The notes beneath the pieces were generated by a model, which did not search any database, had not been told where the DNA came from, and worked only from the letters and a program-made list of their open reading frames with translations. Below, piece after piece: positions 1 to 54,757 of a stretch of 54,757 bases of DNA (positions within the stretch are counted from its first letter, which is position 1; every line of letters starts with the position of its first letter). The stretch comes from Lachnospiraceae bacterium (lineage in GTDB: Bacteria > Bacillota > Clostridia > Lachnospirales > Lachnospiraceae): positions 1-54,757 of the forward strand of contig JAFRVX010000030.1 in assembly GCA_017438305.1 (NCBI GenBank), written 5' to 3'. The position numbers and the translations under genes are program-made.

Positions 1-470
1 CATCTTACAGGTTCCGGAACTGTAGCTGCTGTACAGATTTCCGTTGCCGTCGTGCACATAAGCCCAGGCGTAAACAAAATCGCCGGTGGTAAATGCGGAT
101 CTTGCTGAGGAAATGCCTTCGGAAAGACTGTAACCGTTTCCTTTCAGCGAGGCAAAGACGTCATTATACGTCGCCCGCATTGTTTCCATCGGTTCACACT
201 GAGACTCCCCGGGATGCCTCTCGCTTCCGGAAACGGAAAGGTCGGGAACAGCCTCCTTTGAGGGACTGACTGTCTCCGTTTCCTCATTATAGGATTTCTC
301 AATCTGTGTTTTCTCTTCTTGTGTTTTCTCGTCCTGGGTTTTTTCCTGCGCTATGGTGGTCAGATTTGCCTTCCCGGACATCTCTTCAGCAGAAGCAGCC
401 CGGAAAACGCTTAAAAATCCGAAAAGCACCAGAAGAAAACTCACCAGCAAACGAACTCTCTTTGTTTTCA
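1..470 (-). CDS. Secreted protein, 3' end outside the window
   Basis: The reading frame starts at ATG 470 and runs off the left edge, so only the first ~157 residues are seen. The start follows an AAAGGGG ribosome site. Residues 1-28 are a signal peptide (MKTKRVRLLVSFLL, then a hydrophobic core ending in A-S-A). Next comes a short hydrophilic linker with three Glu-Lys-Thr-Gln units, and then a stretch containing TTGDFVYAWAYVHDGNGN that could begin a beta-rich domain. I do not recognise a family. No wall-binding repeat is visible in this part, but the neighbouring genes suggest another surface or secreted protein. The presence of a gene here is secure; its function is unknown. Confidence 0.75.
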
Positions 471-558
471 TATTGATCCCCTTTCTGTCTGATCTTACAA
501 CAGACTTTTCACTTGACACTAACTTCACTGAAGGCCTTGTCAGCCTTTTGTGGCATGA

Positions 559-587
559 AGGATAATGATTTTTGGATTATAAATCAA
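559..587 (-). promoter_or_regulatory. Possible promoter of the left-edge secreted-protein gene
   Basis: On the minus strand TTGATT (582-587) is separated by 17 nt from TATCCT (559-564), giving a leader of roughly 85 nt before ATG 470. The -10 box is only a moderate match. Confidence 0.4.
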
Positions 588-633
588 GGCTGAATTCAGC
601 AAAATAACGCGCTTTTTCCGGTACGTTCCACAT

Positions 634-676
634 AAAAAAGAGCTGCTATGCTCTTTTTTTACGAACATAGCAGCTC
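634..676 (-). terminator. Terminator after the LRR surface-protein gene
   Basis: A perfect 10-bp stem, AGCTGCTATG/CATAGCAGCT (641-650 with 666-675), has a 15-nt loop and is followed on the minus strand by CTTTTTT. It lies 31 bp beyond the stop codon of the LRR protein gene. Confidence 0.8.
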
Positions 677-706
677 CTATTTCTCACGTGCGGTATTTCG
701 GGGGGA

Positions 707-2524
707 TCACCGGTTCCGGCAGACTCCGTTGCTGTCGAAAAGATAATTCACTCCATCTATGGGGAAACTTCCGTTACAATACATTCTTCCGATATGGTAT
801 ATGGGAATATCCACTTTCCACTTCTGAAACAGGTCATGAAAATCCTGTTCCTTTTCAGCCAGATAGTACCATTTTCCGTCGATCTCCAGCCAGCCGGTCT
901 GCATGACGCCGTCAGACGCAGAATAGTACCAGCCTATATCATAATTATTATGGTAAAAATTATGCGTCAGATTATACCACCCTGTTGTCATTTCCCCATT
1001 GTAGTAATTCAGCATATAATATTTACCGTTGATCTTCTGTTTTCCGTACTGCATGATTCCGGCTTCATTAAAATGGTACCATTTACCTTCGATTTTTCTC
1101 CAGCCGGTCGTCATGCTTCCGCCATCGCCGAAATAGTACCAGATGAATTCTTTGATATATTCCTTTTCTATCCTCCCGTCGTCCATATTATCATATTCTA
1201 TATTCCGGAATTTAACCCATCCGACAGACATTGTTCCATTAGCTTTCAGATAATAAGTTTTTCCGTTGATCTTCTGCCACCCGGTCTGCATGACGCCTAA
1301 AGAATTCAGGTAATACCATTTATCATTAACCGATATCCATCCGGTCTGCATGACGCCGCCGGCGGAGAAGTAATACCAGCTGCCGGAGATCTGTTTCCAG
1401 CCTACAGCCATGACGCCTGACAGATCCATATAATACCATCTGTCATTGATCTTTTCCCAGCCGGTCTGCATGGCGCCGCCATCATTGAAATAATACCATC
1501 TGCCGGAAATCTGTCTCCAACCCGTGACCATATAGCCCCTGGCGTTGAAATAGTACCATTTCCCCATGATCTTAAGCCATTGGTCCTTTGCATACCAGCC
1601 TTTATCATCTCCGTACCACCAGCCGGAATCGCTCTTTCGCCAGGAAGGAACCGAATAATTATAATGGATCGCCGCGTCTTCAAGGGCATAATTCTGATCC
1701 CCAACAGCGATCTGAGACCACTCACTCCGCGTACCGGTATAATAAACATCCTTCAGGGAATCGCATCCGGAAAACGTACCGATGTCGATGGTTTTAACGG
1801 ATTTGGTGATAACCACTTTTTCCAGAGAGTCACATTTGTAAAAAGCGTCATTCGGCAGGCGCTCTGAAGCTGCCAGCCAGTAAACTTCTTTCAAATATGC
1901 ACACTTGGAAAATAATCCGCCGCCCTTGTCATCTCCATGAAATGCGGTAACCGATTCAGGGATAATAATATATTTTACAGAAGTGCCTGAAAAAGTGCCG
2001 GAACCCAGAGAAGTCAAAGCTGCGGGAAGATTGATATTCCTTAGTCCGCTGCATCTTTCGAATGCAAAGCTGGCCAGATAAGTCAGCGATGCAGGCAGAG
2101 ATATTTCCTTTAATCCGTAACATCCCGCAAACGCAGAATCCTGCAGCTCTTCCAATTTCCCGGGCAGCTTTATGCTCTGCAGCGAATAACAATCGGCAAA
2201 GGCGGAACTGCCTATTGTCTTTACGCTGTCCGGAAGACTGACTGACTTGAGATTAAAAGCATTGCGAAATGCCTCTGCACTTACATTGGTAATGCCTTCA
2301 CTGATGATTACTTCCTCGATCTCTCCCTGCTGATACTCTCTCCAGGGCTGAGTATCATTGCTGTAGTACCTCATCTCCCCGGTCCCGGAGATCGTCAATA
2401 TTCCGTTTTCATAGGACCAGGACGCGTTTGCGCCGCATTTTCCCGAAGCGGCAGCATCAGCCGTCACCGACCTTATCCCTAATAAGAATAACACCGCCAT
2501 CACGGCGATCATTACTTTTTTCAT
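707..2524 (-). CDS. Secreted BspA-type LRR protein with wall-binding repeats
   Basis: Predicted surface protein of 605 residues. A longer frame opens at 2581, but ATG 2524 is preferred because it follows GAGAGGGCGG and starts a good signal peptide (MKKVMIAVMAVLFLLGIRS). Residues ~40-270 hold BspA/LRR_5-type leucine-rich repeats (for example LPDSVKTIGSSAFADCYSL, with repeating Ser-Ala-Phe and Leu-Pro). These are a protein- or host-contact fold in this family. Residues ~280-600 hold about a dozen choline/glucan-binding-type repeats (GKWYYFNARGYMVTGW and variants). The repeats probably hold the protein non-covalently on the wall; choline as the ligand is inferred from the lic genes at 17.5-21.7 kb. 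It lies 44 bp downstream of a broken paralogue and may use the promoter at 2890-2918. A terminator follows at 634-676. Confidence 0.85.
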   Translation of the reverse strand: MKKVMIAVMAVLFLLGIRSVTADAAASGKCGANASWSYENGILTISGTGEMRYYSNDTQPWREYQQGEIEEVIISEGITNVSAEAFRNAFNLKSVSLPDSVKTIGSSAFADCYSLQSIKLPGKLEELQDSAFAGCYGLKEISLPASLTYLASFAFERCSGLRNINLPAALTSLGSGTFSGTSVKYIIIPESVTAFHGDDKGGGLFSKCAYLKEVYWLAASERLPNDAFYKCDSLEKVVITKSVKTIDIGTFSGCDSLKDVYYTGTRSEWSQIAVGDQNYALEDAAIHYNYSVPSWRKSDSGWWYGDDKGWYAKDQWLKIMGKWYYFNARGYMVTGWRQISGRWYYFNDGGAMQTGWEKINDRWYYMDLSGVMAVGWKQISGSWYYFSAGGVMQTGWISVNDKWYYLNSLGVMQTGWQKINGKTYYLKANGTMSVGWVKFRNIEYDNMDDGRIEKEYIKEFIWYYFGDGGSMTTGWRKIEGKWYHFNEAGIMQYGKQKINGKYYMLNYYNGEMTTGWYNLTHNFYHNNYDIGWYYSASDGVMQTGWLEIDGKWYYLAEKEQDFHDLFQKWKVDIPIYHIGRMYCNGSFPIDGVNYLFDSNGVCRNR

Positions 2525-2568
2525 TTCCGCCCTCTCACGCAGCCGTTCAGAAACAACTGCCTTTTTCC

Positions 2569-2787
2569 TTATTGTACCCAATAGCCGTTGGCGTCAAAGG
2601 TATATCTTTTGCCATCAATGCTGTAATTACCATTGCTGTAGAAATAGCCGTCTGCTGAATAATAATAGTACTTTCCATCAATCTTATTCCAGCCTGTTGT
2701 TACTTCTGCCCTGGCTTTTACTGATGGCTACAGGATCATGACCATGATCAGCAGAGGAAGCAGAAAAATTATTTTTCTTTTGTTCAT
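2569..2787 (-). pseudogene. Amber-interrupted relic of a wall-binding-repeat protein
   Basis: From ATG 2787 (behind GGGAGGACC) the frame reads MNKRKIIFLLPLLIMVMIL, then TAG at codon 20, then 52 more sense codons to TAA. The continuation (PSVKARAEVTTGWNKIDGKYY) matches the intact neighbour at 3149-4492, which reads MNRRKWFLLLPLLIVVMILW followed by PSEKAKAEMQPGWNKIDGKYY. The amber therefore replaces a Trp codon (TGG to TAG) inside the signal peptide. The relic ends with IDGKRYTFDANGYWVQ, the usual C-terminal tail of these proteins, so the middle repeats are also missing. It keeps its promoter, leader and ribosome site. Most likely it is a deletion derivative that now serves only as leader for the LRR gene. 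A sequencing error at the TAG cannot be excluded. Confidence 0.75.
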
Positions 2788-2889
2788 AAGGTCCTCCCAT
2801 GTTGGCTTTTTCGGTAACCAGCCGGATGCTGCAAAAAACACCAGAACATTTTTTTGCCTGCCGCAGCTCCATTCAATGTTGCTGAAGAT

Positions 2890-2918
2890 ATGATATCAAC
2901 GAGAGATAAAATCGTCAA
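2890..2918 (-). promoter_or_regulatory. Promoter of the relic/LRR transcript
   Basis: TTGACG (2913-2918), 17 nt, TATCAT (2890-2895) on the minus strand. Boxes and spacing are identical to the promoter of the intact paralogue at 4607-4635. Both leaders carry AGCTGCGGCAGG (2857-2868 here, 4574-4585 there), and both have a CAAACTT-ACA motif upstream of the -35. Confidence 0.7.
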
Positions 2919-3010
2919 TGTTTTTGGCCTATATTGTATATTTGTGTCAAGTTTGAACAAATCCTCAGCAGGCGGAGGACTTATTCCTTCGGAAAGCCTT
3001 TGGCCCTCAG

Positions 3011-3053
3011 AAATAAAAACAGGCTGCAGAACCGATCTCTCAGCCCTGCAGCC
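3011..3053 (-). terminator. Terminator after the repeat-only surface protein
   Basis: The stem GGCTGCAG/CTGCAGCC (3046-3053 with 3022-3029) is followed on the minus strand by GTTTTTATTT. It resembles the hairpin at 4803-4850 in sequence (loops sharing GCTGAGAGATC), so the two terminators appear to be duplicated copies. Confidence 0.7.
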
Positions 3054-3148
3054 CATTTTGATTTTGTCAGTAATAAGTTGGTCCGTCCTTTCCAACAACT
3101 TACTTTAAGGAATTCCCGGAATGTGCTCCGATCCTTTTCAGGGCAACA

Positions 3149-4492
3149 TCAAATGTACGGTTCTGAATGCCCTGTCCAGCTGCCGTCCATGTTAAACTCG
3201 TAGTATTTTTCCCCGATCTGGTACCACCCTTCACTGTACATGTAGCAGAACTCATCATCAAAGTAATACCATTTGTTATTGATCTTCTTCCAGCCGGATA
3301 TCAGGACGCCGTTTGCATCCGCATAATACCAGGTAACATATTTGGCATCGTTATAGGTATAGCTCTCTTTCGCCCAGCCTCCGGTCACCATGACCCCGCT
3401 GGCGTTCAAGCAGTACATTTTTCCGTCTTCACCAGGGGTAATTACGCGATTGGCCGCCATTTCAGGGTAAAGATAATACCACTTGCCATTATCCTTTACC
3501 CATCCCTCTTTCATGTTGCCGGAAGCATCGAAATAATAGTAATGGGCACCGACCTTCTGCCAGCCTTTGGTGAAGGTCCCGTCGGCTTTCTTATATTTTA
3601 CATTGCTGCCGGAACGCTGGAAGCCTGTCGCTGCATTCATGGGTTTCCAGATGCCGTTGGCGGCAAAGTACTCATATTTTCCGTCAATATAAGCCAATCT
3701 GTCTGATACCATCGAAGAATCGAGATAATACCAGTTCCCGTTGATCTTTTTCCAGCCCTCCTCAGGGGTTCCGTCCGATTTGGTATAATACCAGGTCTTT
3801 TTCCCGTCGATAGTATACGATGTGCTCTGCCAGCCGGCTCCTGCAAGGGCTCCGCCTTCCGTAAAGAAATACCATTCATCGTTGATACAATAGAGATCGC
3901 CGGCGTACATGTAATTGGTATCCGGGTCCATATAATACCATTTATTATTGATCTTCTGCCAGCCGGAAACCAGTGCTCCGGATGATGATGCATAATACCA
4001 GGTGACATCTGTTGCTGTGGAGCCGCCGCTGGTGGGATAGGTGGAAATTTGTTTGATCCATCCCGTTTTCATCGCGCCGTCGTCACCGAAAAAATATGTC
4101 TTATTGCCCTCATACCACCATCCGGTATGCATGATCCCTGTATAATCATAGAAATAATACCATTTATTGCTGATCTTTTTCCAACCGATATCTATGGCGC
4201 CTCCGGCAGCAGCATGATACCAGTATGTATAAACGGTCCCGTCCTGTTCATCGGTTATGGTTTCCTTTATCCATCCGGTCTGCATGACGCCGTTTTTATC
4301 AAAATAGTACCTGTGGCTTCCGATGTCATAAAAACCATCGCTGTAAACATCGCCGTATTCTGTACAATAATAATACTTTCCGTCGATCTTATTCCAGCCG
4401 GGCTGCATTTCCGCCTTTGCTTTTTCCGAGGGCCAAAGGATCATGACCACGATCAGCAGGGGAAGCAGCAAAAACCATTTTCTTCTGTTCAT
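3149..4492 (-). CDS. Secreted protein built only of wall-binding repeats
   Basis: Predicted surface protein of 447 residues. ATG 4492 is chosen over an upstream frame because it follows GGGAGGATTAT and opens a signal peptide (MNRRKWFLLLPLLIVVMILW, cleaved near KAKA-E). The rest, residues ~30-447, is about 15 choline/glucan-binding-type repeats (GWKKINNKWYYFD-type). Several are expanded by inserts such as EQDGTVYTYWYHAAAGGA. No catalytic or adhesive domain is visible, so the protein may itself be a wall-coating ligand or scaffold. It has its own promoter (4607-4635) and terminator (3011-3053), so it is probably monocistronic. It is the intact paralogue of the relic at 2569-2787. Confidence 0.85.
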   Translation of the reverse strand: MNRRKWFLLLPLLIVVMILWPSEKAKAEMQPGWNKIDGKYYYCTEYGDVYSDGFYDIGSHRYYFDKNGVMQTGWIKETITDEQDGTVYTYWYHAAAGGAIDIGWKKISNKWYYFYDYTGIMHTGWWYEGNKTYFFGDDGAMKTGWIKQISTYPTSGGSTATDVTWYYASSSGALVSGWQKINNKWYYMDPDTNYMYAGDLYCINDEWYFFTEGGALAGAGWQSTSYTIDGKKTWYYTKSDGTPEEGWKKINGNWYYLDSSMVSDRLAYIDGKYEYFAANGIWKPMNAATGFQRSGSNVKYKKADGTFTKGWQKVGAHYYYFDASGNMKEGWVKDNGKWYYLYPEMAANRVITPGEDGKMYCLNASGVMVTGGWAKESYTYNDAKYVTWYYADANGVLISGWKKINNKWYYFDDEFCYMYSEGWYQIGEKYYEFNMDGSWTGHSEPYI

Positions 4493-4606
4493 ATAATCCT
4501 CCCAGATCATTCTTTTTTCCGGCAAAAGGCCGGATACTGTATAAAAAAGGTTCTCCGAAGCTTTCTAATAATACCTGCCGCAGCTTCACTTTGTATTGCA
4601 AAAGTA

Positions 4607-4635
4607 ATGATACCAATTAAAGAAAAAATCGTCAA
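4607..4635 (-). promoter_or_regulatory. Promoter of the repeat-only surface protein
   Basis: TTGACG (4630-4635), 17 nt, TATCAT (4607-4612). It would give a leader of about 105 nt that contains AGCTGCGGCAGG, shared with the paralogous leader near 2860. Confidence 0.75.
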
Positions 4636-4802
4636 TGAATTTGATGCAAATTCCAGATTTTTGTTAAGTTTGACTAAATTGCAAGACACGGATGCCGGCA
4701 GGTCTGCGGACAGGTAATGTCGGATCGTGCATGGACGGCTGTTGTTGCCGGATCAGTGCCGCAGAAAAAACACGCCAACCGATTACCGGGCGAATCTTTA
4801 CC

Positions 4803-4850
4803 GCAAAGAAAGGCGGGCTGCAAAAGCTGATCTCTCAGCGCTGCAGCCCG
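4803..4850 (-). terminator. Terminator of the PPC-protein transcript
   Basis: The stem CGGGCTGCA/TGCAGCCCG (4842-4850 with 4814-4822) is followed on the minus strand by CCTTTCTTTG. The T-run is imperfect. Confidence 0.6.
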
Positions 4851-4872
4851 TTTCCTGTCAGTAATAAGTTCC

Positions 4873-4988
4873 TTCAGCCGGATCCGCGCTGTCACTTCAC
4901 CGTATAGCTATCGGTGTCGAAAGTGTACTTCTTTTCAGCAGGATCCGCGCTGTCACTTCACCCAATAGCCGTTGGCGTCGAAGGTGTA
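4873..4988 (-). repeat. Tandem duplication of a gene's 3' end, ~61 bp
   Basis: The unit containing GGATCCGCGCTGTCACTTCA and then a stretch encoding KKYTFD occurs at ~4937-4990 (the live gene end) and again at ~4876-4930. The outer copy still reads KKYTFDTDSYTVK followed by TGA but has drifted. It is a fossil of unequal crossing-over at the C-terminal module. Confidence 0.65.
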
Positions 4989-6737
4989 TTTCTTATCGTC
5001 GATGGTAAGGGTGACGTTCTTCGCATACCAGCCGGACGTATCCCCGAACCACCAGCCTTTGGCGTTCTTCGTCCAGGAAGCCTTGTACTTATAGGTCCAG
5101 GAGCCGTCGGCGTTCAGCCACCAGCCGCTGCACCATTCCTTGGCTGCCATGGCGCCAGAGGCCTTAAAGTAATAGGTCGTCCCGGCCAGGGTCTTCCAGC
5201 CCGTAACCATGGCGCCGCTGCTCTCAAAGTAGTACCACATGCCGGCGAGCTGCTTCCAGCCGGTCTGCATTGCGCCGCTGCTGCTCATGTAATACCAGCT
5301 GCCGTTGATCTTCTGCCAGCCGGTCCTCATGGCGCCGTCCGTTCCCAGGTAATACCACACAGAGCCGAATTTCTGCCAGCCGGTCTGCATATAGCCTCTG
5401 TTGTCAAAGTGGTACCACTTTCCCTTGATCTTCTCCCACTGGCTCACCGGGTAGGTCCCGTCCGCTCTCTGATACCACCAGCCGGTGGAATTATGCCGCC
5501 AGCCTGCCGTACCGTTGTTCGGAGCGTCGACGGTAAGCGTATAGTTCAGGTCGCTTCCGTGAGAATAACCACTGGTGATCCGGATGTAATAGGTGCCGGC
5601 GGGAAGGTCCACGGCAGGAAGCGTCACTTCAGCCTTATTACCCGGAATCGGACAGGAATCAAGACCATCGACCTGTATTATCTCTTCTACAGAGTTTAAC
5701 AGACAGATCCTCCAGTATTCGTAGTCGGTTGTCATAAGCGGATGAGCGAACCGTATCCTTACGGTGTCATTCTTTGCCAGGACTATTTTATAATAGTCCT
5801 CCTCCTCATGGGAGGTTCCAAAGATACCGCCTTTACAGGCCGCATTTGCCTTTATCGGCGTTGCGCTGGTACGGGTGCCGTTGGCTTCCTTCTCGTAGGC
5901 GGAAGATGCTGTGAAGCCTGCCTTCAGGTTATAGTTCACATCCGTATGAGGGGATTGATACGCTGCTACACGTATGTAATAGACCCCTGCCGGCAGCCCC
6001 ACTTCCGGGAGACTGTAACCGGTATCGCTCCCGGAAAACGAATAGGTCTGCTCTTCTCCTCCGGTAATATCCTGCCTCTGGGAATTATAAAGCCGGATAT
6101 TCCAGAAGAAATAATTCTGATTCAGCTCTTCATAGGTAAACTGTACCGTTAAGGCGCCGTCCTCAGGCAGAGTGATCTTGTACCAGTCTTCGTCGCTGTA
6201 ATCCGCAAAAGTACTGCCTTTGTAAACCGTGTCGAGCTCTATGGACGTGGCCCTTGCAGCTGAATCGTTATATTCCTTCTCGTAAAAGGAAGATGCGGTA
6301 AAATCTGCTTTCAGACTATAGGCCGAATCGCTGTGTCTGTACGATGCGGTTACCCGTATATAATAGGTTCCTGCGGGCAGTCCGGTCTCGGCAAGGCTGT
6401 ACCCGGTCCCTTCACCGCTGAACTTATAACACGTCTCTTCATCTCCGGCAACAGTAAGCCCATTGGAATCCATCAGATAGACATTCCAGAATCTGTAAGA
6501 ATCCTTCAGATCTTCATGGGTAAACTGTATGGTTAACGCGCCGTCCTGGGATAAAGTGACCTTGTACCAGTCCTCATCGTCTTCGGAAGATATGGCGCCG
6601 GTAACCGTCGTATTTAACGACAGGGCATTGGCGCTTTCCAGGGAGCCGTTGTCTTCTGTTTCACTCGCGGCAAAAACCGTCAGGCTGCTTATCGAAAACA
6701 ACAGAATAAACAGCGCCAGAAAATGTAATTTCTTCAT
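4953..6737 (-). CDS. Surface protein: three PPC-like domains plus wall-binding repeats
   Basis: Predicted secreted protein of 594 residues with a signal peptide (MKKLHFLALFILLFSISSLT, cleaved after VFAA). Three consecutive beta-sandwich modules of the bacterial pre-peptidase C-terminal (PPC) type lie at about residues 25-147, 148-275 and 276-405. Each has an EDNGS/EYNDS-like start, a DEDWYKVTL strand and a closing LPAGTYYIRV. Residues ~407-594 are wall-binding repeats ending in a GWWFGDTSGWYAKN-type tail. PPC modules usually accompany secreted enzymes or adhesins; no enzyme domain is present here, so adhesion or scaffolding is the likely role. It starts 78 bp after the next paralogue with no terminator between them, so the two are probably co-transcribed. 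Ribosome site: ATAGGAGG. Confidence 0.85.
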   Translation of the reverse strand: MKKLHFLALFILLFSISSLTVFAASETEDNGSLESANALSLNTTVTGAISSEDDEDWYKVTLSQDGALTIQFTHEDLKDSYRFWNVYLMDSNGLTVAGDEETCYKFSGEGTGYSLAETGLPAGTYYIRVTASYRHSDSAYSLKADFTASSFYEKEYNDSAARATSIELDTVYKGSTFADYSDEDWYKITLPEDGALTVQFTYEELNQNYFFWNIRLYNSQRQDITGGEEQTYSFSGSDTGYSLPEVGLPAGVYYIRVAAYQSPHTDVNYNLKAGFTASSAYEKEANGTRTSATPIKANAACKGGIFGTSHEEEDYYKIVLAKNDTVRIRFAHPLMTTDYEYWRICLLNSVEEIIQVDGLDSCPIPGNKAEVTLPAVDLPAGTYYIRITSGYSHGSDLNYTLTVDAPNNGTAGWRHNSTGWWYQRADGTYPVSQWEKIKGKWYHFDNRGYMQTGWQKFGSVWYYLGTDGAMRTGWQKINGSWYYMSSSGAMQTGWKQLAGMWYYFESSGAMVTGWKTLAGTTYYFKASGAMAAKEWCSGWWLNADGSWTYKYKASWTKNAKGWWFGDTSGWYAKNVTLTIDDKKYTFDANGYWVK

Positions 6738-6815
6738 ACTTCATGGCCTCCTATGTTCAAAAAACCATCTCAACAGACACATGAGAACATTCTCAGCTGC
6801 TTTTTCCCTGCTTCG

Positions 6816-8969
6816 TTACTTCATATATCCCGCGGCGTCAAAGGTATAACTCTTGCCGTCGATCCTGACGGTGGCGCTCTTCGCGTACCAGCCGGAATCG
6901 TCTCCGTACCACCAGCCCTTATTGTTGTGCACCCAGCGGGCCCTGTACTTGTACGTCCAGGAACCGTCCTGGTTCAGGTAATAGCCGTCCCACCATTCTC
7001 TGGCGGCCATGGCGCCGTCGGGTTTGAAGAAATAGGTGACATTGCCGATCTTTTTCCAGCCGGTCTGCATCACGCCGCCGCTGCTCATATAATACCAGTT
7101 GGAGCCGAGCTTCAGCCAGCCGGTCTGCATCACGCCCTTGTCGTTCATGTAATACCAGCTGCCGTTGACCTTCTGCCAGCCGGTCTTCATGGCGCCGTCC
7201 GTTCCCAGATAATACCAGGAAGTGCCGAATTTCTGCCAGCCGGTCTGCATATAGCCTTTACTGTCAAAGTGGTACCACTTTCCGCTGATCTTCTCCCACT
7301 GGCTGACCGGGTAGGTCCCGTCCGCTCTCTGGTACCACCAGCCGCTGGAATTGTGCTTCCAGCCTGCCGCGACGCCGTTGTTCGGCGCATTCACCGTGAG
7401 GGTGTAGGTGTGATTGCTGTGATAAAATCCGCAGGTGATCCGTACGTAATAGGTGCCGGCCGAAAGACCTACGGCAGGAAGCGTCACATCGGACACATTT
7501 CCGTCGATATAATAGACAGAACCATCAATGTTTACTGTATTCCCCTCGGCATCCAGCAGGTAGATCTGCCAGTAGTTATTGCTGTCGCTGATGATCGGAT
7601 GCGCAAACCGGATCTTTACCGTATCGTTCTTTGTCAGGACGATCTTATAATAGTCCTCATCATAGGAATCGGCATAAGTACTGCCCTTATAGGCCACATT
7701 GGCCTTTATCGGGGTAGCGCTGTCCCGGGAACCGTTATATTCCTTCTCATAAACGGTGGACGCAGTAAAGCCCGCTTTCAGGCTGTACGTCGAATCATTA
7801 TGATAGTCTGCCGTCACGCGTATATAATACGTTCCTGCCGGCAGTCCCACCTCCGGAAGACTGTACCCGGTTCCGTCACCGTCAAATTGATACCACTTCT
7901 CGTACTCTCCGGTAATGTTCTTCCCCTCGGAATTATACAGATACACTCTCCAGTAGGACTGAGAGTCGGTCAGATCTTTGTGGGTGAACTGTACGGTCAG
8001 TGCGCCGGCCTGGGATAACGTGACCTTATACCAGTCTTCATCGCCGTAATCCACATAAATACTGCCCTTATAGACCGTATTGAGATTGATGGGCGTAGCG
8101 CTGGCCCGGGATCCGTTATATTCCTTTTCATAAGTGGAAGAAGCGGTAAAGCCGGCTTTCACGCTGTATGTCGAATCACTGTGACCGTACAGCATCGTCA
8201 CGCGTATATAGTAGGTTCCTGCCGGCAGTCCCACCTCCGGGAGGCTGTATCCGGTTCCGTCACCGGCGAAGTCAAACCTTTTTTCGGAATCTCCGGTAAT
8301 ATTCTGCCCCTCGGAATTATACAGATACAGGCCCCAGTAGTACTGAGAGTCGGTCAGATCTTTGTGGGAGAACGTTACGGTCAGTACGCCGGCCTGGGAT
8401 AACGTGAACTTATACCAGTCTTCGTCAGCGTAATCTGCATAAATACTGCCTTTATAGAAAGTGTTGAGATTCATGGACGTAGCGCTGGCCCGGGATCCGT
8501 TATATTCCTTCTCATATACGGAAGACGCCGTAAAACTTACCCGAACGGTATAACTCGAGCTTTCGGTATAGTATCCTGATATCACACGCACATAATACGT
8601 TCCTGCCGGCAGCCCGATCTCAGGAAGGCTGTACCCGGTTCCATTACCGTCAAACTCATAACATTTATCAGTATCTCCGGTAATGTTTTGGCCCTCGGAA
8701 TTATACAGATAAAGCCTCCAGTGGAGATTGGATGATGTCAGATCCTGGTGTCCGAACTGTACGGAAATGGCGCCGGCCTGGGATAAGGTAAACTTATACC
8801 AGTCTTCATCGTTATAGGAAGATATATTGCCGGTAACCGTCGTATTCAACGATATGGCATTGGCACTTGCCCTGGAACCGTTGTCTTCCGCTTCGCCGGC
8901 GGCAAATACCGTCAGGCTGCCCAACGCAAACAACAGTACAAGCAGCGCAAGGAAATGCAGTTTCTTCAT
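6816..8969 (-). CDS. Surface protein: four PPC-like domains plus wall-binding repeats
   Basis: Predicted secreted protein of 717 residues, a close paralogue of the genes on both sides. It has a signal peptide (MKKLHFLALLVLLFALGS). Four PPC-like modules of ~120 residues follow, each opening with YEKEYNGSRASAT-like sequence and closing with LPEVGLPAGTYY. From about residue 528 come wall-binding repeats (YMQTGWQKFGTSWYYLGTDG) and a tail with GWWYGDDSGWYAK. The ribosome site AAAGGAGAC precedes ATG 8969. The modules are near-identical at the DNA level over ~360-bp units, which should permit gain or loss of modules by recombination; the left neighbour has three. No clear promoter is seen directly upstream, so read-through from the gene at 9175-11322 is possible. 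Confidence 0.85.
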   Translation of the reverse strand: MKKLHFLALLVLLFALGSLTVFAAGEAEDNGSRASANAISLNTTVTGNISSYNDEDWYKFTLSQAGAISVQFGHQDLTSSNLHWRLYLYNSEGQNITGDTDKCYEFDGNGTGYSLPEIGLPAGTYYVRVISGYYTESSSYTVRVSFTASSVYEKEYNGSRASATSMNLNTFYKGSIYADYADEDWYKFTLSQAGVLTVTFSHKDLTDSQYYWGLYLYNSEGQNITGDSEKRFDFAGDGTGYSLPEVGLPAGTYYIRVTMLYGHSDSTYSVKAGFTASSTYEKEYNGSRASATPINLNTVYKGSIYVDYGDEDWYKVTLSQAGALTVQFTHKDLTDSQSYWRVYLYNSEGKNITGEYEKWYQFDGDGTGYSLPEVGLPAGTYYIRVTADYHNDSTYSLKAGFTASTVYEKEYNGSRDSATPIKANVAYKGSTYADSYDEDYYKIVLTKNDTVKIRFAHPIISDSNNYWQIYLLDAEGNTVNIDGSVYYIDGNVSDVTLPAVGLSAGTYYVRITCGFYHSNHTYTLTVNAPNNGVAAGWKHNSSGWWYQRADGTYPVSQWEKISGKWYHFDSKGYMQTGWQKFGTSWYYLGTDGAMKTGWQKVNGSWYYMNDKGVMQTGWLKLGSNWYYMSSGGVMQTGWKKIGNVTYFFKPDGAMAAREWWDGYYLNQDGSWTYKYRARWVHNNKGWWYGDDSGWYAKSATVRIDGKSYTFDAAGYMK

Positions 8970-9036
8970 ACTTCATAGTCTCCTTTGTTCATATAGTCAG
9001 CCATATGCAATGTTGCCGCATATGAACATGCTCAAC

Positions 9037-9161
9037 TTAGGGAAACACTGATTAAGGCGTTTCCCGCGCCGGATCCGGCTGCAAAGCGCTTTTTCCCTGC
9101 AGATCCGTGCGCATCCTACGGAGCGTCTAAGGAAACACTGATTTATTCAGTGTTTCCTTAG
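9037..9161. repeat. Clustered inverted repeats sharing GGAAACACTGATT
   Basis: Between two paralogues, GGGAAAC...GTTTCCC forms a 7-bp stem (9040-9046 with 9059-9065). The 12-bp palindrome GCCGGATCCGGC lies near 9068-9079. CTAAGGAAACACTG (9127-9140) pairs perfectly with 9148-9161 over 14 bp around a 7-nt loop. The first and last share GGAAACACTGATT as a direct repeat. The last could terminate the gene at 9175-11322, but no T-run follows on either strand. Confidence 0.6.
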
Positions 9162-9174
9162 ATGTCCTGTTCTG

Positions 9175-11322
9175 TCAGTTCAGGTATCCCATGGCGTTAA
9201 AGGTATAATACTTGTCGTCGATCTTGACGGTGGCGTTCTTCGCATACCAGCCCGAATCGTCTCCGTACCACCAGCCCTTATTGTTATGCACCCAACGGGC
9301 CCTGTATTTGTACGTCCAGGAGCCGTCCTGGTTCAGGTAATAGCCGTCCCACCATTCTTTGTAAGCCATGGCTCCGCCGGGTTTGAAGAAATAGGTGACG
9401 CCGCCGATCTCTCTCCAGCCGGTCAGCATCATACCGCCTTTGCTCAGATAATACCAGTTGGAACCGAGCTTCAGCCAGCCGGTATGCATCACGCCCTTGT
9501 CGTTCAGGTAATACCAGTTGCCGTTGACCTTCTGCCAGCCGGTCTTCATGGCGCCGTCCGTTCCCAGATAATACCAGTTGGAGCCGAATTTCTGCCAGCC
9601 GGTCTGCATATAGCCTTTACTGTCAAAGTGATACCACTTTCCGCTGATCTTCTCCCACTGGCTCACCGGGTAGGTCCCGTCCGCTCTCTGATACCACCAG
9701 CCGCTGGAATTATGCTTCCAACCGGCTATGACGCCGTTCTTTGGGGCGTTGACCGTGAGGGTGTAGGTATGATTGCTGTAATATCCGGAAACGACGATCT
9801 TGATGTAATACGTCCCGGCAGAAAGTCCTACGGAAGGAAGCGTCACATCCGGTTCATTACCGGAAATGTAATAGACAGAACCATCAATGTTGACCGTATT
9901 GCCATCAGCATCATACAGGTAGATCAGCCAGTAATTGTTGCCGGTATTGATGATCGGATGCGCAAACCGGATCCTGACGACATCATCATTTTTCAGCGTA
10001 AATTCATAATAATCATTATCATAGGAATTATAGAGGCTTCCCTGATAAGCCACGTTTACCTTTACGGGAGTCGCGCTCGCCCGTGACCCATTATACTCCT
10101 TTTCATAATAGTCTGATGCGGTAAACCCGGCTTTCAGACTGTAGGTCGAGTTGCTGAAATAGCTGCTGTCCATCACCTTCACATAATAGGTTCCTGCAGG
10201 AAGACCCACCATCGGAAGACTGCCTCCCGTCCCATCTCCTTTATAGACAGTGGCAGATTCACTGCCTCCGGATATATTGTCCCCCTCGGAATTATAAAGG
10301 TAGACGGCCCAATAGTTATTGGAGGATGTCAGATCTTTATGGGTAAACTCTATCGTCAGTGCACCGGCCTGGGGAAGGGTGATCTTATACCAGTCATTAT
10401 CGTAGGTGTTGTAAAGACTGGCTTTATAGGTAGTGTTCACATTGATGGCCGTAGCGCTGTCACGGGAACCGTTATATTCTTTCTCATAAGTGGAAGACGC
10501 AGTAAAACCGGCTTTCAGACTATAAGTCGAGTTACTGAAATAGCTGCTGTCCATCACCTTCACATAATATGTCCCCGCGGGAAGACCTACCTCCGGAAGA
10601 CTGCCTCCCGTCCCATCTCCTTTATAGACAGTAGCAGTATCACTGCCTCCGGTTATATTGTTTCCTTCAGAATTATAAAGGTAGAGAGCCCAATAGTTAT
10701 TGGACGATGTCAGATCTTTATGAGTAAACTCTACTGTCAGCGCACCGGCCTGGGGAAGGGTGATCTTATACCAGTCAATATCGCTGCTGCTGTAAAGACT
10801 GCCTTTATAGGCCGTGTTCACGTTGATGGCAGTAGCACTGTCACGGGAACCGTTATATTCCTTTTCATAAGTGGAGGAAGCAGTAAAGCTCACCCTCAGG
10901 GTATAATTTGTGCTGCTGTGATAGCTGCTTGATCTCACCCTTGCATAGTAGGTTCCCGCGGGAAGGCCCACTTCCGGAAGACTGCCTCCCGTTCCATCTC
11001 CTTTAAAGGTATGAGCGTACTCACTGCCTCCGGATATATTGCCCCCTTCAGAATTATAAAGGTAGACAGCCCAATAGTTATTGGACGATGTCAGATCCTG
11101 GTGTCCGAACTGCACAGAAATAACACCGGCCTGGGATAAGGTAAATTTATACCAGTCATTATCGCTGCTGGAAGATATGCTGCCGGTAACCGTCGTATTT
11201 AACGATATGGCATTGGCACTTGCCCGGGATCCGTTGTCTTCTGCTTCATTGGCGGCAAAAACCGTCAGGCTGCCCAGAGAGAACAGCAGGACCAACAGGA
11301 TCAGATAATGCATTTTCTTCAT
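9175..11322 (-). CDS. Surface protein: four PPC-like domains plus wall-binding repeats
   Basis: Predicted secreted protein of 715 residues. A frame opens at 11382, but ATG 11322 follows AAAGGAGGTCATACAGA and begins the signal peptide (MKKMHYLILLVLLFSLGS). Four PPC-like modules (DNDWYKFTLSQAG and similar, each closed by LPAGTYY) cover residues ~25-525. The last quarter is wall-binding repeats ending in a GWWYGDDSGWYAKN tail. It is the first gene of the PPC trio and has the best promoter of the three (11354-11382), so it may drive all of them. A role as adhesin or surface scaffold held on phosphocholine is inferred from architecture and neighbours. Confidence 0.85.
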   Translation of the reverse strand: MKKMHYLILLVLLFSLGSLTVFAANEAEDNGSRASANAISLNTTVTGSISSSSDNDWYKFTLSQAGVISVQFGHQDLTSSNNYWAVYLYNSEGGNISGGSEYAHTFKGDGTGGSLPEVGLPAGTYYARVRSSSYHSSTNYTLRVSFTASSTYEKEYNGSRDSATAINVNTAYKGSLYSSSDIDWYKITLPQAGALTVEFTHKDLTSSNNYWALYLYNSEGNNITGGSDTATVYKGDGTGGSLPEVGLPAGTYYVKVMDSSYFSNSTYSLKAGFTASSTYEKEYNGSRDSATAINVNTTYKASLYNTYDNDWYKITLPQAGALTIEFTHKDLTSSNNYWAVYLYNSEGDNISGGSESATVYKGDGTGGSLPMVGLPAGTYYVKVMDSSYFSNSTYSLKAGFTASDYYEKEYNGSRASATPVKVNVAYQGSLYNSYDNDYYEFTLKNDDVVRIRFAHPIINTGNNYWLIYLYDADGNTVNIDGSVYYISGNEPDVTLPSVGLSAGTYYIKIVVSGYYSNHTYTLTVNAPKNGVIAGWKHNSSGWWYQRADGTYPVSQWEKISGKWYHFDSKGYMQTGWQKFGSNWYYLGTDGAMKTGWQKVNGNWYYLNDKGVMHTGWLKLGSNWYYLSKGGMMLTGWREIGGVTYFFKPGGAMAYKEWWDGYYLNQDGSWTYKYRARWVHNNKGWWYGDDSGWYAKNATVKIDDKYYTFNAMGYLN

Positions 11323-11353
11323 TCTGTATGACCTCCTTTGAATGTATATATTA

Positions 11354-11382
11354 TTTATAGCCCACGTCATTTTTTCTGTCAA
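11354..11382 (-). promoter_or_regulatory. Strong promoter of the PPC surface-protein set
   Basis: A consensus -35 TTGACA (11377-11382), a 17-nt spacer and TATAAA (11354-11359) lie on the minus strand. The leader is only ~25 nt, then AGGAGG and ATG 11322. The partly palindromic GTGCACAGTGCAC (11421-11433) lies about 40 bp upstream of the -35. Confidence 0.8.
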
Positions 11383-11455
11383 GAATTTCTGATGAATATG
11401 CCGTTATTTTGCAAATCTCTGTGCACAGTGCACGGCGGATTTTCTAGTAATAAAT

Positions 11456-11494
11456 CATAAAAGCCGGGAAATGGACCTTGATCCGTTTCCCGGC
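11456..11494 (-). terminator. Terminator of the giant surface-protein gene
   Basis: A perfect 9-bp stem, GCCGGGAAA/TTTCCCGGC (11463-11471 with 11486-11494), is followed on the minus strand by TTTTATG. It lies 117 bp beyond the stop codon. Confidence 0.7.
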
Positions 11495-11611
11495 CGAAAC
11501 CGCTGAATTAATACTCGGGTAATAACCCTGCTTCTGTATTTACACCCGGACATTCAGCATGTCTTCTGAATTCATATCCAGATATTACAGCATACGCCTG
11601 TTTTTATCCGG

Positions 11612-14600
11612 TTACGGTATCTGTCTGCCGTAATCGTCAAAATAACAGGTCTGGCCGTCAATCTTCCGGATACCGGTCAGTACCCGGCCCGTGGCGTCTG
11701 TATAATAACGGTAGCCTTCGCTGTCTGTCTTCCAGCCTTCCTTTGCAGCCAGCACGCCGTCGCTGCCGAAGAAGTAGTAGGCTCCATTATTGTAAAATGT
11801 GGCATTTCTTATCATGGACGAACCAAAGGCGTATACTTTTCCATCAACGGTCTGGACTCCCGAAGCCGCATACCCGTCCCGGAAATAGAACCATAAGCCA
11901 CCTTTGTTGACCCAACCATTCTGCGTCGTGTTCTGACCGGTCAGTACGCCGTCGGAACCAAAATCATACAGATGGCCGGAAATCAGGGCCCAGGAATCAG
12001 CCATTTCATAATTGAAATAATACTGTTTCCCGTCAATGAGTGCAAAACCGTATGTCACGCAGGAAGAGCTGTCAAAGTAATACCAATACCCGTTCAGTTT
12101 CTTCCATCCGGTATAATAGGCCCTCTTTCCGTCTGATCCAAAATATGCAATCTTATAAGTATAATAATCTGCATAGTAGCTGAAGAGGGAATCCCTCATC
12201 ATATAGCCTTCTGAATCAAAAGCATATTCATAGTTTCCGATCTTTAATGTATTGGATCTTACGACCATGCCGTTATTGATGAAAACATATTCGCTTCCGA
12301 CTTTCAGCCAGCCGTCTTTGACCTTATCCAGAAGAACCGACGTCTGTACTCCGGTATCGCTGAACTGATAGACTTTTCCGTCGACGACCTGTACTCCGGT
12401 CATCATATAGATCCCGCCGAAATAATACCAGTTTCCGCCGAGTTTGAGCCATTCATCTTTGGCCAGTTTTCCGTTGGATTTGGCATAACCATAGGATCCG
12501 TTATAGGCACCTGGTTTATAGCTGTAGGAATTCAGTTTGACCCAGCCGCTCTTGACATACTGTCCGTCCTGGCCAAGCCAGTATCCGTCAACTTCCTGGT
12601 TTCTCAGCATGATGCCGTTCTGGATGTAATAGGCTCCGACCCAGCCAGTATAGGGCTTTCCATCCTTATAATAATAGTAAACGCCATTGGCTAAGACCCA
12701 TCCGTTCTTCATGGTCTCGGTACTTATAAGCGCGCCGCCGGCTCCGTAGATACGTTTTTCATTACCGATGATCCGTTCGTCGACCCACATAAAGCCATTA
12801 TCAAAGTAATATTCCTTGCCGTTAATGACCTGTATGCCGTAAACGATCGTACCCCGTTTATTGATATAAACATACCGGCCGTTAAGCTGATACCAACCCG
12901 AAGCGACCTGTTTTCCGTCAGAGCCGTAGACCCGGCTGTCGATCAGCTGTTCCTTCTGCATACATCCGTTATAGTCAAAATAATAGTATACGCCGCCTAC
13001 AGCATACCGGCCTGTTACAGGCTGATTGTTTACGATATAGTACCAGGATCCGTTTATCTCGTTCCAGCCGTTGCCTTTTGCCGTACCGATATAGGCTCCG
13101 TCTGACCCGCACAGATAGGTCTTTCCGTTATAGGTGACCAATCCAGTGAGCAGACGGCCGCTGACTGCCTCAAAGTAGTAATATTTCGAGCCGATCTTCT
13201 TCTCTCCGACAGCCAGTGCGCCTGAGGATTCCGCATAGCCGATATAACCGTTGGCATATCTTACCCAGCATCCGGAGAACATCCGCCCTTCACTGTCAAA
13301 GGCATAGAGTTTATCTCCTATCTTCACTCCTCCCTGGTTCATGTAAGCAGCACCGGATTCATTGAAATAATAATACCTTCCGTTGATATTCTTCCAGCTC
13401 GATCTGACTATTTCTCCATTGGACACATAATACAATGCTGCACCGGCATAGTCGTACTCGCCCGCTCTGAAAAGCCCGGTTTCGGTTACCGCCGATACAA
13501 CGCCATTTCCATCTGCATGATAGGGTTTGCCCTCATAGAGGAAACCATAGTCTGTTCTCATCCTGCCGTATGAGAACAGATACTGCTTTCCTCCTACGGT
13601 TGCAAGTCCGTCAGCCGCTTTGCCGGCAGTGCCGTAAAAATACCACTCCTGGCCGATCTGCACCCATTCTTTCTCATACAGCTTACCGCCCTTCTTTGCC
13701 CGATAATAGTAACTGGCATCCTGTTCGTAATTGATGAAAAGAGTATCGTCATACATCTGACCGTCGTAATCAAAACCGTAATAATAACTTCCGATCTTTC
13801 TTACTTCACCCCGGACCAGTTTTCCATCGGCTACATAGTAATACGAGCCATTATAATTATTCCATCCTTCAGCCATTTTGACAGCCACGCCGTCACTGCC
13901 GAAATAGTAAATGGCGTCATCGGCGGAAAGCGACGTTTCTGTCATCATTCTTCCGTCACCGGAAAAATAATAATACTTGCTGCCGATCTTCGTTAATCCG
14001 GAAGCGCTTCTTCCTTCCCCGCCGTAATAATACCAGTCAGAACCGTCCTGATACCATTCATTGACGTAAAGCGCTCCGCCTTTTTTCGCTCTTGAGCTGT
14101 AGTCATATGAGACATAAAAGGCCTCATCGTCATACATCCTGCCCTCTGAATTAAAATAATACCAGGAACTTCCTATTTTCTGCAGTCCGGTGAGAATAAC
14201 GCCGTTTTTAACATAATAATAGTCTCCTCCCTGCTTATTCCATCCTTCAGACAGCTTTGTAAGACTGCCGCTCTCATCTGCATAATAAGCCGTCGGCGTG
14301 CCGCTGTAATCCGTAACGGCACCATTTACCAGCATGACGCCATTGTTATTAAAATAGTACTTTTTCCCGCCTATGGTGCGGAAGTCCCGGGCTGCCCTGC
14401 CATCCTCTGTGTAATAATACCAGGCAGAGCCTTCTTTATACCAGGCGGACTGATATAATTGTCCTCCGTCTTTGGCACGATAATAATTGCCGTTAAAAGT
14501 AAAGGCCTCATTATCATACATCTGCCCGTAGTTATTAAATCCGTAATACGCTCCGCCTAATTTAACAACGTCATATGTCAGGAAGGCCCCGTCTTTTACA

Positions 14601-17206
14601 TAATAGTAAATACCGTTTATCTGATTCCAGCCGGCGGATAACTGCGTTAAATTACCCTTATGATCAGCATAATAGACATTCGTGCCGTCTGTGCCGACTC
14701 CGTCCGTGATCATCCGGCCATCAACAGAAAACAGGTACTTTTTGCCGCTTACCGTTGTCACGCCTGAAGGCGCTTTTCCGCCTTCGCCGTAATAGTACCA
14801 GTTTCCGCCTGCCTGATACCAGGCGTTTACATACAGCTTTCCGCCCTCCCGGGCACGGTAATAGGATCCGTTCCAGTCAAATGTATTATTATCATACATC
14901 TGCCCCGAATAATTAAACCCATAGAAGGCAGAGCCGATCTCATAAACGCCGTTTCTGTAATATGAGCTGTCTTTGACATAGTAATAGCCGGAGTAAGTAC
15001 CGAAGTCGATCAGATTCCATCCGTTCGAAAGTTTTCTCAAAACGCCGCTGGCTTCTGCATAATAGACGTTTTCGGAATCACTTATAACTTCTCTCGAAAC
15101 CATAAAGCCGTCATAACGGAAATAATACTGTTTCCCGCCGACCGTGGTTACTCCCGAAACCGCTTTTCCGGCTTCGCCGTAATAATACCAGGATCCGTAT
15201 TCCTCATACCAGGCTTTTGCATACAGCTGTCCGCCTTTCTTGGCACGATAATATGATCCATTCAGGTAAAATGCTGAATCGTCATACATGTGTCCCGAAT
15301 AATCAAAGGCGTAGAAGTAAGAACCGATCTGCAGAACCTGAGATTTAACAATCTCATCGTCCTTCAGATAATAATAATAGTCTCCTATCTTGTTCCAGCC
15401 GTTCTTTGCTGCTGTCAGTTTTCCGTTTACAGCGGCCACAAATACAATACCCTCCAACTCTATAACAGTATCGGAATACATGTGGGCATCATATTCATCG
15501 AAATAGTACGAGCTTCCGCCTATATGTGCCAGGCCGGTCTGCAGTTCTCCCGAGGTTTTTGTGACATAATACCAGCGCCCATCGAACTGGACCCAGCCGA
15601 CGGTCGTTACCAGAACGCCGTTTTCCCGGAAAAGATATACAAATGCTTCATCGTTGCTGTTAATGATAGTGCTTGTGCCGCTGTGATGCATACGCGGACC
15701 GAAGAAATACCATTTATCACTCAGTTTCTTCCAGCCTTTTGCCAGATGGCCTTCGCTGTCATTGATATAATAGGTTCCCGAATTATTCTTTATCCGGCCG
15801 GTCTTTGTTACGACCACTCCGTCTGCTCCGGCTAAATAATAATAGTCATCCCCTCCCGAGGCATAGTCATTCCTGACCAGGCGTCCGTAGCCGTCAAACA
15901 GGTAGTCTTTACCGTCTATCGTCGTTTTTCCGGTACAGTAAGTGCCGTCTTCATCAATATAACACAGATCATCACCGACCTGGTTCCAGCCGGTCTGCAT
16001 CTGACGCAGCGAAACAGGGATAATGCCTGTATTGCTTGATGAATAGAATCTGACGCCAAAGTAATAGGTAACGCCTTTATACAATTCTCTGGTGATACGG
16101 AAATTACGGTCTTCCCCGCTGTCATCATCATCTGTTATTGTATTCCAGTCAACATTATATAAATAGCCATATGTATCATAATCGCCATTCGATTCAAAGA
16201 TAAACACACCATCCGAAGCAGGGATAAATTTATAATATACATAATCCCCGGGATTCTGAATCTCGGCCTCATAAGACGAACCGACAACAATGGTCGCAGC
16301 GATGGGCTTCTCCTGGATCTCCGCATCAGGTTCCCGGATAAATTCCTCGCTGTCTGCTGGTTCGGAATCGTTTCTCGAGTCATCCGACGTCTTTGTTTCT
16401 TCGGTTTCTTCAGAAACTTCCTCTGTTTCGGTTTCCTCAGAGACCTCTTCCGCTTCTGTTTCGGTTTCTTCAGAGATCTCTTCCGCTTCTGTTTCGGTTT
16501 CTTCAGAGATCTCTTCCGCTTCTGTCTCGGTCTCTTCAGAGACTTCCTCTGTTAAAGATTCCTCTTCCTCAGAAACCTCTTCAGCATCAGTTTCCTCGGA
16601 GACTTCTTCCGCTTCTGTTTCGGTTTCTTCGGAGACTTCTTCCGCTTCTGTCTCGGTTTCCTCAGAGATCTCTTCCGCTTCTGTTTCCGTTTCTTCGGAG
16701 ACCTCTTCCGCTTCCGTTTCGGTATCCTCGGAGATCTCTTCCGTCTCTGTCTCGGTTTCTTCGGAGATCTCTTCCGCTTCTGTCTCGATTTCTTCAGAGA
16801 CTTCTTCCGCTTCTGTTTCCGTTTCTTCGGAGACCTCTTCCTCTTCCGTTTCGGTATCCTCGGAGATCTCTTCCGTCTCTGTCTCGGTCTCTTCAGAGAC
16901 TTCTTCTGTTACAGATTCCTCCTCCTCTGAGATTTCCTCTGTCTCAGTTTCCTCAGAGATCTCTTCTGCTTCTGTCCCGTTTTCCTCGGAGACTTCCTCT
17001 GTCCCGGTCTCTTCCGCTGAAGATTCCTCTTCTTCTGTAACTTCTTCTGTCGTTTCCTCTGCTGCTTCATCAGCTGATTCTTCATAAGAAGCTGTCCCGG
17101 CAACAGGAAGCTCATCTTCTGCCGCATATACACTGAACATCGTTGAGCTGAGCGTATATAAAACAGCAAGGATCAGCGTCAGCAGGCGTTTCTTCCTTTT
17201 TGTCAT
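11612..17206 (-). CDS. Giant surface protein with acidic repeats and ~60 wall-binding repeats
   Basis: About 1864 residues. ATG 17206 is preferred over the in-frame start at 17257 because GGAGG lies 8 nt upstream and a signal peptide follows (MTKRKKRLLTLILAVLYTLS, cleaved after VYAA). Residues ~35-300 are an acidic Glu/Thr/Ser/Val region of ~20 tandem 11-residue units (SEETETEAEEV). A PPC-like module follows at ~310-405 (NPGDYVYYKF to GVTYYFGVRF). The remaining ~1450 residues are wall-binding repeats, many in a recurrent block: a RAKKGG-L-Y unit, then WYYYGE-GKA, then a G-KYYF unit. No catalytic domain is seen. So many repeats would give very avid wall binding, perhaps bridging polymer chains. 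It is monocistronic, with a strong promoter and an unusual leader with paired palindromes. Confidence 0.85.
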   Translation of the reverse strand: MTKRKKRLLTLILAVLYTLSSTMFSVYAAEDELPVAGTASYEESADEAAEETTEEVTEEEESSAEETGTEEVSEENGTEAEEISEETETEEISEEEESVTEEVSEETETETEEISEDTETEEEEVSEETETEAEEVSEEIETEAEEISEETETETEEISEDTETEAEEVSEETETEAEEISEETETEAEEVSEETETEAEEVSEETDAEEVSEEEESLTEEVSEETETEAEEISEETETEAEEISEETETEAEEVSEETETEEVSEETEETKTSDDSRNDSEPADSEEFIREPDAEIQEKPIAATIVVGSSYEAEIQNPGDYVYYKFIPASDGVFIFESNGDYDTYGYLYNVDWNTITDDDDSGEDRNFRITRELYKGVTYYFGVRFYSSSNTGIIPVSLRQMQTGWNQVGDDLCYIDEDGTYCTGKTTIDGKDYLFDGYGRLVRNDYASGGDDYYYLAGADGVVVTKTGRIKNNSGTYYINDSEGHLAKGWKKLSDKWYFFGPRMHHSGTSTIINSNDEAFVYLFRENGVLVTTVGWVQFDGRWYYVTKTSGELQTGLAHIGGSSYYFDEYDAHMYSDTVIELEGIVFVAAVNGKLTAAKNGWNKIGDYYYYLKDDEIVKSQVLQIGSYFYAFDYSGHMYDDSAFYLNGSYYRAKKGGQLYAKAWYEEYGSWYYYGEAGKAVSGVTTVGGKQYYFRYDGFMVSREVISDSENVYYAEASGVLRKLSNGWNLIDFGTYSGYYYVKDSSYYRNGVYEIGSAFYGFNYSGQMYDNNTFDWNGSYYRAREGGKLYVNAWYQAGGNWYYYGEGGKAPSGVTTVSGKKYLFSVDGRMITDGVGTDGTNVYYADHKGNLTQLSAGWNQINGIYYYVKDGAFLTYDVVKLGGAYYGFNNYGQMYDNEAFTFNGNYYRAKDGGQLYQSAWYKEGSAWYYYTEDGRAARDFRTIGGKKYYFNNNGVMLVNGAVTDYSGTPTAYYADESGSLTKLSEGWNKQGGDYYYVKNGVILTGLQKIGSSWYYFNSEGRMYDDEAFYVSYDYSSRAKKGGALYVNEWYQDGSDWYYYGGEGRSASGLTKIGSKYYYFSGDGRMMTETSLSADDAIYYFGSDGVAVKMAEGWNNYNGSYYYVADGKLVRGEVRKIGSYYYGFDYDGQMYDDTLFINYEQDASYYYRAKKGGKLYEKEWVQIGQEWYFYGTAGKAADGLATVGGKQYLFSYGRMRTDYGFLYEGKPYHADGNGVVSAVTETGLFRAGEYDYAGAALYYVSNGEIVRSSWKNINGRYYYFNESGAAYMNQGGVKIGDKLYAFDSEGRMFSGCWVRYANGYIGYAESSGALAVGEKKIGSKYYYFEAVSGRLLTGLVTYNGKTYLCGSDGAYIGTAKGNGWNEINGSWYYIVNNQPVTGRYAVGGVYYYFDYNGCMQKEQLIDSRVYGSDGKQVASGWYQLNGRYVYINKRGTIVYGIQVINGKEYYFDNGFMWVDERIIGNEKRIYGAGGALISTETMKNGWVLANGVYYYYKDGKPYTGWVGAYYIQNGIMLRNQEVDGYWLGQDGQYVKSGWVKLNSYSYKPGAYNGSYGYAKSNGKLAKDEWLKLGGNWYYFGGIYMMTGVQVVDGKVYQFSDTGVQTSVLLDKVKDGWLKVGSEYVFINNGMVVRSNTLKIGNYEYAFDSEGYMMRDSLFSYYADYYTYKIAYFGSDGKRAYYTGWKKLNGYWYYFDSSSCVTYGFALIDGKQYYFNYEMADSWALISGHLYDFGSDGVLTGQNTTQNGWVNKGGLWFYFRDGYAASGVQTVDGKVYAFGSSMIRNATFYNNGAYYFFGSDGVLAAKEGWKTDSEGYRYYTDATGRVLTGIRKIDGQTCYFDDYGRQIP
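16393..17060 (-). repeat. 33-bp coding tandem repeats (acidic spacer)
   Basis: About 20 imperfect copies of a 33-bp unit encode SEETETEAEE plus Ile or Val. The unit is a multiple of three, so copy-number change keeps the frame. Both strands stay open through it, which creates a false Ser/Val-rich frame on the plus strand. Confidence 0.85.
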
Positions 17207-17241
17207 TTTACAATCCTCCATGTTTTCATTTCCGCTTCTGT

Positions 17242-17283
17242 GTTTCATCTGAAACACCTGTGGGTTTATGTTTCATCAGAAAC
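17242..17283. promoter_or_regulatory. Paired palindromes in the giant gene's leader
   Basis: GTTTCATCTGAAAC (17242-17255, perfect 6-bp arms) and GTTTCATCAGAAAC (17270-17283, one mismatch) lie 28 bp apart, between the promoter and the ribosome site. They could be operators for a dimeric regulator, or RNA hairpins in the leader. Confidence 0.55.
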
Positions 17284-17313
17284 ACTCGTGCATTTACCGC
17301 ACTATTACATAAA

Positions 17314-17341
17314 ATTATACTATTATTTCTGTTCCCGTCAA
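17314..17341 (-). promoter_or_regulatory. Promoter of the giant surface-protein gene
   Basis: TTGACG (17336-17341), 16 nt, TATAAT (17314-17319) on the minus strand, with a leader of about 100 nt to ATG 17206. The 17207-17541 gap otherwise holds the paired palindromes and the terminator of the neighbouring transporter gene. Confidence 0.8.
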
Positions 17342-17483
17342 TATTTTTTATAGATTTTACACAGTTACAGTCCTGTTATTGTCTTTTTGTCTTGTCTTGT
17401 ACTGCTGTGTTGTTTCTGCTGTTTCGCAAATCCTCGGCCATTGTTTTACCTTGCAGACGTTCAATACCTGTCCCGGGCCGAAA

Positions 17484-17528
17484 ACCCAAAACACCCCGCG
17501 CAGACCCGGGGATCTGCTGCGGGGATGT
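17484..17528 (-). terminator. Terminator of the choline operon
   Basis: A GC-rich hairpin pairs CCCCGC and TCTGC segments (17491-17504 with 17513-17528) and is followed on the minus strand by GTTTTGGGTTTT. It lies just past the transporter stop codon. Confidence 0.7.
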
Positions 17529-17541
17529 TTCCGTTTTCACT

Positions 17542-19122
17542 TTATTCGCTTTCGTCGTCTGTTTTCTTTTCGTCGGTTGTTATCTTTTTCCCTTTTTCCC
17601 CCATATACTTTTTGGCGTCTTTTATGAAGCTCCAGATCATCAGGATCATGATCAGTCCGATGGGGAAGGCGCTGATGATGGACACGCTCTGGATATTGCT
17701 CATGCTGCTCTCGGAGAACACCAGGGCGATGGGAAGCACGATCAGAAGCAGACACCAGAGGAGGGTGATAAAGGTGTGGGGCTTCTCATTTTCTCCCAGA
17801 CTCTTGTAGCTGTAGCAGGCCGCCGTATAGGCTATAGAGTCAAAACTGGTGGCATAGAAAGCGATCATGCAGAGAAGGATCCATACCAGGAACAGGCCGC
17901 TGGCGGGCATGGTATGAATGATGTTCATGATAAGCTCGTACAGGTCGCCGCTGGCCTGGTACTGGGCAATAAAATCCGCCGTTCCGGCCGTCTGAAGGCC
18001 CAGGCTGTAGTTGCCCAGGACGATGAAGGAAACGATCGTGGAGCCTACGCCGAAAACGTAACCGCCGAGAATGGTCTGCTTTACGGTCCGGCCGCGGCTG
18101 ATGTTTCCGATGAAGAAAGGCGCTGCTATACACCATACCATCCAGTAGGCCCAGTAATAAATGGTCCAGTCCTGGGGGAAGTTGTTGGTGCGTCCGGGAT
18201 CTGCATAGGTGCTCAGTCCGATGAAATTCTGGACCATCTTGCCAAGGCTCTGGACGCCGTTCTCAATGATGAACCGGCCCTGTCCGCCAATGAGGAGAAC
18301 GATGATCAGCAGGCCGAAGAACAGATAGATGCAGAGCTTCGCCAGAAAGCTGATGCCCTTGAAGCCGTGCAGAACAGCATAGGTATAAACCGCGCAGGTG
18401 ATCAGAAGAATGATGATGGTAACAGCGGTACGGCTTATCGTGATGCCGAACAGGGTAACGATGATCTCCGCCATTAACGGCGTGGCGACAGAGAAAGTGG
18501 TCGCCGTACCGGCAAGAAGAGCAAATAAGGCAAAGAGGTCGATCACCCGGCCTAAAAAGCCGTGGGCGTGCTTTTCGCCGATCACCGGAAGGCAGGCTTC
18601 CGAATACCGCTGTTTATCCCGCTTTCTGCAGTGCAGCATGAAGCCGAAGGCCACGGCCAGCACCAGATAGAAAGCCCAGGGGATAAAGCTCCAGTGGAAC
18701 AGGGGGAAGACGCCGGCCCACTCGGTAATGCTGCCGCCCATTTCGGCGATGTGGGGGTTGGTGGCGTACATCACCCATTCCGCAAAGCTGTAGAACAGGA
18801 TATCTGCGGCCAGGCCGCAGGTGAACATCATACTGCCCCAGGTGAAGAAATTATACTTGGGCTTCTCGTTGGGTTCTCCCAGCACGATGTCTCCGTATTT
18901 CGTGAAAGAAAGGAACAGCGAGATCACCAGGACGCCGATGCCCAGGATCAGGTAGTAGCTTCCCAGCGTATCGCCGAAGAAGAAACGCACCTGAGAGATC
19001 ACGCCGTTTGCCTGTTCGGGGAAGATGAACAGATACACCGCAAGGGCTACGATCAGGATAAAGGGGACCAGAGTGATCATCCAGTCGATTCTGCTTTTTT
19101 CTGCCGTCTTATGACTATTCAT
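17542..19122 (-). CDS. BCCT-family transporter, probable choline importer
   Basis: Integral membrane carrier of 526 residues with about 12 hydrophobic segments. It fits the betaine/carnitine/choline transporter family, which moves quaternary amines with Na+ or H+ or by exchange. The aromatic box of the eighth segment is clear: WTIYYWAYWMVW at 319-330, followed by ISRGRTVKQ. The third segment reads CGLAADILFYSFAEW, so it lacks the Gly-x-Gly-x-Gly and Glu-Pro pattern of Na+-coupled BetP-like members; this hints at different coupling or exchange. It is the last gene of the operon with the choline-kinase fusion and LicC (26-bp gap; ribosome site GGAGG), so choline is the likely substrate. It would replace LicB, the drug/metabolite-type carrier of pneumococcal and Haemophilus lic loci. 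Carnitine or betaine cannot be excluded. Confidence 0.85.
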   Translation of the reverse strand: MNSHKTAEKSRIDWMITLVPFILIVALAVYLFIFPEQANGVISQVRFFFGDTLGSYYLILGIGVLVISLFLSFTKYGDIVLGEPNEKPKYNFFTWGSMMFTCGLAADILFYSFAEWVMYATNPHIAEMGGSITEWAGVFPLFHWSFIPWAFYLVLAVAFGFMLHCRKRDKQRYSEACLPVIGEKHAHGFLGRVIDLFALFALLAGTATTFSVATPLMAEIIVTLFGITISRTAVTIIILLITCAVYTYAVLHGFKGISFLAKLCIYLFFGLLIIVLLIGGQGRFIIENGVQSLGKMVQNFIGLSTYADPGRTNNFPQDWTIYYWAYWMVWCIAAPFFIGNISRGRTVKQTILGGYVFGVGSTIVSFIVLGNYSLGLQTAGTADFIAQYQASGDLYELIMNIIHTMPASGLFLVWILLCMIAFYATSFDSIAYTAACYSYKSLGENEKPHTFITLLWCLLLIVLPIALVFSESSMSNIQSVSIISAFPIGLIMILMIWSFIKDAKKYMGEKGKKITTDEKKTDDESE

Positions 19123-19148
19123 TGCCTTATACCTCCATTTTCGTCATC

Positions 19149-19886
19149 TTAGGCTTTAATAACCGTATCTTTCAGATAAACCCGGTAGCTGGGATCGATC
19201 TCCGCCAGTTCCTTAAGCTCATCTATTTCTATGATATCGTCTTTCTGCATTTCCCGGATGCCCAGGGTGTACTCGTCAAAATGACAGAACATGGCGACGT
19301 CGTCCCAGTAGATCTGCCGGTTTCCCCGGTCAAATTCATACTCCAGATGGCCCCTGAGCCTCTTCCCGTCTTCTCTGGACCAGCGGGAGATGGAATAGAG
19401 CTGCCATCCGTGGGATCCGCCGTTTCTGGAACAGCTTTTTACGACGCCGTCTTCGACTTCCATGAGCCATTCGTCCGTTTCGCCCTCGCACCAGACCGCA
19501 TTGTAGCCGGAAAGGGTAAAATGGGGATCCAGGATCTTCGGGTTATAGATGATCTGGTCTCCGTCCAGGATGATGCAGTCCTCCAGGTATTCACGGGCTG
19601 CGTATAGGGAGCTTATATTATTGCAGATATTGTAGTATGGGTTTTCTATGATATCGATGTCTTTCCCTTCCGCCCATGCATAAAACTGCTCCTTTAAGTG
19701 ACCCACCACCACATGGATTTCTTCGATCCCGTTGGCCTTAAGCGCCTCTGTGACCGTATCGATCATCCGGACGCCTCTGACCTTTACCAGAGGCTTCGGG
19801 ATCTCGAAAGTCAGCGGCTGCATCCTGCTCCCGGTCCCGGCCGCCATGATGATGGCCCGTTTTACCAGATGTGTTTCCTTATCCAT
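19149..19886 (-). CDS. licC: LicC-like CTP:phosphocholine cytidylyltransferase
   Basis: Cytosolic nucleotidyltransferase of 245 residues, predicted to make CDP-choline from CTP and phosphocholine. The N-terminal signature AAGTGSRMQPLT (15-26) with KPLVKV is the CTP-binding loop. LDGD (107-110) fits the metal-binding Asp. ETDEW (136-140) and IYWDD (192-196) match the aromatic/acidic choline pocket known from LicC. It ends with an EIDELKEL stretch also typical of LicC. The length equals the family norm. ATG 19886 lies 4 bp after the stop of the upstream fusion gene, and its GGGAGG site is inside the last codons of that gene, so the two are translationally coupled. Phosphoethanolamine is a possible alternative substrate. 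Confidence 0.82.
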   Translation of the reverse strand: MDKETHLVKRAIIMAAGTGSRMQPLTFEIPKPLVKVRGVRMIDTVTEALKANGIEEIHVVVGHLKEQFYAWAEGKDIDIIENPYYNICNNISSLYAAREYLEDCIILDGDQIIYNPKILDPHFTLSGYNAVWCEGETDEWLMEVEDGVVKSCSRNGGSHGWQLYSISRWSREDGKRLRGHLEYEFDRGNRQIYWDDVAMFCHFDEYTLGIREMQKDDIIEIDELKELAEIDPSYRVYLKDTVIKA

Positions 19887-19890
19887 TATC

Positions 19891-21675
19891 TCATGCCTCC
19901 CGGAAAAGCCCCTCTTCTATTTCTTTTGCCACATACCGGTAATAATCCTTGGCGAAGCGGTACTGCCGCAGGGAATATTCTCCGAATTCCACGCCCAGAT
20001 TGTGCTTGAATTCGCACCAGTTGGACCAGAGCAGGCCGCAGGCCGCGATATAGGCGTAGATCTTGGTCCTGGTGATCCTGCTGCATTCGTTCCGGAAATA
20101 GATGTCGATCAGCCGGTCCACCTGCTCCTTGTCATACAGGCTGTAAATGCAGAACATGGCGATATCCACATGGGGATCCTGCATGCCGGAATACTCCCAG
20201 TCCGTAAGCTGGAGCAGTTCGTTTTCCTGCCCCTCGGGCTTATAGAACAGGAAATTGTCCGGAACCGCATCGATATGGGTAAGGCACCAGTCCTTTTCCA
20301 GTCTATCGATAAAAGGCTTCAGGCTGAGGACATTTTCCTTTGTCTGCCGGTAATCCTTGTACATGGAAGGACTTCCGTTCCACAGGGTCTCGTAAAACTC
20401 TATCTGGCCGAAGATGTCAAAGGTATGAGGCACCGTGAGCTTCATCTCGTGGAAGGCCCGGAGCTTGTCCATGCAGCGGTTCAGATCCGAGAGATCTTCA
20501 CTGTCGCAGACCCGGATGCCCTCCAGGAATTTCGTGATCTTATACCCGTTCTCCGGATTGATGTAGACAGGATCGTCGCAGAGTCCCAGGCCGCTTATGG
20601 CCTTGAAGACTGCGGCTTCCTCCGCCCGGTTGATCAGCTGGTCGGTCCCTTCGCCGGGGATCCGCATGATGTATTTTTCACCGTGGACCGAGAACAGGAA
20701 GGAACGATTGGTCATGCCCTTTTTCAGGACGGTGATGTCCACGATATCCTTAAGATCTGTCTGAAAGACGTCTGCAATGACATCCAGTGCGTCGGACTTG
20801 AGGTGATTGGAGTCCTGATCCAGCTCTCTCAGCTGTTCGTAGGTATTGATCTCCACCACGTCGGAAGCGTGCACCACCCGGGCGGGAACGATCATCTTAT
20901 CTCCCCGGTACAGGGCGGCTTCCCAGAACTCCTCTTCATTCAGGCCTTCAGCGGTCATTTCCCTGATCCTGTCCCGAATGACGGCAGCTTCTTCTTCCAG
21001 CAGGTAGGCGATCCCCACCATGGCGTTGCCGCCTTCGTGTTCTCCGGCTTTCACCAGCTCCATCTTCCGGTTCACCCGGACGGCGCTCTCGTTGTCCACC
21101 AGGTCGCTGACCATATACCAGGAATACATCTCATGGGCGTTGAACGGATTGGTATCGCACCAGATGTCGGAAGGAATGATATAGGTGTTGGAAAGGCGGT
21201 CCGCAGCCAGCGCCAGGGAATACAGATTGTTTCTGGCGGCATAGCCGGCATTTACGACCAGCTTTACCCCGAATTTGTCGATCAGGTAATCGAAACGCTC
21301 CTTCATGAAGCCCACGACAATGGTGATGTCCTTTATGCCGGCTTCATGCAGCTGTCCGATAATTCTTTCGATAAGCGGCTCGCCATGGATTTCCAGAAGG
21401 GCCTTAGGCGTGCTTAAATTGATGGGCACCATTCTCATGCCGAAGCCCGCGGCCAGGATAACGGCGTTTTTCGGGGCCTTCTCCTGGTATTCCTTTCTGG
21501 CTTTATCCGTGGGTCTCAGATCCTCGTCCAGATAACCCTCCGCCGCCAGCTTCTTTAAGGACCGGTTGACCACCCCCAGGCTGTGCCCGGAGACTTCCGC
21601 CAGGATCCGCTGGTTGATGAAAGGTTCCCTGAAAATGGTTCTCAGTATATCCAATTCCTGTTTGTTCACGAACAA
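19891..21675 (-). CDS. licA: Winged-helix/nucleotidyltransferase/choline-kinase (LicA-like) fusion
   Basis: A three-domain cytosolic protein of ~594 residues (numbers below count from an in-frame TTG at 21681). Residues 1-65 are a winged helix-turn-helix. Residues 72-290 are a second nucleotidyltransferase (LAAGFGMRMVPINLSTPKAL). Residues 305-590 are an aminoglycoside-phosphotransferase/choline-kinase fold. The kinase catalytic loop is LTHIDAVPDN (H469, D471, N476), and the metal-binding Asp is in LTDWEYSG (D494). It should make phosphocholine from choline and ATP. The middle domain lacks the Glu-Trp and Tyr-Trp-Asp residues of the separate LicC, so its substrate may differ or it may be inactive. 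TTG 21675 is favoured because AGGAGG lies 7 nt upstream; TTG 21681 is too close, and GTG 21669 is possible. It opens the operon with licC and the transporter. Confidence 0.8.
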   Translation of the reverse strand: MFVNKQELDILRTIFREPFINQRILAEVSGHSLGVVNRSLKKLAAEGYLDEDLRPTDKARKEYQEKAPKNAVILAAGFGMRMVPINLSTPKALLEIHGEPLIERIIGQLHEAGIKDITIVVGFMKERFDYLIDKFGVKLVVNAGYAARNNLYSLALAADRLSNTYIIPSDIWCDTNPFNAHEMYSWYMVSDLVDNESAVRVNRKMELVKAGEHEGGNAMVGIAYLLEEEAAVIRDRIREMTAEGLNEEEFWEAALYRGDKMIVPARVVHASDVVEINTYEQLRELDQDSNHLKSDALDVIADVFQTDLKDIVDITVLKKGMTNRSFLFSVHGEKYIMRIPGEGTDQLINRAEEAAVFKAISGLGLCDDPVYINPENGYKITKFLEGIRVCDSEDLSDLNRCMDKLRAFHEMKLTVPHTFDIFGQIEFYETLWNGSPSMYKDYRQTKENVLSLKPFIDRLEKDWCLTHIDAVPDNFLFYKPEGQENELLQLTDWEYSGMQDPHVDIAMFCIYSLYDKEQVDRLIDIYFRNECSRITRTKIYAYIAACGLLWSNWCEFKHNLGVEFGEYSLRQYRFAKDYYRYVAKEIEEGLFREA

Positions 21676-21710
21676 TCGCAAGCCTCCTTTTCATGAACTA
21701 TACGGCATAT

Positions 21711-21739
21711 AAAAAAGGGAAACCAGGCTTCCCTTTTTT
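21711..21739. terminator. Terminator between flippase and lic operon
   Basis: The perfect 11-bp stem AAAAAAGGGAA/TTCCCTTTTTT (21711-21721 with 21729-21739) carries A and T runs on its flanks and works on either strand. It ends the glycopolymer transcript before the lic operon begins. Confidence 0.85.
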
Positions 21740-21756
21740 ATACTGAACCTATCCTC

Positions 21757-23217
21757 TTATAATTTGGATTTAGAGTTCAACAACGCTATTATACGCTTTC
21801 TTTCCAAAAATGCAAGTACTAATCCTACAAAAATAATGATAAAACGAATGATCCTGCAGGGATAGACCAGGTGCATGAACGGGCTGACAGCGATCAGGAC
21901 CAGCCCAAGAACCAGGGCGATCCTGACATCCACCACCGCCTTCTCTCCCTTTTCTTTCTCCAGGATCCTGCGCGCCACAATATAATGTCCCAAGCTGTAA
22001 ATAACATAGCAGGCAAGGGTCGTATAGGCGGCGGCCCCATAGCCGTACAGCGGGACGAAGATAAAGTTCAGCACCAGGTTCAGCGCCGCTGCCGTGAGGG
22101 AGGCGATCATCAGGAAAGCGGTTTTTTCATAATAAAACTCGGGATAGGACAGGAAGCTGTACATGAATATGAAGAAGACGCTTCCCGCAACAGGCGGTAT
22201 GACGTTGACCGCGTCGGCATATTTGGCGGATCCGAAGAGCAGCACCACTTCGGGGCTCACCAGCATGAGACCGATGGCGATCAGGAAGATCAGCAGCATG
22301 ACGCCCCGGGATTTCTGCTGTACCGATTTAATGTCCCCCGTCTTCAGCTTGCTGTAGACCCAGGGGGTAAGCGCGCTGTTGATGGCCGTCACAAACAGCT
22401 GCACCAGCGTGCCGATGCTGTAGGCCAGGCCGTAAAGGGCCACTTCCGTTTTCCCGAAAAAGTGGGAGATCACGATCCGGTCTCCATGATTCAGAACGAT
22501 GCCGGACAGATAATGGGGCAGCATGGGAAGGGCCAGCGTAAGGGCGTATTTCCAGTATTTTTCCTCGAAAAACACATGGCCTTTGCAGAACTGATAGATC
22601 AGGATCGGCGTACAGACCGCCGCCTCCACGAAGACTACCGAAGCCACCCGGGCCAGCGCCTTATCCTTCGCGATGCTCACCGCGATCAGGCCCAGTACCG
22701 GATTCAGAAACGACTTGGTGATGGTCAGGGCCACCAGTCTCTTATACCTGTATTCAAACCGCTGACGGGCTGACCAGAAGAAAAAGGCCGGGGTCACATA
22801 CACTTCCGCGATCATCAGAAGGATCATGACAGGGGCCAGATCCAGAAGCTTCTGAACGCTGTTCATGAACAGCAGCACCATACCCAGAAGCACGGTGGTG
22901 ATCGTAATGGTCAGTCCCTGCATGGCGGAGATGAACCGGCTGCGGTCATCGTCGAATTTGGACATGGCGTTGTCTGTCACGCCGTGATAAAGATACAGAG
23001 AAGACAGTACCGTGAAGATCTGGAGCCAGGAAAGATACAGGGTATAGGTTCCGTATTCTTCCGTCGAAAGCAGGCGGGTAAAGATGGGGACCGTTATAAA
23101 GGATATCCCTTTTTGCAAAAAGCTGCAGACCGTAAACCATAATGCGGCTTTTGTCCGCACGTTCAGTGATCTGTAACGGTCTGCAAGTTGTTTTAACTTT
23201 TTTATTATCCGATCCAT
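21757..23217 (-). CDS. Polysaccharide/teichoic-acid-type flippase
   Basis: Membrane protein of 486 residues with about 14 hydrophobic segments and the MATE/Wzx-like start ALWFTVCSFLQKGISFITVP (26-45), followed by RLLSTEEYGTYTL. It should flip undecaprenyl-diphosphate-linked repeat units across the membrane. It is the last gene of the glycopolymer cluster and directly precedes the lic operon, as tacF (the pneumococcal teichoic-acid flippase) is associated with lic genes. That makes a TacF-like role for phosphocholine-bearing units attractive, though sequence alone supports only a Wzx/RfbX-type flippase. Ribosome site GGAAGGAATTGA; a strong terminator follows. Confidence 0.82.
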   Translation of the reverse strand: MDRIIKKLKQLADRYRSLNVRTKAALWFTVCSFLQKGISFITVPIFTRLLSTEEYGTYTLYLSWLQIFTVLSSLYLYHGVTDNAMSKFDDDRSRFISAMQGLTITITTVLLGMVLLFMNSVQKLLDLAPVMILLMIAEVYVTPAFFFWSARQRFEYRYKRLVALTITKSFLNPVLGLIAVSIAKDKALARVASVVFVEAAVCTPILIYQFCKGHVFFEEKYWKYALTLALPMLPHYLSGIVLNHGDRIVISHFFGKTEVALYGLAYSIGTLVQLFVTAINSALTPWVYSKLKTGDIKSVQQKSRGVMLLIFLIAIGLMLVSPEVVLLFGSAKYADAVNVIPPVAGSVFFIFMYSFLSYPEFYYEKTAFLMIASLTAAALNLVLNFIFVPLYGYGAAAYTTLACYVIYSLGHYIVARRILEKEKGEKAVVDVRIALVLGLVLIAVSPFMHLVYPCRIIRFIIIFVGLVLAFLERKRIIALLNSKSKL

Positions 23218-23370
23218 TCAATTCCTTCCCATACAGCAGCCGGACAGATTTCGGTGACAGGGCCCTTTCCGGTTACGATCTTCTGTTTCAGAAGCGATGA
23301 AATCATACAACACTTAAGGTGAACTATCTTCGTATAAATCGTAAATCGTAAATTCGAAATGGTCTGAATT

Positions 23371-23408
23371 TAAAACGGTCTGAATTTAAAAAACCAACGG
23401 TTCAGACC
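23371..23408 (-). terminator. Possible terminator overlapping the glycerophosphotransferase stop
   Basis: GGTCTGAA (23401-23408 on the minus strand) pairs with TTCAGACC (23377-23384). The loop contains a T-run and a short GTTTTAAATT follows. A third copy of the GGTCTGAA motif lies at 23361-23368, so this is partly a 16-bp tandem repeat. The loop is long; confidence is limited. Confidence 0.4.
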
Positions 23409-24610
23409 TTCAGATTTTCCATGATAAAATCATAGACCCGTTTTGACGAATTATCATCCAGGAAGTCATCAGTGAGTTTCTTTATCTTTATACGCTCATC
23501 CAATGTCCGGTCTTCTCCGGCGGCAACGTCCTGTATAAAGCTGCAGAGGTCCTCAATTGTATACAGATAGTAACCCTTCAGGATATCCAGGGGATGTTCA
23601 AATACAAAGCCCTTCTGTTCACAGTACTCCTGAAAATCGTCCAGGGTGATTGCGATCGGCCTGTCGAGAAGCAGATAATCATAGTAGATCGAGGAGTAAT
23701 CCGTGATCATGGCATCGGTCTGAGCCAGCAATTCATTTGTCTGAATATCGTTTTTACTCAGATCGTCATTATAAATAAACCTGATGTTGCTGCAGCTGAA
23801 TTCTTTGATCGCCCCGAGGTACTGGGACGGATGAGGCTTGATGATAAGCAGGACATTCAGGTTCCGCAGCAGTTCATCTGCGGTCCTGACCATCTCTTCC
23901 GACTGGAAAAGCGGTAGTCCGAAGGGTTCCTCCGAAACAACATCCACCCGGGAAACCCGTCTGTGCTGACGGAACGTCGGAACCCAGATGATTGATTTTT
24001 TAAATTCGCCGATATCCGGAAAGATCCTGGAGATCGTATCATATTTTCTGTACATCTGATCGTTGCGCGGCAGCCCCGTTACGATCACCTGTTCTTTGCT
24101 TACGTCATAGACGTCCGTTATATAAGGGACGAAAAACGAAGACTGGGCGATCGTATAATCGCAGCTCACATTGTATCTGACCCCATTGATCAGCATCCCT
24201 TTCAGCTGTGAGCCATGATCCAGATAGATATTCAGCTGTTTTTTTGACGTCCGGTATCTCTGGATCCTTCTGTTGCTGGCGATCGCCGCCGCTGCCCTGT
24301 TCGTTCTGATGTAGAGTCTGACCTTATCAGGCAGGCCCTTGGGCTTGATAGCCGTGAACGAAACATTTTCCTCATGGCAGTCTTTAAACTGTTCAGGATT
24401 TCCGACGAGCCATGTCAGCTGATATTTTTTATTCAGCCCCTGCTTCAGCATATAGCGGTATAATTCAAATGTATTGCATGTCAGATCGGGGTAGCTTTCC
24501 AGGATGATCTCTTTTTTCATGGGAAACAGCCCGCAGAGCAGATTGCAGACAGGATAAAGCTTCAGTCTGATTTTTCCAAGCGTCCTTTTGATCGAACTGC
24601 CGATACTCAT
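23402..24610 (-). CDS. CDP-glycerol:glycerophosphotransferase-like protein (TagF/TarB family)
   Basis: Protein of 402 residues of the Glyphos_transf family, GT-B-like enzymes that move polyol-phosphates or related groups from CDP-activated donors to wall polymers at the inner membrane face. Visible family motifs are TGLPRNDQMY (~190), WVPTFRQH (~208), IIKPHPSQY (~265) and the C-terminal MITDYSSIYYDYLLLDRPI (~305). The N-terminus is amphipathic or hydrophobic (LYPVCNLLCGLFPM), as in membrane-associated members. It probably adds glycerol-phosphate to the polymer. As the only enzyme here that would use a CDP-linked donor besides the lic pathway, it is also a candidate, by inference only, for phosphocholine transfer in the absence of LicD. 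It sits between the EpsG-like polymerase and the flippase. Confidence 0.8.
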   Translation of the reverse strand: MSIGSSIKRTLGKIRLKLYPVCNLLCGLFPMKKEIILESYPDLTCNTFELYRYMLKQGLNKKYQLTWLVGNPEQFKDCHEENVSFTAIKPKGLPDKVRLYIRTNRAAAAIASNRRIQRYRTSKKQLNIYLDHGSQLKGMLINGVRYNVSCDYTIAQSSFFVPYITDVYDVSKEQVIVTGLPRNDQMYRKYDTISRIFPDIGEFKKSIIWVPTFRQHRRVSRVDVVSEEPFGLPLFQSEEMVRTADELLRNLNVLLIIKPHPSQYLGAIKEFSCSNIRFIYNDDLSKNDIQTNELLAQTDAMITDYSSIYYDYLLLDRPIAITLDDFQEYCEQKGFVFEHPLDILKGYYLYTIEDLCSFIQDVAAGEDRTLDERIKIKKLTDDFLDDNSSKRVYDFIMENLKV

Positions 24611-24794
24611 AATGATCCACCTCTGTACATCGCTGATGCATATTGTGTGAACAGGTGCAATAACTCACGCTTCCCCGCACCATAAGCCCCTTCGGGAAGT
24701 TCACTGCTTTTTCTGTATGGCTGCAGGCTCTGTCATACTTTCTTTTCTGTTTTCACAGATCCTGTATAACTGTATAAGTTCTGGGGCACATTTT

Positions 24795-25928
24795 TTACAG
24801 GCCGAGCGCATACGGCATCGTATGGCTGTAATTCGTATAGCCGTAGGTATAGAGCCAGTACAGCAGTGCGACGGCTATCACCGCAAAGCCCACAAGTATT
24901 TTTTTCTCTCCCCGCTGCCCGCGGACCATCATGCCTATCGTGCTTATATTGATCAGCGAAAAGAACCTGGCGATCCTTGCCCCGGTACGCATGACCGTCG
25001 ACAGCTGGAACAGCAGCAGGAAGGCCATGGTGCAGAAAATATAGAAGTCCGGATGGATGTTGTTGCTCCGGAACTGTCTGATGATAAGAAGCAGTCCGGC
25101 GATCTCCACCAGAAGAAACATCCGGGAAGCCAAAAACGAGGCATTGGATTTTGAATTCAGGTATTTCAGATATTTGCTGTTCAGCAGGCCTATCTTTATC
25201 AGGGCCCGCGCTATATCGCTGAAACATAAGAATACGCCGACCAAAAGCCCGCCGATCACGACTCTTTTTACCAGGGAAACTTTTTCCTGCTGAAGGACAG
25301 CTTCTTCTCCCCGGGCCTTACTGCGGCCGTAGATCAGGTAATACAGGATCAGCAGCGGGATGCCCAGGACCGCCACATTATGGATCATAGACGCGATGAC
25401 GACAAATACGATATAGCGCCTGATCTTTCTTTCTTCGATATCATGTATTGCGGCAAAGAGAATGGCGAGGGACATATACTGCCGGATCGCATTCATGGTG
25501 TAATTATAATACAGCAGATAGAAAAGCAGCAGCGTCAGCACCGGATCCGAATGGTCCTTCATCCTGTAGGCGCCGACATATACGCCGACCATGATCACCG
25601 TCTGAGCCAGGAAAAGAAAGACTCTGTACTCGCCGGTCACCCGGGCAATGATACCCATAAACAAGGCAAATATCGGTTCTCTGCCGCCGTTCTGAAAATA
25701 GTATTTCAGATATCCGGTCAGGGAACCGCCGGACGCACCATGCCAATAAAGATCCATTTCCAGATAATTAATTGTATCGACTCCTACCGAATAATCTCTC
25801 AGAGCCGCCAACATGATGGGGATTATCAGACTGAACACCGAGCATAAAACAAACGCGGTTTTATTCCCTGCTTTTTTAGCCAGCCAGGCAAAGAAAACTG
25901 AAGCAATAAAACAAGCTATATATACCAT
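24795..25928 (-). CDS. EpsG-like polysaccharide polymerase
   Basis: Membrane protein of 377 residues with about ten hydrophobic segments and family marks of EpsG/Wzy-type polymerases: an early VGVDTINYLEMDL motif (~49-61) and NAIRQYMSLAILF (~150). It would polymerise lipid-linked repeat units on the outer membrane face. It lies between the GT2 (upstream) and the glycerophosphotransferase-like gene (downstream) on the same strand, with gaps of 81 and 184 bp. Its presence argues that the cluster makes a repeating-unit polymer rather than a single decorated glycolipid. Confidence 0.75.
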   Translation of the reverse strand: MVYIACFIASVFFAWLAKKAGNKTAFVLCSVFSLIIPIMLAALRDYSVGVDTINYLEMDLYWHGASGGSLTGYLKYYFQNGGREPIFALFMGIIARVTGEYRVFLFLAQTVIMVGVYVGAYRMKDHSDPVLTLLLFYLLYYNYTMNAIRQYMSLAILFAAIHDIEERKIRRYIVFVVIASMIHNVAVLGIPLLILYYLIYGRSKARGEEAVLQQEKVSLVKRVVIGGLLVGVFLCFSDIARALIKIGLLNSKYLKYLNSKSNASFLASRMFLLVEIAGLLLIIRQFRSNNIHPDFYIFCTMAFLLLFQLSTVMRTGARIARFFSLINISTIGMMVRGQRGEKKILVGFAVIAVALLYWLYTYGYTNYSHTMPYALGL

Positions 25929-26009
25929 CTGTTACCTCTGAAAAAGATGCTTCGAAACAGCTGAAATGGAAACTGCTTTTTTATCACCTGGTACATCCGC
26001 AAACCTGTA

Positions 26010-27077
26010 TTAATGCAGCTGCTTTCTGATCTGAGCCCTGATCACGTAAAAGATCCATACCAAAAAGGCGGAGCCGGACTTTGCGACAAGGGCCGTTGCC
26101 TTATGGACCGGCAGCAGGCGGGACAGATCCACCTTCCGTATGGCCTGCCGGTAAGGCTCGGAATGGATCATTTTTCCGAGTTCTTTTCTGGACGTTTTTA
26201 CATCTTTTGAACTGTCTTTATGGAAATAATACACTCTCAGTTCTTCGCTTAACCTGCGGATAACAAGAATGTAAAAGGCTTTTTCGAAGGTGCTCCGATC
26301 CTCCTGCTTATCGATGATCTCCTGAACTTTTTTAAAGATCCTGCTGCTGGTGTCCAGGCTTTCGGGCCTGTATTTGTGGATCGAACTGCCCTCCGTCTGC
26401 CGGTAATAATAGACAGGCGCCGATTTGTAGCATACCCGGTCTATCTTCGAAAGATATTGAATGGTAAAAAGATTATCCTCATAGATCCCGTTGGTTTCAT
26501 CCGTGAACCTGATCTGCTCTTTATTGATGATATCAAGCTTAAAGAGCTTGTTGCCCACACTGCCTAATCCGCTGATGACATAAGGCTTTGCCGGATAGGG
26601 ATTATAGCCGTATCCGATGCAGGCGCACATTATTTTCCTGCAGATGTCTTTTCCGGAGATATCGAAATCCTGGTTGAATAATTTCGCCTGCTTTATACTG
26701 TTCTTTGTCGCGCTGCAGATGTCTCCGAAAACAAGGTCCGCATCATTCCCGGCCTGTTCCCGGATAAAGAAGCTGAGGGCTTCCACATCCATCCAGTCAT
26801 CCGAATCACAGAACAGCGCAAAAGTTCCCGAAGCCGCATCCAGACCGGCGTTTCTCGCTCTGGAAACCCCTGCATTTTTCTGATGGATGACCTTTATACG
26901 GCTGTCAGACGCCGCATAGCTGTCGCAGATCTCGGGAGAACGATCCTTTGATCCGTCATCGACCAGGATCAGTTCCCAATGCGGATAAGTCTGATCAATA
27001 ACATGCTGTATGCACTCATCAAGATAGGCCTCGGCGTTATACACCGGACAAATTATGCTCACTACATGATCCTGCAT
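26010..27077 (-). CDS. Family 2 glycosyltransferase
   Basis: Cytosolic or membrane-associated GT-A transferase of 355 residues. The N-terminus is classic GT2: SIICPVYNAEAYLDECI, LILVDDGSKDRSP and the metal-binding FCDSDDWMD (~92-100). NAGVSRARNAGLD and GIYEDNLFTIQYL lie in expected places. The C-terminal hydrophobic stretch (FLVWIFYVI) may anchor it. It should add one sugar to the lipid-linked unit; donor and acceptor cannot be read. It is the only ordinary glycosyltransferase in the cluster, which suggests a short repeat unit or further transferases elsewhere (for example the GT2 at 49.3 kb). Confidence 0.85.
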   Translation of the reverse strand: MQDHVVSIICPVYNAEAYLDECIQHVIDQTYPHWELILVDDGSKDRSPEICDSYAASDSRIKVIHQKNAGVSRARNAGLDAASGTFALFCDSDDWMDVEALSFFIREQAGNDADLVFGDICSATKNSIKQAKLFNQDFDISGKDICRKIMCACIGYGYNPYPAKPYVISGLGSVGNKLFKLDIINKEQIRFTDETNGIYEDNLFTIQYLSKIDRVCYKSAPVYYYRQTEGSSIHKYRPESLDTSSRIFKKVQEIIDKQEDRSTFEKAFYILVIRRLSEELRVYYFHKDSSKDVKTSRKELGKMIHSEPYRQAIRKVDLSRLLPVHKATALVAKSGSAFLVWIFYVIRAQIRKQLH

Positions 27078-27120
27078 TTTTCACTCTCCCATAAACAGGT
27101 TTAAATACGGTTCGTGTGAT

Positions 27121-28017
27121 TCAGCTCCTCAGTGTTCTCAGGATTCTGTCTATAGTTTCTTCCAAAGCGCATTCGGGTTTAAATCCGGTATCTTCACTGA
27201 TCTTTTGACAGCCGACCGCTGTGCTGCCGGATCTGTCCCCCTCTGCCGTATTGATCCCCGGGAAGTTCAGCCCGGTTTCTTCAAAGACTTTTTTAACGCT
27301 TTCGGCGATCTCCATTATGCTGTAGGCTTTCGCGTTCCCCACGTTGTACGCAGGCCGCCAGGGGATATCCATGTGATCGATCAGGGCCATGATCGCGCTG
27401 ACGGCGTCCTCAACGTCCAGGAAGCCGAAGCGCTGATCGCTTATACTGATATTGAGCATTTCGCCTTCATACGCCTGCTTTACAAACCGGTTGACGATCC
27501 TCTGGTCAAAGCCGGGGCCGATCAGGCTCGCCAGGCGGAGATTGGTATGCTTTAAGCCTTTCCCTCTGCAGATGCTCTCCAGCAGGAGTTCCGATGCATA
27601 TTTTCCGACAGCATAGGGACTCTCCAGGCAGATCTCCGTTTCCTCGGAGGCGGTTTCCGTCCGCTGCTGCGAATATACGCTCTGGGACGAGATGCTAATG
27701 ATGGCTGCGGACTTATTGTCTGCAGCCGCCTCAAAAACATGCTGAATATACTTCAGGCCGTCCGCAACGGCCGTTCCGGCCGAATTCCGGGGATAGGCGC
27801 AGTTGACCACGACAGCATCGTTCAGAAAACTGCCGTTCTGCAGGAAACGATCCTTATGAAGATAAACAACGTTGGAGCCGCCGGTTTTCTCTTTCAGTTC
27901 TTCGGGCCGGGAAGATAAGGCAAACACACAAAACTGCCCGTCATCCTTCATCCTCTTCACAAGATGACTGCCCAGAAAGCCGGAAGCGCCCGTTATTACG
28001 ATCTTCTTACTGCTCAT
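27121..28017 (-). CDS. NAD-dependent epimerase/dehydratase (extended SDR)
   Basis: Protein of 298 residues with the Rossmann motif GASGFLGSH (9-17) and the catalytic Tyr-x3-Lys in SPYAVGKYASELL (~133-145). Such enzymes epimerise, reduce or dehydrate nucleotide sugars. The length is that of a simple epimerase or reductase; the substrate is not predictable. Its start overlaps the end of the ATP-grasp gene upstream by 11 bp, so the two are translationally coupled and probably act on the same sugar. Confidence 0.82.
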   Translation of the reverse strand: MSSKKIVITGASGFLGSHLVKRMKDDGQFCVFALSSRPEELKEKTGGSNVVYLHKDRFLQNGSFLNDAVVVNCAYPRNSAGTAVADGLKYIQHVFEAAADNKSAAIISISSQSVYSQQRTETASEETEICLESPYAVGKYASELLLESICRGKGLKHTNLRLASLIGPGFDQRIVNRFVKQAYEGEMLNISISDQRFGFLDVEDAVSAIMALIDHMDIPWRPAYNVGNAKAYSIMEIAESVKKVFEETGLNFPGINTAEGDRSGSTAVGCQKISEDTGFKPECALEETIDRILRTLRS

Positions 28018-29314
28018 ATATCGTCCCTGTAAAATCGGATTCCTCCAGGCCCGGAAGGATCATTTCCTCTCCCGTATCGGAAATGACATGAGCCAACTCC
28101 TGGATCTTAAGCATTTCGTTCTTCATCGATTCTATATCCGCCGCGCGTCCCAGGATCCGGACCGTGATCTGGGCAAGCCTTCCCTTCATGGCTTCCGTGA
28201 TGACGTCTCCCACGGGATGGGCCACGACGGCCTCCAGCACGCCGGGAAGCTTTCTGATCTCTTCCAGTCCTCTGATCTCCGCGATCTTTCCGGGTCTGCA
28301 GAGCAGAGAAACATTGTAGGCATAGGCGCCGCCGAGATAGGGATCCGCCTTTTTGTCTATATCGGGTTCCTCCATGCTTCCGGTCAGCGCAAACCGGATC
28401 ATCATATCCAGGGGATCATATCCGCAGACGCCCTTCAGGTTGATGTATTCCAGGCTTCCCGTAAGCCGGTAGCCGATATCATAGACCACGCAGGTTCCGT
28501 CCACGATCTTACACTGCATGAACATCATGCCGTCTTTGATCCCCACGGAGCGGAACATTTTTTCCATTTTGGGGGCCACCTCGGCCAGGAACTTCGGCTG
28601 GACCGCAGCCGGATAGGTATAACCCGCCGGAAGGGGCAACTCTCCCTCCTGATTATGCTTGATATGGCGGTTCCCCAGAAGCATCATGTAATAGCGGCCG
28701 TCCACAAACAGCCAGAAAACCGTGGCTTCCGCATTATCGATATACTGCTCCACCAGGATCTCTTTCGCCTTGGAGGTATCCGCCGCAAAGGAAATGGCTT
28801 TCTTCAGTTCTTCAGCGTTTTCACAGACCGTGATGCCCCGGGATCCGCTGCTGTCGGCAGGCTTTACGATGACCGGGAAGACGATGTCCTTAACGGATTC
28901 GTCGAAACGGTCCGTGTTAACGGTAAATTCCGGGATCGTGGGAACGTCAAATTCCCGCATCAGGGCCTTGTATTTTGTCTTATCGATGAACAGCTCAAAC
29001 TGCTCCCTCGTGCCGTAGGCAGGGAAGCCCACTCTTTCACAGATATCGGCGTAGTAGGGAAGCACCGAATCCGTAAAGCCGGTAAAGATGCCGTCAAACT
29101 TCTTTTCCCGGACCAACTCCGCCATGGCGTCGATGTCTGTGGTATTTACATAATAGGCTTCGTCGGCTGCCTGTTTTGCCGGAGATTTCTCCAGGGGATA
29201 CCAGTCCGTAACGCCGGTCACGATCCCCATGGCCCGGGCATGTCTGACGATCTCACAGGATATCCGTGAGCCGCCGAGGATAAGCAGTCTTTTGCCTTTC
29301 AGATCCATATTCAA
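28007..29314 (-). CDS. ATP-grasp ligase of the surface-polymer cluster
   Basis: Cytosolic protein of 435 residues. It has an N-terminal Rossmann-like pre-ATP-grasp lobe (KRLLILGGSRISCEIVRHA), then an ATP-grasp fold with the nucleotide lobe FPVIVKPADSSGSRGITV and ILVEQYI. The C-terminal part resembles the closing domain of biotin-carboxylase/PurT-like members. The family joins a carboxylate to an amine or similar nucleophile through an acyl phosphate. Inside a polymer cluster that also makes amino sugars, attaching an amino acid or carboxylate to an amino sugar is plausible but unproven. It overlaps the epimerase gene and starts 22 bp after the transferase/aminotransferase fusion. Confidence 0.78.
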   Translation of the reverse strand: MNMDLKGKRLLILGGSRISCEIVRHARAMGIVTGVTDWYPLEKSPAKQAADEAYYVNTTDIDAMAELVREKKFDGIFTGFTDSVLPYYADICERVGFPAYGTREQFELFIDKTKYKALMREFDVPTIPEFTVNTDRFDESVKDIVFPVIVKPADSSGSRGITVCENAEELKKAISFAADTSKAKEILVEQYIDNAEATVFWLFVDGRYYMMLLGNRHIKHNQEGELPLPAGYTYPAAVQPKFLAEVAPKMEKMFRSVGIKDGMMFMQCKIVDGTCVVYDIGYRLTGSLEYINLKGVCGYDPLDMMIRFALTGSMEEPDIDKKADPYLGGAYAYNVSLLCRPGKIAEIRGLEEIRKLPGVLEAVVAHPVGDVITEAMKGRLAQITVRILGRAADIESMKNEMLKIQELAHVISDTGEEMILPGLEESDFTGTIYEQ

Positions 29315-29336
29315 TTCCTTCTTTCCACTCTTTCAT

Positions 29337-31067
29337 TTATCCGGCGAAGTTTTTATGCCAGTCAAGGATCAGGCTGACGATGGCCCGCATATCATCCTCC
29401 GTATACCGCTGGTCACAGATCAGCGACAGTTCATTCTCCCGAAGCCCCGCTTCCGCGCCCATGACCTCCGGCCTGTGGACCGGGCAGTACACGGCATGCT
29501 CGATCAGGTATTTTCTCAGGGCGTCTCTGGCGCCGTTCTCCAGAAATACCGGCAGGAATAAGGGCGTATCCTGTTCGGGATCGATGGCGGGGATCTTCAT
29601 CACATCCCCTTCGAGGGCCTTCAGGCCTTCCGCCAGCACCCGGGCGTTGTTCCGCCGCTGTCTGATCACGGCTTCGATATCTGTTTCCTTCAGGATCTCA
29701 AGGGAAGTATCGTCGATCTTCAGCATTTTATCCACGTGGATCAGGTCGTTGTCAAACTTTGCCTGGGCCAGGAGGAAATGCTCCTTGTCCGAGATCCTGC
29801 CGGTCAGATAGTCATATTTTTCCTTCATGCCGGCGATCTTCTCCGCCACTGCATGGTTGCTGTCGAGGTCCGGTTTTTCCGCCAGGCTTCCTTTCCGTTT
29901 GCCTGCCCAGCCGCCCGTGGGAACGGGGAACCATTTCCGGAGGCTCGCCACCAGGTAGTCGCTTTCCGCCGAGGCCGGTTCTCCGGTCAGCAGGGAATGG
30001 GTAATATCTTCAATGACCACGGCTTTGCGGCTCTTGAGTTTTGAAACGGCTTCATGGGCGGAGGCCGTGTTCAGGCCGAAATAGCTCATGATCAGCACCA
30101 CGTCGTTTTCACCGGCTTCCGGAAGCTCATAGGTAAAGGTTCCGTTTTTAAAATCCACCCGGTAGAAGCTGATGTCAAGGCCTCTGTCGATAAAGGACTG
30201 GAGCATGGACACGCAGCAGTAGGACGGCGCAAAGACCTTCCTGATCTTTTTCCCGGCCAGAATATCCTTCAGAACGATATCGATGGCGTTCCGTCCGGAA
30301 AAGGCAAAACAGGCATCGGCCGCTTCAGGAAGCCAGCTGATGTCCCGGGGAGCTCTTTTCTCCTGGTCGTCCAGCCAGAAGTAACTGCCTATTTCAGAAT
30401 AACGCATGCCCGGCATTTTCGTGCCTCCGTTTCCTTCTTCTTTCAAAATGGTGTACGGCCCGTAGTCCCTGACCTTTGTGCTTCCCCGCACAGAGACGTC
30501 CGCCCGCTTCACCACCTTAAGCGCCGTATCCAGGATCACTTTGGCATCCAGCTTAAACGAGAGTTCATCAATATATTTGATGTCCAGATCGAAGCGGTCG
30601 TCCCAGGGCAGGTTATTTCTGCCGTTGGCCTGGGCGAGTCCGGTAAGGCCCGGACGCACCTCGTGCCGCCTTCTGTATCTGGCCGGATAATGAGGCAGAT
30701 AATAAATGGACAGCGGACGGGGTCCGACGATGCTCATGTCGCCCTTTATGATATTCACAAGCTCCAGCAGCTCGTCAAGACTGCTGGCCCGTAAAAACTT
30801 ACCGAATTTTGTCAGCCTCTGGGCGTCGGGCAGAAGTCTTCCGTCCTCTCCGGTCTCATTGGTCATGCTCCGGAATTTGTAAAGATAGAAGATCTTCTCA
30901 TTTAAACCCGGTCTTGCCTGTTTGAAGACCACCGGGCTTCCCAGCTTGACCCGCACCAGAAGCCCCGTAACCAGGAGGACCGGACTTAAGACGACAAAAG
31001 CCGGTACGGACAGCGTCAGATCCAGCGCCCGTTTGATATATTTTCTGTATATTCCTTTTCTTTTCAT
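29337..31067 (-). CDS. Initiating phosphoglycosyl transferase fused to a PLP aminotransferase-like domain
   Basis: Fusion of 576 residues. Residues 1-195 are a PglC/WcaJ-type monotopic sugar-1-phosphate transferase. They include a re-entrant hydrophobic segment (16-38), YKFRSM (63-68), the catalytic Asp-Glu in ASSLDELLELVNIIKGDMS (D98, E99), VGPRPL and RPGLTGLAQANGRN. This part would load the first sugar phosphate onto undecaprenyl phosphate. Residues 219-576 are a DegT-like PLP fold with APSYCC (280-285), EDITHS (D354) and SLRKWFPVPTGG, where K378 is the expected PLP lysine. The domain border carries GGAGG and an in-frame ATG (30416) at ribosome-site spacing, so the second domain may also be made separately. 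Coupling of 4-amino-sugar formation to chain initiation is a reasonable inference. Confidence 0.82.
   Translation of the reverse strand: MKRKGIYRKYIKRALDLTLSVPAFVVLSPVLLVTGLLVRVKLGSPVVFKQARPGLNEKIFYLYKFRSMTNETGEDGRLLPDAQRLTKFGKFLRASSLDELLELVNIIKGDMSIVGPRPLSIYYLPHYPARYRRRHEVRPGLTGLAQANGRNNLPWDDRFDLDIKYIDELSFKLDAKVILDTALKVVKRADVSVRGSTKVRDYGPYTILKEEGNGGTKMPGMRYSEIGSYFWLDDQEKRAPRDISWLPEAADACFAFSGRNAIDIVLKDILAGKKIRKVFAPSYCCVSMLQSFIDRGLDISFYRVDFKNGTFTYELPEAGENDVVLIMSYFGLNTASAHEAVSKLKSRKAVVIEDITHSLLTGEPASAESDYLVASLRKWFPVPTGGWAGKRKGSLAEKPDLDSNHAVAEKIAGMKEKYDYLTGRISDKEHFLLAQAKFDNDLIHVDKMLKIDDTSLEILKETDIEAVIRQRRNNARVLAEGLKALEGDVMKIPAIDPEQDTPLFLPVFLENGARDALRKYLIEHAVYCPVHRPEVMGAEAGLRENELSLICDQRYTEDDMRAIVSLILDWHKNFAG
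30414..30428 (-). promoter_or_regulatory. Internal ribosome site at the fusion border
   Basis: GGAGG (30424-30428) lies 7 nt before an in-frame ATG (30414-30416, residue 218), exactly between the two domains of the fused gene. Confidence 0.55.
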
Positions 31068-31162
31068 GGTTTTTCGTCCGTATCCTGTACTTCTTAATGC
31101 GGCCTGTCCTTTGACTCCGGCGCTGCCGGAACCTCCGGCCTCTCTTTTTATGAACGGTTCCT

Positions 31163-32263
31163 TCAGATCTTGTTCAGCGCCTCATCGAATATGGCTTCGC
31201 TCTCCAGCACGATGGGTTCCACATCCACATCCCGCAGGAAGATGTACGGTTTGTCATAATGATGATACTGGTCCCTCACCACGTTCCGGACATCCCCGTC
31301 CTCGTGGATCCTGATCGTGTCTTCGACAAGGTCGAATCCTACCCGGGCCATGACGCCGGTGTAGGCCATATGTCTGATGTTGACCTCGGTGACCTTGAGC
31401 TGTCCGTTTTTATCTTCTTTCAGATCAAAGGACAAAATGCCGTGGGCCGGCACGCCGAGCTTTTTCTCAAGGTATCTGATGCAGTCATCACAGAATCTGT
31501 TGATCGCGTCTTCGTTGAGGAAACGCGCGAAATGCGTGTTTCCGGTGACATGGGACGGCGCGGCATTCGCCATAACATATTCCGCGCATTCCAGCGCAGC
31601 GCCTTTCACATATTCACCGTTGTAATAAAGCATCTGGTTAGCCAGATGCCGTCCTGTCAGAAATTCACAGACTGTAAACTCGGGAATATTGCTGTTGATA
31701 AACAGCCAGGATCGATAGGAACTGATATCGTCAAGCCTCAGGCTTCCCAGTCCGCCGGTGCCTTCCGTTGCCCTGATCCAGCAGGGGAAACCGATCTCTT
31801 TTTCCACATCTTCGAATCTGGGGTTTTCCTGGGTGACCTTGATCGTTTTCGGAATAAATTCCGTTCCTTCCAGGAGTTCCGCCATGATGCTTTTATCTCT
31901 CAGGCTCTCGGACAGCAGTCTGCATCCCATGAATACGGGGCAGGGGAATTCTCCGTGATCTTCATAATACTGTCCCCATTCCACGATCTCGCTTTCCGGC
32001 TGAACAAACGCAAAATCCACCTGGTGCTTTTCGATCACTTTCCGGATGAACGGAAAATACTCGGGCTCGCTGCACCGGGGAGCAATATAATATTCATCGA
32101 CAAGCTTCTGTCCGTTTCCGGCCATCATGAAAAAGCCCATGGCTTTCTTGTCGACATCACAGCCGATGATCTTAAAATCAGGGTGATTTGCCTTAACGAC
32201 CTTTGCAATAGAACGAGGAGTAAGACCGCCAATTCCCGTAATCAATACCGTCTTTGCACTCAT
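31163..32263 (-). CDS. Second ATP-grasp enzyme (CarB-like)
   Basis: Cytosolic protein of 366 residues. It has an N-terminal Rossmann-like lobe (KTVLITGIGGLTPRSIAKV) and an ATP-grasp core (EKEIGFPCWIRATEGTGGLGS, about residues 155-176). The metal-binding carboxylates are probably in LSFDLKEDKNGQLKVTEVN (~291-310), where an E-x-N closes the active site. It is not a close relative of the other ATP-grasp gene here. Its job in the cluster is unknown; amide-bond formation on a sugar or on a side group is the family expectation. ATG 32263 is chosen over GTG 32269, which crowds the GAGAGG site. It begins 17 bp after the DegT aminotransferase, suggesting a shared pathway. Confidence 0.75.
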   Translation of the reverse strand: MSAKTVLITGIGGLTPRSIAKVVKANHPDFKIIGCDVDKKAMGFFMMAGNGQKLVDEYYIAPRCSEPEYFPFIRKVIEKHQVDFAFVQPESEIVEWGQYYEDHGEFPCPVFMGCRLLSESLRDKSIMAELLEGTEFIPKTIKVTQENPRFEDVEKEIGFPCWIRATEGTGGLGSLRLDDISSYRSWLFINSNIPEFTVCEFLTGRHLANQMLYYNGEYVKGAALECAEYVMANAAPSHVTGNTHFARFLNEDAINRFCDDCIRYLEKKLGVPAHGILSFDLKEDKNGQLKVTEVNIRHMAYTGVMARVGFDLVEDTIRIHEDGDVRNVVRDQYHHYDKPYIFLRDVDVEPIVLESEAIFDEALNKI

Positions 32264-32279
32264 CTGCACCTGTCCTCTC

Positions 32280-33590
32280 TTATCTGAAGCATCTGTGAAT
32301 GATCTCTATGATCCTGTCCTGCTGTTCCGGAGTCATTTTGTTGTCCGAAGGCAGGCAAAGTCCGCGCCGGAAGATGTCCGCGCCAACGTCCGCTCCCGTG
32401 CCCTCGATATAGGCGTTGCTCTTTCCTCTGCCGTTTCCTTCAGCCGTAATAAAGGCATGCGTTCTGTAAATGGGCTGCATATGCATGGGTTTCCAGATGG
32501 GACGGCCCTCCGTTCCGAAAGCGCTTATGGCATCCAGGATCTCCTGGGGACTGCTCTTTCCGGGTTCGCTGACGTACAGATAATCCTGTTCGCCGCGGAC
32601 CATAGGCGCCATGGCGTCTTCATTGATGATCATGCAGGAAAGCCAGAAATTCGGAATGCTGTTCTCCCTGTCCCAGGGATTCATCTTTACCGGCAGATCC
32701 TTAAGGCCCTCCTCGTACCGCTCCCATATGGCCCGTTTCTGGTTTATATGTTCTTCCAGATAAGGCAGCTGTCCCCGGACGATACCGGCAATGATATTGC
32801 TCATGCGGTAGTTGTAGCCGATCTCTTCGTGCTGATACCAGGGCGCCGCTTCACGGCTCTGGGTCGACCATTTTCTGACTTTGTTGGCGTCCTCCAGGCT
32901 GTCGGTAAGGAACATTCCGCCGGCCGAACCGGTTATGATCTTATTCCCGTTGAAGGAGATGCAGTTGTAGCCGCCGAGGGTTCCGGTCTCCACCCACCTG
33001 CCGTTCAGCCGGTATTTCGCGCCGAGGCTCTCCGCAGCATCTTCAATGATCAGCGCATCGTGTTCATCACAGATGGCTTTGATCTCTTCCATTTTTCCGG
33101 GCGTTCCGTAAAGGTGCGCCACCACGACGAGCCTGACTTCGGGATAAAGTTCAAAGGCCTTCCTTAACGCTTCCGGACTCATGTTCCAGGTATCATACTC
33201 TGTATCGATGAAAACCGCTTCACCGTCTTCATAAGCAACAGGGTTGATCGATGCGTCAAAGGTGGTATCGCTGCAGAACACACGGTGACCAGCCAGTGTC
33301 CCGGCGTCCGGACGCGCCTGGCCGTACAGTTTTTCCGCTGCCAGTCTGGTGGCGAGATGAAGCGCTGCCGTGCCGCACGAAAGCGCTACGGCATATTTAA
33401 CGCCGATATAGTCCGCGACCTCTTTTTCAATGGCATCGATATTTTCGCCGACAGTGGAGACCCAGTTTGTCTGGATCGCTTCATCCACCCATTTCTGTTC
33501 GTCTCCGTGCATTGTCGGAGAAGAGAGCCAGATCTTTGTTTTGAATGGTTCTATTCCGGCAAAACGCGGATCATTTTTAAAGTCTTTCAT
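32280..33590 (-). CDS. DegT/DnrJ/EryC1-family sugar aminotransferase
   Basis: PLP enzyme of 436 residues. The frame extends to 33707, but ATG 33590 behind GGTGG fits the family start (residues 10-25 lead into WLSSPTMHGDEQKWVDEA). Key residues are SCGTAALHLA (71-80), the cofactor-stacking EDAAESLG (D184) and the Schiff-base lysine in SFNGNKIITGSAGG (K217). It would convert a 4-keto-6-deoxy nucleotide sugar, the product of the dehydratase at 34.7-36.7 kb, to the 4-amino sugar, as in AATGal or bacillosamine synthesis. It is a second PLP enzyme besides the one fused to the initiating transferase. The wzz-like gene lies 213 bp upstream across a long hairpin (33709-33743). Confidence 0.85.
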   Translation of the reverse strand: MKDFKNDPRFAGIEPFKTKIWLSSPTMHGDEQKWVDEAIQTNWVSTVGENIDAIEKEVADYIGVKYAVALSCGTAALHLATRLAAEKLYGQARPDAGTLAGHRVFCSDTTFDASINPVAYEDGEAVFIDTEYDTWNMSPEALRKAFELYPEVRLVVVAHLYGTPGKMEEIKAICDEHDALIIEDAAESLGAKYRLNGRWVETGTLGGYNCISFNGNKIITGSAGGMFLTDSLEDANKVRKWSTQSREAAPWYQHEEIGYNYRMSNIIAGIVRGQLPYLEEHINQKRAIWERYEEGLKDLPVKMNPWDRENSIPNFWLSCMIINEDAMAPMVRGEQDYLYVSEPGKSSPQEILDAISAFGTEGRPIWKPMHMQPIYRTHAFITAEGNGRGKSNAYIEGTGADVGADIFRRGLCLPSDNKMTPEQQDRIIEIIHRCFR

Positions 33591-33708
33591 TATCGTTCCA
33601 CCTTTGTTCTCTATTGGGATCTTTCCGGCCGATCTGACAGCAGAAAGAAGATGTGTCACACTATATACAGGCTGCAGCGGTTTCCGACAGCCGCAAACAA
33701 GACTCAAT

Positions 33709-33743
33709 CGCAGTCAGAAACTCCTGAAGAGGCTCTGACTGCG
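33709..33743 (-). terminator. Hairpin between wzz-like and aminotransferase genes
   Basis: CGCAGTCAGA pairs with TCTGACTGCG over 10 bp (33709-33718 with 33734-33743), with an inner CCT/AGG helix. Only ATTGAGTCTTGTTT follows on the minus strand, so it is a weak terminator, an attenuator or a processing site. Confidence 0.4.
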
Positions 33744-33803
33744 TATAACTGTTTCCTTATCTGCCTGCCGCAGTAAACATACCTGCTTCAGCCATCAGTA
33801 ATA

Positions 33804-34742
33804 TCAGCGGATGACGACCGCGCCGATCACAGGCCTGTCAAGATTTTCGGCAATTTCCATATTTCTTCTGAGCAGGGCTTTTCCGGTCTCCTTGAGGTGG
33901 ATGACAAGAACGATCCCCTCGCAGGCTTTTGCCTTGAACTGCGCTTCAGCATCCGTCGCCAGATTCCCGGACTCGATAAACCGGGCGTCCTGCTCGACAA
34001 TATATCTCATGACCGCAGCCGAAGCATGGTCTTTAAGATCTCCGGATACCACGCCGCGGCTGATATCCATGGTCTTCAGCACGGCTTTCAGGTAATTCCG
34101 GTCATTGGCCGGGATCCTGCCTTTGTTTTCCCATTTCCGTATGGCTTTATCGATCCCCTTTTTCGCTTTCGCGCCATCTGCGTCCAGCGCCGCAAGGATC
34201 TTCAGGCCGGGCACATGGTCTATCTCCTCTTCGCTCTTCACGTCTTTGCTGAAAATATAATATAAAAGAAGAAAGGCCAGACCGGCAAAGCCCAGTCCCA
34301 GCGCACCGAAAACGGGCAGCTTTTTATTGAAGGAATTCTTAATGGTGTAATCCGTATAGTTGAGCTTATAATACATGACCTCGTCGTCTTTCAGGGTCTT
34401 TTCAAGTTTGACCAGCGCATTATAAGCTGTGACCCGCTCCTCTGAATTGCCGGATTCCGCCGCTTTCTTATAGGCATCCTGGAGTTCTTTATACTGGATA
34501 ACGTTTTCAAGGTTGATGGATTCTCTGGTAGTCTGGGACTGAATGATCTGTTCCAGCTCTGCTTTCTTAGCAGCCGTCAGATCTCTGCCGGACCGGATCC
34601 AGGCAAACAGCCCGCCCGCAAGAGCCCCGGCAAGGACCAGGATCAGGAAGACCGGCCACTTTCTTAAAAGATAAAAGAACAGATCTCTGATGTTTACAAC
34701 CACTTCGTCCCGGTAGTCCTCACTTTTCTGCACGGGAATCAT
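33804..34742 (-). CDS. Wzz-like chain-length/BY-kinase-type membrane protein
   Basis: Protein of 312 residues with two membrane segments (about 32-50 and 143-163) around an extracytoplasmic helical region, typical of Wzz/CapA-type polysaccharide co-polymerases. The C-terminal ~130 residues after the second segment are cytosolic. They resemble the shape of a BY-kinase domain, but I see no Walker A motif and no terminal Tyr cluster, so it is probably catalytically dead or only a regulator. Its start overlaps the stop of the dehydratase gene by 4 bp. It is expected to set polymer length together with the EpsG-like polymerase. Confidence 0.72.
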   Translation of the reverse strand: MIPVQKSEDYRDEVVVNIRDLFFYLLRKWPVFLILVLAGALAGGLFAWIRSGRDLTAAKKAELEQIIQSQTTRESINLENVIQYKELQDAYKKAAESGNSEERVTAYNALVKLEKTLKDDEVMYYKLNYTDYTIKNSFNKKLPVFGALGLGFAGLAFLLLYYIFSKDVKSEEEIDHVPGLKILAALDADGAKAKKGIDKAIRKWENKGRIPANDRNYLKAVLKTMDISRGVVSGDLKDHASAAVMRYIVEQDARFIESGNLATDAEAQFKAKACEGIVLVIHLKETGKALLRRNMEIAENLDRPVIGAVVIR

Positions 34743-36709
34743 ACCTCCTCTCTTCCTGATTTAATGATTTCCATGGTGAACTCTCTGGTCCCTTTTTCAT
34801 CGGTAAAGGCCAGCTCCATGAGCTTCTGCAGATCCTTCAGGAATTTATCCCTGTTAAACTCCACAGGCTTTCCGATGAAGATCAGTTTATTCCTGGTGGT
34901 CGTCAGGCCTTCCTCAGCCATAAGCTTTTCTTCGTAAAGCTTTTCGCCGGGCCGGAGCCCCGTATAAACCACCTTGATATCCTCATCCGGCGTGAAGCCG
35001 GAAAGCTTGATCAGGTTTCTGGCAAGGGTATCGATCTTGACCGGTTCGCCCATGTCAAAGACGAAGATCTCGCCGCCCTGCGCGTAAACCGACGCCTGAA
35101 GCACCAGGGAAACGGCTTCCGGGATCGTCATGAAATAGCGGATGATATCCGGATGGGTCACCGTTACCGGACCGCCTTCGGCGATCTGTTTTTTAAACAG
35201 CGGGATGACCGAACCGTTGGAGCCCAGGACATTGCCGAAGCGTACGGCGACGAATTCGGTGCAGGCGTCCCGCGGAAGCCCCAGGATGGTGCGTCCCTCA
35301 TCGTCATGGGAATAGATCAGCGGGATCTCGGACGCCCTGTGTTCTTTCACAAACTGGTTGAAGGTCTGGATGATCATCTCGCAGACCCGCTTCGAAGCGC
35401 CCATGATGTTGGTGGGGTTCACGGCTTTATCGGTGGAGATCAGCACAAACTTCGGCACATGGTACTTGATGGCCATATAAGCCGTTTTATAAGTGCCGAT
35501 GGCGTTATTCTTAATGGCCTCCTGGGGGCTGTCCTCCATGAGCGGCACATGCTTATGAGCCGCAGCATGATAAACGATATCCGGCCGGTAAAGGCTGAAG
35601 ACATCCTCCAGTCTTCTGGAATCCCGGACAGAGCCGATCAGCACTTTAAGATCCAGCTCAGGATACTTCTTGATAAGCTCCTGCTGGATCTGGTAGGCAT
35701 TATTCTCGTAAACATCAAAGATAATGAGGGTCTTGGGACTGTGGGAAGCGACCTGGCGGGAAAGCTCCGAACCGATGGAACCGCCGCCGCCGGTGATCAG
35801 GACCACCTTATCCCTGAGATGATCCAGGATCTCATCCAGTTCTACGGAGATCACGTCGCGCCCCAGAAGGTCCTCCACTTCAACGTCGCGGAAGTGGCCC
35901 AGGCGAACGTCTTCTCCGTTTAAAAGATTCATGGTTCCCGGGAGAGTTTTGATCTCGCAGCCGGTCTCCTTGCAGATATTGGTGATGTCGCGTCTGGCCT
36001 CCACAGAGGCGGACGGCACCGCAATATAGATCTTATCGATATGATATCGTTTTACGGCCGCCATAATATCGTCCCGGCCCCCTACGACCCGGACGTCATC
36101 TATATAACGGCCCCATTTATTCATGTTGTCATCAATAAAGCAGACCACCTTAAGGCTGTTCTCAATGGTGGATGTCTGGATATCCTTAAGAAGACTTCTG
36201 CCCGTTTCTCCCGCTCCGATGATCATGACCCGGTCAACGGTCTCCATATTCGAAGGCTTCCGGGATCTTCCCAGAAGCAGCAGCCGGTAGGAGAACCGGA
36301 TGCCGGCGGTCAGAAGGAACTGCAGAAGCGGTCCGCCGAACAGATAAACGGCAGGCATCTTTCCGAAAAGGACCGTTATCAGGACGCCGTGCAGCACCCC
36401 GGTAATGATGGTGGCCAGGAGCGCCTTGTACAGTTCATGTATGCCTGCATAGCGCCAGATGGAACGATAGAGCCTGCAGAGGATGAATACCACCAGAGCG
36501 ATGACGGTGTATATCGGCAGGAACTTTACAAACCGCAGCAGATAATCACGAGGAATAGCCGTATACCTGAAATCATACCTGAGCCAGAGCGCTGTAAAGT
36601 AGGAAAGGTTTACGACTACTGCATCATATACGGCCAATAAAAACCCGACAGATTTCCAGTGCCGTCTCAAGAAACCAACGGAATTATTCTGATCAGCCTT
36701 TTTTTCCAT
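34739..36709 (-). CDS. Membrane-bound nucleotide-sugar 4,6-dehydratase (CapD/PglF type)
   Basis: Protein of 656 residues. Four N-terminal membrane helices (~15-145) are followed by a CoA-binding-like Rossmann lobe (IIGAGETG, 164-171), then the catalytic SDR domain with ITGGGGSIGSELSRQ (305-319). The catalytic set is STDKAVNPTNIMGASK (D427, K428, M436, K440), where the usual Tyr is Met, as in UDP-GlcNAc C6-dehydratases. It should yield UDP-2-acetamido-4-keto-2,6-dideoxy-hexose, the precursor for the DegT aminotransferase at 32.3 kb. In pneumococcus the same two steps give UDP-AATGal, the first teichoic-acid sugar. It is the first gene of the cluster, with a promoter at 36748-36776 and ribosome site GAGAGGAAACT. 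Confidence 0.88.
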   Translation of the reverse strand: MEKKADQNNSVGFLRRHWKSVGFLLAVYDAVVVNLSYFTALWLRYDFRYTAIPRDYLLRFVKFLPIYTVIALVVFILCRLYRSIWRYAGIHELYKALLATIITGVLHGVLITVLFGKMPAVYLFGGPLLQFLLTAGIRFSYRLLLLGRSRKPSNMETVDRVMIIGAGETGRSLLKDIQTSTIENSLKVVCFIDDNMNKWGRYIDDVRVVGGRDDIMAAVKRYHIDKIYIAVPSASVEARRDITNICKETGCEIKTLPGTMNLLNGEDVRLGHFRDVEVEDLLGRDVISVELDEILDHLRDKVVLITGGGGSIGSELSRQVASHSPKTLIIFDVYENNAYQIQQELIKKYPELDLKVLIGSVRDSRRLEDVFSLYRPDIVYHAAAHKHVPLMEDSPQEAIKNNAIGTYKTAYMAIKYHVPKFVLISTDKAVNPTNIMGASKRVCEMIIQTFNQFVKEHRASEIPLIYSHDDEGRTILGLPRDACTEFVAVRFGNVLGSNGSVIPLFKKQIAEGGPVTVTHPDIIRYFMTIPEAVSLVLQASVYAQGGEIFVFDMGEPVKIDTLARNLIKLSGFTPDEDIKVVYTGLRPGEKLYEEKLMAEEGLTTTRNKLIFIGKPVEFNRDKFLKDLQKLMELAFTDEKGTREFTMEIIKSGREEV

Positions 36710-36747
36710 AGTTTCCTCTCATTTTCCGATAAATTATCAGTAAAAGA

Positions 36748-36776
36748 ATCTTAACATATTTTTCACATCTTTGCAA
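36748..36776 (-). promoter_or_regulatory. Promoter of the glycopolymer cluster
   Basis: TTGCAA (36771-36776), 17 nt, TAAGAT (36748-36753) lie on the minus strand 39 bp upstream of ATG 36709. Confidence 0.6.
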
Positions 36777-36782
36777 TACAGA

Positions 36783-36828
36783 CCGGCAAGATAACTTCGA
36801 CAAAACTGACAGGATAACTTTGACAAAA
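36783..36828. promoter_or_regulatory. Two 23-bp direct repeats upstream of the glycopolymer promoter
   Basis: Copies at 36783-36805 and 36806-36828 match at 19 of 23 positions; on the minus strand each contains GTC-AAGTTATC. They lie directly behind the -35 box with a spacing of about two helical turns, the usual geometry of an activator-binding site. Confidence 0.5.
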
Positions 36829-36902
36829 TAACCAAAAGGAAGGCCGCTGGAAAACCCTGTCCGGCTTCACCGAATCCCGCCGCCGGCCCGGCTGACCGTC
36901 TT

Positions 36903-38282
36903 TTACGGTGCAGCCTCAGCAGCGTCGGCATTCTTTTTCAGAAGCGCTATGGTCTCGATGTTCTGGGTGCCCACAAACATATCCACGCAGCAGGCTCTCT
37001 CCAGGGTGTAATCCTGCTCCGTAAAAACCTTCAGGTCCCGGGCCAGGCTGGTGGGCTTGCAGGAAATATAGACGATCTTATCCACGCCGAAGGCGATGAT
37101 CTTGTTCAGGGCCTTGGGATTGATGCCTTCTCTGGGCGGATCGAGAATGATCAGGTCCGGCTTTTCTTCGATCCCGTCGATGACCTTCAGCACGTCCCCG
37201 CTTAAGAATTCGCAGTTCTCCAGCCCGTTCATCGCCGCATTCTCCCGGGCGGCCTCCACCGCTTCCGGAACGATCTCCACGCCGATGACCTTTTTCGCCG
37301 CAGGCGCCAGCACCTGGGCAATGGTCCCGGTGCCGGAATACAGATCGTAGACCTTCTTGTCCTTCGTGCTTTCCAGATAGCCCCGCACCGTTTCGTAGAT
37401 CACTTCTGCGCCGTAGGTATTGGTCTGGAAGAAGGAAAAGGGCGTGATCTTGAACCGCAGGTCCAGAAGCTCCTCGTAGATATGATCCCTTCCGTAAAGG
37501 ATCTCCGTGCGCTCCGCCTTCACCATGTCGGCGGGATCATCGTTGATCATGTGGAGCACCGATACCAGCTCGCCCTGGAGCGTCAGGGACTTCAGGGTCT
37601 CCGTATAAACCGAAAGATCCAGTTCTTCCGACGTCGTCACCAGCGCCACCATGATCTCCCCGGTCTTCAGGCCCTTCCTCACCAGCAGATGCCGGAGGAT
37701 CCCGGTATGCCGGAGCTTGTGGTAAAAGGGAACGCCCGCCGCCCGGAAATAGAGCTGGGTATAGGTAAGGATCTGCTTGAAATCATCGTCTGCGATGCGG
37801 CAGTCCCGCACCGGGACGATATCATAAAAACCACCCCGGCGGTGAAGGCCCACAGTGAGGGGTCCGTCCAGGGTTTCATTTCCGAAAGAATATTCCATTT
37901 TGTTCCGGTAGGCATACTGAACAGGGCTGGCCTTGATGCCCTCCCACTTGTAGCCTTCCGTGACTTCGTTCAGAAGCTGCCTTACCTGATATTCCTTGAT
38001 GCGCATCTGCTGGATATAGGGGATGCTCTGGTACAGGCAGCCGCCGCAGACGCCGAAATGGGGACAGACGTCCCGGGCCGTCTCAATCTCTGAGCGCTCC
38101 AGGACTTTCAGCAGTTGTCCCTCGTAGTTCTTATTTCTGGCTTTGGTTACGCGGAATTCGATCTTCTGTCCCGTGATCGCATTCGGAACCATGCAGACTT
38201 CGCCGTCTTCTGTTGTCACAACGGTCCGATTCGGGAACCTGATTTCCCCCGCAACCCCCTGGTAAATCTGACCTTTTTTCAT
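36903..38282 (-). CDS. 23S rRNA (uracil-5-)-methyltransferase, RlmD/RumA family
   Basis: Protein of ~459 residues. It has an N-terminal TRAM RNA-binding domain (GQIYQGVAGEIRF), an iron-sulfur cluster site with C73, C79 and C82 (CPHFGVCGGC) and probably the Cys of VRDCRIADDD, then a Rossmann SAM domain (VYDLYSGTGTIAQVLA). Near the end are the catalytic Cys in YISCKPTSLARDL and FVGTQNIETIALL. It methylates U at C5 in rRNA; the exact site cannot be read. ATG 38282 is preferred over GTG 38312, but neither has a good ribosome site. TATAAT lies almost next to ATG 38282, so a very short leader or leaderless mRNA is possible. Confidence 0.88.
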   Translation of the reverse strand: MKKGQIYQGVAGEIRFPNRTVVTTEDGEVCMVPNAITGQKIEFRVTKARNKNYEGQLLKVLERSEIETARDVCPHFGVCGGCLYQSIPYIQQMRIKEYQVRQLLNEVTEGYKWEGIKASPVQYAYRNKMEYSFGNETLDGPLTVGLHRRGGFYDIVPVRDCRIADDDFKQILTYTQLYFRAAGVPFYHKLRHTGILRHLLVRKGLKTGEIMVALVTTSEELDLSVYTETLKSLTLQGELVSVLHMINDDPADMVKAERTEILYGRDHIYEELLDLRFKITPFSFFQTNTYGAEVIYETVRGYLESTKDKKVYDLYSGTGTIAQVLAPAAKKVIGVEIVPEAVEAARENAAMNGLENCEFLSGDVLKVIDGIEEKPDLIILDPPREGINPKALNKIIAFGVDKIVYISCKPTSLARDLKVFTEQDYTLERACCVDMFVGTQNIETIALLKKNADAAEAAP

Positions 38283-38314
38283 TATTATATCACTTTCTGT
38301 TTTTCTTATCACAA

Positions 38315-38343
38315 ACGGGGCCCTGTATGAAACCGGGCCCCGT
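38315..38343 (-). terminator. GC-rich terminator hairpin after the small membrane protein
   Basis: A perfect 9-bp stem, ACGGGGCCC/GGGCCCCGT (38315-38323 with 38335-38343), is followed by TTTGTG on the minus strand; the T-run is short. Confidence 0.55.
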
Positions 38344-38376
38344 TCTGGTTTTCATTCTTTGTTCTCCTCAGGAGAC

Positions 38377-38631
38377 TTATTCTTCGTCTTCAAAAAGATC
38401 CTCTTCGTCGGGATCTTCCTCTTCGAACTCTTCTTGGCCGATCTCTTCATCGGCTGCACCGTCTTCACAAGACCTGGTGAGCTTCAGAACAATGATTACG
38501 ACTGCCGCCGCGACCAGAAGCGCCGCCAGCGCCGACAGGATAATGAGAACCAGCTGCCTGTGCTCTTCATACTGTTTTTTGATCTGTTTTTCGACTTTTT
38601 TTCCTATAACTTTTTCAATCAACCGCTCCAT
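38377..38631 (-). CDS. Small single-pass membrane protein with acidic tail
   Basis: Hypothetical protein of 84 residues. The longer frame starts at 38694, but ATG 38631 behind AGAAAGGA is preferred. It has a basic N-terminal helix (residues 1-26, rich in Lys and Glu), one membrane segment (27-50, LVLIILSALAALLVAAAVVI) and a C-terminal tail of almost only Glu/Asp (56-84). No family recognised. Topology and charge suggest a cytosolic-basic, outside-acidic or reverse orientation. It follows the SbcC-like gene 95 bp downstream on the same strand. Confidence 0.7.
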   Translation of the reverse strand: MERLIEKVIGKKVEKQIKKQYEEHRQLVLIILSALAALLVAAAVVIIVLKLTRSCEDGAADEEIGQEEFEEEDPDEEDLFEDEE

Positions 38632-38726
38632 AGTCAAAAATTCCTTTCTGAAACTGGCTTGAGTATAGCATATTTTACAAAAGGCGTCAATCAAAAGTCA
38701 GCGGTCCCGCAGGGTTTCCCGGGTAT

Positions 38727-41684
38727 TTACGTCCTGGACCCGGAACAGGTGAGATAGAGGATCTGGTATTCCTCCGAAAGTTTTTTCAGGAAATGCATTC
38801 CGCGTTCCACCTTCTCATCGTCCAGGTTCGTAAAGGGATCATCCAGCACGAGGAAGGGCTTTTCCGAGGTAAACATGGCTTCCGCCAGGGCAGTCCTTAA
38901 GCAGATCCCCGCAAGGTCCCGGTATCCCCGGCTTAAGGAGACCGTTTCCCGCTGGCGTCCCTTTTCGGAAAAGGTCAGATGGGTATCCGCATCCAGATGA
39001 AAGGCGGAGGCCTTCTCGCCCGTCATCGTTTCATAGAAGGCGGCAAAGGAGGAAAGCAGCGGATCCGCGTACTTCTCCATAAGATTCTGCCGGGCCTTTT
39101 CCAGATGGGTCCTGGCAAGTTCCAGATACCGGTACTGAAGCCGCTCTTCTTCCTGCAGGGCCTCGAGCCGGGAAAGCTGCTCCTTCTTTTCCTCGAGCTC
39201 CTCCTTTTTCTGAAGCAGCCGGGCGGTTTCCGCCTTCTTTTCATGGATGCTTTCCGTAAGCTCGTCCCGCCTTTTTGTATTCCGGCGGCTTTCCTCCAGG
39301 ATATCCGCCAGGCTTCTGACAGGTTCTCTTTCGGCCGGTTTTTCCCGTTCCGCCCCCTCTTCCGGGAGCAGGGCCTGCATATCGTGGGCGGCTTCAAAAT
39401 CCGAAAGTTCCTGACGGGCTTCCCGGAGGTCTCTCACAGCATCTTCAAAATCATCGGCCCGGTCATAAACTGCCCGCAGCTTTCTGTACAGATCGTCCCC
39501 CGCTGCTATCCTGCAGGAATCCAGGAATTCTCTTGCCTGCTTTTCAAGGGCGGCGGCCTTTTCTTCTTCTTTCATCTGCCGCAGCTTCCGGGCATACAGG
39601 TCCGCATACCGGTCCGCAGCATTTTCAAGCTCCCGGAGATCCGCGGAGGGATCCGCCGAATCCTTTGCGATCCATTCCGGAAGAAGCGCCGCCAGTTTCA
39701 GCACGGTCTCCTGCTTCTTTTCAGCCAGCTCTTGGGCCTCTTCATCCTCGGCCCTATCCCTCAGGACTTCATACCGGGCCTTTCCGGCGCCGAGCCTGCG
39801 GATATCTTCTCCCGCGATTTCCGGATCCCAGGGCAGGCCATAGGAAAGCAGGAGTTCCTTCGTTTCCTCTTCTGTCCGCCCGGCGGCGGCTCTTTTGTCC
39901 CTGATCTCTTCCTCCAGGGAAGCGGTGTCCTGAAGATCCTCATCCGTGGACGCCGTATTCTGAAGTGCTTCCTGCAGCGCTCCCCTGCCGTTTCCTTTTC
40001 CGGAAGCTCCGCCGTCTTTGTCCGGCAGATCCGGGCTGCCGCCGTAAAGGGGGCGGGGGTTTTCTGTCTGTACGCCTTGTTCTGCAAGTTCTTCTTCCCC
40101 TGCTCCACCGGCTTCGTCACCTTCTGAAAGTACCTGCTGAAACAGTTCTTTTCTCTCCCGGCGCCGTACGGAAAACCACAGCAGCAGACCTGACACGGTC
40201 AGAAAGGTTCCGGCTCCGAGAAGCGCGGCTACCGCTGCCCCTTGTTTAAGCAGGAACAGCAGCAGGGCACAGAGGATCACAACAGCGCCTCCTGCAGCCA
40301 CAAGGAGGCCGGTGCGTGCCATTTTCTCCAGCTGCCGCTTTCTTTCCTCGTCCTGCTGCGCTTTTATCCGCTCAGCCTTTTCCTGTTCCGCTTCTTTCCG
40401 TTCAGCTTCCCTTCTTTCCGCTTCCCGTCTTTTTTCTTCCGCTTCCTTCCGGGCATCTTCAGATCTTTTCAGAAGGGCCAGCATGGTCTCCTGGCCTGCG
40501 GCGCCGGAAAGCAGTTCATTTCTTTCGTTCCATTTATCAAAAGCCCGGCGCAGATCATCTGTTCTGCCCCGGTACAGGGCCTTTAGGGCCAGATACTCTT
40601 CCTTTTCAGCGGGAGACAGGGATTTGAGCTGCAGCGCTTCTTCGTAAGTTTCCCAGAGACTGGAAAGCTTCTTCGCTTCCGCCATGGCCTCATCCTCCGG
40701 CAGTCCTTCGGCAAACCGGACGGAAAGGCCGGAAAGGTCTTCCTCCTCTTTTTCGGAAAGCAGACCGTTTTTCTCCCGGATCCGGGAAGCCTCGTTCAGC
40801 TTTTCTATCATCCCGTCTGCTTCGACTGATGAGGGGATCCTTCCGGGGAAGATTTTTTCGGCCGCTGCCCTCTCTTTTTCCTTTTCTCCAACGCGGTTTT
40901 TCAGGGCTTCCCATCTTTTCCGCTGTTCTTCAAGGCCGGCCCGGTAAGAGGCCTCCTCCTGTTCTTCCTGAAGCTTCTTCTGATACGCTTCCCGGGCTTC
41001 CTTTTCTTCTTCGAGAGCCTGCAGCGTCTCCAGCTCGTTCTTCAGTTTTTCCCCGGGATCGCCGGCTTCATGGATCTCCAGCCTGAGCCCGGCCATTTCA
41101 CTTTCCCGCTGGGAAATGGCACCGGTCTTCCGGCCGGGGGTCAGGGCGTTCAGCCTGGCTTTCAGCAGTCCGGAGGCCGTTTCAAAGCTGTTCATGTCGT
41201 GGGCATTGTCCGTAAGGCTCGCCACCCTGGCGTGCATATCTGCATTGACGGCGGTCTCGCAGTCGGTCTGGCTGATAAAGACGGTCCGGGAAAAAGATTC
41301 CCGGCTCAGCCTGAAAAGCTCCTCCCCGATCTTCTCCGAATACTTTTTAGAGACCAGGTTGTTCCGGGCATTTCTCAGTTCAAATTCATCGTCGGAATCC
41401 TTTTTGCCGAAGATCCGGGTGATGGTATAGCTTTCCCCCTCCGCTTCAAAGGTGAGCGAACCGCCGAAGACGCCGCCCTGCCAGGGCGCATAGTATCTTC
41501 GCTCGTTCTCCGCCCCCTTCTTTCTGGATCCTTCGAGGCCGTATAACATGGCTCTTAAAAAAGCGGCAAAGGTGGATTTTCCCCAGCCGTTTTCCTTAAT
41601 GATCACGTTTTCACCCGCCGAAAACTCATAATGCAGGTCGTGCAGGATGCCGAAATTTTCGATATGACAGGCGATCAGCTTCAT
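38727..41684 (-). CDS. SbcC/YhaN-like SMC-family ATPase with membrane hairpin
   Basis: Protein of 985 residues built like an SMC/Rad50 ATPase. The N-terminal half-site has the P-loop IIKENGWGKST (28-38; the first Gly of Walker A is Lys) and the Q-loop VFISQTD (Q139). Long charged coiled coils (about 195-450 and 510-860) flank two membrane segments at 459-478 and 484-505. The C-terminal half-site has a signature-like SLSRGYRDL and the Walker B PFLVLDDPFTNLDD. With the downstream-acting nuclease subunit encoded just before it (4-bp overlap), it forms a predicted SbcCD/YhaNO-type DNA-processing complex. The membrane pair replaces the zinc-hook region and would tether the complex to the membrane, as proposed for B. 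subtilis YhaN-like proteins. Confidence 0.82.
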   Translation of the reverse strand: MKLIACHIENFGILHDLHYEFSAGENVIIKENGWGKSTFAAFLRAMLYGLEGSRKKGAENERRYYAPWQGGVFGGSLTFEAEGESYTITRIFGKKDSDDEFELRNARNNLVSKKYSEKIGEELFRLSRESFSRTVFISQTDCETAVNADMHARVASLTDNAHDMNSFETASGLLKARLNALTPGRKTGAISQRESEMAGLRLEIHEAGDPGEKLKNELETLQALEEEKEAREAYQKKLQEEQEEASYRAGLEEQRKRWEALKNRVGEKEKERAAAEKIFPGRIPSSVEADGMIEKLNEASRIREKNGLLSEKEEEDLSGLSVRFAEGLPEDEAMAEAKKLSSLWETYEEALQLKSLSPAEKEEYLALKALYRGRTDDLRRAFDKWNERNELLSGAAGQETMLALLKRSEDARKEAEEKRREAERREAERKEAEQEKAERIKAQQDEERKRQLEKMARTGLLVAAGGAVVILCALLLFLLKQGAAVAALLGAGTFLTVSGLLLWFSVRRRERKELFQQVLSEGDEAGGAGEEELAEQGVQTENPRPLYGGSPDLPDKDGGASGKGNGRGALQEALQNTASTDEDLQDTASLEEEIRDKRAAAGRTEEETKELLLSYGLPWDPEIAGEDIRRLGAGKARYEVLRDRAEDEEAQELAEKKQETVLKLAALLPEWIAKDSADPSADLRELENAADRYADLYARKLRQMKEEEKAAALEKQAREFLDSCRIAAGDDLYRKLRAVYDRADDFEDAVRDLREARQELSDFEAAHDMQALLPEEGAEREKPAEREPVRSLADILEESRRNTKRRDELTESIHEKKAETARLLQKKEELEEKKEQLSRLEALQEEERLQYRYLELARTHLEKARQNLMEKYADPLLSSFAAFYETMTGEKASAFHLDADTHLTFSEKGRQRETVSLSRGYRDLAGICLRTALAEAMFTSEKPFLVLDDPFTNLDDEKVERGMHFLKKLSEEYQILYLTCSGSRT

Positions 41685-42778
41685 GGCTGCACCTCCTCGT
41701 TCCGAAGCGCCTGAAGGCCGGCCCGGATCACATGGGCTTTTTCGTCCTCCGTAAGCGCCGGGTCCTGCATCACGCTCCGGATAAATTCTCCGGTAAGGGT
41801 CTCATCGTAACGATAGGCTTCCGGATCGATGCGGTACCGGGTCTCATCTCTGACCTCCAGATAGTACCGATCGTCATCCAGGAGGGAACGGATCAGGAGC
41901 AGGTCTTTTTCACAGCCCGCGTCCACTTCTCCCGTAAGGCATATCCGGCAGAGATCTTCCGGCGAGGCCTCCGAAGCCTCCAGTACTTTTCTGCAGGCGG
42001 CGATCATTTCATAGGAGTTTACGCACCCGGTCACATCAGCGGTGAGTGTGAACAGGCGGCGCCTGGCAAAGGGCACGAAACGACTGTCCAGCCATCCGGT
42101 CTCCGGATCGATCTCCAGAAGCACAAAGCCCTTCTCTCCGGTCTCATCAAAGCCTCTTCCCTCCAGGCAGCCGGAATAGGCCCAGCGTCCTCTTTCATCC
42201 ACCCGCTCCGTCATAAAGCTGTGCAGGTGGCCGAGGGCCAGGTAATCGATATTTTTCCCGGAAAGCGCCTCCAGATAAACCGGAATGCCTGCCTCGCTCC
42301 GGCTTTTTGATGCCTGTCCGTGCAGCATGACGATGTTGACCTTCTCCGGATCGGTCTCCAGGCCCTCTGCGATCCGGGCGGCATTGCCTCGGGTGAGCTC
42401 TCTTCCGTAGAGCCGCACCTTTTCCGAAATGTCATAGGACGTCCATTCCTCCGAAAAGGTCTTCAGGTTTTCCGGAAGATCCTCCCTGTCGGAGAAAACA
42501 TCGGTCCTGTCATGATTTCCCTTTAAATAATAGCAGGTGATCTCACGGTATTCCCGGATCACGTCCAGCACCAGGTTAGAAGCCGATGCGGAAACATAAT
42601 CCGTATCAAAAAGATCGCCCGCGATCAGGATGCTTTCCGCCTGATTTTCTTCAGCCCATCGGAACAGACGGCTGAAATTCTCAAGAAGCTCCGTCCGTCT
42701 TTTCCGGGCGGTGTTCCGGTCAAAATGGGCGCTCAGGCGCGAATCCAGGTGAAGATCCGCACAATGGATGATTTTCAT
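41681..42778 (-). CDS. SbcD/YhaO-like metallophosphoesterase
   Basis: Predicted DNA nuclease subunit of 365 residues. All calcineurin-type metal motifs are present: CADLHLDS (6-13), IAGDLFDTD (~52), LKGNHDRTD (~85), VMLHGQ (~153) and LALGHLHS (~181). The capping domain extends to residue 365. It overlaps the ATPase gene by 4 bp and abuts the YgjP-like gene upstream, so the three form one operon. Expected to cut or resect DNA ends in an ATPase-dependent complex. Confidence 0.88.
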   Translation of the reverse strand: MKIIHCADLHLDSRLSAHFDRNTARKRRTELLENFSRLFRWAEENQAESILIAGDLFDTDYVSASASNLVLDVIREYREITCYYLKGNHDRTDVFSDREDLPENLKTFSEEWTSYDISEKVRLYGRELTRGNAARIAEGLETDPEKVNIVMLHGQASKSRSEAGIPVYLEALSGKNIDYLALGHLHSFMTERVDERGRWAYSGCLEGRGFDETGEKGFVLLEIDPETGWLDSRFVPFARRRLFTLTADVTGCVNSYEMIAACRKVLEASEASPEDLCRICLTGEVDAGCEKDLLLIRSLLDDDRYYLEVRDETRYRIDPEAYRYDETLTGEFIRSVMQDPALTEDEKAHVIRAGLQALRNEEVQP

Positions 42779-43344
42779 TACGGCAGCCTCCCGATCAAAC
42801 TGTCCTGATGTTCATTCAGCCATTTCCGGCATCGGTCGTAGTCCGGGAAGACCCGGTAGACCTCTTTATAGAAATCCGTGGAATGGTTCATTTCTTTCCG
42901 GTGGCAGAGCTCGTGCACCACGACGCTGTCCATGACCTCCTGGGGCGTCAGCACCAGAAGGCAGTTGAAATTCAGATTGCCCTTTGCGGAACAGCTTCCC
43001 CAGCGGGTCTTCTGGTTCCGGATGGTGATCCGCCCGTAATCAACGCCGATCTGTCTGGCATACCAGGCCACCCGCAGCGGAATGATCTGCAGTGCCTTCT
43101 CCGCCATGGCCCGGATCTCCTCCTCCGTAAAGGGCGGCAGCGCTTTCTTTTCCTCGGCCCGCTTCTGCTGCTCCTTAAGATGCTTCTCGATCCAGTTCAT
43201 TTTCTGATGGATAAAGGCTTCGATCTCCGCGTTTTTCGTCTGAAGCGGCGCCCGGACGATGACCTTCCCGCCTTTTATCTGTATACTGATGGTTTTTCTG
43301 CGGCTTCTTATAAGCTGATAGCGCAGAATGTTTTCCTGATCCAT
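42778..43344 (-). CDS. YgjP-like (DUF45) zinc metallopeptidase
   Basis: Protein of 188 residues of the SprT/WSS1-related DUF45 family. It has RWGSCSAKGNLNFN (~115-128), and the zinc motif HELCHRKEMNHS (H-E-x-x-H, ~143-154) followed downstream by conserved Tyr/Trp residues (PDYDRCRKWL). The fold is that of minigluzincin peptidases linked in related families to clearing proteins from DNA. That would fit its place at the head of the SbcCD-like operon (its stop shares one base with the next start), but this is inference. Ribosome site AGAGGAG. Confidence 0.82.
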   Translation of the reverse strand: MDQENILRYQLIRSRRKTISIQIKGGKVIVRAPLQTKNAEIEAFIHQKMNWIEKHLKEQQKRAEEKKALPPFTEEEIRAMAEKALQIIPLRVAWYARQIGVDYGRITIRNQKTRWGSCSAKGNLNFNCLLVLTPQEVMDSVVVHELCHRKEMNHSTDFYKEVYRVFPDYDRCRKWLNEHQDSLIGRLP

Positions 43345-43437
43345 GAAACACTCCTCTGATGGGTATATTTTATCGTTTATCTGTATACTATATCTGATTT
43401 TTTTTTAAATATGACGTCGGATATCTTTCTGAACGTG

Positions 43438-43522
43438 TTGTCTGAGTACTCCTGGAATGCATTGTCTGAGTATCCTTCGGGATAAATTGCCGAGTATTCT
43501 TTGAATGCTTTATCTGATGATT
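43438..43522. repeat. Imperfect ~24-bp tandem repeats
   Basis: Units begin TTGTCTGAGTA, TTGTCTGAGTA, TTGCCGAGTA and TTATCTGATGA at a spacing of about 23-25 bp, and most end in GAATGC or similar. Confidence 0.6.
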
Positions 43523-43527
43523 CCAAC

Positions 43528-43691
43528 GCCAAAAGTCGGACTCCACGGAATGTTTACATTCCAGTGGGGGAAAGACTTCTTGGCGTGCCCCTCATGAAGC
43601 ACGAAGTGGAGTTTTTACTCCACGAGAGTGCGGAATGAGGGAGGATGGTGGGAGTGCGAAGCACGGAACCATCCGGAATCTACTTTTGGCG
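43528..43691. ncRNA. Candidate structured RNA or small mobile repeat
   Basis: The ends CGCCAAAAGT and ACTTTTGGCG form a perfect 10-bp closing stem. Inside are three arms. Arm 1 pairs CTCCAC with GTGGGG around the hairpin GGAATG-TTTA-CATTCC. Arm 2 pairs CCTCAT with ATGAGG, then GCAC with GTGC, then GTGGAGT with ACTCCAC, separated by GAA/GAGA/GGA internal loops. Arm 3 pairs GGATGGT with ACCATCC, then GTGC-GAA-GCAC. Nested pairing with purine-rich internal loops fits a structured RNA. Terminal inverted repeats also fit a MITE-like insertion; no clear target duplication was seen. Strand cannot be decided. Confidence 0.5.
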
Positions 43692-43713
43692 ACTATATCA
43701 TCTGATTAATTAT

Positions 43714-43742
43714 CTGACTTTTCTCTTTTTCTGTGATATACT
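43714..43742 (+). promoter_or_regulatory. Promoter of the 175-residue protein/nuclease operon
   Basis: CTGACT (43714-43719), 17 nt, TATACT (43737-43742) with a leader of about 35 nt. Confidence 0.6.
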
Positions 43743-43782
43743 GGTTTCAGAATTTCCCGTTCTTTATAGAGAAAGGAGCGTT

Positions 43783-44310
43783 ATGAAACTGATTCTTTTT
43801 ACGGATGAACGCTATGGGTTCTCCTTTAATCACCGCCGGCAGTCTTCGGACCTCCGGGCCAGGGAGCATCTGAAAGCGCGCCTGGCGGGAGAATGGCCGT
43901 CGGTCTACATGAATGACTATACCCGCCGGTCTCTGCAGAGAGACGGCCTGATTGAGGAGATTTTGCCGGAAACGCATCCGGCCTCTTCCCGGCAGGATGA
44001 GGCGTCTTTTCCGGAGCAGGCGGCTTCATCTGTACGGGATGATCCCTCCTTTCTTCAGGACGCTGCGGCAGCCGGAGGATGGGCTTATGTGGAAAACGTT
44101 TCCCTCACCGGCTATTATCATCTGATCGATGAGATCCTGCTGTACCGGTTCGATAAACGCTATCCGGCAGACCGGCTTTTTGCCGTTTCCCTTCTGCAAA
44201 GCTTTACCCTGGCGGAACAGGAGATCATTCCCGGAAGCTCCCACGATGAGATCGAGTTTTCCCGCTATGTCATAAAAAAGCAGGAAAGGGGGAATGCTCA
44301 TGAAACCTAA
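43783..44310 (+). CDS. Conserved-looking hypothetical protein next to the nuclease gene
   Basis: Protein of 175 residues. ATG 43783 follows GAAAGGAG, whereas the frame extends back to 43645. It starts MKLILFTDERYGFSFNHRRQ and ends with a region carrying GWAYVENVSLTGYY and LLYRFDKRYPADRLF. The two ends look compact and conserved; the middle (~68-95, rich in Ser, Ala and Asp) looks like an insert. No membrane segment or signal. I recall similar short proteins beside nuclease genes in other Clostridia but cannot name a family. Its last codons overlap the start of the nuclease gene, so expression is coupled. Confidence 0.7.
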   Translation: MKLILFTDERYGFSFNHRRQSSDLRAREHLKARLAGEWPSVYMNDYTRRSLQRDGLIEEILPETHPASSRQDEASFPEQAASSVRDDPSFLQDAAAAGGWAYVENVSLTGYYHLIDEILLYRFDKRYPADRLFAVSLLQSFTLAEQEIIPGSSHDEIEFSRYVIKKQERGNAHET

Positions 44311-45670
44311 ACACGCCACCGCTTCTGACCGTTTATCCGGAGAGAAGGCATTTCGCGGAATCTCCTCAAAATCTTCGGGAAAAAGAGGCTTTACCGGCTT
44401 TCCGCCCCGCCTTTTCCCGACGCCTCGCTTTTGCCGGATGCCTCGTTTTTGCCGGATTCCTCGTTTTTTCACGATGTCCCGCTCTTTCGGGATGCCGGTC
44501 CTTTTCCTGATGGTGCTTCTTTGCTTTACGGTCCTCTCCTGCAGCGGCCGGAACCCGGAAACCGCCGATAGCCTGACGCCGGAAGAAACCATTTCAACGG
44601 AAACCGATTCAACCGTGACCGCTTCCGCACAAACCTCTCCGGCGGAAACAGTTTCAGCGGAAGCCTCTGAAAGGCCGTCGGGATCCGGGGAAGGCTCCTC
44701 TTCCTCAGAGAACGAGGAAGTTTCTACAGCATCAGACATACCCACGGAAGCGGACTCTTCTTCAGAAGCCGCCACTTCCGCGGAACCGGAGACTGCTTCG
44801 GACGGAACTTCTTCTGAAACGCCCGGACCCGATATCCCGATCTGTCCTCCCCTTCCCTATCTTGAGGGGCTGGAGATCCCTGAATGGACCGGGACCCCCT
44901 ATACGGCTCTCAACGGCAACTTCCCCTTTTTCGAAACGTCGGATCTGAAGCCGGAATCCTATGAGATCTACTATGCTCTGGATGATCTGGGACGCTGCAC
45001 CCTGGCGGACGCGGTAGTCGGCCGGGATCTGCAGCCGACGGAAAAAAGGGGAGATATCAGTCTGATAAGACCCACCGGCTGGCACACGGATAAATACAGC
45101 TTTGTCAACGGGCAGAACCTGTACAACCGCTGCCACCTGATCGCCTACTATCTGACCGCGGAGAACGCCAACGAGCGGAACCTGGTCACCGGCACCCGGT
45201 ATATGAATGAAGACGGCATGAACAGCTTCGAAAATCTGGTGGGCGACTATGTCAAGGAAACCGGAAACCATGTCCGTTACCGGGTCACGCCGGTATTTAC
45301 CGGAGAGAACCTGATCTGTGACGGACTTATCGTGGAGGGGTGGAGCATCGAAGACGAGGGAGATGACATCTGCTTCTGCGTTTTCTGCTACAACCTCCAG
45401 CCCGGAGTCCATATCGATTACCTGACCGGCGACAATTATGCCGAGAACGGTGAAGAAACCCTGCCCTCTCAGACCTCTGCGGCCGATTTTCCCACGACGG
45501 AAGAAGATATCATCGGAGACTATGTTCTGAATAAGAACAGCCATAGATTCCATCTTCCGTCCTGCGACGGCGCTGTGTCAATGTCAAAAAAGAACCGGGA
45601 GGAGTACTCCGGCAGCCGGAACGCCCTGATCCTGGACGGATACAAACCCTGTCCCCGGTGCAATCCGTAA
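44300..45670 (+). CDS. Secreted or membrane-anchored DNA/RNA non-specific endonuclease
   Basis: Protein of ~456 residues. ATG 44300 follows AAGGGGG; an ATG two codons earlier also exists. After an unusual basic lead of 65 residues comes a hydrophobic segment with a lipobox-like VLSC (C81), so it may be a lipoprotein. Residues ~85-180 are a Ser/Thr/Glu-rich linker. The catalytic domain (~200-380) has the His-Asn pair of EndA/NucA-type nucleases in NRCHLIAYYLTAENANERNL and RYMNEDGMNSFE. The last 45 residues (HRFHLPSCDG to GYKPCPRCNP) resemble an Ada-type metal-binding module. It may degrade extracellular DNA or act in DNA uptake. A strong terminator follows. Confidence 0.82.
   Translation: MKPKHATASDRLSGEKAFRGISSKSSGKRGFTGFPPRLFPTPRFCRMPRFCRIPRFFTMSRSFGMPVLFLMVLLCFTVLSCSGRNPETADSLTPEETISTETDSTVTASAQTSPAETVSAEASERPSGSGEGSSSSENEEVSTASDIPTEADSSSEAATSAEPETASDGTSSETPGPDIPICPPLPYLEGLEIPEWTGTPYTALNGNFPFFETSDLKPESYEIYYALDDLGRCTLADAVVGRDLQPTEKRGDISLIRPTGWHTDKYSFVNGQNLYNRCHLIAYYLTAENANERNLVTGTRYMNEDGMNSFENLVGDYVKETGNHVRYRVTPVFTGENLICDGLIVEGWSIEDEGDDICFCVFCYNLQPGVHIDYLTGDNYAENGEETLPSQTSAADFPTTEEDIIGDYVLNKNSHRFHLPSCDGAVSMSKKNREEYSGSRNALILDGYKPCPRCNP
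44405..44476 (+). repeat. 18-bp coding repeats in the nuclease leader
   Basis: Four tandem 18-bp units encode PRLFPT, PRFCRM, PRFCRI and PRFFTM directly before the hydrophobic segment. The unit keeps the frame when its number changes. Confidence 0.7.
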
Positions 45671-45695
45671 AGGATCGGATTCCGGTACGGTTTAA

Positions 45696-45734
45696 GGAAA
45701 AAAGAAGCGTCTGATGATCAGGCGCTTCTTTTTC
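45696..45734. terminator. Bidirectional terminator between convergent genes
   Basis: A long stem of about 18 bp pairs AAAAAAGAAGCG with CGCTTCTTTTT (inner pairs TCTGAT/ATCAGG) and is flanked by A and T runs. It serves the nuclease gene (plus) and the 98-residue protein gene (minus). Confidence 0.88.
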
Positions 45735-45766
45735 CATTGAGGCTTATGGATGGTTCTTTCCGAGTC

Positions 45767-46063
45767 TTAATCGAAATCATAGAAGGTCACGTTGTTTTCC
45801 TTCGCGAACTTCCTTAAGTTCTCAACGTAAGAATCAAAGTACTGCTTATGGGTGCTCTCATCATATTCGATGGTGCCCACGCCCTTTGCTACAATGGTGA
45901 TCTGCCGCATTTCCTTTTTGAAGAGGCCGCCCTTTACCTTGCCGAAGCGAATGGACTGTACCTGGTCAGCGGCGATGTTCCTGGGCTCACGGCCGACTCT
46001 GGCCTTGAGAAGCAGAATCAGTTCTGCCTTGTCGGTAAAAATAACCTGTTCCTTGACTGACAT
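45767..46063 (-). CDS. Small hypothetical protein, possibly PH-like beta fold
   Basis: Protein of 98 residues without signal peptide or membrane segment. The pattern of alternating strands (VIFTDKAELILLL, VQSIRFGKVKGG, MRQITIVAKGVGTIEYD) and a final helix (YVENLRKFAKENN) resembles a small pleckstrin-like fold. I do not recognise the family. It follows a strong ribosome site (AGGGAAAGGG), a promoter at 46218-46246 and a ~150-nt leader with a hairpin next to the ribosome site. Confidence 0.7.
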   Translation of the reverse strand: MSVKEQVIFTDKAELILLLKARVGREPRNIAADQVQSIRFGKVKGGLFKKEMRQITIVAKGVGTIEYDESTHKQYFDSYVENLRKFAKENNVTFYDFD

Positions 46064-46088
46064 TTTCTTTTCCCTTTCCCTTCTTTTC

Positions 46089-46118
46089 CATCCGATCCTG
46101 CAGAAGGACGATCGGATG
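46089..46118 (-). promoter_or_regulatory. Leader hairpin before the 98-residue protein
   Basis: CATCCGAT pairs perfectly with ATCGGATG (46089-46096 with 46111-46118), and the inner CCT/AGG can extend the stem. It ends about 8 nt before the purine-rich ribosome site. Confidence 0.45.
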
Positions 46119-46217
46119 CTTGTCCTGAAAACGTTGATTAAAAAACATCTGCTGATGTCAGAGGCACTGCCTTCCCGGAAGAACCCCGGAGGCCGGCCGC
46201 TGACTGAATTTTAATTT

Positions 46218-46246
46218 ATTATATCACGGTATCCCGCGTTAGTCTA
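46218..46246 (-). promoter_or_regulatory. Promoter of the 98-residue protein gene
   Basis: TAGACT (46241-46246), 17 nt, TATAAT (46218-46223) on the minus strand. Confidence 0.65.
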
Positions 46247-46251
46247 TCCTT

Positions 46252-46297
46252 TAGTCTGCCGAGTTTATGCCGGATAGTCTGCCGAATTTATGCTGGT
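46252..46297. repeat. Two tandem 23-bp intergenic repeats
   Basis: TAGTCTGCCGAGTTTATGC at 46252 and TAGTCTGCCGAATTTATGC at 46275 start adjacent 23-bp units. They recall the TTGTCTGAGTA units near 43.4 kb. Confidence 0.6.
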
Positions 46298-46342
46298 TTA
46301 AGCTGACAGACCGCCGATATAAATCCGCATAATCTGCAGTGA

Positions 46343-47134
46343 TCAATCCGACAGCAGCCTGCCGATATTGATATAACAGTCATACCGGACGGCTTTTCCC
46401 CTGAAGGAATGATCCGGCTTTTTCCCGGCCAGAAAGGCGCCCTTCACCGGCCGCTTGACCACGATCTTCAGCGGCTTTGCCCGGACCGCGGCCATAAACA
46501 TCTCTTCCTCGTTCTCACAGGGCTTTTCCAGGTCATGGAGGAGCTGGAACTTTTTCTTTACCGCAGCCTGCTTGGTCCTCTCCGGAAACATCGGATCCAG
46601 ATAGATCACCTGATACCGGCCGCAGCTTTTTTCCATGGCAGGAAGGCTGTCTTCCGGAAAGACCCGCATGCGGCCAAGCAGCGGTTTCAGCCGTTCATCC
46701 TTTTCAGCCCGGATAAAGCCATCCTCCAGAAGCGCGGCGATCACCGGATCTTTTTCATAAAGGTCCACGGCGTGACCCGCCGCAGCCAGGATCAGGGCAT
46801 CCGTTCCCAGGCCGGCGGCAGCATCCAGCACGTAAAGATCTTTTCTGTCTTTTATCCGTACAGCCTTCAGGAGCATCTCATGCTCCAGATTGCTTTTTTT
46901 CAGGCGGGAAAGGTGATCCGTAAAATCACAGGTCAGGGCCAGATCCCCTCTTTTTAAGGAAAGGCCCTCTGCCGACAGTTCCAGCACCGGTTCATCGGGA
47001 GCCGGATCTGTTCCCGGGATCTCATAAACGCTGCTGCCGGCCTCCTGCAGGACCGCCCCGCTGTCAGCCTTCAGTATCTGCCGAAGACGTTCTCCCCGGG
47101 TTCTGTCGGCGTCTTCTTTAATAATCAGTTTCAT
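46343..47134 (-). CDS. rsmJ: 16S rRNA (guanine-N2)-methyltransferase, RsmJ-like
   Basis: Protein of 263 residues. ATG 47134 is chosen over TTG 47143. The SAM site reads LDAAAGLGTDALILAAAG and the catalytic motif YLDPMFPERTKQAAVKKKF, both characteristic of the RsmJ family that modifies the 16S rRNA decoding-region arm. A final KIVVKRPVKGAFL strand and RYDCYINIG complete the domain. The start overlaps the end of the M28 peptidase gene by 17 bp, so it is translationally coupled to an unrelated secreted enzyme. Confidence 0.82.
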   Translation of the reverse strand: MKLIIKEDADRTRGERLRQILKADSGAVLQEAGSSVYEIPGTDPAPDEPVLELSAEGLSLKRGDLALTCDFTDHLSRLKKSNLEHEMLLKAVRIKDRKDLYVLDAAAGLGTDALILAAAGHAVDLYEKDPVIAALLEDGFIRAEKDERLKPLLGRMRVFPEDSLPAMEKSCGRYQVIYLDPMFPERTKQAAVKKKFQLLHDLEKPCENEEEMFMAAVRAKPLKIVVKRPVKGAFLAGKKPDHSFRGKAVRYDCYINIGRLLSD

Positions 47135-48470
47135 AAAAGGCAAGTCCGTTCCGGTCCAGCTTCAGCAGCACCTCCGTCAGCACATGGCTGAAGGCTTTCA
47201 GATGCTCCCGGATCCTGCCGGGATGTATGGCTTCGAGAACATCCAGGTCGTCGAATTCCGTATGGTTGATCTGTCCTTCCGTTTTGGCAAAGGCCGGGTC
47301 TGCGGAGTTGAACTGGTAAGCTTTGCTTCCGTTGGGATACTGCTCCACGCCGTTGGCATCGACCCAGGCATTGGCCTCGAAATAGATATAAGGGATGCCA
47401 TAGGAGGCAAAATGCTTCTGATCGGATCCGGTAGTCCGGGTGGGCGCCCGGAACTCAGGCTCCGCCAGCGGCGGTATCGTATGAAGATCGATCCCCAGCT
47501 CAGCAGCCGTTTCCATCGCCAGCCGGTATCCCCAATCCTGGACCAGTACGCCTTCTTCCGTATACTGACCGCCGTAGACAAACATGGTATCTCCGGCTCC
47601 CAGGCAGTCCAGGTTGATATAAAGCGCGATATTTTCAGGATCCGTACAGGTCAGCATATAATAATAGGAACCCGCGCAGCCCCGCAGTTCTTCTCCATCC
47701 CAGAAACAGAAATCCAGGGTATATTCCAGGTCCTTATCGGCAAACCGTGCCGCCGTCTCCAGCGCCATGCCGATGCCGCTGCCGTTATCTTCCGCTCCGC
47801 GGCTCTCCCGGGAATCATAATGGGCGCCGATCATGATCCGTTTCCCGCTTCTTCCGGGCTTTCTGAAAATATAAGAGGTGATATTGACGGTGTCCGTAAG
47901 ATTATCATGATTCCAGCTCTGCACCATAGGCGTATAACCGTAATTTCCCATGGTTTTGACGATCCACGCCCCGCAGGCATCCCTTGCCTCCTGGGTGACC
48001 TCCGGATTGCCCGTGACCCGCCAGGGGAAATGGTCGTTGATATAGCGCATGCACATGTAGGCGGGACCGCCGTAGGAAAGCTCTCCGTTGTTTGCCTCAT
48101 CCCCCGCCGTTTCATCGCTTTCGGAAGCATCCGGTCCTTCGCTGCTTTCCGGCTCCGGGTTTTCTGACGAGCCCTCTTCGGTTCCGGTTGTTTCCGGCAT
48201 TTCGGCTGTCACATTGCCGGACGGATCTGCTTCCGCAGAGGAAGCAGCCTCCTTTTCAGAGGATTTTTCATCAGCCCCGGTTTCCCGGTCTCCTGTCTGG
48301 TCCGGAAGGGTATCTTCCTGAACCGCGGAGGACTGAACGGATCCCTGTCCGCCGGCACTCGTTTTGTCAGATGACGCCCCGCAGGAAAAAACCGCCAGGC
48401 CTAGAAGCAGGCAGCAAAGAACTGCCGCCGATTTTTTCAGGATTCTGCTCATTCTGCTGTTTTCACTCAT
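47118..48470 (-). CDS. Secreted M28-family metallopeptidase lipoprotein
   Basis: Protein of 450 residues. A signal peptide ends in the lipobox LAVFSC (C30). A Ser/Glu/Gly-rich linker (~31-135) leads to the zinc aminopeptidase domain. Its metal and catalytic motifs are IGAHYDSRES (His, Asp), EDNGSGIGM (Asp), WDGEELRGCAGS (Glu-Glu), INLDCLG (Asp) and GSDQKHFASYG (His). It probably trims peptides outside the membrane; other M28 members are carboxypeptidases or cyclases, so the substrate is open. An extended -10 promoter lies at 48528-48536. Confidence 0.85.
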   Translation of the reverse strand: MSENSRMSRILKKSAAVLCCLLLGLAVFSCGASSDKTSAGGQGSVQSSAVQEDTLPDQTGDRETGADEKSSEKEAASSAEADPSGNVTAEMPETTGTEEGSSENPEPESSEGPDASESDETAGDEANNGELSYGGPAYMCMRYINDHFPWRVTGNPEVTQEARDACGAWIVKTMGNYGYTPMVQSWNHDNLTDTVNITSYIFRKPGRSGKRIMIGAHYDSRESRGAEDNGSGIGMALETAARFADKDLEYTLDFCFWDGEELRGCAGSYYYMLTCTDPENIALYINLDCLGAGDTMFVYGGQYTEEGVLVQDWGYRLAMETAAELGIDLHTIPPLAEPEFRAPTRTTGSDQKHFASYGIPYIYFEANAWVDANGVEQYPNGSKAYQFNSADPAFAKTEGQINHTEFDDLDVLEAIHPGRIREHLKAFSHVLTEVLLKLDRNGLAFYETDY

Positions 48471-48527
48471 TCTTCTGTTTTTCCTTTTTTGATAAAGGGG
48501 ACTTGTAACGGGAGATTACGAAAAGGT

Positions 48528-48536
48528 ATTATAGCA
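48528..48536 (-). promoter_or_regulatory. Extended -10 promoter of the peptidase operon
   Basis: TGCTATAAT on the minus strand (48528-48536). No clear -35 is present, which the extended -10 can compensate. Confidence 0.55.
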
Positions 48537-48624
48537 CAATTCGGGAAAAGTACCAGTGTCAGTCTGTATGTTTTCTTAACCGAAAGCTTCCTTTTTCCTT
48601 TTCCTTTTTCCTTTCGCCGCTTTC

Positions 48625-48654
48625 TTGCTTTTCGTCCCCCTTTTATGGTATACT
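48625..48654 (+). promoter_or_regulatory. Promoter of the DtxR-like regulator
   Basis: TTGCTT (48625-48630), 18 nt, TATACT (48649-48654), then GGAGGAGG and ATG 48686. Confidence 0.6.
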
Positions 48655-48685
48655 GGTCTCAGATTTACCGGAGGAGGTTTTACCC

Positions 48686-49057
48686 ATGCAGGAATCGGGT
48701 GAAATGTATCTTGAAACTATTCTCGTCCTGAGCCGGCAGAAGCCCCGGGTAAGGGCTATTGACATTGCCGAATACCGACATTATTCCAAGCCGTCCATCA
48801 GCAGAGCTCTGGGCATCCTGAAGAATGACGGTTATATCAATGTGGATCCGGACGGCCATATCACCTTTACCGAAAAAGGACAGACAATCGCCGAAAAAAT
48901 CTATGAAAGACATGTGGTCCTGTCCGAACTGCTGAAGGCTATAGGCGTTTCGGAAGAGACGGCCGTTGATGACGCCTGCCGCGTGGAGCATGACCTCAGC
49001 GATGAGACCTTTGACGCCATAAAAGCGTGCGCCAGAAAAATGGGCGTCATTTCCTGA
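48686..49057 (+). CDS. DtxR/MntR-family metal-dependent repressor
   Basis: DNA-binding regulator of 123 residues. A winged helix-turn-helix (residues ~18-68, RAIDIAEYRHYSKPSISRAL) is followed by a dimerisation/metal domain with ERHVVLSELLKAIGV and DACRVEHDLSDET, where the Glu-His spacing fits the Mn/Fe site; MYLETI at the N-terminus supplies another ligand. The C-terminal SH3-like FeoA domain of DtxR is absent, so it is MntR-sized or slightly shorter. No metal transporter gene is adjacent, so its targets lie elsewhere. Confidence 0.85.
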   Translation: MQESGEMYLETILVLSRQKPRVRAIDIAEYRHYSKPSISRALGILKNDGYINVDPDGHITFTEKGQTIAEKIYERHVVLSELLKAIGVSEETAVDDACRVEHDLSDETFDAIKACARKMGVIS

Positions 49058-49196
49058 CGGCCTCTTAAAAGGCTGTTTAAAAGTTCGGAAAAAGACTGTC
49101 AGAGATAGTTCGTAAAAAGGCAGGGCTGACACAGAAAGTCTGCAAAATGCCTGTGCTGTTGATTACCGGAAGCGGTAAAAAACGCCTTGCGGGGCA

Positions 49197-49237
49197 TAAA
49201 AAACTGCGGGAATCCCGAAGGATCTCCGCAGTTTTTA
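49197..49237. terminator. Bidirectional terminator between regulator and GT2
   Basis: AAAAACTGCGG pairs with CCGCAGTTTTT (stem arms near 49199-49209 and 49226-49236), with A and T flanks for both strands. Confidence 0.85.
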
Positions 49238-49303
49238 CGTTTCCGTCTCAGAATGTTATTATCCGAAGCCCTGCTCTCAGAAGCTTCTCCCGGACTTTTT
49301 TTC

Positions 49304-50356
49304 TCAGAAACCTTTTCGGAGCAGGTTCTTAAGTCTCACGGTCCCCCAGAAGCTTACCTTCGAAAGTCTGATCCACAGGCCCTCTTTAAAGCCCAGGGGA
49401 CGGATATCCTTCAGGGAGAGCCTGACGGTTTTCCGGACGTCGTTGATCCTTTTCACGGCTTCCTTCCTGTCGTTTTCGGGAAGATATTTCCGGGCCATCT
49501 GTCCGTGATAGATGCAGGTCGACAGCAGGTTCTCTGCCCCCGTAACCGAAAGGGCCGGGAAATGCTTCTCCAGGTACTGCTGGCGTTCCTGCTTCGCCTG
49601 GAGGGCATCCAGCCGCCTGAGATTCCAGGAAGCGCCCATGATGCTGTCCGAACGCTGGAAATAGTAATACAGCGGCTGCGGGATCTTCACCGTTTTCTTC
49701 GATCTTCCGAAGGCCTGATAGGTCCAGAATTCATCTTCATGAAGCTTGCCGACAGCAAAAGGTATATCCTGTACCAGGCTTCTTTTGTACAGCTTGTTCC
49801 AGACGTGCTGATGGAAGACGCGGTCCCCGATCAGAGCCTTAAGGGCTTCTTCGGCACCGTAAGACTCTCCGGGCAAAGGATCTTCTCTCACGGAATACTC
49901 ACGGCCGGAACCGCCGCTCACGGAATGCTCAGGATCGGAGCCGTCAGGCACAGCACGCTCACGGATCGGACTTTCCTGCTCCTCCAGTCCTTCGCCTGTT
50001 GTCCATAGGGTCCCGCATTCGCAGATATCCGCCTGATTTTCTTCAAGCCCCCGCAAAAGAGATTCCAGATACGCAGGCGCCACCCAGTCGTCACTGTCGA
50101 CAAAGGCCAGGTAATCCCCGGAAGCTATGGCCATACCGGCATTCCGGGCGTCGGAAAGGCCGCCGTTTTGTTTATGGATCACCCGGATCCTCTGATCCAT
50201 GGCAGCGTAGTCATCGCACAGCCTTCCGCAGTTGTCCGGAGAGCCGTCATCCACCAGAATGAGTTCAAAATCCTGATACGTCTGCTTAAGGATCGAGCCG
50301 ACGCAGCGGGAAAGGTATTCTTCAACTTTATAAACGGGGACGATAATACTGATCAT
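49304..50356 (-). CDS. Family 2 glycosyltransferase with a low-complexity insert
   Basis: Protein of 350 residues. The GT-A core is clear: SIIVPVYKVEEYLSRCV, LILVDDGSPDNCG, HKQNGGLSDARNAGM and the metal-binding FVDSDDWVAP (~88-97). Residues ~130-168 are an inserted stretch rich in Ser, Gly, Glu and Asp (repeating SDPEHSVSGGSGREYSV) that ordinary members lack. LHEDEFWTYQ and the WNKLYKR motif follow. It stands alone, away from the polymer cluster, and could supply the missing second transferase; this is only a possibility. Confidence 0.82.
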   Translation of the reverse strand: MISIIVPVYKVEEYLSRCVGSILKQTYQDFELILVDDGSPDNCGRLCDDYAAMDQRIRVIHKQNGGLSDARNAGMAIASGDYLAFVDSDDWVAPAYLESLLRGLEENQADICECGTLWTTGEGLEEQESPIRERAVPDGSDPEHSVSGGSGREYSVREDPLPGESYGAEEALKALIGDRVFHQHVWNKLYKRSLVQDIPFAVGKLHEDEFWTYQAFGRSKKTVKIPQPLYYYFQRSDSIMGASWNLRRLDALQAKQERQQYLEKHFPALSVTGAENLLSTCIYHGQMARKYLPENDRKEAVKRINDVRKTVRLSLKDIRPLGFKEGLWIRLSKVSFWGTVRLKNLLRKGF

Positions 50357-50694
50357 ATAGGATACCTGGTCTTAAACAAACTGACAGCACTTAAAACAAT
50401 GAATCATCTGAACGCACTGACTGCAATGGATGCAGCAATGCCGGAGAAACAGCCTCCAGGCATACAATTACACCCGAAAATACAGCATTTTTTTATAATG
50501 TCTGAAAAAAATTTTTTTATCTTTTTGTCTGCATAAAAAGCGCTGAAAACGTGTATTTTCCACGTTTCGAGGAAAAAAGCAGACAAAAAAACAAACAATA
50601 ACTTATACTATTTGCTTCTTGATTACTTCCGGGTTTACATGATAATCTAATAATGAACAGCTTTACTGTTCGATATTCTGCGGAGGAAAGAAAG
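50357..50694. other. AT-rich divergent intergenic region
   Basis: This 338-bp region lies between the GT2 (minus) and the XRE regulator (plus). It contains a possible promoter for the regulator, TTGATT (50619-50624), 16 nt, GATAAT (50641-50646), and a short inverted repeat AAACGTG/CACGTTT near 50548-50568. Nothing else is recognised. Confidence 0.45.
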
Positions 50695-51174
50695 ATGAAA
50701 AAACGCAAAAAGAGTACCGGCAGCAAAGGAAATGTGAGCAGTCTGTCAGGCATTTACTCACCCGTCAAAATCACGCTTCTCAGCCGTGATCCCTCTACAC
50801 TTAACGTAGGCGAAAGACTGAGAAGGGAACGTTTTCTGCGTTCCTTTACCCTGGAACAGATGGCAGCCTATCTCGGCATCTCCACCAGCTATTTAGGCTC
50901 CATGGAAAGAGGCGTCAGACCCATGTCAAAGCGCATGATCCAACTGTTTCACGACAGACTGAACCTGTCCTATGACTATCTCCTGGATGGCTTGTCCGTC
51001 ACCGGAACGATGATCGCCCAATACGTTCAGGAATCTTCCCATTATGACGATCCTGTAAGACACAAGATCAACGTCCTGTTAAACGTCGCGACGCCGGAAG
51101 AGCAGTCAGCCTGCTACAACATGATCCATACGTATCTGGCCCAGGGCCGGAATCGTCAGATCCCTCAGGAATAG
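50695..51174 (+). CDS. XRE-family transcriptional regulator
   Basis: Protein of 159 residues. ATG 50695 follows GGAGGAAAG; the frame extends back to 50653 without a ribosome site. A basic N-terminal tail (KKRKKSTGSKG) precedes a Cro/CI-type helix-turn-helix (about 40-95) with FTLEQMAAYLGISTSYLGSM and ERGVRPMSKRM. The C-terminal ~60 residues are helical and may dimerise or sense a ligand. It is a single gene with its own terminator; targets are unknown. Confidence 0.82.
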   Translation: MKKRKKSTGSKGNVSSLSGIYSPVKITLLSRDPSTLNVGERLRRERFLRSFTLEQMAAYLGISTSYLGSMERGVRPMSKRMIQLFHDRLNLSYDYLLDGLSVTGTMIAQYVQESSHYDDPVRHKINVLLNVATPEEQSACYNMIHTYLAQGRNRQIPQE

Positions 51175-51187
51175 CACTGACTGATGT

Positions 51188-51219
51188 CCGGGAAGCCTCA
51201 TCGAGGCTTCCCGGCTTTT
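51188..51219 (+). terminator. Strong terminator of the XRE regulator
   Basis: A perfect 12-bp stem, CCGGGAAGCCTC/GAGGCTTCCCGG (51188-51199 with 51203-51214), has a 3-nt loop and is followed by CTTTTTATT. Confidence 0.9.
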
Positions 51220-51236
51220 TATTCTGTTATCATCCT

Positions 51237-52127
51237 TTATTTCCGGATGACTTCCTCTTCTTTTATCTCTATTTTGCCTGCCTTCAGCAGATGGCCGAGA
51301 GCCCGTTTGAAGGCATTCTTGCTCATGGAGAGCTCCCGCTTTATGATTTCGGGGGAAGCGCCTTCCGAGAAGGGCAGCGCTCCGCCGTATTCGTCGATCT
51401 TTTTCAGGATCGTCTCCCCGTCCTTATCCAGCATTTCGGGGATCTTCCCGCGTTCCGACACGTCCAGCTTGCGGTCTTTTCTGACGCGCATGACACGCCC
51501 GGTGACAAGCTCGCCCACCCGGTATTTCCGGAAAGCTTCCGTGGGCGGGATCAGACCGAAATAGAGTTCATCCAGGGCGAATTCGCCTGCCAGATCAGCC
51601 TCTTTTTTCGGGAACACCGCCACGAAGACGCCGTGTTCCTTCTCGGTGCGGTAGACTACGCCGGTGAAGTCATCGTTATCCTTGAATTCCCGGTATCCGG
51701 CGCTTTTCAGCCGGGCGTACAGCTTGCCGCTGGCGCAGAGCCGGCCGCTCTTATCCAGGTAAACGTAGACCATGACCTTATCTCCGGCCCTGACCGGCTC
51801 TTCCTGCTCCTTAAAGGGCATAAAAAGGTCCTTTTCAAGGCCCCAGTCCAGAAAAGCGCCGACTTTCGTCACGCCTTTTACCTTAAGATAGCCGAACTGG
51901 CCCCGCTTTACCAGGGGGATGTTGGTGGTGGCGATGATCCGGTCTTCCGAATCCCGGTAGACAAAAACCGTGATCTCGGAACCGATATGCGCGCTTCCCG
52001 GGACCTGCTTTTTGGGAAGCAGGACCGCCTCTTCGGGATCCTTCCCGGGAAGTCCCAGATAGACGCCGAACTCCGCTGTCCGGACTACTGTTAATTTCTG
52101 TGTGATTCCAATCTCGATCTTTGCCAT
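51237..52127 (-). CDS. cvfB: CvfB-like S1-domain RNA-binding protein
   Basis: Protein of 296 residues. Three consecutive S1-like OB folds (about 1-65, 66-135 with GYLKVKGVTKVGAFLDWGL, and 145-215 with FTGVVYRTEKEHGVFVAV) are followed by a C-terminal winged helix (ELSMSKNAFKRALGHLLKAG, ~260-280). This is the architecture of CvfB/YitL, an RNA-binding regulator of virulence factors in staphylococci and a conserved Firmicute protein. The ribosome site is weak (AAGGG 13 nt upstream) and the leader carries a hairpin at 52158-52175. Confidence 0.85.
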   Translation of the reverse strand: MAKIEIGITQKLTVVRTAEFGVYLGLPGKDPEEAVLLPKKQVPGSAHIGSEITVFVYRDSEDRIIATTNIPLVKRGQFGYLKVKGVTKVGAFLDWGLEKDLFMPFKEQEEPVRAGDKVMVYVYLDKSGRLCASGKLYARLKSAGYREFKDNDDFTGVVYRTEKEHGVFVAVFPKKEADLAGEFALDELYFGLIPPTEAFRKYRVGELVTGRVMRVRKDRKLDVSERGKIPEMLDKDGETILKKIDEYGGALPFSEGASPEIIKRELSMSKNAFKRALGHLLKAGKIEIKEEEVIRK

Positions 52128-52157
52128 AATTGTTAAAATACCCTTTTATTGCGTACA

Positions 52158-52187
52158 GAGAACCCGGCGGTTCTCATTTTTTTATTA
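52158..52187. terminator. Terminator-like hairpin in the cvfB leader
   Basis: GAGAACC pairs with GGTTCTC around CGGC and is followed on the plus strand by ATTTTTTTATT. No plus-strand gene ends here, so it either blocks antisense transcription or acts as a leader hairpin on the minus strand. Confidence 0.45.
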
Positions 52188-52403
52188 TCCGATGTTCTTT
52201 CACGGCATCCGCCGTTCTTCCGCAGTGCCTGTCTTTATTCAGCATCAACCGGCGCTTTAACACCGCACCAGCTGTTCTTCCACAGCCCTCAGTACTGCCT
52301 GGCGGTACCGGAGCCATTCATCACCCCATCCGTGCCTGTATTCCGGCAGTCAATGCGACCTCCCGGCAAACGATCCGGCCGGAATGCCGTGCCGCCGTTT
52401 CTG

Positions 52404-52437
52404 AAAAAGGAAAGGCAGTGATAGCCACTGCCTTTCC
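52404..52437 (-). terminator. Terminator of nifJ
   Basis: A perfect 12-bp stem, GGAAAGGCAGTG/CACTGCCTTTCC (52409-52420 with 52426-52437), is followed on the minus strand by TTTTTC. Confidence 0.88.
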
Positions 52438-52519
52438 CGTTAGTTTAAGTTACAGGAAACGATACGGTTTCAGATCATCAGGATCTTCCGCCTGACTAAA
52501 TCCTGTTTAGAGGTATTTA

Positions 52520-54757
52520 TCAGTCTTTCTTGATTTCTCTTTCGTACATTTCCTTCAGCTCGACCAGGTGGTTGTATCTGGTTACCGCATTCTCTGCAGC
52601 CTGGTTGAACAGTCTCTCCGCGCGCTCGGGGAACGAACGGGTCAGAGAAGAATAACGAGCCTCGTTCAGGATGAATTCCTTGTAGTCTGCGGTAGCGGGC
52701 TTGGAATCCAGGGAGAACGGGTTCTTGCCTTCAGCCTTAAGAGCCGGGTTGTAACGGAACATGTTCCAGTAACCAGCATCGACAGCCTTCTTCATTTCGG
52801 ACTGGCAGTTGGTCATGCCGCCCTTGATGGAGTGCATTTCGCAGGGTGCGTAGCCGATGATGAGAGACGGTCCGTGATAAGCTTCAGCTTCCTTAAGGGC
52901 ACGCAGGGTCTGGTTGCGGTCGGCACCCATGGCGATCTGCGCCACGTAGATGTAGCCGTAAGACATGGCGATCTCGGAAAGGCTCTTCTTCTGGATCTCC
53001 TTGCCGGCTGCTGCGAACTGGGCTACCTGGCCCATCTGAGAGGCCTTGGAGGCCTGTCCGCCGGTATTGGAGTAAACTTCGGTATCGAAGACCATGATGT
53101 TGACATCGTCGCCGGTAGCCAGGACGTGGTCCAGTCCGCCGTAACCGATATCATATGCCCAGCCGTCGCCGCCGAAGATCCAGACGGACTTCTTCGCCAG
53201 ATATTCCTTATGCTCCAGGACATCCTTTACAAGATCACACTTGTCATCGATCTTCTCAAGGGCGCAGATAAGGGCTTCTGCCGCAGCGCCGTTCTTCTCG
53301 CCGTCTTCAGCGGTATCCAGGAAGGCCTTGACAGCTTCTTTGACTTCTTCAGCCGTGCCTTCGGCGCCGCAGATCTCGGTAATATCAGCGATCAGACGGT
53401 CACGGATGGCCTTCTGGCCAAGATACATGCCGTAGCCGTGCTCAGCGTTGTCTTCGAACAGGGAGTTCGCCCATGCAGGACCGTGGCCTTCGGCAGTGGT
53501 GGTATAGGGTGAGGTAGCAGCGGGACCGCCCCAGATGGAAGAACAGCCTGTAGCATTGGAGATGTACATTCTGTCACCGAAGAGCTGGGTGATGAGTCTT
53601 GCATAAGAGGTCTCGGCACAGCCTGCGCAGGAGCCGGAGAACTCAAGGAGAGGCTTCTTGAACTGAGAGCTGATGACGTTGGCGTTGGTCGCCAGTTCCT
53701 TCTTCTCGGACACTTCAGCCACACAGTAATCGAAGACGGCCTGCTTGTCGTCCTGGGTCTCTCTGGGAACCATGGTCAGAGACTTGGTGGGGCAGACGCC
53801 TACACAGACGGCGCATCCCATACAATCCATGGGAGAAACCGCCAGAGTGAACTTGTAGCCGGCCTTGGCGACCTGAGCGGCCTTGGGAGCGAACTCAATG
53901 CCTTCGGGTGCGTTGGCAGCTTCTTCTTCGGTCAGTGCATAAGGACGGATGGTAGCGTGCGGGCAGACGAAGGAGCAGGCGTTGCAGCCCACGCAGGTTG
54001 CGGCATTCCATACCGGAACGTTAACGGCAACACCACGTTTTTCGAATGCGGAAGCACCCTGTTCAAAGGTACCGTCTTCATGGCCCAGGAAAGCGGAAAC
54101 GGATACGCTGTAGCCATCCATCTTGGAAACGGGACGAAGGATGCTGTCCACCTGCTTTTCCAGTCTGGAAGCGCCTTCGGCAGTACCGGCAGCGGCTTCG
54201 TCAACGGCGTTCTTCCACTCTTCGGGAACGTTGATCTTGACATAGGCATCAAAGCCCGCATCAATGGCCTTGTGGTTCATGTCCACAACGTCCTGGCCCT
54301 TTCTTAAGTAGGACTTGGTGGCCGCATCCTTCATGTGCTGGATGGCTTCCTCTCTGGGCATGACGTTGGCCAGAGCGAAGAAGGCAGCCTGGAGGGTGGT
54401 GTTGGTGCGCTTGCCCATGCCGATGGAGGCGGCAAGGTCAATGGCGTTGATGGTGTAAAGCTGAATATTGTTGTTGGCAATGTACCGCTTGGTTTCGGCA
54501 TCCAGCTTCTCGGCCAGTTCCTTCTCATCCCACTGGCAGTTGATCAGGTAGACACCGCCGGGCTTGACGTCAAAGACCATCTTGTAGCCTTTTTCAACAT
54601 AGGACGGATTGTGGCAGGCCACGAAGTCAGCCTTGTTGATGTAGTAGGGGCTCTTGATGGGCTTGTCGCCGAAGCGCAGATGGCTGATGGTGATACCGCC
54701 GGTCTTCTTCGAGTCGTACTGGAAGTACGCCTGGACGAACTTGTCCGTGTAGTCGCC
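52520..54757 (-). CDS. nifJ: Pyruvate:ferredoxin (flavodoxin) oxidoreductase, 5' end outside the window
   Basis: The last 745 codons of a protein normally near 1180 residues; the frame continues beyond the right edge (first visible residues GDYTDKFVQAYFQYDSKK). The enzyme decarboxylates pyruvate to acetyl-CoA and CO2 and reduces ferredoxin, the central fermentative step in Clostridia. Visible parts, in order, are the end of the gamma-type domain (SHLRFGDKPIKSPY), two 4Fe-4S clusters (CVGCNACSFVCPH and CMGCAVCVGVCP), and the thiamine-diphosphate domain with the proximal-cluster cysteines (SGSCAGCAETSYARL), NATGCSSIWGG and the metal/TPP loop GGDGWAYDIGYGGLDH. It has its own terminator and is highly conserved. 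Confidence 0.95.
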   Translation of the reverse strand, partial: GDYTDKFVQAYFQYDSKKTGGITISHLRFGDKPIKSPYYINKADFVACHNPSYVEKGYKMVFDVKPGGVYLINCQWDEKELAEKLDAETKRYIANNNIQLYTINAIDLAASIGMGKRTNTTLQAAFFALANVMPREEAIQHMKDAATKSYLRKGQDVVDMNHKAIDAGFDAYVKINVPEEWKNAVDEAAAGTAEGASRLEKQVDSILRPVSKMDGYSVSVSAFLGHEDGTFEQGASAFEKRGVAVNVPVWNAATCVGCNACSFVCPHATIRPYALTEEEAANAPEGIEFAPKAAQVAKAGYKFTLAVSPMDCMGCAVCVGVCPTKSLTMVPRETQDDKQAVFDYCVAEVSEKKELATNANVISSQFKKPLLEFSGSCAGCAETSYARLITQLFGDRMYISNATGCSSIWGGPAATSPYTTTAEGHGPAWANSLFEDNAEHGYGMYLGQKAIRDRLIADITEICGAEGTAEEVKEAVKAFLDTAEDGEKNGAAAEALICALEKIDDKCDLVKDVLEHKEYLAKKSVWIFGGDGWAYDIGYGGLDHVLATGDDVNIMVFDTEVYSNTGGQASKASQMGQVAQFAAAGKEIQKKSLSEIAMSYGYIYVAQIAMGADRNQTLRALKEAEAYHGPSLIIGYAPCEMHSIKGGMTNCQSEMKKAVDAGYWNMFRYNPALKAEGKNPFSLDSKPATADYKEFILNEARYSSLTRSFPERAERLFNQAAENAVTRYNHLVELKEMYEREIKKD

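Follow-up and report, generated by a model that had tools for sequence, protein, structure and literature searches.

The island lies at positions 707 to 36,709 of contig JAFRVX010000030.1 from a Lachnospiraceae bacterium (assembly GCA_017438305.1, 81% complete), and the 54,757-nt stretch of this contig that was analysed is referred to below as the window. The list of open reading frames and Pfam matches place three blocks side by side, all on the minus strand: wall-binding-repeat genes, a choline-type operon and a Wzx/Wzy-type polymer cluster.

707..2581, minus strand: BspA-type leucine-rich repeats and choline-binding repeats (PF13306, PF19127, PF01473); signal-peptide-like start by eye
~2584..2817, minus strand: relic, a shortened duplicate of the beginning of gene 3149-4525 (tblastn E 1e-26; 62% identity across 79 aa)
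3149..4525, minus strand: almost purely choline-binding repeats (PF19127/PF01473); signal-peptide-like start by eye
4953..6737, minus strand: PPC domain and choline-binding repeats (PF04151, PF19127, PF01473)
6816..8969, minus strand: paralogue with four PPC domains and choline-binding repeats (Pfam)
9175..11382, minus strand: paralogue with four PPC domains and choline-binding repeats (Pfam)
11612..17257, minus strand: 1881-aa protein with an acidic low-complexity N-terminal part and many degenerate repeats (PF19127, E 3e-40)
17542..19122, minus strand: BCCT transporter, probably for choline uptake (PF02028, E 3e-120)
19149..19886, minus strand: LicC2, probable CTP:phosphocholine cytidylyltransferase (pneumococcal LicC 1JYK, E 1e-25)
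19891..21681, minus strand: LicCA, a fusion of winged HTH, LicC-like domain and choline kinase (HTH_24, NTP_transf_3, Choline_kinase)
21757..23217, minus strand: Wzx-type flippase (PF01943)
23402..24610, minus strand: CDP-alcohol phosphotransferase, TagF/TarF type (PF04464, E 8e-45)
24795..25928, minus strand: EpsG/Wzy-like polymerase (PF14897)
26010..27077, minus strand: family 2 glycosyltransferase (PF00535)
27121..28017, minus strand: NAD-dependent epimerase/dehydratase (PF01370)
28007..29314, minus strand: ATP-grasp protein (Pfam)
29337..31067, minus strand: PglC-like sugar-1-phosphate transferase (initiating enzyme) carrying an additional C-terminal domain (PF02397; diacetylbacillosaminyl-1-phosphate transferase chain 8e37, E 7e-63)
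31163..32269, minus strand: second ATP-grasp-like protein (weak Pfam match; NCBIfam PRK12767 group below cut-off)
32280..33707, minus strand: nucleotide-sugar aminotransferase, LegC/PglE-like (PF01041; 1o61, E 1e-61)
33804..34742, minus strand: membrane protein without a Pfam match, by eye possibly Wzz-like (hydrophobic stretches near the N-terminus and mid-protein)
34739..36709, minus strand: FlaA1/PglF-type UDP-GlcNAc 4,6-dehydratase (PF02719; WlaL chain 5bju, E 4e-82)

Repeat proteins, choline-type enzymes and polymer genes

Tandem repeats of about 20 residues (PF19127/PF01473) score far above the Pfam cut-off in six island reading frames. The preliminary description, which counted five intact repeat genes and one relic, was thus right about the relic and one short in its intact genes. 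Within the searched stretch 2582-3149, the relic carries one in-frame stop and ends where the next gene starts. Five of the repeat proteins follow the pattern with two cage tryptophans (GW...WYY). All three PPC proteins have the second cage tryptophan at 4/4 first-unit positions, 707-2581 has it at 5/7 and 3149-4525 at 6/11, with lower occupancy in the second unit (2/4 in each PPC protein, 5/7 and 6/10, respectively). The 1881-aa protein, with 28 repeat matches by our own HMM, departs from the pattern (10/28 first-unit and 4/28 second-unit positions), and the island repeat proteins together have the residue at 54/115 positions. Four other contigs of the same genome carry more repeat proteins, and therefore the island holds only part of them.

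Beside the repeat genes, an operon for choline uptake, kinase and cytidylyltransferase had been proposed, and Pfam and solved relatives agree with this in identifying a BCCT transporter, a LicC homologue and an HTH-LicC-LicA fusion. The transporter belongs to the BCCT family rather than being LicB; its structural matches are DddT, CaiT, BetP and choline transporter chains, and the family also carries betaine, carnitine or DMSP. By sequence, the best solved relatives of LicCA are 1JYK (E 8e-29) and choline kinase 4R77 (E 3e-30). LicC and LicA are likewise fused in LicCA of Treponema denticola, which serves phosphatidylcholine and for which we know of no N-terminal HTH. The LicC site, which we take to consist of D107, W136, E216 and D218, is kept in LicC2 as D110 (78/78 aligned relatives), W140 (77/78), E220 (78/78) and D222 (76/78). 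The LicC-like domain of the island LicCA is without two of these four residues, having no TxEW tryptophan and an N at the 218 place, and class II LicCA proteins without a recognised LicC2 retain the tryptophan and an acid. That the N form marks a takeover by LicC2 from the LicC-like domain is not concluded, given the counter-cases of loci L100, L103, L104 and L123, which have the N form and BCCT close behind LicCA with no LicC-like gene recognised.

For the kinase, the accessible part of a pneumococcal study describes a LicA choline pocket of eight residues, T29, D176, V178, Y197, Glu213, W251, W254 and Y268 (PMC4364537), of which seven are matched in LicCA. T29, D176, Y197, W251, W254 and Y268 correspond to T324, D471, Y497, W552, W555 and Y569, each kept in 80-81 of 81 aligned LicCA homologues, and V178 corresponds to V473 (71/81). 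Glu213, the residue facing the quaternary amine, is replaced by Y513, and tyrosine is found there in 79/81 homologues.

The operon does abut a flippase-ended glycopolymer cluster as first described, with the flippase (no match against solved structures) opening a cluster that runs to 36709. PglF-, PglE- and PglC-like enzymes occur there together with flippase and polymerase, the gene content of a Wzx/Wzy cluster begun on a 4-amino sugar. No LicD was found in the window, and the sole LicD match of the assembly lies on contig C74 between a helicase and FeoB, with 24-30% identity over 244-296 residues to those LicD-type genes of other loci with which its alignment is full-length. A search of the genome's own 81%-complete assembly for the CDP-glycerol route (TagD, TIGR01518) gave no match. 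Near LicCA in 80 named loci, LicD occurs in 14, PF04464 in 12 and both in none; mutual exclusion of the two is not significant (Fisher P 0.11).

LicCA and choline-binding repeats in related genomes

The 80 named loci with a LicCA fusion have a separate LicC-like gene in 67 cases, BCCT in 65, a recognised Wzx in 24 and repeat proteins in 18, with no repeat protein in the stretch examined for the other 62. The same module is present in cultured relatives, among them Dorea phocaeensis (L135) and Baileyella intestinalis (L122). In a sample of 294 genomes, the window's own included, choline-binding repeats match in 58, namely 11/21 genomes with LicCA and 47/273 others (P 5e-4). Ten of these 21 LicCA genomes show no repeat match at E<=1e-8; from such genomes and loci it follows that the lic module often serves without repeat-protein neighbours.

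Co-location in related genomes, which the preliminary description suggested looking for, was found in a set of 21 genomes having both LicCA and a repeat match. Nine of the 21 have a repeat match no more than 10 kb from LicCA, with at most 1.9 expected (P 1.7e-5), where the background counts each repeat match as a separate place and is an upper bound for the matches listed. Within 3 kb, a limit picked post hoc, the count is 7/21 with 0.7 expected (P 1.8e-6). Without G004, G036 and G126 the counts are 8/18 at 10 kb (P 8.6e-5) and 6/18 at 3 kb (P 2e-5). Counts and gaps were typed in manually. The set, fixed before counting, leaves aside the window's genome, G093 (LicCA detected later), G010 (repeat protein on the LicCA contig visible with our own HMM only), genomes with LicCA in which no Pfam repeat match reaches the cut-off (for example G046, G009, G058, G003, G076, G277 and G176) and three genomes of G126's genus (G208, G263, G313), each of these three being a hit by its coordinates. 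Scored as misses were G288, G057, G309 and G324, whose repeat positions are absent or partial among the matches listed, and G320, though our own HMM later showed a repeat protein 0.3 kb away.

Individual arrangements vary. In G319, LicCA, LicC2, BCCT and three repeat-protein reading frames are consecutive on one strand. LicCA and the repeat match are 46 kb apart in G034 and on different contigs in G325, G299 and G027.

The second cage tryptophan occupies 560/975 positions in 14 genomes with LicCA and 33/439 in 14 without, these totals covering every scored position, two per domain match, with matches that overlap. The difference between the groups (Mann-Whitney P 5.7e-6) is to be read for genomes and regions chosen non-randomly from the matches listed, nearly all of one family and uncorrected for kinship; its per-genome values skip proteins with fewer than 4 scored positions, by which the LicCA-negative G097, G213 and G284 are lost. 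LicCA-negative denotes no match at E<=1e-10 or 1e-15, the exception being G274, where the sole match (6e-12) falls in the nucleotidyltransferase part. Cage tryptophans are sparse (9/48) in G324, where the LicA- and LicC-like genes are separate.

A probable ligand-plus-receptor cassette and its alternatives

Because repeat proteins lie near LicCA more often than expected and the cage tryptophan tracks LicCA, making the ligand and binding it appear to be coupled. This part of the original proposal, in which one block encodes ligand synthesis, carrier and binding proteins, is supported by sequence and genome comparison; the adjacent polymer is a candidate carrier. Enzyme families, most known site residues, the recurring module, its clustering and the association of LicCA with the cage tryptophan are read from sequence. 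By inference, we take choline to be the actual substrate and propose the carrier, the transferase and how the parts work together.

The island is probably a ligand-plus-receptor cassette, combining choline activation, a phosphocholine-bearing glycan and repeat proteins that grip phosphocholine. BCCT would import choline, the LicCA kinase domain would phosphorylate it, and CDP-choline would be made by LicC2, either alone or together with the LicC-like domain of LicCA. Phosphocholine would then be put on a Wzx/Wzy-type glycan by the PF04464 enzyme of the cluster, or by the LicD coded elsewhere. The glycan itself would be started on an amino-sugar from the PglF/PglE/PglC-like enzymes and then flipped across the membrane. 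Once it is outside, the six repeat proteins would hold its phosphocholine through paired tryptophans, like pneumococcal choline-binding proteins.

One quite possible alternative, towards which we lean less, is that choline decoration is real and its carrier lies elsewhere, for example a teichoic acid produced elsewhere and served by the distant LicD, the adjacent cluster being an unrelated capsule or exopolysaccharide that became a neighbour through genome history. The position of the assembly's only LicD match beside FeoB on another contig fits this, as do the recognition of Wzx in just 24/80 named loci and the genomes G315, G327, G260 and G126, where LicCA is flanked by repeat-protein genes and our own HMM finds no flippase in the stretch examined. 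However, Wzx and LicCA of the island share a strand, with Wzx 75 bases upstream, locus L111 repeats the relative order PF04464, Wzx, LicCA, LicC2, BCCT and (long) repeat protein, and G260 and G126 do have a sugar-1-phosphate-transferase-type gene about 4-5 kb from LicCA.

The repeat proteins could also bind glycan, like the repeat domains of glucosyltransferases and clostridial proteins, with an accidental lic neighbourhood, which we consider improbable. The repeat family is shared, and in a PDB search the 6816-8969 repeat region aligns with choline-binding proteins, toxin repeats and glucosyltransferases; the top total scores, summed over several stretches, belong to toxin chains, and the score for the Toxin A fragment 2qj6 is 76 bits. 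The repeats of the 1881-aa protein are moreover degenerate. Choline modules, in contrast, cover the greater part of the region with a single uninterrupted alignment (CbpF 2vyu, residues 1-129, 109 bits; autolysin 1gvm, 94 bits), whereas the best single toxin stretch reached 39 bits in two alignments inspected. Cage tryptophans common with LicCA and rare without it, and co-location above chance, also speak against glycan binding. Equally doubtful is activation of another amino-alcohol, such as ethanolamine, instead of choline. The breadth of the LicA- and LicC-like families, the tyrosine in place of Glu213 and the altered LicC-like domain of LicCA (no TxEW tryptophan, N at the 218 place) would allow it, but the LicA pocket's aromatic residues, kept in 80-81/81, and the LicC2 tryptophan in 77/78 argue for choline.

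A broader extension of the cassette reading seems rather unlikely taken as a whole. LicCA islands would be portable ligand-plus-receptor modules of gut Firmicutes, with choline activation and binding proteins co-evolving, so that cage tryptophans persist with the lic module and fade without it; in islands of this sort a PF04464 enzyme, not LicD, would transfer phosphocholine. The HTH and LicC-like segment of LicCA, having diverged alongside LicC2, would be a CTP- or CDP-choline-sensing regulator.

Many gut Firmicutes have annotated choline-binding repeats without a tested ligand, and the pairing of cage tryptophan and lic module offers a sequence-based rule to tell repeat proteins that likely bind phosphocholine from those that bind something else. 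Our analysis suggests that various commensal Lachnospiraceae, Oscillospiraceae and Erysipelotrichaceae may have phosphocholine surfaces. In pneumococcus, such a surface binds C-reactive protein and the PAF receptor, according to the available text of PMC4364537.

Comparison with known systems

Precedents exist for ligand and carrier together, and for polymer and binding proteins together; a single island with ligand synthesis, carrier and binding proteins was not found in the available portions of the open-access literature. In pneumococcus, the repeat-protein genes are scattered, apart from the choline pathway, and the teichoic acid repeat contains ribitol phosphate (TarI/TarJ) and GalNAc-phosphocholine. 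The island further differs from Streptococcus pneumoniae in having LicA within one protein together with an HTH and a LicC-like domain, its BCCT transporter, a cluster without LicD and repeat genes beside the pathway. Shared with the pneumococcal lic, teichoic acid and choline-binding-protein system, as covered in accessible parts of the sources, are LicA-/LicC-type enzymes, GWxK..WYY-type repeats and a flippase; the pneumococcal polymer unit also contains an amino-dideoxy sugar, AATGal, and the island has 4-amino-sugar enzymes (PMC4364537, PMC12017771, PMC4929436).

The O-antigen cluster of Proteus mirabilis O18 has lic genes and wzx within a Wzx/Wzy cluster, bringing ligand and carrier together, but it makes a Gram-negative O antigen with licABC and licD, and the sections available report no choline-binding proteins there (PMC8027243). 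In the S-layer/AP locus of Clostridioides difficile, wall-polymer genes lie directly beside genes of polymer-binding proteins, with CWB2 repeats and PSII, as far as the accessible text goes, in place of the island's choline-binding repeats and predicted phosphocholine (PMC4973711). Gemella and Clostridium saccharoperbutylacetonicum are further Firmicutes in which phosphocholine genes or walls containing choline are known together with choline-binding proteins, 66 of these being annotated in C. saccharoperbutylacetonicum; for neither do the available excerpts report co-location of such genes (PMC7136413, PMC3593318).

Layout of the island

All island genes described here lie on the minus strand between 707 and 36709 of the window, which is contig C147 in a draft genome of 2.5 Mb, 191 contigs and 81% completeness. 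Pfam recognizes choline-binding repeats in six proteins of the window, all with N-termini that by eye resemble signal peptides; the preliminary description was right about a relic gene, while its five intact repeat genes become six in our count. The genes for the BCCT transporter, LicC2 (a separate LicC-like protein) and LicCA come after the repeat genes, separated from each other by 26 and 4 bases, and the Wzx flippase gene lies 75 bases beyond LicCA, from where the polymer cluster continues.

Features of the island
one of six, -, repeat protein with leucine-rich repeats
one of six, -, repeat protein of almost nothing but repeats
three of six, -, paralogous repeat proteins with PPC domains
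one of six, -, repeat protein of 1881 residues
2584-2817, -, relic (seventh), truncated duplicate of the beginning of the 3149-4525 gene
17542-19122, -, BCCT transporter
19149-19886, -, LicC2
19891-21681, -, LicCA
23402-24610, -, PF04464 enzyme (TagF/TarF type)
29337-31067, -, PglC-like initiating transferase
polymer cluster, -, 4,6-dehydratase, nearest WlaL
polymer cluster, -, aminotransferase, nearest 1o61/4ztc
polymer cluster, -, two ATP-grasp-type proteins
polymer cluster, -, glycosyltransferase and epimerase
polymer cluster, -, EpsG-type polymerase and Wzx

We take WlaL to be PglF, and 1o61/4ztc to be PglE-like. Dehydratases, aminotransferases and transferases of such types lead to a 4-amino-4,6-dideoxy sugar. 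PMC12017771 places AATGal, also a 4-amino-4,6-dideoxy sugar, in the repeat unit of pneumococcal teichoic acid; the similarity does not prove the window polymer to be a teichoic acid. The annotated cluster genes include none for polymer attachment. The C-terminal part (about 360 aa) fused to the PglC-like transferase at 29337-31067 has no Pfam hit and looks aminotransferase-like by eye, with ATP-grasp-type genes on either side. Elsewhere in the window, at 38727-42778, a 985-aa protein without a Pfam hit adjoins a metallophosphoesterase, an arrangement that resembles SbcC/SbcD.

Recurrence of the arrangement in other genomes

Putative choline-ligand genes and binding-protein genes tend to go together across genomes. 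In a sample of 294 genomes of the order, including that of the window, 21 have LicCA (E<=1e-80), 58 match the repeats (E<=1e-8) and 11 do both, leaving 10 of the 21 LicCA genomes with no repeat match at this threshold. Repeat matches are found in 11/21 LicCA-positive genomes versus 47/273 others (P 5e-4), and four or more of them in 9/21 versus 15/273 (P 5e-6). Six genomes first counted as LicCA-negative hold a fragmented or weaker-scoring LicCA; reassigning them gives 17/27 versus 41/267 (P 2e-7), a figure that leans upward because the re-check covered repeat-positive genomes only, and in which G036 (LicCA E 1e-71) was not moved.

Co-location of lic and repeat-protein blocks, as proposed, exceeds chance in related genomes: of 21 that hold both LicCA and a repeat match, 9 have the two no more than 10 kb apart, against at most 1.9 expected (P 1.7e-5). 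Repeat-protein genes flank LicCA in G315, G327, G260, G126 and G030. In G319, LicCA, LicC2, BCCT and three repeat proteins are consecutive and codirectional, and by ORF boundaries (start codons unchecked) the BCCT ORF touches that of the first repeat protein. Another cluster in the window's own genome (contig C104, L023 6949-17164) encodes four choline-binding-repeat proteins; no lic genes were recognized within its 20-kb stretch.

A scan of named genomes gave at least 558 relatives, of which the best 80 were analyzed with flanks of up to 10 kb, many contigs being shorter. Among these 80 loci, a separate LicC-like gene is present in 67, BCCT in 65, Wzx in 24, repeat proteins in 18, LicD in 14 and PF04464 in 12. 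Wzx and a repeat protein occur jointly at 7 of the 80 loci (L103, L111, L122, L125, L137, L138, L141). At L111 the window's gene order recurs, with PF04464, Wzx, LicCA, LicC2, BCCT and a repeat protein of 1868 aa, except that two extra genes lie between Wzx and LicCA. By record title, hosts among the matches listed include Lachnospiraceae, Oscillospiraceae, Erysipelotrichaceae and Faecalibacterium prausnitzii, as well as Streptococcus porci, Coriobacteriales and Treponema. A close LicCA occurs in 2 of 14 other examined genomes of the window's genus (G010, 70%, and G009, 68%, over the kinase half). Because LicCA is patchy within the genus, yet 66% identical in a genome of a different family (G046), its distribution suggests horizontal transfer of the module. 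In Streptococcus porci (L088 10004-14100), a LicCA-LicC-BCCT module as in gut Clostridia lies amid polymer genes.

The island arrangement is real and recurrent. There are partial precedents: ligand and carrier genes share a cluster in Proteus mirabilis O18 (PMC8027243), polymer genes lie beside genes of proteins binding that polymer in Clostridioides difficile (PMC4973711), and phosphocholine with choline-binding proteins is known in pneumococcus, Gemella (PMC7136413) and Clostridium saccharoperbutylacetonicum (PMC3593318). In the open-licence literature, at listing level, we found no report of ligand, carrier and binding proteins in one island, of a LicCA-LicC2-BCCT module beside repeat proteins, or of a link between cage tryptophans and lic genes.

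LicCA, LicC2 and candidate transferases

LicCA joins a winged-helix domain, a LicC-like domain and a choline kinase; among proteins of solved structure, pneumococcal choline kinase and LicC match its sequence best. Eight choline-pocket residues of LicA, as named in PMC4364537, align to T324, D471, V473, Y497, Y513, W552, W555 and Y569. At six of these positions 80-81 of the 81 homologues have the same residue, and 71/81 share V473, while Glu213 of LicA is replaced by Y513 (Y in 79/81). The aromatic box is thus retained and the rim charge is not.

The four site residues of LicC are retained by LicC2, each in 76-78 of the 78 aligned sequences. In the LicC-like domain of LicCA, D172 is kept in 81/81 and E277 in 77/81, the D218 place holds N in 71/81 and D in 8/81, and the TxEW tryptophan is absent from the window protein. 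LicCA also comes in a second class that has no recognized LicC2 beside it (G315, G327, G260, G280, G126, G320, G030, G033) and retains the TxEW tryptophan and an acidic residue. Set against window-type (class I) LicCA, this pattern may reflect a division of labor with LicC2, but four class I loci, seemingly without a neighboring LicC2, nonetheless carry N at the D218 place. On contig C3 of the window's own genome (L230 3632-4654), an HTH-LicC-like gene stands alone, lacking any LicA domain.

The single LicD-type match in this genome is a 307-aa ORF adjoining a helicase, near FeoB. Known PF04464 enzymes act on CDP-glycerol or CDP-ribitol, and TagD was not found in the genome at 81% completeness. 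LicD and PF04464 share a stretch in 0/80 of the best loci of at least 558 (P 0.11, not significant). The PF04464 enzyme of the window is a possible phosphocholine transferase. Outside the window in the same genome, on contig C77 (L231 6605-8769), a second LicA-like kinase directly adjoins another PF04464-type gene.

The second cage tryptophan

Each repeat can carry paired choline-cage tryptophans, the second of which was scored at two positions per domain hit, with hits overlapping, in 14 LicCA-positive genomes (the window's included) and 14 LicCA-negative genomes, a non-random sample nearly all of one family and uncorrected for kinship. Tryptophan occupies 560/975 positions in the positive group (per genome 0.31-0.85) versus 33/439 in the negative group (0-0.43; Mann-Whitney P 5.7e-6), and a looser regular expression concurs (280/484 versus 7/173). 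The repeat HMM was trained mostly on LicCA-positive repeats, from which more tryptophan, not less, would be expected in the negative group. Exceptions are G324, whose LicA- and LicC-like genes are separate and which has 9/48, and the high LicCA-negative outliers G305 (9/22) and G080 (3/7). In LicCA-negative repeats, 249/439 of the scored positions are R, K or T, and their proteins probably bind another ligand. Loci with such R/K/T-bearing repeats are L179-L186, L188, L191-L194, L196, L197, L199, L201-L204 and L207-L209, with L187 standing apart.
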